Shown here piece by piece: positions 1 through 64,000 of a DNA stretch of 64,000 nt; the first letter of the stretch is position 1; every line of letters starts with the position of its first letter. Below the pieces are notes generated by a model that was given only the letters and a program-made list of their open reading frames with translations, made no database searches and was not told the origin of the DNA. Source of the DNA: Sphaerolaimus hirsutus (lineage: Eukaryota > Nematoda > Chromadorea > Monhysterida > Sphaerolaimidae). The stretch lies in NCBI GenBank assembly GCA_964036195.1, contig OZ038458.1, positions 10,429,832-10,493,831 of the forward strand, in the 5' to 3' direction. Made by a program: the position numbers and the translations under genes.

Positions 1-243
1 GATGAGAAATTAGGGGATGCGAAAATTAGATGAAATTGATAACTTCGGAGCAGATTGAAAAACATTTATTAAGTATCGACTGAAAATAAAATAATGTTCG
101 CTGATGGATCAAGGGCACTACACGTTTACTTGAACCATCCAATGTAACTTATTCCTTTTTTACAATATCATTACAATTTAAGTGATGTAATGTAGAAACG
201 GTGCATCGGGCAAAACGCTCGATACAGTGACAAAATGTTAATA
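1..243. other. Downstream flank of ASH2L, no gene seen
   Basis: AT-rich sequence. An AATAAA on the minus strand near 64-69 could be a distant polyadenylation signal for ASH2L, about 0.8 kb past its stop; weak. Confidence 0.3.
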
Positions 244-668
244 CCGTATTTCTTCTAATAGAAGAGCGCCGTTCTATTTTCTTCGTCAACCTTTTAACCC
301 GCTGCTCTATTGGAGGCTGCCGTTCCATTTTTTTCACCAATTTTTGAACATCATTCCATTTGGAATACAGTTGTTTTTAATGAAACTTGAGCAACAGCTT
401 CATGTCAGAGCATCAATTTCTAGTTTATTTATTATCAATTGTTTGGCAAAAATTTGGTTTATTTGAATGCCTTGAATGTTCTCGCCATCAATTTTTGTGG
501 TTTGGCACACTTCCAACGTGTTACCTACCCACCGTTCTATTAGGGACTGCCGTTCTATTGGGGGCTGCCGTTCTATTGTTTTCGTGAGTTCAAAAAGAGC
601 AAAAACACGTCGTTCTATTGGAAGTGCCATTCTATTGGCAGTATGCCGTTCTACTAGAAGAAATACGG
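244..668. mobile_element. TA-flanked TIR element with CCGTTCTATTGG array
   Basis: TIRs TACCGTATTTCTTCTAATAG and its inverse, TA on both sides (242-243, 669-670). The interior holds at least nine degenerate copies of a CCGTTCTATTGGxxGCTG unit, mostly in one orientation. It shares the CCGTATT tip with the larger palindromic family in this window. Confidence 0.75.
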
Positions 669-849
669 TAGTCGGAAAAAATGCCATTCCAAAATTTACA
701 GCACGAAGCATCGAGTGAGTCAGGAAAATTATTCAGTGTGCCACCGTCAGCAGCAAAATCAAGAGTCAAGTAAAAAGTCAAGTCAAGAGTAAAGCACTTG
801 TCAACTTGCGAGACTGGCCCCAGGTTGATCGTGAATACTGGTGAAAAAA

Positions 850-3800
850 TCATGGTAGCGCTGAAAGTACGCCGCAATTTCGATCATCAATCACATAAAT
901 CATGTCACTGAGACACTGCTCCACAACTGCCTCCTCAGCGCGCCGGCACATCTGCAAGTGCAAGTGCAAAAATAACTCCCCCTGGTTGTTAATTTTATAT
1001 AGTGACACTTAATTTTCATTGTTTCTGTAAGTGTCATCCTTTAAAAAATGTTTAGGCGGTGGATACACGGATTCTTTGTGGCGACAAAAATTGTGATTTT
1101 GTCAACCATATTTTCGGATGAAAACCAATAAGTAGATAGATCGGACGCCTCAATTGATCATTATTTGATCGACCCCATTACATGGAACAATAATTAATTT
1201 TTATAGATTACGCTATAATGCACAGTAGATAATGTATTTTTCTTGTTGTCGTAGGTTTGTCGGAGGGTTTGTTCTACGCGGCCTCCGCTAGCGATTGAGG
1301 TATCACACATGTAATATGTTTCACGTTGATTCCACAAGAACAGTTGAAAAATTGCATTTTTTTGTCGTCACAGAAAATCCGTGTAAACGCCGCCTTAATT
1401 TTATTTAGTTGGCATTCAGTTGACACGAATTTGAATGTCAACTAATGTGTGTGCTCGAGTAGCCCTCAAACCGCTTAGCCAACCCTCATCCAAAAAAGCA
1501 ACGAACCGGTCTATAGTCAATCCCGTTTGGAGGATACTTGAAACGAGGTCCGAAATTGGCTCTTACAGCACAGTTCTTGTATAGTGAGATCGCCGGGTAA
1601 TAAACACCATCATAAATGTTCTCAAATGCCACGCCCTTGCATTGGCCATTGACAAAAAATATAACCTGTGGTCGAAAATAAAGTCAGCAAAAATATTATT
1701 AGAGGCGCAATAATATCAAAATAAATGTGGCAAACTTTGCTGCCTTTCAGCGGCGCGATGCGCTTCAGCTCGGCTGCAACATCGTCTTTCTCTTCGAAAT
1801 AGAAGTGGTTCTTGAATTTGATAAGAGGCTGCGTGTGAAGACAGGTATACTCAGCGGACCGCAAAGTATGCGCCCAAAATTATTTATGTCTTAGTCGATA
1901 ACGCGCGAGTACGATACTTACCGTATTACCTCGAATTATCCCCCCCTTGAATTAACCCCCCTCTAATTAACCCCCCCTCAAAATGGGCTGGGGAAATAAT
2001 AAACCCCCCCTCGAAATACCCCCCCCCTTCGGAATGATGTACGTCATGTACATAATAAATACGTCATGTATGCAATGTACATGATGTATATTACTGTTAA
2101 TTTGCATTGCAGCTACACATAAAAACGTAGATAGCTACACAACTAGTCTATGTCCAAATATATCCTGTTTGGACACATTTATTACCTGTTTTGGGTATGC
2201 AAATGCCTACTATTTACTACGATCCTTACGAAAATTTCTGACGAAATAATAACCCCCCCTCGAATAAACCCCCCCCTCAAATTTTGCTGGCGAAATAATA
2301 ACCCCCCATGGGGGTATTTCGAGGTAATACGGTATGTATGCCATTTCACAAGAAAATACAAAAATTCAAAAAGAAAAAGGCGGAGTCGCGTACAAGCGAC
2401 GAACGTTTTTCCTGAAATGGTTTTTCTTTTTTACTGGAACAATTGTTATTTTATTAACGATGACGTCATGATGGAGTGTTTCCTTCAGAAAAATGCATAG
2501 CGTGCGGTCCGCCGAGTATACACTTCGTTGACAGCACCAGGTAGAAAGTGAGGAAATCTTTTGAAATCTTTGGATTTCAATGAAATAAGTGAATATCGAG
2601 TTAGCACAATGTCAACCGTAAAAGTCAACTCAAATTGAGAAATGGTTATTGTAATAATTGTCAACTAGGAAAGGTAACACAACTCCCCCCCCGCGCCCCC
2701 AAAGACGCACCAAATCCTTCCTACTCTCCGGCAACAAAGGCTGCTGCTGTCGCCTGCCTCTAGGGACGATGCCCCTGCCGCTGTGCAGTCGCGGCAGCAC
2801 AATCAGACAGCCCAAGGTGTCGCCGGCGCCATATCCGGGCCTGGCGTAGCGCCGGCCGCGGCTGTCGTGGAACACTGTTCCCTTGCGAGATCGACATGCG
2901 TAGCCGAACTTGTCGTAGCCGGCTGGCGCCTTGTTGCGTGGAAATTACAAATTACCTTATGAAGATTTACAAAGGCGCAAACAGGCCGCTAAGGGACCTG
3001 GAACCCCCAGGGCCATTTACACAAAATGTGAAGTGAAAAGTGAAGTGAAAAGTGTAGGGGAAAGGGGAGTGAAAAGCGAAGTGAAATGAAAAGTGAAAAA
3101 CAATAAAAAATCAAAAAGGAAAGGATGAATTCCGACTTAAAAAACATTGTTTCTAATGACGGCTATAATGATTTAGTGGGAAACGTGCAGATTTTTCGCC
3201 TACGCAGCTTTTTTCGCAGATCATTGAATATTTTACCATACTCAAAAAACTTCACTTCAAAATTTCACACACCTTTTCACTTCGCTATCCATTTCACTTT
3301 TTGCGGAATTGGCACCTGCCGTCATAAAAATTACCTGCAAAGAGCCGAGCGCAGCGACCCATCCGATGCGCGCGTGGCTGCCCTCCGGCTGGTCGAACAC
3401 GGTCGCCTCCCAGAACCAAGCGCCGCTGGACACCCCGTGGGTGCCCCTGGCGACGCTGTAGCCCTTGTCGCCGACCAGCTGCGTCCTGCAGTCGGACTGG
3501 CGCAGCTGGGGCGCGCGGTCGTGCGACGACAGCTCCACCGCCGACGGCACCACCACCCGGTACAGGTAGCCGGGGATCGGCTTGCCCGCGGTTTCTTCCC
3601 GTTCTTCGAATTCTTTCCTGGGTGGGGAATCGGGTCCACGCGGTCTCGCGGCGAAAGGAAAATTTGAAAGTCATAAATAATTAATTTTTACCGATTAGGT
3701 GCGTGAGGATCGGGCTCGACCAGAAAATATCGATGACCGTCCCTGTTGAACGGGTGTTCCACGACGACAGACGACCCAGCCGGCTTCATCGACGTGTAGT

Positions 3801-6800
3801 CCGTCGTCCTGCACATTACGACAATTATACGCAGGAACTAAAAAAGGAGGCCCGAACTAAAAAAGTTTTGCATTAAAGGAGGCCCGAACACTAGTTGACA
3901 CATGTGTGTCAACTTGTTTGTGTCAACTCAGATTTCGGCTTCACTTATCGCAGACCGATAATCCAATGCACTTGTTGTAATATTTATTTTTTAACATTGT
4001 CTTTTGGATTGCTTTTGTGCTTTGCTTTGGTCGCTCTGCGACCCGTGAAAGCCGAAATTTAAGTTGACACAGACCAGTTGACACACAGGTGTCAACTAGT
4101 ATGGGTCGCCAACGAACTCACATTCTAGTCCTCTTAGTGCCAATCGAGGATTGCGACTGCGCATTGCCGCCGGCGCTCTCAGCCAGCGCGCGCTTTCTCC
4201 CCCTGGTTTTCGGACCCGCCTCGTCGCTGGACTCTGCCGCAGTCGCCGCGGTCCCGCCGCCCACGCTGGCAGTCGCACCGATGGCTGGAGCGCACGCGGC
4301 GCTCAAAGATGCACCGCTGGAACTGGACGGCATGCCGCCGGAACGCCGAGCCAGTAGTTTGACGATCTGCAGGGTGTTGTCAAACTTTTTTTGGCGCCAC
4401 ACATAATAGTTGACATCAACACCAAATGTCAACTGGTTCCCATCCTAATTCAAAACTTGTTTACTAGCCGACGAACGATGATCAAATTCAAGTGTTGAAT
4501 CATGTTGCACATGAGGGTCTGTGCTGGTGCGCATGTAAACTGTGTGCGCATGTATTTCTACCCGGTGCTCATGTAGACTCGGTGCGCATCTTGTTCAACC
4601 GTACATGCGCACCGGTCTACATTTGCACCGGGTTTATATGCATGGGGTCTACATGTGCACCATACCCTGTACGAGTACGATGCAGTGTTGTTAAAATACT
4701 GGTATTTTTGTAAAAAGTAAACGTAAATACTTTTTTTTCAATATTCAAGTATAAATACTAAAATGTATTTATATTTCTAAAATATCTAAGTAAACATAAA
4801 ATAAAATGCAAATGTCAAAATTTATAGAAGTCTCTGATATAAGGTAAAAAATGAGTAAAAATTATATGACAAAATAAAATGGCACATGACAAGGAAACAA
4901 TAAAAACTTTTTACTTCCCATTTCACTTCCCACTTATTAGATATTTACTTCCCATCTCACTTCCCACTTATTGGATATGCATACAATTACGGTCCCGCGT
5001 TGGTAACTTATTTTTTTATGTTTTCTCTGGTAACCGGGTAATTGTGCCAGGAAAACGTAACGATATTTTTAGAAAACGTAAACGTAAGTATAAATACCCA
5101 AATACGTGGGCATTTCAGGTAAACATAAATACATTTTTGCAACACTGGTACAATGTCATCCACCCCTCATCTACGATTCTCGCTAGCAACCCGCCCGGTG
5201 CCCATCTAGCGCTACAACCCGGTGCGCATGTTACCCGGTGCCCATCTAGGGGGCTCTACATGCGCACCGAGTCTACATGGGCACCGGGTCTAAATGTGCA
5301 CCGAGTTTACATGCGCACGGAGTCCTCACCGCACATGACGCTGTGGTGTTGAAAAAATATTGCGGTATGTGCAATGTAAATATAAGGCTGGCATTAAGTA
5401 TACATGTATACAATCATACGTAGTGTTACTCGTCGTCAAGCTTTGCATTGCGATGGGAACCAGTTGACATTTGATGTTTGTGTGTGTGGGATATTTAAAA
5501 CGTGGTCAGATTGAAAAGGCGATGAAAAACAACGTTGCAATTAAAAACAACAACTGCGAACCCTGCATAGAGCGCCAATAATATACATCCGTACGAACTG
5601 TCATAAAAACAACTTCCTAACCTCCGAATTCGGTCCGATCCTGGACAAATCGGCTTCGACCAATCCGAACCGGACATCTGTGAGTTCGTCATCGGCGCCG
5701 CACAGCGACGACTCCTCCTCGAGCACGTCGACGCCGCCGCCGCACACGTCGGCCGACTCGGACGCGAACACAGACACGTCTTTGAGCTGTGGCGGGGGGG
5801 GGGGGGGGTTGGAAGGTAGAGGGGGTGGGATTGATCAAATTGGAACCAAATGGATTGTTGCTGTGAAGGACGTATCCAGGATTTTTGAGCGGGGTGCAGC
5901 TTTTTTACGGAGACCGGCGAACGGGGGGGGGGGGGCGCTCACCCCCTTAGAATTTTTGCCACAAAGGGACGGAATGGCGTTTTGGCGCCAGCACCATTCA
6001 TAGGCGCCACGCCATGGCGCCATTGATGTTAGCGCTGGCACTGAAAATTGCTCTAAAAATACATACATTCAGGGCTGATGGCACAAAAGTGATTCTATTT
6101 AATGGGGATTTTCGACTACAGCGATTGATTTTTTCAAAATACCTTTTGTTATGGGACGATGCGCGTTCTTTGTTTGTTATGGGACAGTTCAAACATCTGT
6201 ACCGAAAGTTGTATTTTCATGCACTTTTTCATGTATTTATTTGCTGCAGCCCCCCCCCCCCCCCCCGCCCCATGGATACATCCTTGGTTACTGTCCAATA
6301 GCATTTTGGTGAAAGGCCACTACTCCCATATATTTATGTTGACAGCAGAGGCGGAAAATTTTACACTTTGTTATCAACAGTTGTAACTTTTACGATAGAC
6401 AGCGAGTAAGCTCATAAGACAAGCATTGCTGATAGATGATTTGAAAAGAACTTTCAAATGCATTGTTCCCGAAAGGAACGTTGTCTGAGCAGAGGCATCA
6501 ACTAAATCTTTTAGAGAAATGACGGGAATTTTTTTTCATACATTATTCCATAGTATTTTATCACAATCTGACGATGTTTCGCAACTAGAATTAATAAAAA
6601 TATGTTGAATGCGACACCGACAAATCGTAGTCGAGCCCCAGCTAAAACAGTAAAAAAATAAAAACAAACAAATAACCATAGTTCTCTTCAAGGTGTGGTG
6701 CCACGAGGTCGTTTGCCTCCTGGGCATCGACGTCAAATTCTCCCACTGGTTGACGAAAAATGGAATGATTTCCTCCTTGAGCGAAAAAAATCGGCTCGCA

Positions 6801-7492
6801 TTGCTGCCATCATCACACAAACGCCGCCAAGTCAGATTGGCCAGCGCGGTCACCAGCATGTGACCAAAGTCTGAAAAATATACCATTTTTGAACGGTCTG
6901 AACACGTTAAATATTGTGCCTAGTTAAACACTAGTTTGGATCGTGATTTCGGTGAAAACTGAAATGGTCACATGTCGCCATCCAGTTTACAATTATTGTA
7001 TACAATGTGTTTTAGTTTTAGACTTTTAAATTTAAACTTTCATAGTTTAAATATTCAACGAGTTGATTCATTTGAATTTAAATCAAATTTCAGTTTTCAC
7101 CAAACTCAACGTACAACCTAGTGCGCGCGGCACCAATTCAAAACTGACGGGCAACTTTAGGCACCCAAGTTTCCTGGCTGGTGGGCGAGCAGCTGCGGCA
7201 GCTGAACGTGTAGCAAATCATGAACGGCAATGCGTTGCTGCGAGCAGACACCCATAAACACCAGTCACAACAAAAACAGGGCACTTAAAGCCACTTACAA
7301 CTGTCTAAAGTCCCTCAGGCACTTTCCATGGTACCAGCGATCGCAGCCCGCGCACCACAGTTCAAGCGACCCGACGTCCCTCTCGCCGCCGCAGTAGCAC
7401 TCGCTCTCGCATTTTGATACAGCACTGCTGCCGCCCACTGCCGCCGCAGCGGCGGCAGCTGTCGCGCGGGTAGATCGGCCGTTTTTCTTCAT
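850..7492 (-). CDS. ASH2L: ASH2L: core subunit of COMPASS/MLL H3K4 methyltransferase complexes
   Basis: Nuclear scaffold that, with RbBP5, WDR5 and DPY30, activates MLL/SET1 methyltransferases. Exons (- strand): 7492-7299, 7237-7149, 6870-6677, 5786-5622, 4366-4122, 3808-3692, 3617-3335, 2929-2711, 1828-1736, 1665-1507, 951-850; 619 aa, close to the usual ~630. An Ala-rich N-terminus is followed by the C4 zinc finger (about residues 30-90; [19 protein letters not shown], then SCRSCSP) and the winged helix (95-160; ALANLTW, then EEIIPFF). A linker with basic patch TKRTRM follows. The split SPRY domain spans about 330-600 ([79 protein letters not shown]). The last exon matches the family C-terminus ([16 protein letters not shown]). 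Family assignment is from recognised motifs; exon ends are inferred from phase. Introns of 61-74 bp alternate with introns enlarged by transposons. Confidence 0.96.
1846..2520. mobile_element. TIR element, GGACCGC family, host of a second element (ASH2L intron 8)
   Basis: Ends TATACTCAGCGGACCGCAAA and the inverse with CGTGCGGTCCGCCGAGTATA. It carries TGACGTCA at 2461-2468. Copies of the family occur at about 10116-10330 and 23960-24197. A CCGTATT element (1921-2332) is inserted in it. Confidence 0.75.
1921..2332. mobile_element. CCGTATT palindromic element nested in the 1846-2520 element
   Basis: TIRs CCGTATTACCTCGAATTATC and inverse, with TA duplicated at 1919-1920 and 2333-2334. C-runs on the left arm and a G-run at the right end are separated by TCGAATTA/TCGAAATA units. 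The interior is AT-rich without an ORF. Confidence 0.8.
3012..3315. repeat. Inverted GTGAAGTGAAAA array element (ASH2L intron 7)
   Basis: The left arm repeats AAGTGAAGTGAAAAGTG and the right arm carries the inverse (CTTTTCACTTCGC...). The interior GGATGAATTCCGACTTAAAA recurs at about 14500 in an OCRL intron, so this is a dispersed family. Boundaries are approximate. Confidence 0.6.
3890..4100. mobile_element. ACTAGTTGACA-type MITE (ASH2L intron 5)
   Basis: Ends ACTAGTTGACACATGTGTGT and CACACAGGTGTCAACTAGT, with inner inverted CAGATTTCGGCTTCAC. It makes up 211 of 313 bp of the intron. A close relative lies at 56405-56609. Confidence 0.75.
4399..5490. mobile_element. Composite: TIR element hosting an inverted CGCATGTAGAC array and a hAT-like insert (ASH2L intron 4)
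   Basis: Outer ends carry GACATCAACACCAAATGTCA...TGGTTCCCATC and the inverse. Inside, 4505-4640 and 5200-5330 hold inverted arrays of GGTGC(G/C)CATGTAGAC. Between them sits a third element at 4683-5147. It fills nearly the whole 1255-bp intron. Confidence 0.65.
4683..5147. mobile_element. hAT-like MITE, GTAAATAC array family
   Basis: TIR CAGTGTTGTTAAAATAC / ATTTTTGCAACACTG; 8-bp TSD GTACGATG / GTACAATG (7 of 8). The interior is rich in ACGTAAATAC-type units. Relatives lie at 61736-62213 and about 54720-54916. Confidence 0.75.
5865..6286. mobile_element. hAT-like MITE, GGCGCC family (ASH2L intron 3)
   Basis: TIR GAAGGACGTATCCAGG / ATGGATACATCCTTG; TSD GTTGCTGT / GTTACTGT (7 of 8). It has G/C homopolymer shoulders and a central TGGCGCCA array. 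Confidence 0.8.
6929..7125. mobile_element. TIR MITE with CGGTGAAAACTGAA arms (ASH2L intron 2)
   Basis: ACTAGTTTGGATC...GGTGAAAACTGAAAT on the left is mirrored by ATTTCAGTTTTCACC...CCTAGTGCGCG on the right. A longer relative lies at 10705-11117. Confidence 0.6.
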
Positions 7493-8133
7493 GCTGGCTT
7501 TGATGAATGAATGTTAGGGGGGGGGGGATAAATGTAGTGTGGTTTTCCGGTGGCTGGCATGGTGAATACTGTAGATGATGAGATATGGTGTGATCGTGAT
7601 CCATGGGACAGTTGTATTACCGAACAGAGGCAGCATCGAGTTTATGGTACATGTAATTGCGTAATATTTATCATATTTATTCCCATGCGATTTTAAATAC
7701 ATAAACAGCAGTATAGGTAACTAAATATTCCCGCATTAATATTACCTACTTAAGAATATATCAAAACAAAATTCAAAAACGAACCCCAAAAGCGCTAAAA
7801 ACAACATTTTTCAATAAAATGTTTCCAATAATAAACAAGTATTTTCACACTGCGACCGCAAAAATCCCGAAAGACCCTCAGACTGACGCAATCAACTCCA
7901 GCAATTATGTTTTTAAATTACAAAATTATGAGAAACTATCGTATTCCACCAATGAAGATTCTATACACGATTTTCGTATGTACATAACCCTCAAAATAAA
8001 TACAAGAAAACCCCAGAAAATAATTTAGGTACGTAAAATGCAATATAACCACAGGCACATGTAAATGGAATCACAGTTCTGCTGGACTGAACCAGAAAGC
8101 ATTATTTACACGCAATCATGCAACCACAAAATT

Positions 8134-10611
8134 TCACTTCTTGTCGCCCTTGTGACCGTCACTGTTTTCACTGTCCAAGAGGTCCTCAATTTCACGCTCC
8201 AAGTCCTTCTCTTTGTCTTTGTCATCATCCGAGACTAGTTCGAACTCATTCAAATCAGATAAAATTTCCTGCTCTACAGCGTGGTCGTCGTCACTTGTAA
8301 CGGGATTGTCCTCACCAGCGGCTGAAATTAATACGTCACCATTTTTGAAATCAATCCAACCGTTATACGTCACCATTTTTTATAAAGTGATAATACAAAT
8401 CATATTAAGTGATGATGTTGATTCTCACTTTTCTTCACACTAAAAAGTTTCTGACGATAAAACAGCGACTTTATCTCACTCAAACTTCCCTTGTCATTTT
8501 TTATAAGTTTTACCACATTTCTTGTCACTTGACGAAATGGGAAATCGTTATTAGAGCCACAGGTCCCTAACTAGACACCTGGTGGCAGTCTCAAGCCCTG
8601 TGAATTGTAAAGTAAACTGTAAAATGTCAATTAAAACAAAAGAAAAGGGGTTTTTTTATTTTGCACGACAATTGACACTGTACTGTACATTTGTCATGAC
8701 AATTGACACTTTGCATGACATTTTACAATTTACTTTGTACTTTGCAGGGCTTGTGACTGCCTCCAGATGAATAACTATCCTACTCCAAACCGACCACTCT
8801 TCTTCGCCAATCCCAACTGTTCTCGAACGGCCTCAACTTCCTCCTCCGTGAACACGGGCTCGGCATCCACTTCGCCCTCACCATCATCACTAGCGCTCAG
8901 CACGCCGCTCACACCCGCCGCCTGCGGCTGCTCAGCGCGATCTTGCCGCTCAGCAGACTGCTGCTGTTGTTGTTGATCGCCGGAGGAGGCGACTGCCAGG
9001 GAACTCAGCTGAGCCGACTGCTTGATTAGTGATACCCGGTAGAAGTAATTGCGCCAGAACCGGTGCTCGGCGATCCTGAGTGAGCAGGATTTTTGTTATA
9101 CTCGGCGGGCATCACACTTGGTATGGAAACCTACCATAACCCATGTGAATAATGAACCAAGAATTATGCGGTTTTTTCATCATAATATTTCGTTTTTCTG
9201 TGGAATAATTAATTACGAAATTTATCACAAGACTTTATTCACTAAATAATGGTAGGATTCTGCGCAAAGTAAATATGCGCTCCACTCGGCATAGACAAGA
9301 TATTTTTAATGCGAATAAACAAAAAAGACCTTTTTGGCACCAGCTGGAATCGCATTTTCTTCAGGTTTGGATCCTCTTCTAAGGTGGCGAGCGCTACAGG
9401 AGCCATGCCCTCCTGGTCATAGGAGAACTCGGCGCCCTCTGGTGGATCTCGCAGAAAGTTTCGTGTGTCCTAAAAATTTTTGGCGACGTAGTCTAGGTAC
9501 TCAATTTGCACATGCAAAACCAGGGATACAAAATAAAATCAGCGAATGAGATTATCTTTACAGGAAAGTGGTGCTTTGTGCATCGTCGTGGAGTTGAAGA
9601 GAACTCGAGACTCCCCGGCAAAAGTATTTTTTCCACATTTTACATCAGTATTCAAGTTGTGGGTATGCATTCAAATGCACCCAGAATAGTTACCTCAAAA
9701 CAGAACCCTGCAACAGCTGAATTAACAGACCAAGGACAGTGCAAGTATTTGTTTCTTCATAAGCGTTTCTTCATTGTACCCAACCCAGGGCGGCACGGCA
9801 GCTTTTGGACCGGCGCGCGCGCGGACCTCAGTTGTCCAACGTTTCTGTTCGTCATCAAACTCGCCGAGCATAGACTGGAATGTGGGGAAAATGTTACCAT
9901 CCAAGGGGGCGCAACACCTCATAAACCTGAACTAGGAGCGTCAAGAAAAAGTGACCAACATTATTCTCGATGTTTTTGGCAAACGTTTTGGCGTTCTCGG
10001 CCACGGTGTGGGTGGCGGTGGAAGCGGCGTTCAAGCCTGACAGCGCCTTATCCCGCAGCTGGCTCAGGAAGTAGCCTGATCACCGTGAATATTTACGGGG
10101 TGAGAAAAAAGTCATTACACTCGGTGGACCGCACAGTATGCATCCGAAATTAGTTATGTCCTGGTCGATAACTTTGCGAGTAGGATACTTATGCATGCAC
10201 TTTCACAAAGAATATTGCAAACAGGACATCGACGAACGTTTTTCCTTTTTTCAAAGCAATTTTGGTTCTGTTAACGGCGACGCCATAAGTGTTTCCTTCA
10301 GAAAAATACAAAGCACGCGGTCACGAAGCACACAGACGGGCTCCAAATCAAGTCAACCCACCAGATTTGCCCGTCTGAGCCCCATCACCCAGCAGGGCAC
10401 CATCCCCACCATCATCCTCAGGCACATCATTCTGCTCAATTGGCGCATCATCGCTATCCTTACTGCCATGCACGGCCTCATTCTCATAACACTTGCTTTC
10501 GGCCGCGGCGAGGTCCCCTTGTTTGTGCTGCGAGGGGTCGTTCTGAGGGGCCGACACAGCGCCGACCACCTGCTTGCCCACGCCGCTCAGCCACGACTGC
10601 ATGGACTGCAT
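8134..10611 (-). CDS. SYAP1: SYAP1-like (synapse-associated protein 1), BSD-domain protein
   Basis: BSD-domain adaptor; mammalian and fly (Sap47) relatives act in Akt/TORC2 signalling and at synapses. Exons (-): 10611-10362, 10075-9960, 9874-9731, 9469-9330, 9075-8795, 8321-8134; 372 aa versus about 350 in human. N-terminus [17 protein letters not shown] resembles the family's start. An acidic linker and an amphipathic segment (about 85-125) precede the diagnostic [20 protein letters not shown]. The BSD domain (about 170-235) carries [26 protein letters not shown] and [18 protein letters not shown]. The tail is acidic and Gln-rich and ends in a conserved acidic helix ([15 protein letters not shown]...). 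A second ATG lies three codons in. A longer upstream reading frame exists, but its extra residues do not look like the family, so I start at 10611. A TIR element lies 94 bp upstream of this ATG. Confidence 0.94.
8584..8761. mobile_element. TIR element in SYAP1 intron 5, relative of the OCRL intron-4 element
   Basis: Ends GGCAGTCTCAAGCCCTGTGA and CAGGGCTTGTGACTGCC, arms GTAAAATGTCAATT / ATTGACACTTTGCATGACA. The tip CCTGGTGGCAGTC resembles that of 17853-18031. Here it lies in the middle of a 473-bp intron. Confidence 0.7.
9097..9293. repeat. Dispersed intronic TIR repeat (SYAP1 intron 4)
   Basis: TATACTCGGCGGGCATCACA...GGAAACCTACCATAA, mirrored by ATGGTAGGATTCTGC...CACTCGGCATA. It is closely similar along most of its length to 38005-38196 in RRP12 intron 4. 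It fills about 200 of 254 bp. Confidence 0.7.
10116..10330. mobile_element. GGACCGC-family MITE (SYAP1 intron 1)
   Basis: TACACTCGGTGGACCGCACAG...TATGCATCCGAAATTAG resembles 1846-1915, and the right half matches 2340-2515 (GACGAACGTTTTTCC, TTTCCTTCAGAAAAATACA). It is an uninterrupted copy of the family. Confidence 0.65.
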
Positions 10612-10704
10612 GCTGGTCGAGTAGTGGTGCTGGTTCTGTTTGAAGTGGGTTCGGCACTGTGCTTGGCTGCAGTGATTGTGGGTGTTGAGAAAGGCGCTGC
10701 GCGC

Positions 10705-11117
10705 ACTAGTTTGCACCGTGACCTTGGTGAAAACTGAATTATTTTCAAATTCAAATGAATCAACTTGGTTGAATGATCTAATTTACTTTAAATTAATGAA
10801 AGTTGAAATTTGAAAACTAAAACACATATAGCATACAATATGTACACTGGATGGCGACATTGTGCCCTGCGCACACTAGGTAGTTTTTACATTAAATTTC
10901 GAAACTCATAAATCAGTTAAGAACGCATTTGAGTTTTCTACAATGAGGTGACCGTCAACTAGTTGACGGAGATTAAAAATAACTCAATGTGGAAAACTCA
11001 AGCATGTTCAAAGTTTATTTATTAGTTTTCGAAAATTACTGTGAAAAGTGTGAAAACTAGTGTAAGCATGGCCATTTCGCCATTTCAGTTTTCACCGAAG
11101 TCGCGGTGCAAACTAGT
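10705..11117. mobile_element. TIR element just upstream of SYAP1
   Basis: ACTAGTTTGCACCGTGACCT...GGTGAAAACTGAA and inverse TTCAGTTTTCACC...CGGTGCAAACTAGT. It lies 94 bp 5' of the SYAP1 start codon, so it may sit in the promoter or 5'UTR. Confidence 0.65.
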
Positions 11118-11414
11118 ATGCACGTTAAACAGCAAAGGTAGGATAGAAACAGTAAACAGGCATGATGCCAGACTGATCAAAATGGCAGCGGACAGGCAAA
11201 TGATAACCGCACGTCTTCACAGGTAGATAATTTCATTGAAGGAAAATCTATGAATTAGCATAAACTCTGAGGCATCATCGTGAATGGAAAACTGCAACCT
11301 TCACCGGTGGGCTTGCGAAATAATTAGAACTTTAAATGTGAAAAACTACTACTGGTCATCCATCAAGGTATCCAGAAACAATGCAGATATGACATAACAA
11401 CATATTTATAAATA

Positions 11415-11889
11415 CCGTATTTCCTCGAAATACCCCCCGCGGGGTGATTGTTTCATAGTGGTCCCGAGAGAGGGGGGGTTAAACGAGGGGGGGGGGTATT
11501 TCGAGAGGGGGGTATTATTTCGCCAGAAATTTTTTTCAAATCCTAGTACAAAATCGTCGTTTGTGGTGTACACTGGGGTAGAAAAATGCATCAATAACTG
11601 ACATGTATAGACTCCTGTAGACTAATAGTAGTACGTAGATGGTATAAACACTGTTATAACGTGATTACGTCATTGTTTGACCGTGTGTTCTGCACTACGC
11701 AGAACACAAACTGCAGTATTTGTCATGTACGTTCTCGTTACACTCAATCTGGAGGGGGGTATTTCGAGGGGGGGTGATTGTTTCATAGTGGTCTCGAGAG
11801 GGGGGGTCAAACGAGGGGGGTCAAACGAGGGGGCGGGGTCAAACGAAGGGGGGGGGTCAAACGAGGGGGGGTATTTCGAGGAAATACGG
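11415..11889. mobile_element. CCGTATT palindromic element, intergenic
   Basis: CCGTATTTCCTCGAAATACC and inverse, TA at the left flank, TT at the right. The interior alternates G-runs with TCAAACGA and TATTTCGA units. Confidence 0.7.
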
Positions 11890-13010
11890 TTTGGGTTTTT
11901 ATAAATGCGATCACAGCACTTTGATGGCTCATGCAAAACACGGCAGACAAAAATAAAAAGCCACGGCAGGCAATAATAATCAAGTTGTCAAGTGATAAGT
12001 AATTCAATATTAAATTGGTCCATTAAACAGTACGGTATGTTTAGTTACTTGCCTAACCACACATCACGCTTTATCATTCGACAACGTGCGGCCATAGCAT
12101 AATTTCGCGGTGGCATTTTTTTCGGGGGGGGGGGTGATTATGGTCTTCGTGTTCCCATTCCGTTGTGCGTGACCCGCTTTTGTCACCATTTTTGTTGTTG
12201 AAAGTTTTGGTTTCCTATGTAAGCGCCCGGCTTCAAATTAGGGGGGTTCAATAACGGCACTTCTTAAATGGCAGCGCAGACTGTCCGATTTTTAAGTCGA
12301 TTTTGCCAAATTTTTCACAACATCTCATTTTAATCAAAAGTAAAAGCACAATTACCGCAGCCATCGCAAAAAATGCCTGTCTCTAGGCCCCTAATTCAGG
12401 GCTGTGGCATTATTTTGGGGAAAAATCGCTCATTGCGCCAACAATAGACCCCAAAATATTTGAACGGCAGAAAAATCGGCCCACTCATAACAGAATGGGA
12501 AGACTGCCACCCCCAAATTATGCTATGCTTAGCCTTCCAATACTGGAACAAAGTAAATATTTAGAATGGAATATGACATAAAGATATAAACACAATGTGC
12601 ATACAACGATGGAACAGTGACACATATATGTATGGTTTGAGTACTCAGACATTGCTTATCTGTGGTTGACTGTTATGCACGCATGGTATTTGTGTTGAAA
12701 TTTTGCTTGATATATTATGTATGCAGTCAACGGTGTTTCCATTCAGTCGAAAACACATTAGCACAAACAGAGCATTGAAAACAACACATTAAGCAAATGA
12801 TGGTATAGGAATGGTCAATGAAGAGTCTAAATATTCAGTTCAAACTACCGTAAATTAACACAAGTATTCATTCGAAAACAGACTCTTCAAATATTTAATC
12901 CCTCTATCCACCAGTTTTTTTCAACACGTATATCGTTCAGTCTTCGGTTCACCATATTATGTGTCACTGCTGCCCAATGGTATTTACTCTTATAAAAAAT
13001 TTAAAGCAAA
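11890..13010. other. Intergenic between SYAP1 and the OCRL stop codon
   Basis: No gene or clear repeat boundary recognised; AT-rich. It follows the OCRL stop at 13011 on the minus strand, so part is probably OCRL 3'UTR. Confidence 0.3.
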
Positions 13011-16000
13011 TCACACAGGACCGATACAGGCGACAAGAAACCGCGCCGCATTAGCCCCATCAGACGGTTCGTGCGAATTATTCAATCCAAACAGCATTGG
13101 AGCGAAGATAGAGCCTAAAAATGTGTTTTTTCAGGATGTCCAAAAGTCCAAAATTAATTTCAAAATTAAATGCAAAAACGAACACAAATCGGCCGCGCTG
13201 TAGCCATTCCACTGCTTGTGCGCGAGCAAGTCGCGCAGTAGCGTCGCGATGTATTGAAATGTTGCCGCGTGCACCGGTGACAACCGCGTTCGAACCATCT
13301 TCGGTGGAAGTTTGTTGGATAAAAAGGTTCAAGCGATTTGCCAAAACAGGCGACTATGCTTAATTAGCGAAGAAGTACAGTAAGTTCTTAAATAACACGC
13401 ACACTCGAAAAAAAACCCGGTGGGTCTCCATGATATGAAGGTCTCTACGACGTGTGCATAGCATTACACAGACGTGAAATCATAAAAAATACAGCATCAG
13501 CTAAAAATGGATGACATTTGAGATGTGGTCTCACATGGAGCCACCTAATGAGTAAGCAGAGCAAAAAATTATCGCAGAGCGTGTCCTTGCGAAAATTCTG
13601 ATGAAATGTAATACTCTCTCGAATAAATCCCCAACTTAAATAATTTCATCACTCACTGAAATAAATCATCACCGACAAACTCACCTCAACACAAAGTTCA
13701 CCGGCGACAACGGTGGCACTGGCGCCGGCCCTGAGAAACGCCTGCAGCATGTGCTGCGGCACTATCGGCTCGGCCAACGAGTCGAGCATTCGCAGCAACG
13801 CGTGCCCGTACGAATGGGCGCCCCGCGCGCACTCGGCTGTAATCGAAGGTTTGGCACATTGGCGCTACGCACACTAAAATGTCAACTGGTTTCCATGTCA
13901 ATTCAGATTTTAGTTGACGGGTAGTAGGGATAATTTCAAGCGCGCATGCGGCAATATCGAAAAGGAATTGTTATTGGCATGCAGGGGTTTATAAGGGGGG
14001 TTGGGGGTACGTTACCCCCAAGCTATCTACCTATCTGGGGCGATTTTTCAGAAATTTTGCCCCAATTTTCGCTGTAATCGCTAAGTTTTATATCGTTTTA
14101 TATTTAGTTTTCACCTTCAAAATCACTATTTCACGTGTGTAGGGCCCTAAAACGCAAATATTTACTTTTGCGAAAAGTCCCCCCCCCCCCCACAAACGCA
14201 TAGAATCCGTCCTAGACTCTGGATCATCCAGATAATCTCGGATGAGGGCGAAATCAGCCTGCGGCGCGGCGCACTCGAACAGATTGTGCTGGCGCAGCCC
14301 GATGCGACGCACGTGCTCGCCCAGCATCCACAGCTGCCGCGGGATCGGCTCGGGTGGCAACGGGCCCCGGTCGACTGGCCCCTGTAGATTTGCGTACTTT
14401 TGAGTGTATGGACAGTTTTGTTGGGGGGTGGGCGATCTGGGGCGAATTCCGTGAAATGAGAAGTGAAAATAAAAAGTATAAATAATAATAAGACGTAACG
14501 GATGAATGCTGACTTAAAAAGGATTGTTTCTGATGACGGTAATGATCATTTAGTGGAAAACGTGCCGACTTTTCGTATGCGTCGGAACCTTGAAATTGAA
14601 AAATGTCGTTACCCTGAAACTATTTCACTTCGCTTATCACTTCACTTTCTCATTTAACTTCTCACTGTTTTTCCAACTACGATTTTTTCAACTGAAAAGC
14701 ATAAAACAATACAATTTTTAGCCAATACAGCTCAACAAAATGGCACCGCAACAAAACTTCGCAACAACAAAAAATGCCAATCTAAACAAACAAGATCAAT
14801 CAACACCGAGTCGCCTCTATCCTTCATCTCATCATCATACAGCTGTTGAAGCGACCGACCGAAGCAACTGCCCGCGTATTTAGCTGTGACAGTCACAAAA
14901 AAGTCCCTGCCGTGACGTAAATGCAGCACGAGGAGGTCGTCAAGGCTACAGGAACCGTCCGGTTTACATTGATCACTCAGCTGGCGGACAGCGTGTGCAT
15001 CTACCATGACGGATAGATCGATCTGTGGATTCAGATTGCATTGGTTTGTAAAAAGGGCTAAAAACGATTAGATTAGAAAAGTGCCATACTTCTACCGATC
15101 AGGGACGTAGCCAGGATTTTTGAGCGGGGAGGCGGATTGTATACGGAGCTCGGCGAACGGGGGGGGGCGGCGCCCCCCCCCCTAAATTTGACCCCTGTGG
15201 TAAAGGAATGGCGCCTTGGCGCCAGCGCCATTCGTAGGCGCGACGCCATGGCGCCATTGGCGCCAAATAGTGCTGTACTTGTATGTATTTTACATACATA
15301 TACAGCGACGGGGGCGAATTTTCAGTGCTTTTTTGGTCCTAAACCACAGGTATTACTAAAATATACTGTGCGGCGCCGAAATGCGCGCTTGCGCGCAAAA
15401 TTTTTCCGGACTGGCGACAAAATCGCTTTACGGAAGCACCATTTCGGGTTAATTTTCTTGTCCGACCCGGGAAGGGGGGGGGCGGCCCCCGCCCCCCCCC
15501 TGGCTACGTCCTTGCTACCGATGTCAGCATCTATGCGAAAAATCCAGCGTAAAACAAGTTGTCTGGCAGGAGGGTGCACTGTTTCGCACATACGCCTGTT
15601 TCGCACATACGCCTGTTTCGCACAAACGCCCGTTTCGCACACGCATGAAACCTGTGTCGCACAACCGCCCGTTTCGCACAAAAATGATGCCTGTGCGAAA
15701 CAGGCCTATGTGCGGAACAGGCGTATGTGCGAAACAGGAGTATGTACGATACAGGCATTTGTGCGAAAGAGGCCTATGTGCGCGTCACCCGCGCGTGTCC
15801 GGGCACCCCAAACTCGGTTGCCATTTTCCATGACTTTTCACACTTTGCATGACATTTGACATTTTACAGGGTCAAAAGTGTTAGAAAATGCCCTGCAAAA
15901 TGGAAACTCAATTCTCCGAACAATGCGGAACTAGCATTGGGAAACTGGAATGAAGTTCGATACCCGAAAAAGTTTTGGGTTTCGTTTAGTTTAACAACGC

Positions 16001-19000
16001 TAGTGCATCCAGAACATGGAACGTGCACTAGCGTTGGTAAACTAAAGTAACCCGAAACTGTTTCGGGTACCGAAGTTCGGTTCCGGTTTCCCAACCCTAG
16101 TGTCGCATTGTTTGCAGAACAGTGGGGTAAAGTTGGGATGCCCGGTCACACGCTTGACTCACACGCACAGACGCCTGTTTCGCACAGACGCCTGTTCCGC
16201 ACATAGGCCCGTTTCGCACAGGCATCATTTTTGTGCGACACGGGCGTTTGTGCGACACGTTGCTCATGCGTGTGCGAAACGGGCGTTTGTGCGAAACAGG
16301 CTTATGTGCGAAATAGGCCTGGCCCGTCTGGCAGATTTATCGGTGAAATGTGATAAATTCACATTTGACACATACTAGTTGACATTTGGCGCCGTTGTGG
16401 AGGACTTATACCAAGTGTAATTAGTGTGCACTATGTGTACAAATTATGAAATAATTATGACAAGTGAGTAAACCTGCATTTCGCCACTGGGCAGCACGCG
16501 TCTCCTTGGATTTGCAATTTCCAGCCAGGGTTTGCAGAACTTTTCTTTCGGGTGGTTCGGGCCTCCGCGGAATAGATATTCACACGGCAAGCGACCCAAA
16601 TTGCGCACGGTCAATGTTTGAGTGATCGGTTCGAGGAATTTGACGGTGCCGAAATCAAACTGCATGGGGGATGGGATGATGGGCACATGAAAAGTGTGAC
16701 TGTGATGGAACTTACCGTAATTACTCAAATAATCCCCCAGGTGAATTATTTTTCGTCAGACGTGTTTGAGGGTGGAACTATTTGAGGGGAACTATTCGAG
16801 GGGGAATTATTCAAGGGTGGGGGTAATTATTTCGTCAAAATTTTCAAGCATGCTTCTATTAATAGATTTAATGAAATATGCTTTATTAATGATATATATT
16901 GCCAATTTTGTTTAAATTTGATCAAAAATAATAATTTGACTAAAGGGGGGGGGGTTATTGAAGGGGGAAATTATACAAGAGGGGAAATCATTCGAGTAAA
17001 TACGGTAATTGAGTATTTTACTTCGTGGCAGTCGAGCGTCAATTGTGGCAAAGATTCATTCGCCAATCTGTCGACTTCTTTCAATGCCTTCTCCAAAGTC
17101 TTCTGTCTCTTCCTTTCGTTGATCTTCCTAATCTGCGGAAGCGAACGTACTTTGAACAGTCTGCCTGGCAACAAATATACAGTATTTCTTCGAAATACCC
17201 CCAGGCGGGTTGGTTATTATTTTCAGAGTGCAAATTTTGATGGGGATATTTCGAGGGATGTATTTTTCCTCAGCTCGCCCAGACCTGGGGGTATTTCGAG
17301 GGGGTGGGTTAATCCAAGGGGGTATTTCGAGGAAATAAGGTACATCAAAACATGAACTATAGCGACGCACATCAGCCGAAAACAGCGCCCTGACAGGTTT
17401 GTGGTCGCTGAAGCGCACGGCCATGCAAGCGTCGTACGAATGCAATCTCAACGGGGGGCCGTCGGTGCCCACGGCGGGCGCGTACCACAAGACGCGGTCG
17501 CACCACGCCGGGCACCTGGCCTTCTCGCTGCTGTCCCACTCATCCGTGCCAGTGTCGTACTTGTACGTGGGCGCGAAGTCGATGCCGCCCTCGTCGAAGT
17601 CGGCGAAGGCGTGCCGCATGCGCCGCATCCTGTTCAGCTGGTCCATGGCGAGCAGTTTCTCCTTGGCCACCGTCTGGTCATCCGCTGACTGCAGCAAGTC
17701 GCGCGCGAAGTTGCTCGTCACGTCGTCCAGCCTGTAGTTCATGTCGCCGACCCAGATTACCAGATCGTGCTCGAATATGGTCACCGGCCGGCTGGCCGCC
17801 GCGAACAGCAGCTTCGAACACAGCTCTCGATAGTCCTGATTTCTCCTGGGGGCAGTCCCAGACGCTGTAAAAGGCCCTGTAAAATGTAAAATGTCATGCA
17901 AAAAGTGTCAAAAGTTATGTAAAATGACCTGCAAAATGGCAAACTGCCATTTCACAGGGAATTTTACATGACTTTTGACACTTTGCATGATATTTGACAT
18001 TTTACAGGGCACTTTACAGGGTCTGGGACTGGCACCTGGCCAATTCGCCCGTGCCGGCGGCCAAATGCGAGTTGACAAAGCACACTTTGGAGTCGTGCAG
18101 CTGCACGCTGACGGCCACGCCGCCCTTGTTGCCCATGACGTTGAGCAGGCCGGTGCCCTGGGCGGCCGCGCGCAACGTGGAGCGGCGCACTTGCGGCGCG
18201 ACGTCGCGCCGCGCGAACACTATCAGCAGCATGCCGATCAGACGCACTCTCTTCACCTGCGTCGAAAGGTGCCAGGGGTGAGGTTGTGATTTGATTGTAG
18301 TTTAGGTAAGTGGATTTGACCCGAGGGTTCCACATCTCCGGAGAAAAATATAACGTCCTAAATATTTTACGCGAGCATTCCGGGTGAGTTTATAAATTTC
18401 ATTTGGAAGCCCGCCGTATGCGTATGCAATTATTTGCCCCCACGTCGACCTCGCACAAGTACGGATAAGAAAAACACCACTTTTTAACAACACGCACACG
18501 CTCGGAGCAGGATTTTTCAAAAAAATCAATCGAACTCATTTTTTCCAAAACAAAAAAACGCTTTTTTAATCGAATCAATCGAATCCAATTTAAATCCATC
18601 GAATCCAATTTTTTTAAACATCGATGGTAGAAATTTGTGTACTTACACACTAGGTAAGTATATTTGGGGGATGGGCAGAGTTTGTACAAATCGATATTTT
18701 AATTTGAAAAAACAACAACATAAAAACACGTGCAAAAAACAGTTTGCAAAAATAAAGGTTACACAGGGATTGCTAAGGGTTACACAAGGGCGAGTATTTC
18801 GAACGGGGGTTTATTATTTCGTCAGAAAATTTTATGAAATTTATGGTAAAAGGTTATGTTTTAAATACTCAAAACCGGTAATAAATGTGTCCAAATGTGA
18901 TATATTTGGACATATTTATCAACGCATATCGCTACACAAACTATCCGTAATAACGTGAAGCTGCTATACAAACTGGCAGCAATAAATACATCATGTATTA

Positions 19001-22000
19001 TACGTCGTATAAATGATGTACATTATTCCAGACGGCGGTATTTGGAGGGGTTATTATTTAATTCATAGTGGCCATTATGAGGGGTATTTCGAGGGGGTAT
19101 TTCGAGAGGGGGGGGGGGGGGGTTTTCGAGAAAAAACGGTATGTGTATTTACACGTGCATATCGCGATTTCGACCCGCATAAACTTTGAATAGCAATGTT
19201 TTGAAAACGATTTGCACTAGAAATTGTGTCGATCTACATTTTGTGCCAATCTGAATCAATATGTTGTATTACGACACACGAGCTCGCCGGGCATTTTTAA
19301 ATTTCACATTCCATTCCACTGAAAACGGTGTATTTATAAACACCGAAACAGAAACTTTCAGCAAGTCGCCACCCAAGTATGCAGCCTGCAGGTAAATACG
19401 TGGCCAATTGCTTCCTCCAGTCGGCGGCGACAATGCATCACGCGCGGCGCAAGCATGGCACTCCCTCCTGCAGCGGCTAATGCGCGCACGCTGCAAAATG
19501 CATAATCCATGCGTCAGGTGAACGCGCCGCGCCGGCCGCATTTGCGTCCATGTGTGTGTGTACCAAAGCACGCATATTAGTTGCCATTGGATGCGGCCAG
19601 CTAGTGCCTGCCCGCGCGGCGGCACACACGCCCGAACACTGGCGCACTTAGTCACTGCTCTCGTGAACGCTCAAACGCAGCTGGTCAGAGCTCACGCGAT
19701 CGAGACATACGTAATCACTTAGCGCGGCAAACCGGGCCAGGTGTGGCATGGGCGGCGAGCAGTCGACGGCGGTGAAGGCGTTCAAGCCGCCCGGCGACTC
19801 GGACGACGAGAGCACCGGCGGCCGCGGCACGGCCAGGTGGAAGCGCAGATTGTCGGCCGTCATTGGAGGGGGTGCCGCCAGCAGCAATGAGGCGAGGATT
19901 GGCAGACCGGTGGGTTGTACAGAAGCAGCAAAGAAAAATTTTATTTCAGAGTAAACATATGTAAAAACACGCGAAAAAGTACATTGTTTCCACCTAAGAA
20001 AATGTGAAAACGTGGAACGGTGTATTTTATTTATTTTTTACCCAAGAAAATGTGAAAAAAGTCTTTTAAATGACCGCCCCCCCCCCCCCGGCTACGTTCT
20101 CTTATACACATAGAAAGTCTCTGCGCCAGGTCTCGTCGCGGGCGGGCAGCGCAGACAGCCGCCTCGCCGTGGTCGCGGCGCGCGAGCGACAGCGCGGCAG
20201 CCCCGCCAGGCCAGCCGACATGACAGACGCCGGCAGCAGTAACGTAACCTCCCGTCCAGTAAGCAGACAGTATTCCTACAGTGCGGCGGTGCCGCGCGGC
20301 CGCCGCACATCGATCGTTACAGCCGCGGTATGCGAAGAGGACGGTCACAAGGAACACCTGAAAGCGATGCTCTCACCTGACAGATACTACCCTAAGGGCG
20401 ATAATAGTCAAGGTAATATTCTACCGTATTTGGTCGAATTATCCCCCCTTGAATTGACCCCCCCCCCTCTCGAAATACCCCCAGGTCTGAGCGAGCTGGG
20501 GAAAACTAGACCCCTTCGAAATACCCCCCGTCCGGAATAATGTGCATCATATGTGCAATGTACAAGGTTTTTTGGTTCTGCAAATTTGCATCGCAGCTAC
20601 ACAGAGACTAGTTTGTGTAGATATACACTACCGTGCAGAATAGTTGAGACTTTTTGTGCTGCATGATTAATGTTGCCAGAACTTCGAAATGGTCGATATG
20701 CAAAACATTTGGATACTATAAATGGGTACCCTGGGCCTGGGGGGTTGACTACACATGCCCGGGATGACTGCCCCTCGAGTTCAAATCTGCATAAATTCCT
20801 AGTGTACAAACATATTAACTCAGTTTGTTCATGTTTCAGAATAGTTGAGACTTTTCTTGTTTTGGGCAGTAGCCACCCAGTATCTCACTTTAAAGTCTAT
20901 ATCCAATTCCTATGTTCATTTTTTAACAAAATTTTCACCATGGCAACTGCTTGCCTGCATTGCTGAGCTCTGTGTGCAGCAAAAAACATTCTAAGCATGA
21001 ACAGCATATGGCAATGCATATATGGAAATGTGGCATTTATTTATTTTTGCTGCAGTTTCGCATCCATTGCCAGCAACTCAGAAATAGGGGGTAGGCATAC
21101 TACTGAGTGGGGCTATTTGTTGTGTAAATTTGAGGTTTTGGCTTTGCTCTATTAGGGAGAAAAGTTGGCCCAACTGTGAATGAGTGATGTGCAATTATTT
21201 TGGATGGAATGAAGATGGAAGTTTGTAAGTGCTATAACTTTTGATTGGAAAGAGATATTGAAAAAACGTTGTTGTCAGATAAATTCTCTCTGTCTAAAGT
21301 ATGTTATAGACTGTTCAAGAACAAAATTTTCAAGCTGCAAACCCCAGTAAAATAAGCATAAAATATTTAGACACCATTAAAAACTTTGAAGTGCCATAAC
21401 TTTTGATTGGAAAGAGATATTGAACTCATTTTTGTTTTAAATGAATTCTCGTTGTCCAAAGTATATTCAAAAAAATTATTTTTTCATGTTCAAAAACTGG
21501 GTCAAATTGACATACGGAATTTAGACATCACTAAACCAACCACAAAAATAGAATCTGCAGGTTGTCCCGATCATTGTAAGTGGTGAATGATTTAAATCAG
21601 CACAGAAATGGTTGAGTTATTAAGCTTCAAAGACACTCATCCAGATTGCCCAATTTTCTGTATATTTATTGACCATCTTTTTATAGACCCCCCTTATCTC
21701 AGGCCTGGGGGATTATTTGAGCAAACAAAAAAATTTCGTAGTATCACCAGTATCAAACCCCAACATACTCAAATGGCATCAAAATTGGGCAAGGGACAAG
21801 AAAATGGGAAGCAAAAAGTGTGGTGGACCCCCAGCTAGGGTTCAAACGGGATACCGATCCCGGATCCCATGAAATTCCGGGATTTAGCAGTCCCGATCCC
21901 GATCCCGAAACCCCAATCCCCATCCCGAAATAAAAAAATACCAATCCCGATCCCGAAAACTTTCAAATCCCGATCCCGATCCCGAGAATCTCCCAAGTCC

Positions 22001-25000
22001 GGGATCCCGATCCCGGAAAAAATAGTGGAAATTATAAAAAGTGAAAAAATGACATTTTTGCGTGCAAAAATGTGAACGCAAACCCCCAGTGTCCATTTTA
22101 TGTCACTTTTCTGGCATCCAACAGTGTTTTGATACATTTATGAACAACTGTGAATGCCAGAACAGTGATGAAAATCTCTATCCCTAGACCCAAATCCTGA
22201 TCCCGAAAAAATTCCAATCCCGATCCCGATCCCGTGACCCCAATCCCGGCCAATCCCGATCCCGATCCCGAAATCTCAAAATACCAATCCCGATCCCGAT
22301 CCCGAAACCCCAATCCCGATCCCGATCCCGAAATCTCAAAAAGTGAATCCCGATCCCGATCCCGAAAAGTCAATCCCGTTTGAACCCTACCCCCAGCCTA
22401 CTGTGTCTCTATGTGTGAAAAGTCTCAACTATTCTGCACGGTAGTGTATAAATATAACAAGTTTTTGAAGATTTATTACCAGTTTTGGGTGGGTAAAACG
22501 CTATTCTTTACAAATTTCTGACGAAAAAATAAGAACCCCACTAATAAGCACCAACCCCCCTCAAAGTTTGCAGGCAAAATGATAAACCCCCTGGGTGTAT
22601 TTAGAGGAATTACGGTATAGTGTACTGTATGCAGGCAATGAATGCTCAGTAAAAATGTGTCCTGATCTGCAGAGAGCACACCGCCACTGTCGGACAACGA
22701 GCAGACGGGCGACGAGACGGGCCGGGTGGGCAGCGGCAAGTCGCGCACGCCGCTCAGCGGCAAGTCGGCCCTGCCGCCGCTGTGCGCGCAAACGAGCAAC
22801 GAGTCGGCGGCGAGCGCGCGCCGCCTCAGACGCAAGTTGAACATAACGCGCGGCACCCTGGTCACGCCCATCCTGCCGCAGCCCACCGCCGCCGTCGCGG
22901 CAACCAAGCCCGCGGAGCGGCCGGGCTCGGCGAAACGGCCCGGCGGCAGATGGCGCACTACGAAGTCGGGCAGTCTGGATTCCGGGCTGCACAAGGCGGT
23001 CGCCGCCGTGCAGCAGCCGGAACCGGAGCAGCGGCAAGCGCCGCGGCAAGACATCGCCGAAATCAGCCGGTCGCGTCAACACAGCGAGACCAGCTCTAAT
23101 GGATACGAGGATTATTGCGATTCGGATGGAAAACAGTCGCCGGCGGACATTGGCGGGAAGCTGGCGCCCATAAATGCGCCCGACCTGCAGCTAACGGATT
23201 TGGAGTGATTCAATTTTTGGGGAACGTTGTTTTCAAGCATACATTTAAATGTTTTTAAATGTATTTAAATGGTTAATACTGGCGCGCCAGGGAGGCTTGC
23301 GAAGTTAAAATAATTCCAGTCCACCCGAACGATTGAGTACGCTCAACAACAAAACAGCTCCACAACTCCACGCTCTACATCATGTGTTCCACCAATCGAA
23401 CTGTCATAAATGGCATCCAATCCACATGCAGCGTGCGCACCGGAATCTCATCGGCGAATATCGACTTAAGTTTGTTTGACACATGATTCTCGGCCAGGGC
23501 CGTATCCAGGGGGGGGGGGCGGGGGGGGCTGCAGCCCCCCCCCCCCCTCCCGGGGCGAGACCAAAATGTGACCGGAAAATGCGACTTTTTCAACGTCAGC
23601 GTAAAAATTTTTGCGCGCAAGCGCGCATTCTTCACCAGACATAAGGTATTATCAACGGATTTGCTCCATGTGGCCACAAATCATTATAAATACACTCAAT
23701 GTTGTGTTTTTTTGCTGTTTTGTATGTATATTTACATACATATACAGCATTCCATGGCGCTGACGCCAACGCCAATGGCGCCATGGCGTGGCGCCTACTA
23801 ATGGCGCCAGCGCCATGGCGCCATTCCGCCACTATGTAGCTAAAATTTTAGGGGGGGGCTGAGCCCCCCCCCCTCGCCGGTCTCCGTAAACAAGCAGCCC
23901 CCCCCGCTCAAAAATCCTGGATACGTCCCTGTTCTCGGCCTTCACAAACATCTACGAACGCTCGGCGGGCCGCATGCGATGCATTTTCTGAAGGACACAC
24001 TCCGTCATGACGTCATTGTTAATAATTTCAAAATTGTTCAAAAACCGTTTCAGGGAAAAAACATCAGGCGCTAGCACCCGACCCGGCTTTTCTCTTTTTG
24101 AATGATTTTTTTGTGAAAGTGCGTGAATAAGTATCCTGCTCGCGCGTTATCGACTTAGACATAAATAATTTGGGACGCATACCTTGCGGTCCACCGTGTA
24201 TAGCTGTACGTAGATTAATTATAGTGATACCTTCATGGCCAGAACAACAATAGCCAAAATTCGTAGGCAATGTAAATAATTTGTACAGTTGCGAATAATA
24301 AATCCCCGTGTGTTCAGTGTCGGGTTGTACATCATGTTGTCATGTATTTACGGTGTTGATCATTCAATCAAAATATTGGGTTAGGGATGATATATAAAGT
24401 TTTTTGAAGTTACCGTGTCTATAAACACAACATTTTTTAATAAAAAGCTACAACTCGAAACACGAAACCAACGAAAAAATGAAAATTTCTATGTGAAAGT
24501 GTGCACTTGCAGGCGAAAAATTGCAAAATACCTAGTGGATAAAGACAAAATACAAGAAAAATTTGACCGCCGTTTTTTAAAAAAACTGCTCCGACGCTTG
24601 CATTAAAACGACTTGCTTGCTTCCGACGTTTGAAAAACGCAAAAAAAAACTCCAGCTATCCCTAAACTGAACACTGCGTTACGGAAAAATTGAGTGTTGC
24701 AAACACAGGGGCCAGTTCCGCAAGTGGAGAAGGGAGATGTAAAAACGGCAAAAGCGAAGTGAAATTACTTATTATTTTTATTATTTTATTTCGCTTTTGC
24801 CATTTCACTTCGCCTTTACGCTTTTACTTCACCTTTGCCATTTTACTTCTCACTTCTCCACTTGCGGAACTGGATCAGGTCCTTGAAACTAGCGCCAGTA
24901 ATGGGAATGCTGGTTGGCTTTGTTTCTATGCAATTAATTGTCGATAAATTAATTTGATGAATGAATGAGGTTGATGATACAACTATTTAGACCACGCAAT

Positions 25001-27378
25001 TATAGCTGTAAATGGGTGCGACCAAAAACAACAAGGACGAGAACGCCCATTGACGACACTGTAAAAAATAAACCAATTGTCAACAGACCTCTTCATATTT
25101 GGCAATGGTAGATATTTCTGAGTGCAGCAGTGCAGCCCATTCTTGTTCCCGTGGGGTCGTACCGAGCAGAAATGCCTGGTGACTCAGGTCGAGTTCTTGG
25201 AAGCTGCAAAAAACAAGTGATAAATTATGAGAAAAGGAACGAAAGTTTTGTGGTCAATAGAATATGTAAGACAAAAAGAAGTTCCGACAAAATCCATTAT
25301 TTTGATGGCATAATTCTCTTCGTTCCTAGCCTGCAGTAGAACAAGTATTTTCGACGATCTCTCAGAGCCTACAAGAAAAAATACTGGATGCATAAATGCA
25401 GAAAATGAAGAAGCTGTTCCGGATTCCGGAAGAGGGGATTCCAAGGTGTTCAACCTATTGAACGCAGCAAAACTTTGACAAATCGAATAAAAATTGAAGC
25501 TCAGTACTAGAGAAGGACAATTTTCAAACTGATTGATTTCTAAGTTAAATCAATTGTCATGCCCCATGGCCGTATCCAGGGGGGCGGGGGGGCTGCAGCC
25601 CCCCCCCCTTCCCGGGTGAGACCTGAAAAAATTAAGGAAAATGCGACTTTCGGTACAAATTTTGCGCATTTCTCCGTCCGTCAGGTAGTATTTCATCACA
25701 TCAGTTCCTGAACAAAATTTCCATAAAAATACACTTTTTGGCGTGCCTGTCGCTATGTGTGTATGTATATTTACATACATATACAGCGATAGTTGGCGCC
25801 AGCGCCATTCCATCACTGTGTAGGGAAAATTTTAGGGGGGGGGGTTCAGCCCCCCCCCCCGTTCGCCGGGCACCGTAAACAAACAGCCCCCACCACGCTC
25901 AAAAATCCTTGATAAGGCCCTGCCATGCCCGGATAGGGACAAGTTTTCTCACACTTCAAAATTGTCATTGATTCACAAAATAAAATACCAGTATTATAAC
26001 TGATAGCACAAAAAGAATGTCTCACCCAAGTACGTAAAGATGCGGCGGCGTGTCCTGCAGGCCGTGCGTCAGCCAGGGGCCCAGCGGTCGCACGGCCGAC
26101 TTGCCGTTCACGTTGAATGTGCCCGCGAATATGCTGCAATGAAACTCTGTATGTGTAATTTTTTTAAAGAGTTTCTGATTGGCATTACATTAAGAGCCCG
26201 AACTTCTTTAAGTGGGTTGAGAGCTTACCACACCTCTAGATTCCCAATAATCGCCCCGGATAATTGACAGATTATTTTTTTTTTGGGGGGGGGGTGTTAT
26301 GCTCAATTGGATACCCCTGTTTACGAAAATTCATAAAACACACCAGTAAAACTGCGCCCGGGCTGGGTTTGTTCATTCAATATGAGCAATTCTACACAAA
26401 TTGAACATCAGGTAGTACTACTTTGTTTGAGTATTCTTCACATAAGAGTATGTGAACGCAATAAATTGGCCACGGACATTCATGAAATCCCTGACAAAAA
26501 AAATTACCCCCATCCCCGATTAAACCTCCTCGAATTTCGCTGGAAATACAATAAACCCGTTGGGGGTATCCCTCCAGGACGAAAAATCACGGATATACCG
26601 GGTGGCGCACGTCAGGCGCACGGTTTCAATTGGCTCCCAAAGCGTCAATTTTCAATGAAAACAGCTCAAATTTGGTATGGGAGTAGATAAATGTCCCCCA
26701 TTTGTTGTGTTAAGTGCATAATTTCATATCGCAAGATTTCATGTCGGAACGCGAAGGACAGTTCCATGTGTGTGTAAACATGTCCCATTGTGTTTGGATG
26801 CGCATGCGGTGCAAATGGTTGAACAGCAACAGCAAAATGCTGAACTTTCAAGATGTGGTCAAGCTGACAAATTAACATATTATATGGGGTGCATTTATCT
26901 ACTTCCATGCCAAATTTGGACTATTTTTATGAAGAATCGATGGTTTGGTAGATGATTTAAACTGTGCACCACGTTCAAACACGTATGAAACTGTGCTTCA
27001 CGTTCCGACATGATATCGTGCGAAATTAAATTATGCACTTAACACAACAAATGGGGGACATTTATCTACTCCCATACCAAATTTGAGTAGTTTTCATTCA
27101 AAATTGACGTGTTGGGAGCCAATTGAAACCGGGCGCCTGACGTGCGCCACCCGATAGATGTCGACTGACCTCCAAGTCTCAAAATCGCAATACTCCCTCT
27201 CCCTGGCCCTCATAACCTCCTCGACTAGCGCGCGAGCACTCGCAACCTCCACATCGTCAGCGTCGATTTCTTCCCCAGCGCTGCTGTCGTCGTCATAGGA
27301 GGCCGCGCGCAAGCGCAGATCGTTGCGGCTAGATGCATTCGACTGGTGGGCGGAGCTTGTGACTGATGTGGTCGCCAT
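13011..27378 (-). CDS. OCRL: OCRL/INPP5B-type inositol polyphosphate 5-phosphatase (5-phosphatase + ASH + RhoGAP-like)
   Basis: Removes the 5-phosphate of PI(4,5)P2 on endosomes, Golgi and cilia. Exons (-): 27378-27170, 26133-26026, 25203-25089, 18256-18036, 17845-17371, 17132-17022, 16659-16474, 15022-14807, 14381-14198, 13836-13685, 13298-13184, 13114-13011; 731 aa. Catalytic domain at about 70-376: FAGTFNVNGK, GFQELDLS, RLIGMLL, VMGNKGGVAV, NSHLAAG, RNQDY, WVGDMNYRLDD, PTYKYDTGTDEWD, PAWCDRVLWY, SDHKPV. ASH domain at about 414-545 (VRNLGRLPCEYLF, LVLHLRHGRDFFVTV, SCFGRSL). RhoGAP-like domain at about 550-731 (PIPRQLWMLGEHV, LLRMLDSLAEPIVP, TFQYIATLLRDLLAHK, GSIFAPMLFG). The N-terminal PH domain (over 100 residues in human) is absent unless exons lie upstream. 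The RhoGAP arginine finger is not seen (GLRQHNLFE), as in human OCRL. The least certain splice sites are the donors at 14807 and 14198. Confidence 0.95.
15100..15514. mobile_element. hAT-like MITE, GGCGCC family (OCRL intron 7)
   Basis: TIR CAGGGACGTAGCCAGG / CCTGGCTACGTCCTTG; perfect TSD CTACCGAT at 15092-15099 and 15515-15522. Central GGCGCC array and ATACATATACAGCGA motif. Confidence 0.88.
15570..16325. mobile_element. Element with inverted TTTCGCACA(T/A)ACGCCTG arrays and a perfect TSD (OCRL intron 7)
   Basis: The direct repeat GTCTGGCAG (15561-15569, 16326-16334) brackets it. Arrays near 15577-15780 and 16170-16320 alternate TTTCGCACA and its inverse TGTGCGAAA. CCGGGCACCCCAAACT and AGTTGGGATGCCCGG mirror each other inside. 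A second TIR sequence (about 15836-16100) interrupts the middle. Confidence 0.75.
16715..17005. mobile_element. CCGTATT-family element filling OCRL intron 6
   Basis: CCGTAATTACTCAAATAATC and inverse, TA flanks at 16713-16714 and 17006-17007. It makes up 291 of the 362 bp between exons 6 and 7. Confidence 0.75.
17180..17340. mobile_element. CCGTATT-family element filling OCRL intron 5
   Basis: CAGTATTTCTTCGAAATACC and inverse, with TA at 17178-17179 and 17341-17342. It makes up 161 of the 238-bp intron. Confidence 0.7.
17853..18031. mobile_element. Introner-like TIR element forming OCRL intron 4
   Basis: CAGTCCCAGACGCTGTAAAA and inverse GGGTCTGGGACTG enclose arms of GTAAAATG / CATTTTAC units. 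The intron (17846-18035, 190 bp) is almost entirely this element. The mirrored tips extend to CCTGGGGGCAGTCC and CCAGGTGCCAGTCC, so they overlap the acceptor and donor on the gene strand. No TSD was found. Confidence 0.7.
19400..19747 (+). promoter_or_regulatory. GC-rich 5' flank of the nested gene
   Basis: The stretch immediately upstream of the nested ATG is markedly richer in GC and CpG than the rest of the intron and lacks a recognisable repeat. That fits a CpG-type promoter or 5'UTR. Reading frames on both strands here look like composition artefacts. Confidence 0.3.
19748..23208 (+). CDS. Uncharacterised 330-aa basic, disordered protein nested in an OCRL intron
   Basis: Three exons, 19748-19909, 20118-20412 and 22673-23208, join with matching phases (0, then 1) into 330 codons. 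The gene lies wholly inside OCRL intron 3 on the opposite strand. The ATG context (ggcATGGGC) is good. The start MGGEQS fits the N-myristoylation pattern MGxxxS (inference only). The rest is Arg/Ser/Pro/Ala-rich with no visible membrane segment or folded domain. It has acidic runs (DSDDES, SDNEQTGDETG), basic patches (RGTARWKRR, RRLRRKLN) and an acidic end (DLQLTDLE). Exon codons are GC-rich like those of the neighbouring real genes. Its second intron (20413-22672) consists almost entirely of three nested transposons. I do not recognise the family. It could be lineage-specific or a fast-evolving signalling or ciliary protein. The gene model rests on codon use and splice logic only. Confidence 0.6.
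20631..22441. mobile_element. TA-flanked Tc1/mariner-like element, degenerate, itself interrupted
   Basis: TIR CCGTGCAGAATAGTTGAGAC, exactly mirrored at the right end, TA on both sides. An inner direct copy CAGAATAGTTGAGACTTTTC at about 20837 suggests IR/DR-type ends. The phrase TAACTTTTGATTGGAAAGAG occurs twice. No open transposase frame. Class is inferred from the TA flank and TIR style. Confidence 0.7.
21836..22389. mobile_element. hAT-like MITE, GGGATC array family (innermost of the nest)
   Basis: TIR TAGGGTTCAAACGGGA / TCCCGTTTGAACCCTA-type; perfect TSD CCCCCAGC at 21828-21835 and 22390-22397. The arms are CGGGATC arrays in opposite orientation. Confidence 0.9.
23495..23931. mobile_element. 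hAT-like MITE, GGCGCC family (OCRL intron 3)
   Basis: TIR CAGGGCCGTATCCAGG / CTGGATACGTCCCTG; perfect TSD TTCTCGGC at 23487-23494 and 23932-23939. Confidence 0.88.
23960..24197. mobile_element. GGACCGC-family MITE, reverse orientation (OCRL intron 3)
   Basis: CTCGGCGGGCCGCATGCGAT...GCATACCTTGCGGTCCACCG; contains ATGACGTCAT near 24006. Inverse of the family at 1846 and 10116. Confidence 0.65.
24712..24873. repeat. Near-perfect inverted repeat with AAGTGAAAT arms (OCRL intron 3)
   Basis: CCAGTTCCGCAAGTGGAGAA and inverse CTTCTCCACTTGCGGAACTGG bracket CAAAAGCGAAGTGAAAT and its mirror. It resembles the GTGAAGTG family at 3012-3315. Confidence 0.7.
25565..25922. mobile_element. hAT-like MITE, GGCGCC family (OCRL intron 2)
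   Basis: TIR CATGGCCGTATCCAGG / CTTGATAAGGCCCTG (diverged); TSD TCATGCCC / CCATGCCC (7 of 8). Confidence 0.75.
26599..27153. mobile_element. Foldback element in OCRL intron 1
   Basis: Long inverted arms start CGGGTGGCGCACGTCAGGCG and continue through ACCAAATTTGGTATGGGAG-type sequence for about 130 bp each, with a roughly 300-bp AT-rich spacer. No ORF of note. Confidence 0.75.
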
Positions 27379-29325
27379 TGGGGCGGAGTGTCTGCGAGGG
27401 GGCCGTTGCGATGTGAGTTATTTCGTTATATTGTGATGCTGGACAAGCAGAGCGAAAAAAAAACAAGCGTGCGCGATTATACGCATAAGATTTGATCTAG
27501 ATTCTGTCGAGGTCGGTTGACTGATATGATCGAACCAGACAGACCATAGAAGACAACCCGCACCATAAGGAAACCCAAAAGCAGAGTTGGAAACAAACCA
27601 CCAAGGAATGGAAACCCCAAGACAGCGGACAAACCCATGCAACATGAAACAGTGGCGAAATGGAGACAGGAACAGCTTCACATCTTACCCCTTCAGGCCA
27701 TTGGTCGACGGGCGTATAGTGTCAGTGTAGAAATGAGACATCTTGGCACCATTGGATTGTAGAATCTGATTGTGAATACTGTAAACTGTGGAGACCCAAC
27801 TTGCAAATAAAAAAATGTCATGCCCGCGAACATGGAGCAGGTGATTTTCCGCTGCACTTTCATCAAAATGGAAGATTTCAAATATTCATTTTAACTATTC
27901 ATTTTACAAATGCAATAACATCACAATACAATAACAAATGTGTTGTTTATCCAAGTTCCAGAACGAATCCACTGTCGACGAAAAATGACATAAAAAAATT
28001 ACGACACATCGTTCAGCGCAATTTACGCACAAAAACAAACATACAGATATCTTCTTCCCATATGTAAATACGATCAGGATACAGGGGTTTAGTATAAGTT
28101 TAGTCGGAAAACGGGACGGTTGAAAATTTCGTTTTTTGGTGTATTAGCATTTGGGGGTGCTGCATCCAGCCCCCACCCAACACTAGACCCCTGGTAAGGT
28201 GACACGAACAGAAACACGTATATAGACACCGCAGATGGCAAACTAAATACGATTTTTCAAATTTTTAAATATAAAAACAATACTACTGTATATTCATTGA
28301 ATAAGCCCCTCACTGAAAATGTAGAAATTAATTCGACCATCCGACTAAAATGAATACATATGCGTTAAAACACACTGCGTTATTCAATGTTAAAAATTAC
28401 AGGATAGAAGTTCCGGCCGACATACGGCGAAAAATCAGAAGCTCCCACCCCCCCAAAAAAAACCCAAGTCGAATAACTATTTACCTGGGGCGTTTTCATC
28501 AATATACGGTATTTCGAAAATCGATCGATGTCTGTGTGCCAAAATAATACCCATCGATCATTATTTTACAGAACAAAAACAGTAACGTATAAATCGGAAT
28601 AAAAAAATCGAGACCTACAAAATTGCAACATCATCAACCATTGGCTGAACAACCTAATGCGTGGACATTTCGTGAACGGACTTACGCATGCTACCGCAAT
28701 TTCTGAAGAGCAACGTAATTCTAAATTGTACGCTAGAGTGCAAATTGATTATTGTATTTGCAGCGGAAGAAATGTCGTGGGTTTTCCTGATAAATTATTT
28801 AGACTTGATTAAGCTTGATCGAAGAAGATTTACACACGAATAGCGTAGACAGGTGCTTTTTCAAGCATTTTTAAAAAATAATCCGATTTTTTAGAATAGC
28901 AACACGTAATAAGATTTTTCGATTAAATAATCGTTATAATTAAATAGGGAAACTGGAAAAACATATTTTTGACCAACCCTTCACACTGATAAGTTATTTT
29001 TCAATCACGCGCTTTTTAAAACTTACTTACAAATATATCCCGACAGATGCTGTTTTAAAAACGATCCCCCATAATATGATCCTTAATGGTCAACGCCCAA
29101 ACGCAATATATTTTACCTGTGATGTCTAGCAACAAAGCAATTTCAAATTGGCGCTTCCGTATACGTTTCTTCACAACAATAAATCAGTACATAGAACTGA
29201 ATGTAACTCCGCGCACTAGTTTGTCAAACATTTCTGTCAACTTTTTCTACCAAAACAGTTGACAAAAGTGTTTGAAAACCCCCCACCCTAAACTAGTGTG
29301 CAGCGTCACAATGCGTCACACGTCA
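27379..29325. other. Intergenic between the hnRNP stop and the OCRL start
   Basis: Both flanking genes run on the minus strand, so this holds the hnRNP 3'UTR and OCRL promoter. A CACTAGTTTG...AACTAGTGTG TIR repeat (29213-29301) lies just past the hnRNP stop. Otherwise AT-rich with nothing recognised. Confidence 0.35.
29213..29301. repeat. Short ACTAGT-ended inverted repeat in the hnRNP 3' flank
   Basis: GCACTAGTTTGTCAA and TGACAAAAGTGTTTGAAAAC...AACTAGTGTG form a small hairpin 25 bp past the stop codon, probably inside the 3'UTR. Confidence 0.5.
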
Positions 29326-32300
29326 TCACCACTCCCCATAGCCGCCGCCGCCACCGCCGCCGTACCCACCTCCGCCGCCGCCGCCTCCATAAGGGGGCGG
29401 AGCCATGCCGCGACCGGAGCCGCCGCGAGAGTCAAGGAACAACTCGATGTAGCGCTCGCCTGAATTTTTTTAATTTTTTTGTGAAAATTGAAAGGTTCAA
29501 TTGGGTGAACACGTTGGATTGGGCGTGGGGAAATTTCGACTGCGATATTCTAAATATTCAGTAATAAATATCTGATGCCATTTACCGCGCCAAGCCCTGA
29601 AATCGGAAAAGAAAAACCCTATAAAGGTATTTAAAGGGAGAAACAATACCTATATTTCCCCTGTCCTTCTTCATGGCCTCGACGGCATCATTGTGCGTGT
29701 AGAACTCGACTTTGCCCTCGCCACTGGGCCGTCCAGTTTTGGCGTCATCCAACAGCTTGATGCTGGCAATTTCCAGCGGCCGGAAGAACTGCCAAGGGGT
29801 GCGACAGATTAGACGCTTATACGAAGTTAATGGCGTATACTCATCGACAGTGTGCAAACACGATTCCCGAACCACAAGGTGTGCACACTGTCGCGCGGTT
29901 GGACTAGCGGCAGTATTGGCGGCGCAGCCTCGCATAACCCCCACCTGGACAATGTCGTATTCCTTAGCGCTGAAGGGCAGGCCGCGCATGCGCACGTGGT
30001 GTCCGGTGGATGGCCCCCTTGGTCTTGGGCCACCGCCGAATCCACTCGGGTCGCCCCCCGCCCACGGAGCCCCGCCAGGAGGACCCCCCGCCCCCATCCC
30101 GTACCCGCCCCCTGCGACACCCCCAAAGCACACATTCGGAACAGGTAACTGGGGTACTGGGCACCGTGGCAGGTGGTGGTCGAGCCAGACATCCGGCGAA
30201 TTTAAAAAGTCATAAAGTATTGTATTTTTTCCGCGAAACCGACCCAACCCACCCACCCACTCGCCCCACGATGTAAAATGAATGAAATTGAATGATTCAA
30301 ACGGAAAACGCACCATAACCGCCATATTCACCAAAGCCTTCGTAACCAGGGTATCCGTAACCTCCGTAGGCAGCGTATGGATCTGCAGTACGCGCGCAAT
30401 TGCTTAAACCTCAATCAACGAATCCAAAAACACACAAATTACTGCACCTCCATACATTCCGCCATAGGGCTGCCCCCACGGCTGTTGGGGACCATAACCG
30501 CCGCCGCCGTGCCGATCGTACGGACCGGGGCGCCCACCCCCGCCGCGCGGCGGGAACTTGCCGCCGCCGCCGCCGCCTAGACCAACAGTGGAGTACTTGC
30601 TGGTGGCTGCACGGGCGTGCCATGCCATTGGTGTGAGTGTGACGATTGGTAAGCCCCCCGCCCGAATAAGCCCCCCCCCCGTCTAAAGAAATGGCAGTGA
30701 GTGATAAAAAGTTCACGACTTAGCGACGCCTCCTGGTGTAAAATTACACCCTACAGATAGGGTTCAAACGGGATTGACTTTTCGGGATCGGGATCGGGAT
30801 TCACTTTTTGAGATTTCGGGATCGGGATCGGGATTGGGGTTTCGGGATCGGGATCGGGATTGGTATTTTGAGATTTCGGGATCGGGATCGGGATCGGGAT
30901 TGGCCGGGATTGGGGTCACGGGATCGGGATCGGGATTGGGATTGTCATTTTTTCGGGATCGGGATTGGGGTCTAGGGATAGAGATTTTTATCACTGTTCT
31001 GGCATTCACAGTTGTTCATAAAGGTCTCAAAACACTGTTGGATGCCAGAAAAGTGACATAAAATGGACGCTGGGGGTTTGTGTTCACATTTTTGCATGCA
31101 AAAATGTCATTTTTTCACTTTTTATAATTTCCACTATTTTTTCCGGGATCGGGATCCCGGACTTGGGAGATTCTCGGGATCGGGATCGGGATTTGAAAGT
31201 TTTCGGGATCGGGATCGGGATTGGTATTTTTGGATTTCGGGATCGGGATCGGGATTGGGGTTTCGGGATCGGGATCGGGACTGCTAAATCCCGGAATCTC
31301 ACGGGATCCGGGATCGGGATCCCGTTTGAACCCTACCTACAGATGCGCCCCAGCAGTATTTCGATAAATCTTTCTAAAAAGTAACAGTTTTGGCAGTTCC
31401 GATTCCGACGAGTGCTGCTACCAACGTCCAACCCATCCACAAAAATACATAAACCCAGAAAAATACAATCGCACATTCGCGTGACCCCCCTGACCCACTG
31501 GATGGCTTGTCGAACCAGTCGCTGGGCAGGGCGGGCTGCGGCGGCTCGTAGGCGGGCATGACGCCCATTTTCCTCAGCGCCCTGCTCAAGTCCTCCGAGC
31601 TGCTGCGGAACACCTCGATGTAGCGCCGGTTCATGTAGGTCATGTGCTTTTCCATGGCTTTGTCCACCTTGTACGGGTCGGCCAGCTGCACGAACGCCTC
31701 GCCAGACAGGCGGCCGTCTTTGTCCTCGACCAGCGTCACGCCGTCCGGTTTGACTTGCAGAGCTGTGATTGGGATATTGCATGTGTAGAAAAGCGATGCA
31801 CTTCTAAACACACTTTTGTCACACGAGTTTCACACAACTTTGTGACAGGATGGCGAAGGCGAATATTTTTGTCATGGAAAGGTTCCAAGATTGAACATAC
31901 CAGGGAAATCAATTCATTTAGTAAATTGCCCCGACGGAAGAAAAAACCAAAGAAACTGATAGCATGCTTAAAACGCTGCGACGATCTGAAAATGCCCCAG
32001 AACAACCGACGGTTGAACCAATCGATGACATCCTCCTTGGTCGCACTGAACGGCAGACCGCGCAGTCGCACCACCCCATCGTAGTTCGGCGGCCCGTTCG
32101 CGCCGCCGGCAGCGCCGGACTTGGAGCCGCGCGTGGAAATCATGTGCCACATTTCGGTCGCGGTCGCGGGGAACACTGAAATGAAACATAGAAGTTCGAA
32201 TGGAATTTAACAGCAACGGGCACGGCAGGGGTCTCCAGGATTTTAGCGCTCCCGGTGGCTGTATAGCAAATCGCTATGTATAGCTGTAATGTATAGCTCC

Positions 32301-34517
32301 CGATAGCAAATCGCTCCTCCGGGGGGATAGATAGCTGAAAAATTTTCTGGGGGGGGCTGGGGGGGCTTGGGAGGGGGGGCTGGCGGGGGCACAATATATA
32401 GGCTTTTTCAAAGTTAAGAAGGCAGAAAGGGGGAAAAAATCGCTAATAATCGGTTAAAAGTATCCAAAAGTAAGTAGGTATAAAATGGCTAAAAATAGGT
32501 ATATAACCATGTAAACACCTTCCCGATCAAGTCCGGCCGCCTATTTTTTTTTCACTTAGCAGGCCATATCTCCGGTTGCGGGAGGGGTGGAAAACTAAAA
32601 ACTGGGTTGTATTTAGGCCCAACCCCCCACTACCCCGCATGAATAAATGGGGCAGCGGCGACTCACTATAGAGGGGGTCGCCATATACGTGAAAAAAATT
32701 TGCAGCGTTTTCACTGTCCCGCACAGGTCCGGCCCCCAGTTGATTTCTTACACTGCGGGTCCCGTATCTCCACCTGTGGGAGGGGTATAGATCTAAAATT
32801 TTTGGGGGGCTGTCGCCAACACCCCTCCCATACTATACACTGGCCAAGCAGTTTTTGGCAACTCACCACAGTGTGGGGTGCAAAGTTTGAAATTTATTAA
32901 AATGTTACTGTCCCACACAAGTCCAGCATCAAATTGAATTTCAAAAAAATGGACACTTTTGTGTTGTTTTAACACTAATGTGGTTGACAATGTGAAATAA
33001 GCATGAAATATCCTCTAAAAAATATCTTATCCGACCTAAAACTGGCCACCACATGAACCCCTTCCCCCAAGTGGGTTACAACAAAATCACTTTTCACAAC
33101 TTTTTTATTAGACACTTGAACGGCTGGTTTACAATAATTTATAGGGGAGGGTTAAAGGTCTCAAGTTGTGTAAAAAATCTTACCTCAAAAATGCCTTCAT
33201 AAGAAAATTTGCTGGGGGTGAATTTCAAATTGTAAAAATGACATCATTGCAGGAACAAAAATAGGCAAAATTCACTATTTTAAATTTACCCCCAGCAAAT
33301 TTTCTTATGAAGGCATTTTTGAGGTAAGGTTTTTTACACAATTTGAAACCTTTAACCCTCCTCTATAAATCATTGTAAACCAGCAGTTCAAGTGTCTGAT
33401 GAAAAAGTTGTAAAAAGTGATTTTTTTGTTGACCACTTGGGGGGAGGGGTTCATGTGGTGGGCAGTTTAAGGTCGGATAATATATTTTATAGAGGATATT
33501 TCATGCTTATTTCACATTGTCAACCACATTAGTGTTAAAACAACACAAAAGTGTCCATTTTTTGAAATTCAATTGGATGCTGTACTCGTGTGGGACAGTA
33601 ACATTTTAATAAATTTGAAACTTTGCACCCCACACTGTGGTGAGTTGGCAAAGACCGCCTGGCCAGTGTATAGTAGGGGAGGGGTGTTGGCGACACATCC
33701 CCAAAATTTTAGATTAATACACCTCCCACAGGTGAAGGTACGGCACCCGCAGTGAAAGAAATCAGTGGGGGCCGGACCTGTGTGGGACACTATAAAAGCT
33801 GCAAATTTTTTTTGCACTCGGCGACCCACCCTGTAGGGGGTCGCCGCAACCCCTTCAATTCATGCGAAGTAGAGGGGGGTTGCGCCAATATCTACCCCAA
33901 GTTTCAGCTTCTGGCGCGTCCTAGAACAGGAGATAGGACGTCAGAAGTGAAATAAAAAATGGGGGCCGGACTTGATAGGGAAGGTGTTTATATAGCACGA
34001 TTTTGAAGGTGAAAAACTATTAAAAGGTGCGAAAATTAGTGATTTTGAGCGAAAATTGGGGCAAAATTTCTCAAAAACCACTCCAGATGGATAGATAGCT
34101 GAGCGATTTGGGGGGTGGCAGCCCCCCTCCCCCCTAGGAGACCCCAGGGACACGGAAAATACCCACCTTCCACGTATCGATGTCCCATGTAATCCTGGTC
34201 TTTTTTCAGCGCCGTTTTATAAGAATCTTCATCGTTGAACGACACGTACGCCTCGCCGCTGGGCCGGCCGTCGCGCGTCATGATGAACTCGATCATGTTA
34301 ATGCCCAGACTGGCGCCTGCATAGATCAATTAGAATCATTAACCCTTGGCAGATGCCAGCATTCTTGGACATGTGCCAAGTTAATAATAGAATTGGTGAA
34401 AGCTTGGTAAGAGAAACTGAGAAACCAACCTTCAAGAAACGTTTTTAGCTCGCTCTCAGTGCACGACCACGGCAAGCCGCGGATGCGAAGCGCCAATTCA
34501 CAAGATGCCTCTCCCAT
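29326..34517 (-). CDS. HNRNPH: hnRNP F/H-family RNA-binding protein (three quasi-RRMs)
   Basis: G-tract-binding splicing regulator of the hnRNP F/H (fly Glorund) group. Exons (-): 34517-34430, 34316-34167, 32175-32011, 31762-31495, 30599-30448, 30382-30314, 30111-29945, 29788-29650, 29459-29326; 443 aa. qRRM1 at about 8-85 ([45 protein letters not shown]). qRRM2 at about 112-195 ([42 protein letters not shown]). A Gly/Tyr-rich region follows (about 225-325; [23 protein letters not shown]). qRRM3 at about 330-410 ([41 protein letters not shown]). The Gly-rich tail ends GYGEW. The RGLP(W/F) signatures are those of quasi-RRMs. The exon 4/5 junction has alternatives; I used the donor at 31495 with the acceptor before 30599, which keeps the Gly-rich frame. 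Confidence 0.94.
30758..31335. mobile_element. hAT-like MITE, GGGATC array family (hnRNP intron 4)
   Basis: TIR TAGGGTTCAAACGGGA / inverse; perfect TSD CCTACAGA at 30750-30757 and 31336-31343. The core CTGGCATTCACAGTTGTTCA is shared with 21836-22389, 41100-41160 and 54020-54080. Confidence 0.92.
32512..33990. mobile_element. 1.48-kb foldback element (hnRNP intron 2)
   Basis: The arms are inverted copies of about 700 bp each, centred near 33250. Outer tips TAAACACCTTCCCGATCAAG / CTTGATAGGGAAGGTGTTTA. Mirrored landmarks include TTTCATGCTTATTTCACA-type and GCATTTTTGAGGTAAG-type sequence. No transposase ORF. Confidence 0.8.
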
Positions 34518-35010
34518 TTTTGTCTCAGTCGGAAATCAGTGAATTTTTCGATTTTCTCTTCAATTTTTTATGTTTTTATCTTGATGAATGTTTGTGTGTT
34601 TGGGAGCTTGTTTGTTTGCTTGTTTCCGACACAGGAGCCTTGAGAATAGAAACTAGTTTTGGACAAAATTGATCGTATCATGTTATCCAAGCATAAAGTG
34701 TTGCCTAGATCCGATTATGCAGGATGAAACGTCGTTGTGACATGACAGACAAAACTAATAATCAACTTGGATTCATCTGTAAGTTATGACGTCATCGCCA
34801 TTGTGAAATTGTCAAATGTGCAGATTTTGTCCTCGCCGAATCGTAATTTCAACGTAACGGTGTACTTAGAAAGTAACTGAACATAGAAAATCATATTCGT
34901 GCATGTTTACTTACACACGCGGGGTGCGCATCACTTATCTACGTGCGAGTTAGAAATTTGGCCGAGTGCCAAATTGTTCAAAAAGGAAATCCCGACCCAG
35001 CTGATCGGCG
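34518..35010. promoter_or_regulatory. Divergent promoter shared by the hnRNP F/H and RRP12 genes
   Basis: 493 bp separate the two start codons, which point away from each other. The stretch holds a perfect CRE/ATF palindrome, TGACGTCA (34787-34794), followed at once by TCGCCATTGTG, which contains a YY1-like GCCAT core. No transposon is recognisable in it, unlike almost every other non-coding stretch of similar size here. Both products are RNA-processing or ribosome factors, so shared control is plausible but inferred. Confidence 0.6.
34787..34794. promoter_or_regulatory. CRE/ATF palindrome TGACGTCA in the divergent promoter
   Basis: Exact 8-bp CREB/ATF consensus, about 216 bp upstream of the RRP12 ATG and 270 bp upstream of the hnRNP ATG. 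Seen directly; function is inferred. Confidence 0.5.
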
Positions 35011-38000
35011 ATGAAGTTCCGCAAGCGCGTGGGCGGCGCGTCCAGCGGCCAGCGCTGGGCTAAAGGCCACAGCAGCGACTCCAATCCGACGCGGCGCGTG
35101 CACCGCAATGCCGCTTTGGGAAAGTTGTCTGGCGCGGCGGCGCTGGGCTTTGAAAACGATCAGCACAGATTGGCAACTGCTGATTGCAAGGCTATGGTCA
35201 GTGGGTGACGTTATATTTACTTGCAGCCTGATGTGCCACTGGTGTCAATGTTGAAAATAAGTTTGCCGTGTTGCTAGCCTGCTGTTGTAGTCATTCGCTG
35301 GAGCCCTGTTTCCCGTGTGCACAACACTGCTCCTTACTATTTTTCATACATTTCACACAGGACAACCTCCAAATCGATGCTGATCAATCAGATGGACGCA
35401 CTGAGGTCGAATCTGCTTTTACAAGGGTTACAAACTGCACCAACGCGACATTTGCTCGTGTTCACCAACCATGGAGGTTTGTTGGTAAGGAAAATTACTC
35501 TGGAGTTAGTATTATATCTGTTGGGTTATATTTTATTAAAATTTTGTCTCAACTTTACTGAATGTCGGTGAAGAAATCCGTTGGAGGTCCCATTGTGGCC
35601 AGGCTCACTTTTCAACTGATGACTATTATCTGAAAACAATGGACTGACAAAATTATGGTTCCAGACACAGTTCAAATGCACTGTTCTCTCTATGATTTGC
35701 TGTGCTGCTTTTGGAAATCTATGGATCTAAAAAATACACTTTCCTTAGCTGCACCATTTTTAAAAAATTGAAGTCAAATTTTTCAAAAATCATGTAATCA
35801 TGTCATGGTGTCATTGGTGCTTGACAACCTGGCTCCTACCAACAAGCAGTGGCGTAGCCAGGGGGGGGCGGGGGGGGGCGGCCGCCCACCCCTTCCCGGG
35901 TGAGACGTGAGAAATGTCGTGAAATGTGTTCTGGTGCAACGATTTTGAGGCCAATTTTCAAAAAATTTTCGCGCAAGCGCGCATAAAATCGAAACACCAA
36001 AGGCATTTTCTCTTTGCAGGTCGCAACGGCCTCAAGCTCGTCGAAAATGCACTCCAAAGTTCATTTTCGCTGTATACATATGTAAAATAGATACATATAC
36101 AGCGGTCTGTGGCGCCTATGCCAACGCCAATGGCGCCATGGTGCGGCGCCTACGAATGGCGCCAGCGCCATGGCGCCATTCTCCTACTACATAGGTCAAA
36201 TTTTAGGGGGGGGGGGCGCCGCCCCCCCCGTTCGCGGGGCTCCGTAAACAATCCGCCCCCCCCGCTCAAAAATCCTGGCTACGCCACTGCCAATAAGTGT
36301 TTGAAAAACAGCACTGGCTTCAAAACTGTTTTGATAAAGGTCAAAGAATTTTTGTCTGTTTGCAGTGCAATGATGTCCAGTTTGTTTTTAATGTGAAGTG
36401 GTTAAATTGGGAAATGTCTGGACTTTTTTAAAAAGCAATAAAAGACTTTAAAAAGTGGGGCAGTTGAAAAGGTGTTTTTCCATCCCAAATTTTAACTGCT
36501 GTTTGTGGCTTTCAAATCGTTTCACTTGAATGGACTAACGAATGATTACGCTGAAAAACATAACACAATTTCAGCGAGCCTGTGCCTGTAGCTGTAGGCA
36601 TCGAAGCCACTAGTCATCTAGACTAGGGTTGGCCGATGTTTTTTTTTAAACGTTTTTTTTTTTTTAAACGTTTTTTTTTAATAAAAAAACATGACGTCCG
36701 AAATGTTTTTTTTTTTTTTAAAAATCGGCCGAAATTTGTAGTACTAAGCACTAGTTATTTTGCAAAATTTTTGCGCGCAAGCGCGCAATTTCACACACAA
36801 ATTGACATTGGTGGTTGTTTTCATTGGTTTTGTTGCATTTTTAGTATCAAAACATCCATTTCTATGTGCTACCATGGGTGAACAGGCCGACATATGTTGC
36901 TGTAATATATAATATTGAGGTAATGTGCTTCCATGTACCTCCACAGTGTGTAACTTCACTCCCAAAGTAACAACCTCCTTTTATAACCTTGTTTGATCAC
37001 CATTCCGTGCCAAACTTTACCTGAAGTCACGAACATTCGACTATAAGGCGATATATGAACGATATGTCGACGAAAAATGGATATTTTTGACACAAATCAC
37101 CACTTATAATGCTATCCCATGGCTCCACAGCCATTATATGGTCATATTTAACATCACAGAGTATTGCCAGTGTCTGATATACCTATATATGTTGACACTA
37201 GGTCATATCTGGGAGTTTTTAAAAAAAACGTTGTTTTTTAAAAAAAAACGTTTTTTTTATAAAAAAAACATCGAGTTAAAAAAAAACGTTTTTTTTCCAA
37301 CCCTAATCTAGACCCACTACTCATCGAAACCCACTAGTCATCTAGACTCACTACTCATCTATTTCTACCCGCTCGTCGCCTTTACCTGCTAGTCACGTAT
37401 GGGACTAGTAGGTAGACATAGATGAGTAATAGATCTAGATGAGATCTAGCGGGTTTAGATTCAACGACTTACTCCATTTCAGCGGCACGTCTCGATGGCT
37501 GCAATCGGACACGGTGGCCGTTCTGGGCGCCGTAAACGAGTTGATCGCGGAGCGCGACGGCGACCCGTCCAACGACATTGACTGCTTCGCCGCTCTGCTC
37601 GCCACCGTCGCCGGACTGGCTCAAGCCACGACATTTCCCAAAGAAGATGGTCATGTGGATGGGAGCAGTGACGCGCGACTGGCTGCCGGCTTACTTTTAC
37701 TCGCCACCTGCGCCCGGCGCGTCCCAGCTACGGTGCTCAAGGCCCAGTGGCAGGCTGTGGGACCGGTGCGATATTTCTGATTCATTGCGCAATTCACAGG
37801 TGTCAATTGACCATAATTCCGTTTAGTTGGTGTGCAACCTACTGGCGCAATACGCGGCCGTGCAGAGCAAGTACGACGCTTCGGCCATGCGAGTGGGCTC
37901 TAGCGTGGCCAGTTCTTGCCTGCACATAGCCCAGACGGCTGGTAATCATCTTCCTACAGTGTCGTGGATGATGCAAGATGCAGTGAGGCTTTTTGTACAA

Positions 38001-41000
38001 ATTTGCATGCTCGACGGACATCATACTTAGTATGGAAACCTGCCATAACCTATCGGAATAATGAACCAAGATTTATACAGTTTTTCATCATAAAATTTCC
38101 TTTTTACTATGGAATTATTAATTACGAAATCTATCACAATATTTTATTCATAAAATTATGGTAGGATTCTGCACATACTTTGCTGTCCGAGTATACGTCA
38201 TACGCACTTTTCTGTGTGACTCGAGTCGTTCACGTGCATAGACATCGCTCGGCGGGCGCCTGGTGCTGTGCGCTCGTGCCATGGCCTCCGGCCACCCAGA
38301 AGCCCATGTTCGCAAGCGGGCCAGATCATTCTTACACTCACTCAGTAGGTCGTTTGTAAATAAATTGATATTCTCGATTAAATGCGTGGATTGGAGTGTC
38401 AATGTGAAGGTCAATTCTATCATTGCAGTCAACTCGCCTCCAGTGGCTGCCGGGGATTCTCAGGAGGCGTCCACGGCGGCGGTCAAGGCTCGGCGCGCCC
38501 TGGCTTCCAGTGTGGTCACTTATTGCACGTATGTACCGTTCGTGACTGTCATTAGGGTCAAACATCCAGTACTTGTTCACATTTTACAGGGCATTTTACG
38601 TGACTTTTGACATGGCATTTGATAAATACTGGGTATTTTACAGGGTCTGTGAGTGATACTCTTATTACTGGTCACAGCATTTGCAATTTCCATGCATTTT
38701 TTCAGCGAGCGAATAGAGTCGAGCGGTGGCGCGGGTGCAGGTCGCGCGCCGTGTCTGCGCTCGCTCAACTTGCTCAAGGTGGCCTTGCACCGGGCCGACG
38801 CCGACGCGTTCAGATCTGGCGCTGAGACACTGTTGCGGTTACTCACGTTGGCAGATAATAAGGTGAAGATTGGTGTGGACTCAGGGGTTTAGTTGGGGGG
38901 GGGTTACCCCCCCCCCAAATCCGCCAGCTATCTATCTATCCCGGAGGCCCGCTCAGCTATCTATCTATCCATCCCGGAGGCAAAAAAATTTTCAGCTATC
39001 TATCCCTCCAGAGGAGCGATTTACTATCTATATGAACCCCCGCGGGGGTCCAAATCTACAAAACCCCTGCGTGGACTGTCTATGTCCAAAATGTTACACG
39101 TCACGTAAATTTGTAAATGTTTTACAAAATGTAAAACAAAAATGCTACACGTCACGTTTTAGGTGCGTCTGGCCGCGTTGCAAACGCTGCGCGCCGTGCT
39201 TCTCCGCCGACCAGTGCCGGAAGTCAGCCTGTCCGAGTCGACGTGCGACCGCTTGCTTGGCCACATGCTCGACTTGGCGCCGGCCGCCGCCGCCGATCGC
39301 AATTCGGCAGCCGCTGCAGCAGAGGTGCTAACGTTTTTCTCGCGGATTTTTTCGAATGATGTACATGGTAATTCGAATGAATGATGTACTGGGGTTGGCA
39401 AGCGATTGTAATTCTTCTTCAAGAAAAAATCGCACACCTGATTCGATTGAAAAAAATCGCTAGCAAATTTTTTTAGTACTTATGCCGTAGGTAAAATGTA
39501 AAAAGCGAATGCAAATTGACTCCAGCTATTTTAAAAATATCATCAAAAAAAATTTTAATCGGGCTGCCTGAAAAATAGATTTTCCAACACTAATTCAACT
39601 GTCTTTAACAATCCCCCAATTTCCCACTTCTCACACAGACACTAACGGAGGCGCTTTTGTGTATGCTCGACCATTGGCCGCTCGCCGCTTGCAGCCACGT
39701 GCCCCGGGTTTGCGAGGCTATTCTCGACGTGAATGCGGCTGACATGTCTGCAATTATGCATACCTATGAAAGATTGATTGAAAGCGGCTTGAAGCCGTTA
39801 CTGAGCAGCTTGTCGTCTGGAAAAATAGATGGTTAGTGTGTACCTTTCAGTCACCCAGTATCAAGTAGGGTTCAAACGGGATTGACTTTTCGGGATCGGG
39901 ATTGGTTTTTTGAGATTTCGGGGTCGGGATTGGCCGGGATTGGGGTCACGGGATCGGGATTGGGATTTTTTCGGGATCGGGATTGGGATTTTTTCGGGAT
40001 CGGGATTGGGGTCTTGGGATAGAGATTTTGGACGATGTTTTGGCATCAACAGTTGTTCATAAAGGTCTAAAAACACTGTTGGATGCCAGAAACGTGGCAT
40101 AAAATGAACGCTGTGGGTTTGCGTTCACATTTTTGCATGCAAAAACGTCATTTTTCACTTTTTATAATTTCCACTAATTTTTCCGGGATCGGGATCCCGG
40201 ACTTTGGAGTTTCTCGGGATCGGGATCGGGATTTGAAAAGTTTCGGGATCGGGATTGCTAAATCCCGGATATTCACGGGATCCGGGATCGGGATCCCGTT
40301 TGAACCCTAGTATCAAGTACGGTAATTGGATGGTATCAATTACGGAAATATTCTACCAGAAAACGAGAATGTAACAATTTTTGGCTGCCGAAAAATGGAA
40401 AGGTAAACAATTTTCGGCTGCCGGAAAAAGGAGAACTGAAACGTTAAAAAAATTTCCTTCACAAAACAAAGTTGACACCCTGGTGGCTAGGGTTCGAACG
40501 ATATGACTTTTCGATATCGATATTCTTTATTTTTTTCTGAAACTCGATATTCGATATCGATACGATATGGAACCTCGATATCGATATTCGATATTGAAAA
40601 ATGGTCGATATTCGATATTTCGATATTTTCGATATTCGATATTGCCTTTTTGCTTTTGGTATAGCAAGGCATATTTCAAGTGGCATATAGGGTTCAAACG
40701 GGATCCCGATCCCGATCCCGGATCCCGTGAAATTGGGCCCCCACACGCTAGTTGACATCGACACCAAATGTCAACCGGTGGCGATCCCGATTCAAAGCTT
40801 GGTGATGAGTGGATGAACGACGTTCAAACGCAATCTTTGAATTGAGAACGGTACCAGTTGACATTTGGTGTCGATGTCAACTAGCGTGTGTGGGACCATT
40901 CCGGGATTTAGCAGTCCCGATCCCGATCCCGAAACCCCAATCCCGATCCCGATCCCGAAATCCAAAAATACCAATCCCGATCCCGATCCCGAAAACTTTC

Positions 41001-44000
41001 AAATCCCGATCCCGAGAATCTCCCAAGTCCGGGATGTGTGACACAAATAAGTGCACAAATGTGAACGCAAACCCCCAGCGTCGATTTTATGTCACTTTTC
41101 TGGCATCCAACAGTGTTTTGAGACCTTTATGAACAACTGTGAATGCCAGAACAGTGACGAAAATCTCTATCCCTAGACCCCAATCCCGATCCCGAAAAAA
41201 TGCCAATCCCGATCCCGTGACCCCAATCCCGGCCAATCCCGATCCCGATCCCGAAATCTCAAAATACCAATCCCGATCCCGATCCCGATCCCGAAACCCC
41301 AATCCCGATCCCGAAATCTCAAAAAGTGAATCCCGATCCCGAAAAGTCAATCCCGTTTGAACCCTAGTGGCATATTCTATTTTCATCTGGTTGCACACAT
41401 GGTTAATCATCTCTTTACTGAAATGTGAATGGTACAAGTAGAAAATGGAAGAGAAACATGATGAATCAAAGTGTATCAGACAAATAACAATTGGTAGATA
41501 TTACAGTTCATACTAATCACCTAATTGTTAGTGGAATATTGCAAAAAATAGCATATTAGCATTTTCTGGCTTCAAATTTAGCACTCCAACAAAAATGACA
41601 TTATAAATACTGTACTTTTAGTCATCAAATACAATACTATAAGCACATCAGATCAATCAACTATCTCAAAATGAAAATAACAACTTGATTTCGAAGGTAG
41701 GGTTCGAACGATATGACTTTTCGATATCGATTTTCAATATTCGATATTTTTTCTGAAACTTGATATTCGATATCGATACGATATGGAACCTCGATATCGA
41801 TATTTGATATTGAAAAATGGTCGATATTCGATATTTCAATATTTTCGATATTCGATATTGCTATTTGCTTTTGGTATAGCAAGGCATATTTCAAGTGGCA
41901 TATTGTATTTTCATGTGGTTGCACTAGGGTGTCAAAAAAAATTTTTTACGGAAACGGAAAAAAAATTTCAGCGGCCGGAAAACGGAACGGAAAACGGAAA
42001 AAAATTTGCACTTGGCGGAAAACGGAAACGGAAAAAAAAGTTCAGCGGCCGGAAAACGGAAAAAGAGACCGGAAAAACGGAAACGGAAAAATCAAAATTT
42101 GCACGGAAATGGAAAAACTGGCTGAAATTTTGCCGGAAAACAGATAAAATTTGCTAAAATTTTGCTGGAAGTGGGAAAAATTTGCAGTAATTTTGCTGGA
42201 AACAGAATTATTTTTACATCATTGACAATCTGCATGAATTTTTACAAGTTTGGCTGATCAGAAAACAGAAATATGAGCCAGAAAAAGGTAAAATGAGGCG
42301 GAAAAATGGAAAATTGAGGCGGAAAAACTGGAAATTGAGGCGGAAAACGGAAAAAAGGCGGAAAAACTGAAAGTTTAGCCGGAAAACGGAAAATGAGCCG
42401 GAAAAACGGGAACGGAAAAAAAGTTGCTGGAAAACGGAAAAAAAATTTCAGCAGCCGGAAAACGGAACAGAAAACGGAAAAAATTTGCCTGCAGAAAACG
42501 GAAACGGAAAACGGAAATTTGACACCCTAGGTTGCACACATCGTTAGGTAATCATCTTTACTGAAATGTGAATGGTACAAGTGATTTTAACAAGGTTTAC
42601 ATCACTCAAAAGTAGAAAATGGAAGAGAAACATGATAAATCAAAGTGTATCAGACAAATAACAGTTGGTAGATATTACAGTTCATACTTATAACCTCATT
42701 GCTAAGGGCATGTTGCAAAAATAGCATATCAGCATTTTCTAGCTTCAAATTTAGCACTCCAACAAAAATGACATTATAAATACTGTACTTTTACTCATCA
42801 AATACAATACTATAATGGAATCAGATCAATCATAAATATCGCAAAATGAAAATGATAACTTAAATTAGGGACACAATACAGGTTCGATATATCGAAAAAA
42901 TGGCCGATATTCGATATCGATATTCGATATTTTTTCAAAATTTTCGATATAGATATTTGAAATGAAAAAATGGTCGATATTCGATACGATATATCGTTTT
43001 ACCCTACTGGTGGCTGCCCTCGCCACACCGTTGCTGCCCAATTGTTTCAGTGTCATTTCAGGCATAATTTCATCCTGCAGATTCATCGAGCGCTCTAATA
43101 CACGCCGCACTGCACTCATCGCTGACGGCACTACGCAGACGCATGTCTGTCACTAATATGGGCGACTGGTCAACCTTGCTGTGGCTGATAACTAGGCACC
43201 TTGCCAACTTAGCTGGGGGATTATTTGAGTTAGAGGACAGATTAGATAAACTAGCGGAAGGTGAGTGTCGCCAGTGAAATGTATCACATGTCGGCATTGG
43301 ATGGCCGGCGTTTCTTTTTAACCGTCTTTTTTTAAAGTCTTTTTAAAAACAGATGTCCAAACCGTTTTTTAAACAACAGCCAAAAAATTGTACTTATGTA
43401 CTTGTACTTATTTTGCACTTTTTCTGCACTAAACTGCACAATTTCACATACACCATCGGTTTTTTGTTGTCATTGATTTTGAGGCATTTTTAGTGTAAAA
43501 GCTTCGATGTCTTCAAAAAACATTGTCGTTTTTAAAGACTTCTTTTCAAAAAAAGTCATGGTCGTTAAAATAAATTTTTTTATCTTCAGTCACCATCTCT
43601 ATAACATTGCCATTCGCGCATGCAGGTGAGCCCCTCGCGGCCATCTTGCTCACATTGTGCGAGCTGCGCGAACAGCAACAGCAGCCGGACAGTGGCGCAG
43701 CGCTGCGACGGCGGCTGGACGGCGCTTTAGTTGCAGTTGTGAAGTCGGCCGGGGCGCACAGATTACTACAGGCGGTTGGACCTGGTGGGTGGTGATCGGG
43801 GGTCTAGAAGGGGGGGGGGGCGCCCCCCCCAAAAAAAAAAATCCAGCTATCTATCTATTCCGGATGCTGCTCAGCTAACCGTCTATCTCGGGGCGAAAAT
43901 TTATGTTTACTATCCTCGTCAAAGCCTACATTTATATTGGAGCACACAGTAGTCCAAATCTACCAGACGCTTGGTGGTGATGTTTCTCAAACCTGAATAT

Positions 44001-47000
44001 AGCAACGCCAGTGTGGTTCAGTTCAGGAATGTTTTTGCATGAACTACGAGAATCTTGAACAATTTTGAAACGATTTTGTCTTTTTGAATTAGGCTGTGTA
44101 CTGGAAAATGGCGACATTGGTCGCGATTCTAGATCGATATACCCTTTGAACCCGATGTGACCGATTGATCTAAAATATATCCCCTCGCAGATCTCGGCTC
44201 GGCCCTGCGCGTGGAGAGTCCCACCGTGCCGCGCGCATTTTTGCTACCATTGATCGCAGCGGCGCCGGCCGGGGGCGGCTGCCTGCAGTACTTCGAGCGG
44301 CAGTTGGCCCCGCTCGCCGGCCGGATTTATGCGGCCGTGACGAAATGGAGAGCCGGTGGCAAGAACCCCCTTTTGTGTAAGGTGTGTAGAAGTCGTGCGA
44401 CGTTCTGGTATATTCAAATGAATTAGGAAAGCGTCAATTTCAGCTTTACGACACATTGGAGCGGCAGCTTTGGGGGTGTTTGCCGACGTTCTGCCGCCGA
44501 CCTGTCGGCCTCGCTGCGACATTTAGTGGTGGCGGCCACCTGGCGCGCATAATTGGCATCGCGTTAATGCAGAGAGTTGAACTGAGGTTGTGCCTGCTGC
44601 ATGTGAGTTCTTTTCTACAACAATAACTGTATTTGTACCTTGTTACGCCTGGTTTCCTCCATGCGTAGGCTCTGCGAAATCTTCTGTCGTTCGTGACAAC
44701 TGATGCAGCTGAGCAGGTCGACCGAGATGCAATTGTGATAAATGCGAAAAATTTCATGCCTGTGTTGTTTAACATTTACACCAGCGGCAGTGAGACCACC
44801 AGTGATTCAGACATGGACACCTCAGCTGTCGATTTGAAAGGTAGCTCGTGGATATAAGCGCCAACTTCCGTCATTCGACTCTATCCGTATTTTACACAGG
44901 CGGCCGCGCGGCCGCTTTGGCGACAGTTTCCCTCTATGCATGTCACTGCCCAAACGCATTATTGCAAACTTATGCGGGCGGCGCGGCGCAGCGGGCCACG
45001 GACCGGCCGCCACCCTCCTGCTTAGCGGCTGCGGACATTCTCATTGCTCTGCTGCCAGCTGCCGCTGCAGAAGACTGTGATCCAATTTGGCACTGTGCCA
45101 GGCAACTCGCTGACTTGTGGATGGAAGACGGGGCGCTGAGTGAAGATGTGGCCACTCGGTCCAAGCATAAAAAGGCGTGCCGAATGGTCGAACTGGCTGT
45201 CAAGTGCGGGAGAGGAGAGTTCTTCGGTATGTCTTGTTCCTTATTCCTTGTAAAATTTAGACGATCCTCACAATCGACATTCAACTTCTGTTTGTGTGTG
45301 TCAGCGGCCCAGATCGATCGCATGCAGTCGTATACTGTGCCTGTGTCGGCCGCGTCGCGCATGCGCGTGCTCGCTGTTCAGGACGGTCCCCTGAAGGATT
45401 TGGATTCTACTCTGGCGTCAATTGTGATAAACTTGCCGTCGGGCGGCAAGGCTAGCACTAGGCGCGCTGCCGCTAGAGCCCTGCTGGCAGTCGCAGGTGA
45501 AGGCCGTTATGTGTTTACTGTATTTGCTTAATAAATTCCTTCCCTTAAATAATTTTACCTCTTAAATAATGCTGTCCCCCTGTTAGACGAGTGGTGATAA
45601 TAATTATTTTTCCCCGATTTAGGCATATGATCAATTTCTTGTGTACAAATTGAACAAAAATTGCATGTTATTTTGTTTAAAAGGCATATTACGTAAATTA
45701 GTTGATATTTAGAAACATGCTTGAAAATTTTGACGAAGTAACTATTCCTCCCTTGCGTAGTTCCCCCTCAAAAAAAGAGTATAGCGAAAAAATAATTCAA
45801 CAGATGGATTATTTATTGTATTTTCGATCACAGATAATTTACCTCTAAACATACCGCAGAGAGATGCTTCGAGTCTCACTCTGAAATGGGCCACCCAGCT
45901 ATGCTACAAAATCTGACCGAGCGCATATTGGCTGGGGTCAAGGCAGCGTCATCTATCGGTATCACCAAATCAAAAAAGTCTATCGGGAAGTTGTCAACAG
46001 AAGGCGCCCTTTTGGGTTGCGAGATTCTAGTCCGTAGGTATGGAGATGAGCTTAATGCGACTGCGTGCAGTGGGTTGCTTTTGGCAGCTACCCAAGCTAT
46101 GGCTGATTCGAGATGCACTCAGGTATATTGAATGGGTGTTTGGAGACTGGGCGCTTTCGGAATTGTCTTTAGGTTTTTAAGTGTCTTTTTCTCGCAGTCG
46201 GTTGTGTGCGGAGCGCGACTTTTCCGTTCTACGGTCATTTCCGCTCGGGACTACACGCTTAAGCCAATGGTCGACGACTTGCTGCGGATGCTGTTCACCA
46301 CCTGTGTTTGTATTTTTTTATCATTTTGACAACAAACAATATTCACCATTCAGTGCCATTTACCGCTACACAGCCATCCCCTCTACCAACGAGCCCCTTG
46401 AAGCAGCGGCGTTCACGCACCCGCCTAATTTTCCACCTATGCGTCAAGTTTGGTGTGGAAGTTGTGTCGCGCGCAGCGCCGGAAAAGTGGCAGCCCATCG
46501 TGGAGGCGGCGGCCAAGAAACTCCGGAGAAGGAACAAACGGAAATTGGAGGGCGAAAGGAAGGATAAGGATGGTGGAGCTAAGAAAAGTGGTTGGTTATA
46601 CTTTTGTCATTGTGAGGTTGCGGCGGGGCGACTGCAGGGGTCACCAATGAGGAGTAACCCCCCCCCCCCAAACCACCCAGCTATCTATCCCGGGGGCAAA
46701 TTTTTTTGCTAATATGCCCTGACCCCCCCCCCCCTCAATCGGCCAGCTAACTGCAGCGATTGTCAAGAAATTATAGCCAAATTTTTGCCAAAAATCGCTT
46801 ATTTTCATACTTTTTAATAGATTTTTATCCCCGTAATCACTAGTTCATGTGTGTAACAGCCTATTTTTAGCTATTTTAGTAGGTGCTGTGTTCTTATACC
46901 TATCTGCAGCTATCTGCAACTTTAGACTTTTCCTCCTTTTCTATTTGCTATCTATCCAACCCCCCGAGATTCAAAATCTAGGATACCCCTGTGCGTTTGC

Positions 47001-48699
47001 AAATCACAACACATCGCAGTGGCGGCTAGCAGCGCCGCGTCGACGGGCTTCACCCTGGCCGACTCCGTGGCCGACTTGTTGTGCAGCGACGGCGAAGCTG
47101 ACGCGAGCGACAGTGACGACGGCGGGAGGAGTCGCGCCGGCATGAGCACCCTGCAGATCATGGACGATATAGAGCAGGAGGGCGAGGTTCGTCACTTATC
47201 GTTGTCCTAGGGATGGAAAAAACCATTTCAGTGACCGTGTTTTTTATAAAAACTGTTTCGATGCCTGTGTTAAAAAAGGTTTTTTAAACAACAAAAAAAA
47301 ACATTGAGAAAAACACCGGCCGCCTATGTTGAGCCGATATATCGTATCGAATATCGACTATTTTTTATTAAATATCGAGTTTCAGAGAAAATATCGAAGT
47401 CCCAACCTCACTGTCACTGAATGATGCCAGTCGATTCATGCACTGCATTGCACCGTCAATCCTTGATAAACACAATTGATTTCCCCAGGTTCTCGACCTA
47501 CTTGACGAGCGGACCCTGGCGAAACGGCTGCAAGCCGGCCGCCGTGCCGTTGAGAGAAAAAAGGGCACTAGCAGGGAAAATAAGGCGGATGGTGGTTTCA
47601 AGTCTGATAGTAAGGGACGCCTGGTAATTGGCTCGCTGCCAGATGAGGATAATGCAGACGAAGATAATCACGATAGTGATAGTGAGGATGAAGATATTTT
47701 GTTGTCAGACGCTAAATTGGGTCAGTTTTGTGTGCCTTGGTTTTGAACCCATTTTCTTTCACGGTAACTGAATGTCTGGCGTTGGCCAATTTTTAAATCT
47801 TTTTGAATCTAAAATGAACAACGCAATGATAAAATTAAAGGTGCAATATATTCATCAAATGTTTTGGTGGTGATTGACGAATCTATTCGAGTAAACCAAA
47901 AATAAAAATCCAATTTTATACAGTTTTAGCAGACCAATACAATACTGTTATGCAAGTGCGTATTTTCCCACAGCCAAGCGGCAACAAAAAAGCGCCGCAC
48001 AAGCGAATTCAGTCGACGGAGCACCCTCAACGAAGCGGTTGAAGACAGCCATCGCACCTTCAGACGCCGGTGCAACTTCTGTGGCGAGATCTTACAAACC
48101 CGGTGGACGTGGCCTGCACAGAGCTAATGCTGCTCCGGGATCCGAATATAAGGTGCGTCGAAGCGTGGACTTGCAACCTGTAAAATTTCTGATAAATTTT
48201 GTAAATTGTCATAAATCAATTCATTGATTTAGTTTTATAGTATACCGTTATTTCCTATGCTTTTTAAAAATGTGTGTTTTTAGTTGACATTCAGTTGACG
48301 AATTAGCAATAGGTCTTTATCATGAATCTGTGCAAAATTAAAAAGCAACTGTAGCCAAATAGCGCTTACGTAAAAAATTTCAATTTGATGACTTTTCTGG
48401 TTTCTGCGAAAAATCAATTTTAATGATGCACATTGTTCACTGTGAATAAGCACTGTAGAAAAACGCACCGCGGCCATAACACAACAAATTACCTTTTGTA
48501 GTCGTCACGGGCCGGCGGCGACGTGCAGCGCCGCGGCCGACCACAGCCGCATGCCCACGTGCCTTTGGCGGGCGGCAGCGGCAAGCGCAAGAGAAAGTTT
48601 GCAGCCTCGCTGGACACCTTGAAGTTTGGTAGGAAGGCGGTTGCGAAGGGGAGAGGTGGGAAGGGAAAAAGTAAAGGGAGAAAGAAGGTTCCATTTTAA
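35011..48699 (+). CDS. RRP12: RRP12-like HEAT-repeat ribosome-biogenesis/export factor
   Basis: Nucleolar/nucleoplasmic factor for pre-40S and pre-60S maturation and export. Exons: 35011-35196, 35361-35476, 37483-37765, 37827-37982, 38242-38344, 38429-38528, 38706-38862, 39163-39324, 39639-39831, 43081-43260, 43626-43784, 44191-44381, 44444-44602, 44669-44840, 44900-45226, 45305-45496, 45860-46122, 46198-46305, 46404-46590, 47020-47186, 47489-47720, 47974-48152, 48502-48699; 1389 aa (human about 1300). Landmarks: N-terminal RWAKGHSSDSNP; helical repeats throughout (NCTNATFARV, ETLLRLLTLAD, AFLLPLI, LYDTLERQLWGCLPTFC); then the family's C-terminus (RLIFHLCVKFGVEVV, acidic ADLLCSDGEADAS, VLDLLDERTLAKRL, SKGRLVIGSLPDEDN, PGSEYK, KRKRKF, a Lys/Arg tail). 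Every junction keeps phase. Exon 10 is the most diverged, and exon 19 may start at 46404 or 46407 (tandem acceptor). Confidence 0.95.
35847..36289. mobile_element. hAT-like MITE, GGCGCC family (RRP12 intron 2)
   Basis: TIR CAGTGGCGTAGCCAGG / CCTGGCTACGCCACTG, a widely seen animal hAT tip; TSD CCAACAAG / CCAATAAG (7 of 8). Confidence 0.88.
36624..37305. mobile_element. hAT-like MITE, TTTTTTAAACG array family (RRP12 intron 2)
   Basis: TIR TAGGGTTGG / CCAACCCTA; perfect TSD ATCTAGAC at 36616-36623 and 37306-37313. The arms are oppositely oriented T-run/AAACG arrays. It sits in a host stretch of ACCCACTAGTCATCTAGA units (about 36600-36623, 37306-37450). Confidence 0.9.
38005..38196. repeat. Dispersed intronic TIR repeat (RRP12 intron 4)
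   Basis: Second copy of the 9097-9293 family: TATGGAAACCTGCCATAACC...AATAATGAACCAAGA...ATTATGGTAGGATTCTGC. Confidence 0.7.
38882..39069. mobile_element. hAT-like MITE, AGCTATCTATC array family (RRP12 intron 7)
   Basis: TIR CAGGGGTTTAG / TACAAAACCCCTG; TSD TGTGGACT / CGTGGACT (7 of 8). The interior repeats CAGCTATCTATCTATCCCGG. Diverged relatives lie near 13985, 32222, 34060, 43796 and 46635. Confidence 0.8.
39866..40309. mobile_element. hAT-like MITE, GGGATC array family (RRP12 intron 9)
   Basis: TIR TAGGGTTCAAACGGGA / inverse; perfect TSD GTATCAAG at 39858-39865 and 40310-40317. Confidence 0.92.
40688..41366. mobile_element. hAT-like MITE, GGGATC family, nested in the 40488-43006 element
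   Basis: Perfect TSD GTGGCATA at 40680-40687 and 41367-41374. It is interrupted at 40741-40892 by a GTTGACATCGACACCAAATG TIR element. Confidence 0.92.
40741..40892. mobile_element. GTTGACA-type MITE nested in the 40688-41366 element
   Basis: CCACACGCTAGTTGACATCG and its inverse with AACTAGCGTGTGTGG. The tips are related to those at 4399-5490. It is the third level of this nest. Confidence 0.75.
41925..42529. mobile_element. hAT-like MITE, GGAAAACGGAAA array family, nested in the 40488-43006 element
   Basis: TIR TAGGGTGTCAAA / TTTGACACCCTA; perfect TSD GGTTGCAC at 41917-41924 and 42530-42537. Array units are CGGAAAACGGAAAAAA and GCCGGAAAACGG. Confidence 0.92.
46635..47001. repeat. Diverged AGCTATCTATC-type element (RRP12 intron 19)
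   Basis: CAGGGGTCACC on the left, GGATACCCCTG on the right, with CAGCTATCTATCC inside. No clear TSD. Confidence 0.5.
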
Positions 48700-51600
48700 T
48701 TTGGTGGACTTTGTGTAATTATAAATGTATTGACTGTTTATTTATATATTATTCGTTGTTATCTAGTGCTGTTGATTTTTGAGCTGTTTTTTCTTTGTTG
48801 AATTGCTATTGCAAATTTTATCGTCTTATTCGCGCCGTTCACTGGTTTTTGTGCATAAAAAAACGCGTTGTTTGAACATGAAATCGTTTTCAATGCAGAT
48901 TCAATGTACTCACCACAGACGCACAAATACATAAATACATGTTGTCTGTGTACGCATGCACATTCTTGAAAAGTAAATGCCTTGTTCAGAACAGGCACAA
49001 CTAGATTTTTCCACATTCCTCTCAAACTAGTTATCTACGTATTCACCTCATCGATACGCGCACCTGTAAATGTCTAACTAGCATTCCATGTCCCAGATTG
49101 GCTCTATTGTAGTTACGGTGGGCTGTCTTAAAGGTTTTGCGTCAGCAGTCCACCTCAACGTGTCAAAGAAACAGTAACGCGTCTTGTGCTGCCGCTAGCA
49201 GTTGCTGCATGTTTCATGATTACGTTGAATTGAAACATGCACGTTCACTGGTTTTCCTTACAGTGTGTTTCAAATGGGCATGTACCTAAATATGTATGTA
49301 TTCATGTACAATGTCCATGTCTACAAAAGATTTTTACCAAACTACCTAGTTAGGTACGCTTTTCATGCATTCAAATCCGACATGCATGCGTTATAAGAAA
49401 TATTCATCTTTTATCAAAATTAATTCAACAATCAATCAAATATTTACACTCAAGTTATGCCTTCCTGAACAACGGCCGCACTGCAATTGTGTATGTCGGA
49501 TGTTTATACTCAACTAAATAGTACCAAAGTATTATATGCGAGGTTTCCTTGAATTATAGTCATTTCAGAGTGTAGGAAAATGTGCATCTATGGCCATGTT
49601 TACATTGACTGCTGCGTGCACTCTCTTTGTGTCCGATCAGGGACATTCGGTTGTCACACAATGCGTTTTTTTATCTGCACGTCCATACATTTTGATGTCA
49701 AATTGTCAACTGCGTTCAGCGCGTGGAAAGTTGTTTGCCTATTTAATGTTCAATGAAAACTCAATGAAAGATCCTGCTTGTTCGAATACTACATGCATAA
49801 CATGTTCTTGTGATCATGCATTTTGCATTGAAATGTACTTGACACGTATTTATTTATCTATTTTTTCACATGCCGTATAAATACTTTATTTTTCCCCCAC
49901 CCACGCATGTTTCATCCGTGAACAGATTTAAGTTAAGGTTTCGAGTGTCTTCGATTTTCACACAACTTGATTGTAAAGTTACTGATCTTATCGGTGTCAG
50001 GCAGGCTCAAAGAGCAGGGGTTCCACAAATGTAACTACTAATTATCTATAAATCAATATCGGACCCCCTCACCTGTTTATGAATGACCCGCTGTGCTAGG
50101 CATCAATATCATGATTTAATCGTGACGGTGTCACTTCGCCAAGTTTGAGCCCACGTATTTAGGCAAACTTACGCATTCATTCACAATCCCACACGTTTGC
50201 GCAGGTGCTTCACATCGCGCCGTCTATGGACATTTTAAACTAAGGCTATAAGAGCGGGCCTTTAAACAACCAGCTACCGAATACAGGCATTCCGCACACC
50301 CGCTGGACATCTAGACCTTCTATCGACGCCCCTTTGATAAATAATTTCCGTTTTGTAAATGGTTGGTTTGTGCACTCGTTTTCTTTCATGATTCTCAGCG
50401 ACGCATCGTCGTGTCGCGTGTTTCCCCTACCAGCTGATTTTGTGCTATGGTAAAAGATTCAGTTGACCAGCTGAATGATTAGCGGCTGTTTCTAAATACC
50501 GTATTTACTCGAATAGGTCCCCGGGGGGATTATTTCTTCGTCAAACTTGTAATTGTGGTAATCGTTTTTTTGCCAAAATTTTCAAGCATGTTTCTATCAA
50601 TTCACTTCATGACATTTCATGACTTCATAACAAAATAAGATGCCATTTTGTTCGAGTAAACAGGTGCTTGCGATATTTCTAAACACCCTTCTCTTTCCGG
50701 TGAAATCCTTTCAACCTTTAAAGCAAAGTAAGTTCGGCAAAACAGAAGTAGGCTAACTGCTAATGCAATTCGCCAAGTCAAGTGATAATTTTACCATCAC
50801 ACGCGATCCAAGTCACATCACGTGATCTTAGGCCCTTTCTCACTAATTAACCAACGCATTTTATATTGACATGGCAACCGTGCAACGCATGCTTTGCGTG
50901 TGTTCAACTGTTGAATGTTAAATTTTAATAATAAGTACTGTTAACAGAATGTGCACGTAATTTACTTTGATTAGAGATCATTAAGTTGTCTATTAGAATG
51001 TAAGTAATTTAGCATTGAACTACTGTATTCTCTGTCTCTATGGGTCTAAAGTGCCATTAGCGGTGGAGCATTATCGTAAAGCATACTTAAGTGATTAAGT
51101 ATTTATGATTCATGAAGTTTTATATACTTCACATCCGGCCAGCTTTAATGGTGATAATCCAACTGCTGTTATAAATATAAAGCGTGATTTCGCGTAGCAT
51201 TCCAAGAAATTAGTGTTTTTCAGAGAATATAATAATATATAATCTAAGAAACTCTTTCGAGAACCAAATGGTAGTGTCTTCGTTCTGGAAAAACCTGAAA
51301 AATAGAATTAAATTAAAATCTTGCTTTCTTACATGTTTTAAGCTTCAGAAAAAAAATAATCTCTGGATTAAACCGGTATGAATATCAATATTGAAATATG
51401 CTATACTATAAAGATTTTAATTTTAGACATGTAAGCTCCCGAGATCTTTGTGATGCTAATTTCGATTCAGCCTAACCACTAGCTTGTTCCCGAGCTTCAT
51501 GGATTGTGTAAGCTCAGTGTTTTCAGATAACGACCTGTAGATTCATTGCAGCGTGAAATCTCATAACATTTACATTTGCATACTGCAGGAGAAAGTTGCT

Positions 51601-51966
51601 TGTTTTACTTTTAACCATAAAATTTAGTGACGGATTTAACGATATTCTAGATATCTTTCAAAAAAAACTTAGGCTGCACACTTGTTGCACACTTGGCATT
51701 ATTTTCGCCAGGCTGTCTTTATAGGTATTTTCATTTTCAGCCAAAGCCAGTTTTATTTTTAGTTTGCCTGCCTACATAAAAATTTCACCCGACATTTCTC
51801 ATACCGCAAACGACCCAAACATTGAAACATTTTTTAAGATTTCGCGCGCAAGTAGGACAGTGCCTCTGATCTAAAAAAAGTAATAAAAAGTTATTTAAAG
51901 TCATTACAAATCACTCCCTCACCAACACAGGCTACCCCACACATCGCCCCTCCGCATGTGTCCGAC
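48700..51966. other. Intergenic between RRP12 and the SLC10 gene
   Basis: AT-rich; no gene found on either strand. The first part is probably RRP12 3'UTR and the last part SLC10 promoter. A degraded CCGTATT element (from 50499, CCGTATTTACTCGAATAGG) is the only repeat recognised. Confidence 0.35.
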
Positions 51967-54900
51967 ATGAGCCCCGGCGGCGCCAGGCACCAGGGCACCA
52001 CCAACGGCGTGCCGTCGACTAGGTCGCGCTGCCCAGTCATGTTGGCCGTGTCGGCCGCGGTGGCTCTTTTGGCTAGTTGTTGCCAGGCGGCCGCTGCGCA
52101 ACTGCAGGTCGATGGCGGTCTTGAGAAAGTGAATAATGATAGTGAGGGTGGAGTGGTGTTTGACATGGCGGCGGATTGGGGGGACGGTGACAGGCTGCAG
52201 TTGAAGGAGGGCATGAAGGTGCCCTTGAATTTGACGGTGGGCTTTTTGGTTGTACATAAGCCGACATTATTCATATTTTCATTTTTCAACTTTTCCGCAG
52301 GCCACTTACGAGTACCAATCAGCTGATCCTTACCTGCAAAAAGCGGACACATTCGGCGACACGGTTTTTATAGAACTGGTGCCGCGGGACGATCGAGTTT
52401 TGCAAGTTTGGCCCAAGCGTGTGAACGCGACTGCGGTTTGCGAGCGCAGTGTCAAGGCAAACGCTGCCGTCTGCAAAGCGAAGGCGCAGTTCATACTGGA
52501 AGGTTGGTACCGCAAATCTAAGACCCCCTCGATTAATTCCCCCTTGAATACCCCCCCTATTGGTGAGCAGAAATTACTCTTCCCCTCGAATAACCCCCTC
52601 TTGAATAACCCCCCTCTGGATGAAAAGGGTACAAAAATACGAAAGGAAGTTAACCTACGGCAGCAACAGCAGATACACATACAATGATGTGTATGCACAG
52701 GGACGCCCCCCCCCCGCCCTGGATACGTCCTTGTGTATGCAAGTGTATACGCATATTTTTGTTTTTGGACAGTTACATGAACAAACACCTGTATTACATG
52801 ACTTGACAAACTGCATCCATACAATGAATCAAGTTCAAGTTTTCCGAGGGAAAAATACCCCCCTCGAATAAACCTCCTTGATTAACTCCGCCCTCAGAAA
52901 CTTCTGACGAAAAATACCTCCCCTGGAGTCTTATTCGAGGATTTAGGGAATTAGCGAAATGTTTTAAAATATACCTGTAATCGAACACGGTTTCATCCTT
53001 CACAGCGACGTTTCTCGGCGAAACCTGCATAGTGCCGTCGATCACTCGGGCTTCAAACAATGAGATCATCTCCGATCGCATGCGAAATTTTTTTCAGTAT
53101 TGCGTGACGGTTATCCGCGACGGGAAAATCAAGCAGTATGTGTTCATCGGTGAGCTCATAGTTGATCAACTTGAAAATTTTTTTTAAACAAGTGAAATAA
53201 TTACCGGCGCCCACGGCAGGCACGTTGACCTTGCTGATCGTGTTAGCCAACGTGGGCCTCGGCTGCCAGCTCGACCTGGCCGTGGTGTGGTCCGTCATTC
53301 GTAGACCCATTGGACCGGCCATTGGCCTGCTGTGTCAGTTTGTCGTCATGCCCCTGGTTTGTCATCATTTTCGCTATTTTATTTTATGTTTTAATGTGTG
53401 TGGATGAGTCGATTGAGTGTCATTTTCACAGGTCGGCTGGGCACTAGCCTCAATGCTGCTGCTGCCGTACAATGAGCGCGCGCTGGCGCTGGGGATTTTC
53501 GTCGCCGCCTGCGCACCCGGCGGCGGCGCCTCGAATGTGTGGACCGTGTTGCTCGAGGGTGACTTGGATTTGAGCGTTACCATGACTTTTGTGAGCACCG
53601 TGTCGGCTTTGGGTGAGTTTTGAGGCTTTTGGAATTGTTTTGTTTTGTTCCCAATCAGGGCGCTCGAAGTTTCTCCACAGTCGATGGAGGGAATAAATTT
53701 TTCCCCTGTATTCACTAGGTTGCCATAAGTTATTTTCTGAACTTTTTTCAGTCTTTTCTTTCTGAGAAACGTCGATCATTATTGACATTATTTACTTTTT
53801 AGACACATCAACTAGGGTTCAAACGGGATTGACTTTTCGGGATCGGGATTCACTTTTTGAGATTTCGGGATCGGGATCGGGATTGGGGTTTCGGGATCGG
53901 GATCGGGATTGGTATTTTGAGATTTCGGGATCGGGATTGGCCGGGATTGGGGTCACGGGATCGGGATCGGGATTGACATTTTTACGGGATTGGGGTCTAG
54001 GGTTAAAGATTTTGGTCACTGTTCTGGCATTCACAGTTGTTCATAAAGGTCTCAAAACACTGTTGGATGCCAGAAAAGTGACATAAAATGGACGCTGGGT
54101 GTTTGCGTTCACATTTTTGCACGCAAAAATGTCATTTTTTCACTTTATATAATTTTCACTAGGTATTTTTTCCGGGATCGGGATCCCGGTAGGGTTGGGA
54201 ATTTCAAAATTTTCGGTTCCGGTTCTCGGTTCCAAAAGATTTCGGTTCGGGTATCGGTTCTCGGTTCCTGAAAATTTTCGGTTCCGGTTCTCGGTTCGGT
54301 TCTTAAACTCGGTTCCGGTTCGGTTGAAATGAAATGTTGTTCATTGGGTTCGCACAAATGGATGCTGATAGATACCAATAAGTGCAAGAACTTCCCGCCA
54401 GCTTTCGCTGCCGGTTTGTACAAGTTCTACCCCCGGTTCTTATTGAATCACAAAGTTTTCACCAATTGAATATTTATCACATAATCGTTTCCACCCTGTT
54501 TCTCAGGACATTCACAAAACCAATGAAAACTACTACCGGTTCTTTCGGTTCTAAAATGATCAAAATTTTGGTTCCGGGTAATAAAATAACCGGGTATCGG
54601 GTAATAATCGGCTGAACAACAGAAAAACAATATACCCAAGTTTACATGTGTAAGTACATTGGTTGGATATTTCATACTACAGGAGCATATCACAGCTTAT
54701 TATTTCATGGCAGAATCAGAGTTGTTATCAAAATACTGGTATTTAAAAAAGTGTAAAAGCAAACATATACGTTTTCTGTACTCGCGTACTTTCAAAAAGT
54801 ACACAAGTAAATGAGTACTGGTATTTTTTCTGGAGGAAACGTAAATGTATTTATGTAGTACGCGAGTGAGTACGCGTATTATTTTGAGTACAAACATAAA

Positions 54901-56943
54901 TAACTTTTGCCAACTACGGTTAAAACTGCCACAAAACCAATGAAAACTACTACCAGTGATAATGTGTATACTGCAGCGACATTACACCTTACAATGAAAT
55001 CTACCATATCCCATCTGAATAAATGAACATACATAAAAATTTCATCATATTTATCAAAGCAATTTTGTTCTTTTATTCAGGTGGGATATGGTAGATTTCA
55101 TTGTAAGGTGTAATGTCGCTGGAGTATATGTGAAATTACACGTTCCCGCACAATCATTTTGCAAACAGATGAATTTTGCAATTCTGAACACGCACCAAGA
55201 TGTTCAGCTGCTGTTTAAAGGCTTAGATGTAGGTGTTGAAAAAGCACTGTTTAAAAACTTTCAGATTCCTAGAAAATTTCGGTTCTTTCGGGTATTTACT
55301 TCGGTTCCGGGTATAAGTGCCGGTTCTCGGTTCCGGTTCGGTTCTCAAGGTCGGTTCCGGTTCTCGGTTCCAAAATAGTGCTCGGTTCTCGGTTCGGTTC
55401 GGTTCGGGTCGGTTCGGTTCCCCAACCCTAGATCCCGGACTTGGGAGATTCTCGGGATCGGGATCGGGATTTGAATTTTTTCGGGATCGGGATTGGTATT
55501 TTTGGATTTCGGGATCGGGATCGGGATTGGGGTTTCGGGATCGGGATCGGGACTGCTAAATCCCGGAATTTCACGGGATCCGGGATCGGGATCGGGATCC
55601 CGTTTGAACCCTAACATCAACATAATTTTTTGAAATCGTATACGTTTTGTAATCAATTAACGCAATTCACTGTCCCAACATACTCTCAGGTTTGATGCCG
55701 CTGTGGATATTCGCCGTGGGCAACGGCCTGCTCAGCTCGGGCACCGACACGCTCATCAAAGTCCCGCACAGGAACATCGTCACCGGGCTCGCAGTGCTCG
55801 TCGTGCCCATATTCGTGGGCGTTCTCATTCGCAAGATGCGGCCGAGTATGGCTGAGTGCTCCAAGAAAGTTAGCTAGTCGGCTGCGCTGTGCCATATAAC
55901 AAGTGATGAGTAAAGTTGCAAGTGGCAGGTCAACTAATAGGAAAGTATGGATGGCCGAGGGTTTTTCAAAAAAATTTGTTGTTGTTAAAAACGGGGTAGT
56001 TGGAAAAAACGTTTTTTCCATCGCTATATGAAAGTGACAGACTGACCTGCCAATTGAGCACAGCCAATTGGCGCGATGTGCAACTTCGCCAGGTTACACT
56101 TAAACCACTTAAGATTCAAAACGTCCCTCTCGCAGGTGTTGCGTCCATTCTTTCTACTCATCATCCTGTTCATCTGCACATTCGGCGTGTGGGCCAACCT
56201 GTACATGTTCCGCGTGATGTCCATCCGAGTGCTCGCGGCCGGCGCGCTTTTGCCCTGGATCGGCTACACCGTTGGCGCGCTTGTGGCGCTCGCGTGGGGT
56301 CAGGACAGGCGCGCCGTCACCGCTATTTCTATCGAGACCGGCGTGCAGAATAGTGGAGTCGCTATCGTGCTGCTGCAGGTGAAATTTGTAATGGATGGCT
56401 GTCCACACACTAGTTGACACATGTGTGTCAAGTGGTCTGTGTCAACTCAGATTTCGGCTTCATGTGTCGCAGAGGAATCTACAAATGCACATGCGCAATG
56501 TTGAAAAAAAAATATTACGGCAAGTGCATTGAGCATCGCTCTGCTACACGTGAAGCCGAAATCTGAGTTGACACAGACCAGTTGACACACATGCGTCAAC
56601 TAGTGTGTGACCCATCAATAAGTTGATAATCTTAAAAAAGGCCAATAAATGTTCACCGCCAACCACTCAACAGGCGACATTCGGTCAACCTGCGGGCGAC
56701 CTGGCCGCGGTAGCCCCCGTGGCCGTTTCCATGGCGACTCCGTTCCCGCTGCTGCTGTGCTTGCTGTGCCGTCTGGCCAAGTGGTGTTGTTACGCCGAGA
56801 TCGAAGAGTGCGGCGGCGCGAATAAGCAGGATGACGATGAGAAGAAGAATGGCCATATCGTGCTTTGTGGTTGGTGGTGGTTGGCTCTAGGGTTCAAACG
56901 GGACCAGTTTTTCGGACCGGGACCGGGACCAGAAATTTTCTAA
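51967..56943 (+). CDS. SLC10-family (sodium/bile acid cotransporter-like) membrane transporter with long extracellular N-terminus
   Basis: Exons: 51967-52236, 52301-52502, 53006-53149, 53220-53356, 53432-53612, 55690-55868, 56136-56378, 56674-56943; 541 aa. A hydrophobic stretch (VMLAVSAAVALLASCC, about residues 24-39) looks like a signal peptide. An extracellular domain follows (40-205; TFGDTVFIELVPRD, FLGETCIV). The multi-helix transporter core (205-500) carries LLIVLANVGLGCQL, GLLCQFVVMPL, the hallmark ACAPGGGASNVWTVLLEGD, LDLSVTMTFVSTVSALG and the cation-site-like ETGVQNSGVAIVLLQ. The long N-terminus suggests a P3/SLC10A3- or SLC10A5-like member rather than ASBT; substrate unknown. The end is odd: a 693-bp hAT-like element inserted at 56888 supplies the last 17 residues and the stop. 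Without it the frame would run about ten other codons to a TGA. Confidence 0.9.
54190..55430. mobile_element. hAT-like element, CGGTTC(T)CGG array family, nested in the 53813-55613 element
   Basis: TIR TAGGGTTGGG / CCCCAACCCTA; perfect TSD GATCCCGG at 54182-54189 and 55431-55438. The arms are GGTTCCGGTTCTCGGTTC arrays. The interior holds a GTAAATAC-type insert (about 54720-54916) and a 47-bp-arm hairpin (54967-55128). Confidence 0.9.
54967..55128. repeat. Hairpin with about 47-bp near-perfect arms
   Basis: TATACTGCAGCGACATTACA...CCATATCCCA is mirrored by TGGGATATGG...TGTCGCTGGAGTATA, with an AT-rich loop of about 65 bp, inside the 54190-55430 element. Confidence 0.75.
56405..56609. mobile_element. 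ACTAGTTGACA-type MITE (SLC10 intron 7)
   Basis: CACACTAGTTGACACATGTG and the inverse ending GTCAACTAGTGTGTG; inner CAGATTTCGGCTTCA mirrored. Close relative of 3890-4100. It fills 205 of 295 bp. Confidence 0.78.
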
Positions 56944-57580
56944 TGTCGGGACCGGGACCGGGACTGGGGGGTGGGGACCGGGACTGGCTTTTTTCAATTG
57001 TCGGGACCGGGACCGGGACTGGGGGGTGGGGACCGGGACTGGCTTTTTTCAATTGTCGGGACCGGGACCGGGACTGGGGGGTGGGGACCGGGACTGGCTT
57101 TTTTCAATTGTCGGGACCGGGACCGGGACTGGCTTTTTTCAATTGTCGGGACCGGGACCGGGACTGGGGTGTCGGGACCGGGACTGGGATTTGCCGAACC
57201 ATGTACCGGGACCGCGGTCTAGTTTGGACCCTATTCGTATGTAATATCCAGCCAATGTTGTTCCACTGTGTGAATGACGACTCTCAATGTATTAGCCTTT
57301 CCTAATAACATTATTCAAGCACTATTCCATTCCCATTCTGACTTGAAGTCGTGAAAATTTGGTGAAAAGTCATTGAAAAATACATTTTTCCCATCCCTTG
57401 TCGGGACCGCTATAAAATTCCGGGACCGGGACCGGGACTGGGTGGTCGGGACCGGGACCGGGACTGGCTTTTTTAAATTGTCGGGACCGGGACCGGGACT
57501 GGGGTGTCGGGACCGGGACCGCCCCAGTCCCGACTTTTTGCCGAACCATGTACCGGGACCGCGGTCCCGTTTGAACCCTA
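56888..57580. mobile_element. hAT-like MITE, GGGACC array family, inserted in the last SLC10 coding exon
   Basis: TIR TAGGGTTCAAACGGGAC / GTCCCGTTTGAACCCTA; perfect TSD GTTGGCTC at 56880-56887 and 57581-57588. The arrays are GGGACCGGGACTGG units. It shares the outer 16 bp of its TIR with the GGGATC family but has a different array. Confidence 0.95.
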
Positions 57581-57588
57581 GTTGGCTC

Positions 57589-59658
57589 TCCATTGGATGA
57601 TTGATGAATGGTTGTATCGTTGATTGATTTTTACCGATAGTCCTTGCCCTGCATCATTCAAATCCTACTTCACCTACAACGGCGCCACACACTGGATGTC
57701 AACTGTTTTCGGTGTCAACTCGATTTTAGTGCAATGTAGGTCGCAGGACATTCTCCAAGTGCACATGCGGCAAGAAATCAATATTGCCAATTTGCTGTGT
57801 GCATTTGAACGAACATGTCCCGCAACGCATCAACTCAAATTTTAATGGAAACCAGTCGGCCCAGTTGACAGCCGATAACACCTGATGTCAACTGGGCCGG
57901 CACCGAAACCAGTTGACATTCAGTGTTTATAGGCACATATGCATGGCTAAGAAAGAATGGATGGTAAAATTCAGATTTTGATGGAAAGCGGACGAAATCA
58001 ATTTCAGATGTCGATCAGCTGGAACCGATGATCACTGGCGACACGAAACAGCTCAGCGGTATCTGCGATGATTCCAACCGCTATGATCGTTCCAACGCGT
58101 GAAGTGAAGACACCCAAAACCTGGGTTACCATTTTTTCAGGCTTTTTCCTGAAGTTGACAAATTATTTTTGTTGAATATTGTTTGTGATTTGATGTGCTG
58201 TGGGCAGATCCCATTAGTCTCGGTGTTTGTTTTTTTCATTCAGGGGTGGAGCCAGATAGGGATTGTGATAATTTTGTCTTGTATTTTTTGTTTTGATAAT
58301 TAATTTAGGATCTTGACGCTTCACACCCTTTTTAGTTCTCGTTTTTCTGTTCAGTGGCAGGTATCTATTTCTATCTTTACGGTTTGTCCTTTTGTAGTTC
58401 CTAGATAACATCTCCACTTTCCGACAAAGGCATTTTTGCTCAGTTTGCATAATACCCACAAACAACAGCTATTCACACTCTATCAGAATTTATATCATTG
58501 TCAGTCATAATCAAAAATATCATATTGATTTTTTTAAAGTTGTTGTCAGATTCTATTTTCACAGATTTGGTTGTAATTTCACCGCGTAAAATAACTTTTA
58601 TATTATGACAAATTAAACAAATTTATATTTCAAATATCTTCATATATACAGAACTGGATATCTATTGGCAGCAGATATACAATTAAAACATTGTATATTT
58701 AGTGATCTCTATCAATATTATCGCACCCTCAGATTTCTGCATTTTCCATTGGAATTGTTTCGAAGTAGCGAAATTACTATCCTATATTAGGCTTTTATTT
58801 ATTTCTGTTTCCTGCATTGATCAGTTTTAATAAATTTATTTGAAGCCCACCCCTCTGCTCGTCATTTATTTACCACCCATTCAGAAAACCAAACCACACA
58901 TAACTTTTTTGTTTCAATAATGATGAGCGGCAGAATACGCCGCTCTGTTTCTAAGGTGATTCATGTATGTAGTATGAGAAAAATGCTCCGTTCAAATAGG
59001 CAATATAATTGGTTCGCTCGGATACATAGATCATATAGATGGCGCTGGCGATTTCTGCCGCAGGTGTTGTTAACGCGGCCCATGGGCGTGTTACATTTTT
59101 TTGGGTTAGAAACTTCCAGGTGCGTTGTCGCGCGTCGCCGACACATTTTTTTGCAGTCGTTATGGTAGTCTTTGGGTGACGTTGATACATTCCACCGGGT
59201 GACCAGAAACTGCTAATCCTTGCAACTGACTCTTGTGGCAGATAGCGTCCACTCCCAGTCTTTGTAAAATGTCATGTAGAATCTGAAAAGTCAAGTAAAA
59301 TGCCAAATCTTTTTTATTTGTCGGGCATTTGGCAATTTTATCACAATTACCAGGGTTCGGTAGTGCCATCGGAATGTTATGTTTTTTCCAGCGTAACAAC
59401 ACGCAAGTTTGCGCAGCTCCGTGTATTGGAACTTTACGTCAGTCCCAAAGTTCCCCACAATAATTGTATTTATGCTATTCTATTTATTCAAAAATTTCGG
59501 CTTAACTCGTGTATGCGTTAGACATGAATATTGTGTAGGCGGCACTGATAAGCGGCTATTATTAGGTATGGAAAATGGCCCTAGTGGCGGCTGACTCATT
59601 TACTATTATTGGTCAACTTGAACCATTTTTGGCATCGAAAGCCCGCTATGGTCACGTT
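57589..59658. other. Downstream of the SLC10 gene, no gene seen
   Basis: Contains a GTTGACA-type TIR repeat (about 57690-57935). A Lys/Arg-rich 83-codon minus-strand frame at 58214-58465 has no recognisable domain and I do not call it. Confidence 0.35.
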
Positions 59659-60011
59659 TAGGGTGTCAAATTTTCCCGTTTCCGCTTTCCGCAGGCAATT
59701 TTTTTCCGTTTTCCGGCAAGTGCAAAAATTTTTCCGTTTTCTGGCAAGTGCAATTATTTTCCGCAGGCAAAATTCTTTCCGTTTTCCGCTATCCGCAGGC
59801 AAATTTTTGTTCCGTTTTCCGGCAAGTGCAAAAAAATTTTCCGTTTCCGTTTTCCGGCAAGTGCAAAAAATTTCCGTTTCCACTTTTCCGCTGGCAAAAT
59901 TCTTTCCGTTTTCCGCTTTCTGCAGGCAAATTTTTTTCCGTTTTCCGGCAAGTGCAAATATTTTTCCGTTTCTGCTTTCCGGCAAGTGCAAAAAAATTTG
60001 TTGACACCGTA
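59659..60011. mobile_element. hAT-like MITE, TTTTCCG array family
   Basis: TIR TAGGGTGTCAAATTT / AAATTTGTTGACACCGTA; TSD GTCACGTT / GTCACGGT (7 of 8). The array CCGTTTTCCGGCAAGTGCAA is the inverse-sense counterpart of that at 41925-42529. Confidence 0.85.
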
Positions 60012-60501
60012 GTCACGGTCACAATATAGTGCGTGGCTTAGTCACCATCGCCCGAACATTCTTTCATGGCATTTCCTGTTTCGGCGCCAGGATTTCTGCA
60101 CTGCCAGCTACCCAGGCGGTGTAGAGAGAAAATGTCAAGCTTTCATCGGAGTCACGACTTGTGTGTGAATGATTTCCTTTCCACACTGTAACGTTAAGTT
60201 TATGCTGCCGGCGTCGCAGTTCCATTCCAGTGGGGAAAAACTTCTCGGACGATTTTCACAGCTTTCAGACATTGGCCAATTTCCAATTTGTACTATTCCA
60301 ATTTTCTTTATTCGTGTTATTATCTCTCGGGCCATTTCGAAAATTTCAGAACTCAAATCAGCTGTGAACGCATTTGAGTTGACAAAAATGAGTTATTTTT
60401 ATTCTCCATCAACAGTAGTTGGCGGACACCTCATTCTGGTAAACTAAAATGCAGCTGATTTATGAGTTTTCCAAATTCTTCGAAGTTTCGCTATAAAACT
60501 A

Positions 60502-60901
60502 CCGTATTACCTCGAAATACCCCCAGGGGGTTTATTATTTCGCCAGCAAAATTTGAGGGGGAGATAATTCGAGGGGGGTTTATTCGAGGGGGGGTCTATT
60601 ATTTCGCGAGAAATTTTCGGAAATTCCCCATACGCAGACGTAGAAAAATCGAACAATCACATAGATGTATATGTGTTTATAGGCATATATTACTGTATAT
60701 ACACAAAAACCCTTCCCTAACGTCACTCAATCATCAGTGTTAACGTGTGTTCTGCATAGTACAGATCACAAACTGCGGTATTTGTCATGTACGTTCACGT
60801 TACACTCAATTTTAGGGGGGGGTATTTCGAAGGGGGGATATTTCCTCAGCCGAAATTTAGGGGGGGGGTTAATTCAAGGGGGGTAATTCGAGGTAATACG
60901 G
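60502..60901. mobile_element. CCGTATT palindromic element, intact copy
   Basis: CCGTATTACCTCGAAATACC and exact inverse at the right end; TA at 60500-60501 and 60902-60903; G-run/TATTTCGA shoulders. Confidence 0.8.
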
Positions 60902-61735
60902 TAGGTAGTGTGTATAGAGTCAATCACTACAACTAAAATACCTACAAGTGTCCATCAATCAACACTGCAAACTTTTCGCTGCATTCTTATATTTACATAT
61001 TTTTAACCTTACCGGATCCCTTATTTTGATGATCTTCCAATCCATAAAAATAAAATTAATATAATTTCCTGTAGATTGCTTCATTTTCACCCTTTCATTT
61101 TTCTGTTGTTTTTTTGCACTGCGCTGCGTGATGTCTCCCTGCCTACGCCGTTTCTCTCGCTCATTTATGGTTCAGCGGCGGGTTGCCGAAAAAAAGCGAT
61201 AATAAGCGGCTGCTTATGTCACTGTAAACCGCACGTTCACGTCATGTGCTCTGCTGACGCCCATACATTGACCTCATATGGCAATTTTTTCCCGCAAATA
61301 CAATTTTTTATTTGTTTGAGTTTTTCCAAAAACCTTGCTTGCTTGTTTGCACGTGATAATTTATATATTTATGTGCGTAACCACATTTTTGATTTCAATA
61401 CGAACAGGTCGATGGTACCACTTGATTTTTTTGTCATGAATGTCGTAAAAATCGTTACAACTTGCATTTTCTCAATTTGCCGAATATGCAACTGTCGCCA
61501 AAATTGACAAGTATGCAGTTAGCCCGATTTTGCCCGATTACGGTAGGAGCCCGCGATAAGTTGCAAATTGCCGCACAAGTTTCATTGTTGGCGGCCACCT
61601 GTTGCAGGGTTAAAGTTCTCACTGTTTGCCCGCCGCCCTGCCGCATCAATCACATTCTTGCTACATGCTGCCACTGAAACAAAGAGACCATGTTGGCGGC
61701 ATTTGTTCATGTAAGCTGCACTTTTTACACGGTGA

Positions 61736-62213
61736 CACAGTTGTTAAAATGTACGAACATTTACTTGAAAAATAGGCGTACGCGAGTACACGTTAAATAC
61801 ATTTACATATACTTTTTCACAAAGTAATGTACTTAGTTTTACGCGTACATTTTAAAAGTATACGCGTACAGAGAAAATGTGTTTTTTGTTGCTAAAATCG
61901 CAATTTTCTGTTGCTAATGAGACAATTTTGAAGAAATCATATAATTTTTCTAAAAAATATTAAATGATCACTATAAACGACATATATTGTGTCTTCCATT
62001 GTAAAACTCACCCTCACAGGTGAAAATTTGTGTAAAAATACGTTTTCCAGGGGAAAGTACTCACTTTTACATTTTCCTGGGGAAAAAAGTATTTTACTCA
62101 CATTTACGCATGAGTAAGAGTGAAAAAAAAATATTTTACATTTTCTATAGATTCTGGTGAGTAAAAATAAAATACTTACATTTGAAAAAAGTTCAGGAAT
62201 TCTAACAACTCTG
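61736..62213. mobile_element. hAT-like MITE, GTAAATAC/TACGCG array family
   Basis: TIR CACAGTTGTTAAAAT / ATTCTAACAACTCTG; perfect TSD CACGGTGA at 61728-61735 and 62214-62221. Confidence 0.85.
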
Positions 62214-62221
62214 CACGGTGA

Positions 62222-64000
62222 GCCTTTACTGTTGTTGTGCGTCTAAAATGTTGTTTGTTTTTGTTGTTGTATTCTTCCGTTCGATATTTTTTAGACAGTG
62301 CAACATTCGTCGTAATGTAAAACAACATACCTATTTGAATTTTGTAAAAGGAGGTACATAGTGGTGGAAAAACGCGGGGATAAATCAATTATTTACCGTT
62401 TTGCAAGCCCCGGCACCTAATTTATTCAGCCCGAATTTAAGTAACGATAGCAAAGCGTGTGTAAGTTTTTCCTGTTCTTTGAATTTGAATCACGCAAATG
62501 AATTACGGATTTTCCCAACATTTTTTTTCGAAATTTTTAAAAACATATTTCTAATTGTCGATTTTTTTTCTGCTTAATTCATTTTTGAATACTGAAGGTA
62601 CTTTTCAATTTAAAAAATTCTGAGAGAACACTTGAATCTATTTTTCGAATTTTTATTGAAAATAATCGATGTTAGGTGTTTTTTCGCGTTGTGGAATAAA
62701 AATCAGATTTTTATTTGCCATCGTTAATGCAGGCAAATACCACCACCCTTGGTGCAACGTTATCCTTTTCCACCGCTGGTTGCGGTGACTGGGCGGCCTA
62801 ACTGCAGTGCATTGCGCATTGTGCGCTTTCCATTGATGAATTAGTGGACATTGGCGCTATACTTGGCACAGCGTGCGGTGTATGGCGACAGAAATATGGC
62901 GGCATCGCCCTTTGATTTATCGCCCTGCCCCGGCTTTTATGTAACTTGCGCGCCGCCGAGTCTGGCCCGTTCACAAAAGAAAATGGTGTCAGCTTGCGTA
63001 GCCCGCCACCCGCAGTGGTTCCTTTTCATCATACTTATGCATTTCAAATAAACACATTGCGCGACCATAACGCGTGCACCTGTTACTACGTGTGATACTT
63101 TTGTCGCCTAGTTCATGTAAAAGGCTCCCAAAAGATATCGTCGCCGAAAATCACAAATCTAGTGCCCTGCAAAACAGCGATGCGTTGCACCGCGATAGTC
63201 GAGGCTGCCTTTGCGTCACAGTTGCAAGTTTGGCGGGGCGCGGCGGCAGCCGCCGCCCAAGTTTTCGGTCTGGCGCGCGAATGAATGAGTAGCGTCATTA
63301 CGGTTGTCGCCCAAACCGCAGTGCGCCGGCCGACTGAATGGGTGCTTTTGTTTCGGTGGCGAGTGGACTTTCCGGTGACGATTGTGGCTGTGCCTCGTCT
63401 GCCGGCTGTGTTCATTGTCCATAATGTACGCGTGCGCGACACTCTTTGCTAATTGGCATACAAATCGCTGGCAATTATAAGGTAATTATCAGCACCAGTC
63501 TGCCCTGCTCACCGATGTGCCTCTCTGTTTTATGCGATAATTCAAATTTGGCGCGATTGTGTCGCCACGAAGCCGAGCATCCGGGAGCCAGAACGGCTCC
63601 CCGCACATGATCTGGACACATAATTTATGATCAGGGCGAAATATGTAAAGTGCCTGCGGAAGCGGAACTATGGGAAAGTTATGCCAGCCGCCTGACAACT
63701 GTTGCGTTTTTGCCCCCTTTGTGGTCAAATTCTACATAACTTTATCGCTTTCAGCGGTTTTTCATTCTCGACGTTAAGGGTGTTCAGTCAGTTTTTCTCC
63801 CCATCGGCTATCATTAGTCCCAGATCAATTCCGGCTTTTTACCTGATTTACGGCACTTTTGTGGCATAAAATAAGTCTGCGCGAATGTCGCGCAAAACTG
63901 TGTCGCACAACTTGCTTCACGTGTTTGTCGTGCACGAATCTTTCCGACACTATCAACTACATGACCGCCAAAATGGGGTTGGGATCATAAATCTAGTCAA
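62222..64000. other. Right end of the window, no gene called
   Basis: From about 62800 the sequence becomes richer in GC and CpG (for example 63200-63450), which could be a promoter or first-exon region of a gene beyond the window. No frame shows a recognisable domain or a clear splice chain. Confidence 0.3.

Follow-up and report, generated by a model that had tools for sequence, protein, structure and literature searches.

Maize Ac/Ds elements have C/TAGGG tips. According to the sections available to us of the papers cited here, 903 Ac/Ds elements with common 11-bp terminal inverted repeats (TIRs) and diverse interiors have been described (PMC3260210), end asymmetry is required in Hermes (PMC10368747), and the polarity of the subterminal repeats differs between the two ends of Kat1 (PMC4763223). 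hAT domains of the BED-Hermes/CGGBP type have diverse preferences, mostly for CGG and in some cases for GCGC or AT-rich motifs, and the motifs of four hAT proteins match their own subterminal regions (PMC8097297). The part of PMC7385995 available to us holds nothing on subterminal repeats. Family-specific subterminal arrays as such are already known in hAT elements (Ac, Hermes, Kat1 and CGGBP-type hATs). The new point here is that sister families look switched in their recognition unit; no description of switched units within a shared hAT scaffold was found in the open-access literature, searched by title and abstract start and without Repbase or Dfam.

Tips, duplications and arrays

The window is the whole stretch of 64,000 nucleotides of Sphaerolaimus hirsutus contig OZ038458.1 that was analyzed. 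An earlier note had listed ten elements in it that start with TAGGGT, end with ACCCTA and have perfect 8-bp target site duplications (TSDs), and all ten were confirmed. A TSD match at the right offset was found for 10 of the 26 tip pairs spaced 40-3000 bp apart in the window, while eight other offsets together gave one match at one mismatch or fewer, and lengths of 5-11 bp except 8 gave one match altogether. The GGAAAACGG-family MITE at 59659..60011 (plus strand) has, as reported, a TSD of 7/8, and its right tip reads ACCGTA. The arrays named in the note are likewise present.

MITEs of the GGGATC family, the largest of the three TAGGGTTCAAACG families, lie at 21836..22389 (plus strand, from the array direction; TSD CCCCCAGC), where the left end is of a degraded palindrome type and was scored as neither type, at 30758..31335 (minus strand; TSD CCTACAGA), with arrays at 30769-30965 and 31144-31324 in one direction, at 39866..40309 (minus; TSD GTATCAAG), at 40688..41366 (plus; TSD GTGGCATA) and at 53813..55613 (minus; TSD ACATCAAC). 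The last of these hosts a nested CGGTTC-family element at 54190..55430 (no strand assigned; TSD GATCCCGG), whose halves carry 15 + 15 copies of CGGTTC, all in the same direction. The GATATC-family element at 40488..43006 (minus; TSD CTGGTGGC) contains two nested insertions, namely the GGGATC MITE at 40688 and a GGAAAACGGAAA-family MITE at 41925..42529 (minus; TSD GGTTGCAC); its 3'-type tip recurs at 41698, which gives it the look of one and a half tandem elements. The GGGACC-family MITE at 56888..57580 (minus; TSD GTTGGCTC) has spacers related to those of the GGGATC family. At 36624..37305 lies a TTTAAACG-family MITE (TSD ATCTAGAC) whose tips are TAGGGTTGG; its arms have no clear direction, and no strand is assigned.

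Elements with CAG tips, which like those with TAGTGATG tips were chosen by eye from a list with a chance background, had been said to behave alike. The one at 23495..23931, with CAGGG tips, poly-G and GGCGCC motifs, has a perfect TSD (TTCTCGGC), no clear arm direction and no assigned strand; the TSDs match at 7/8 at 4683..5147, 35847..36289 and 38882..39069. The element at 4683 has CAGTGTTG tips, like the tip at locus L055 (no strand assigned). A CACAGTTG/CAGAGTTG-tip element (plus; perfect TSD CACGGTGA) runs from 61736 to 62213. Read by eye, its right end resembles the 3' end at locus L047. The TSD sequence was considered as a subgroup marker and proved too weak (n = 29 TSDs; G1/C8 in 57%, T2/A7 in 38%).

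Genome-wide, TAGGGTTCRAACG sites numbered 15,907 versus 20 in a reversed control, TAGGGTGTCAA sites 12,392 versus 97 and TAGGGTTGG sites 19,924 versus 1,870, and 8-bp TSDs were found elsewhere in the genome. When the window and another 14 stretches of 10 kb were scanned for clusters of five units, 29 of the 31 clusters fell inside TSD-flanked TAGGGT-type pairs; the two outside were the 59659 element, with its imperfect TSD and altered tip, and a GATATC fragment at 47335. Free satellites, the alternative raised in the earlier note, are not supported by this distribution. The short inverted tip is of the C/TAG(N)G type, a feature of the hAT superfamily, and the arrays are tandem and of low complexity, with periods of 26, 34 and 60 bp. 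Their description as mostly self-complementary applies, on reading, to GATATC and GGCGCC and partly to TTTAAACG and GGGATC, but not to GGAAAACGG, CGGTTC or GGGACC. Interiors differ completely between tip groups, as had been stated; members of the TAGGGTTCAAACG group, however, have similar tip-proximal frames and units that are one or two bases apart.

Array direction and adjoining hAT-domain genes

The arrays had been described as usually inverted between the arms. Instead, in a comparison omitting the hosts of nested insertions (40488 and 53813) and the short elements L001, L017, L032:5566 and L043:7165, the arms were direct in 21 of 23 TAGGG elements, unclear in two (36624 and L023:265) and inverted in none; the direct calls of L039:1689 (a nested GGAAAACGG element) and L039:3984 (a nested CAGAGTTG element) are contaminated. 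Inversion is limited to the tip and, in the TAGGGTTCAAACG group, the first unit. Since the arrays run the same way in both arms, they face in opposite directions relative to the two tips. Among the first 100 places, ACGTTT-type neighbours less than 1.3 kb apart were on the same strand in 25 cases versus 0 on opposite strands. The CGGGAT ends (n = 42) comprised 14 of the palindrome type, all of which run into antisense arrays (14/14), 24 of the sense type, 23 of which run into sense arrays with one tie, and four of neither type. Two of the eight CGATAT ends were palindromic and six sense, and the two CGGGAC ends were one of each. By eye, the CAGAGTTG group also has a palindromic first repeat pair at just one of the ends, and none was seen in GGAAAACGG or CGGTTC elements. 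Two Hermes-like traits, opposite repeat polarity relative to both tips and a palindromic first repeat pair at a single end, are found here.

The array-bearing elements are hAT elements; this part of the earlier note is borne out by the TSDs, the tips and the hAT-domain genes beside three of the array types. Among 28 matches to PF05699 (hAT dimerisation domain), 13 downstream (3') flanks covering 14 matches were examined. Ten of the 13 flanks enter an array, which is of the GGAAAACGG type at L045, L046, L049, L056 and L057, of the GATATC type at L051 and L052, and of the CAGAGTTG/CAGTGTTG type with ACGTTT-type ends at L047, where it is weak, L048 and L055; the flanks at L050, L053 and L054 (3/13) lack an array. 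The expected tip was reached in nine of the ten array-bearing flanks (it reads GCCCTA at L049), the flank at L056 being too short. An autonomous hAT copy had been suggested for each array; hAT-domain genes were found for GGAAAACGG, GATATC and CAGAGTTG, and none for GGGATC, GGGACC, CGGTTC or TTTAAACG in these 13 flanks (14/28 matches). One transposase common to all families, an option the note had left, is not supported, since three array types have their own adjoining hAT-domain genes and the GGAAAACGG array adjoins several, with differing flanks.

For GATATC MITEs, the alignment with the gene flank extends well past the array, through the 3' untranslated part, and positions 1-269 of the 41925 MITE (tip and mostly array) match the 3' end past the hAT domain at L045/L046 at 83%. 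Autonomous ends without a transposase, as in a MITE, are found for GATATC, while the GGAAAACGG match is mostly array. With a zf-BED profile and E values up to 0.1, 15 matches were obtained, and none of them lies close to a hAT-domain match; Pfam misses this domain in CGGBP1 (PMC8097297).

Unit differences between sister families

The CAGAGTTG elements have common arm scaffolds with ACGTTT, ACGCTT or ACACTT in nearly every slot, and GGGATC, GGGACC and GATATC have a tip-proximal frame in common. A slot entered the count only if the reference copy carries the exact unit there; the CAGAGTTG sample comprised three MITE 3' arms, two MITE 5' arms and two gene flanks, and the GGGACC sample one full element. 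Between L039 and L034, a single unit position differs in six of seven slots of the 3' arm and in 6/6 of the 5' arm, the remaining five unit positions differ in 0 of 65 cells, and the spacers differ at 29/141 and 17/113 sites. The unit position differs in five of six slots between L048 and L039 (0/30 elsewhere), and in all seven in L039a, a second ACACTT copy, where differences in 4 of 35 other cells stem from two slots at the edge of homology.

In the 5' arms of GGGATC and GGGACC, where the units themselves account for part of the unit alignment, the sixth base differs in 14 of 16 cases and other positions in 9 of 79. Their masked spacers without tips scored above all 1000 shuffles in both arms, with 30 of 76 sites differing; in the left arm, the best spacer match lies at an unequal tip distance and is not colinear. 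The right-arm spacer match between GGGATC and GATATC is weak, being equalled by 53 of 1000 shuffles. One CGGGAC is present in 9 of 12 GGGATC copies.

Genome-wide, adjacent units were alike in 4,606 of 5,432 places, where independence predicts at most 42%; 826 places fell outside the three like pairs, ACAT/ACAT having no separate count. All 31 fully labelled end pairs carried the same unit (31/31), and three further pairs had one unlabelled end. On reading, both sides of the 5'-end palindrome bear the new unit. The sister families seem to have switched their unit within a related scaffold, in the CAGAGTTG group and less clearly in the TAGGGTTCAAACG group, so the earlier idea that the array is swapped or amplified while the tip is kept survives in a sharper form, the unit having seemingly been replaced in almost all slots. 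The remaining TAGGGT families (GGAAAACGG, CGGTTC and TTTAAACG) have only the short tip in common with these groups and may therefore be separate hAT lineages.

We consider it probable that these are non-autonomous hAT MITEs with arrays of putative transposase sites, and that families split by a unit change across both arms. The tips, the TSDs, the polarity, the related scaffolds, the agreement of units within elements and the hAT-domain genes beside three array types are direct observations. Tip and 8-bp duplication would be products of the hAT catalytic reaction, and the short array would be a set of candidate subterminal sites that the cognate transposase contacts through its DNA-binding part. 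With the arrays all pointing one way along the element, these putative sites have opposite polarity relative to the tips at the two ends. The gene-3' end is sense in the TAGGGTTCAAACG and CAGAGTTG groups, and the other end opens with a unit-against-unit palindrome followed by antisense units, making the ends distinguishable, as Hermes requires. A family would split when the recognised unit changes (CGGGAT, CGGGAC, CGATAT; or ACGTTT, ACGCTT, ACACTT) and this change reaches nearly all sites in both arms; the tip would be kept, as would much of the spacing, and the presumed driver is co-evolution with the transposase. More tentatively, and with somewhat less than even confidence, we propose that hAT lineages have repeatedly re-coded their end unit by one or two bases at almost all sites in both arms. 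Tip, polarity, palindrome and a good part of the spacing would have been retained, and each step would be matched in the transposase DNA-binding domain, perhaps as an escape from MITE parasites.

Neutral homogenisation could also produce uniform arrays, if slippage, unequal exchange or gene conversion spread a mutated unit while the transposase stayed unchanged and recognised mainly the tip. The tandem structure with its three periods, arms that are direct repeats of each other and the non-colinear left arms of GGGATC and GGGACC speak for this, and array binding by the transposase is something we infer. However, several CAGAGTTG units are set apart among related spacers and nevertheless changed together in both arms, no fully labelled end pair mixes units, and the palindrome bears the new unit on each of its sides, which leaves homogenisation a serious but rather unlikely explanation.

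Decay of old copies by CpG loss would turn ACGCTT into ACACTT, a CG to CA transition, and the aligned CpGs of L039 (n = 37) indeed read in L034 as 19 CA, 7 TG, 4 CG and 7 other. Against this, the window shows no CpG depletion (observed/expected 1.09), the G changed in 12 of 13 counted units and the preceding C in 0/13 (0/7 in L039a), and pairs of ACACTT are about as frequent genome-wide as those of ACGCTT (1,245 versus 1,099). Such decay, which leaves ACGTTT/ACGCTT and CGGGAT/CGGGAC/CGATAT unexplained, is very unlikely. Capture of ordinary satellite DNA by the MITEs would suit tandem arrays of low complexity, but is hardly credible given that 29/31 clusters in the window and 140 kb lie within TSD-flanked pairs and that hAT genes, too, are flanked by GGAAAACGG and GATATC arrays.

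Comparison with known systems

The joint change of a transposase and its many binding sites is a standing puzzle, as changing one alone should stop movement. Here, one genome contains thousands of copies with several unit variants on related scaffolds, and some of these variants adjoin hAT-domain genes; the order of changes, possible intermediates (826/5,432 places) and matching protein changes could be read directly. The elements also provide sets of related yet distinct hAT ends for recognition studies. The apparent unit change would offer a way to study how a transposon alters its recognition code, and the repeated re-coding proposed above, with matching transposase changes, would, if true, be transposon speciation caught in the act.

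The REP elements and RAYT transposases of bacteria have an enzyme and a repeat type unrelated to hAT. As here, a repeat and its linked transposase have been discussed there with coevolution (PMC2817692). In Hermes, the subterminal repeats, counted from each tip by our reading, are likewise opposite in polarity at the two ends, with the first repeat inside the TIR at one end and a palindromic pair followed by antisense repeats at the other (PMC10368747). This likeness is one of repeat layout, and the described Hermes motifs are scattered AAGT, whereas here dense arrays of 6-bp units occur, with several units per tip group. Ac/Ds has the 8-bp TSD and multiple transposase-binding AAACGG hexamers (PMC3260210), and AAACGG is contained in the GGAAAACGG unit and the TAGGGTTCAAACGGGAT tip here; in the sections of that paper available to us, in contrast, all classes are scored for one hexamer, with no switched-unit series. 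The arrays here fall in the same three classes as the CGGBP-type preferences, namely CGG, GCGC and AT-rich (PMC8097297). The CGGBP-type work, as far as the accessible part goes, compares proteins across species, whereas the present comparison is between sister families of one genome, one or two bases apart in a related scaffold.

Elements, tips and copy number

The earlier note had described hAT-like MITEs sharing TAGGGT...ACCCTA tips, and all ten for which it gave a perfect 8-bp target site duplication (TSD) carry these tips and that duplication. Among 26 tip pairs lying 40-3000 bp apart in the window, 10 had a TSD match at the right offset, compared with 1 in total over eight other offsets. 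Seven more TAGGG elements (TSD with at most one mismatch) were found in 140 kb of other contigs, where an element list with a chance background also gave the tips CAGGGTTGG, CAGAGTTG, CAGGCTG, CAGGGGTC and TAGTGATG. Of 30 loci centred on TAGGGTTCAAACGGGAT, some representing two ends of one element, 20 held a TSD-flanked pair, which belonged to the queried family in 19; in the exception, L020, the pair was a neighbouring GATATC element.

Ends were counted on both strands of the 348-Mb assembly, which has 762 contigs (several measure about 25-34 Mb), and the reversed pattern served as a control. The counts were 8,581 for TAGGGTTCAAACGGGAT, 2,348 for TAGGGTTCRAACGGGACC and 3,477 for TAGGGTTCRAACGATAT, each against 0 in the control, 15,907 against 20 for TAGGGTTCRAACG, 12,392 against 97 for TAGGGTGTCAA, and 19,924 against 1,870 for TAGGGTTGG. 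The first 100 TAGGGTTCRAACG ends (contig 1, first 2.93 Mb) comprised 49 GGGAT, 25 GATAT, 20 GGGACC and 6 other ends. Within 2.5 kb, neighbouring ends formed 34 convergent, 8 divergent and 2 same-way pairs. The units agreed in all 31 convergent pairs with both ends labelled, the remaining three having one unlabelled end, while label shuffling gave a mean of 11.8 and a maximum of 24 agreements in 100,000 trials.

Among the first 100 TAGGGTGTCAA places on contig 1, six end pairs were 1.95-1.98 kb apart (for example 978412-980382, 1176619-1178596, 2519155-2521125 and 2960372-2962349), a size class distinct from the 0.35-0.65 kb MITEs examined. Long inverted arms with 8-bp edge repeats and other tips (GTATGGGAG, GCGGTTTTTGG, CATTTTGCAGGG) at window 26675-27077, L035:133-942 and L038:3236-4095 probably represent other transposon types. 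A separate hAT-like group is probably represented by 23495-23931 and 35847-36289, whose CAGGG/CAGTG tips lead into CGTATCCAGGGGGG or GCGTAGCCAGGGGG and long runs of G. Parts of genes are also present in the window, among them an inositol phosphatase exon; two minus-strand open frames, 17128-17907 and 29582-30403, matched the inositol polyphosphate phosphatase-like profile PF22669 (E 8e-40) and, as a possible hit just under the cut-off of 20.7 bits, an RRM (20.4 bits).

Apparent unit switches on related scaffolds

In the CAGAGTTG group, the ACACTT copy L034 and the ACGCTT copy L039 are homologous in their arms and fail to align in their interiors. Scoring only slots in which the reference copy holds the exact unit, we found that the two copies disagree at the third base of ACGCTT in 6/7 and 6/6 slots of the two arms and at the other bases in 0/65 cells, while 29/141 and 17/113 spacer sites differ. 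In the same slots, the ACGTTT units of the gene flanks L048 and L055 differ from L039 at the fourth base (5/6 and 4/4), whereas these two flanks, with their unit in common, differ from each other in 2/36 cells. Compared with L039, a second ACACTT 3' arm (L039a) has a different third base in 7/7 slots and differs in 4/35 other cells, two slots falling where homology stops; its spacers differ at 12/107 sites from L039 and at 19/113 from the like-unit L034. Genome-wide, two adjacent units precede WCCAAAAATACC at 5,432 places: 1,099 ACGC/ACGC, 1,245 ACAC/ACAC, 2,262 ACGT/ACGT and 826 other combinations, ACAT/ACAT among them. The three named like pairs make up 85%, compared with at most 42% under independence. 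In the CAGTGTTG element at window 4683-5147, the first unit pair was read by eye as AAATGTA/TATGTTT, a broken palindrome suggestive of a CpG lost from either half, in contrast to whole-unit switches.

The gene-3'-type ends of the TAGGG-tip sister families read TAGGGTTCAAACG-GGAT-TGACTTTTCG-GGATC (GGGATC), TAGGGTTCAAACG-GGAC-CAGTTTTTCG-GACC (GGGACC) and TAGGGTTCAAACG-ATAT-CAGTTTTCG-ATATC (GATATC, gene flank L052; the MITE at L020 has GACTTTTCG). Spacers were compared with 1000 shuffles after units had been masked and tips removed. GGGATC and GGGACC spacers were closer than all shuffles in both arms, and their best left-arm match lies unequally far from the tip in the two families. Spacers of GGGATC and GATATC were closer than all but 1 shuffle in the left arm and showed no clear likeness in the right, where 53 shuffles reached the match. 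In aligned 5' arms of GGGATC and GGGACC elements, the sixth unit base differs in 14/16 cases, the other five in 9/79 cells and spacers at 30/76 sites; a like-unit control gave 0/96 unit cells and 11/89 spacer sites. Pairwise identity among ten GGGATC copies was 62.8 to 98.4% (median 93.2%). A single CGGGAC unit is present in 9/12 GGGATC copies examined (window 21836-41366 and loci L002-L031); in those copies whose context was read, it always occupies one 5'-arm position, as CGGGACTGCTAA or CGGGACTGGTAA.

The main case for a unit switch rests on the comparison of L034, L039 and L048 and on the genome counts, not on L039a, the GGGACC left arm, the match of element 41925 to gene flanks or the number of PF05699 matches covered.

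hAT-domain genes beside arrays

The genome holds at least 28 PF05699 matches, 14 of which are covered by the 13 gene 3' flanks examined. Flanks L045, L046, L049 and L057 lead into TTTTCCGTTTCCG-like arrays with the tip GACACCCTA (GACGCCCTA in L049); in L056 the start of such an array is visible, the flank being too short to reach the tip. L051 and L052 lead into AATATCGATATCG arrays with the tip GATATCGTTTGAACCCTA, and L047, L048 and L055 into TTTACG-unit ends reading CAACTCTG or CAACACTG, with few units in L047 (2, against 6 and 4 in L048 and L055). No such end was seen in 900 bases each of L050 and L053 or in 330 bases of L054. GATATC MITEs align to L051/L052 from the tip on through the 3' untranslated part, and positions 1-269 of 41925, mostly array, share 83% identity with L045/L046. 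A hAT-domain gene lay beside TTTTCCGTTTCCG-like, GATATC and TTTACG-unit ends; among these 13 flanks none was found for GGGATC, GGGACC, CGGTTC or TTTAAACG arrays.

A zf-BED profile search of the genome gave no match near the hAT-domain matches. Its 15 matches include ten in a 243-kb stretch of contig 1 (7466186-7708630), seven of which are packed into 23 kb, and this may be a hAT-derived gene cluster.

Array direction and comparison with known hAT elements

Arrays had been described as usually inverted between the arms. Instead, the arms align as direct repeats in 21/23 TAGGG elements (2 unclear), in 4/10 CAG-tip elements (6 unclear) and in both TAGTGATG elements. The test can report inversion, since three long-TIR elements of different look came out inverted. 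Non-palindromic units run nearly in one direction only in both element halves, with forward/reverse counts of 12/0 and 13/2 for GGGATC in 30758, 18/0 and 18/0 for GGAAA in 41925, 15/0 and 15/0 for CGGTTC in 54190, and 18/0 and 10/1 for GGGACC in 56888. Among the first 100 ACGTTT-type places, neighbours within 1.3 kb were on the same strand in 25 cases and on opposite strands in 0, a count that needs no base letters. Therefore, each array faces opposite ways relative to its own tip at the two ends.

In the TAGGGTTCAAACG group the first unit lies within the TIR. One end type continues with xGACTTTTCG and sense units, the other with a palindrome containing its own unit (CGGGATCCCG, CGATATATCG, CGGGACCGCGGTCCCG) and antisense units; 42 CGGGAT ends comprised 24 sense-type, 14 palindrome-type and 4 of neither type. 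The GATATC gene flanks L051 and L052 finish in sense form, which identifies the sense end as the gene-3' end. A study of Hermes (PMC10368747) describes a palindromic first repeat pair followed by antisense repeats at one end, a first repeat within the TIR and sense repeats at the other, and an asymmetry found to be necessary; the layout is similar here. The GATATC element at window 40488-43006, with an extra 3'-type end inside (tip at 41698) and a single outer TSD, is a multi-ended composite that slightly resembles double Ds.

hAT transposases recognise subterminal repeats through their N-terminal DNA-binding part, and hAT MITEs with subterminal transposase sites are already a known type. What is new would be a related scaffold with switched units, as suggested by the few copies compared base by base. 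In the simplest account, each array would be the putative site set of a cognate transposase, which presumably binds it, and sister families would arise upon a change of the preferred unit; we infer that selection, not homogenisation, spreads the new unit. Ac transposase binds AAACGG repeats (PMC3260210), and related DNA-binding domains favour CGG, GCGC or AT-rich motifs matching the subterminal regions of their own elements (PMC8097297). The arrays here consist of CGG units (CGGGAT, CGGGAC, CGGTTC, ACGGAAA), GGCGCC or AT-rich units, and these are the same three classes.
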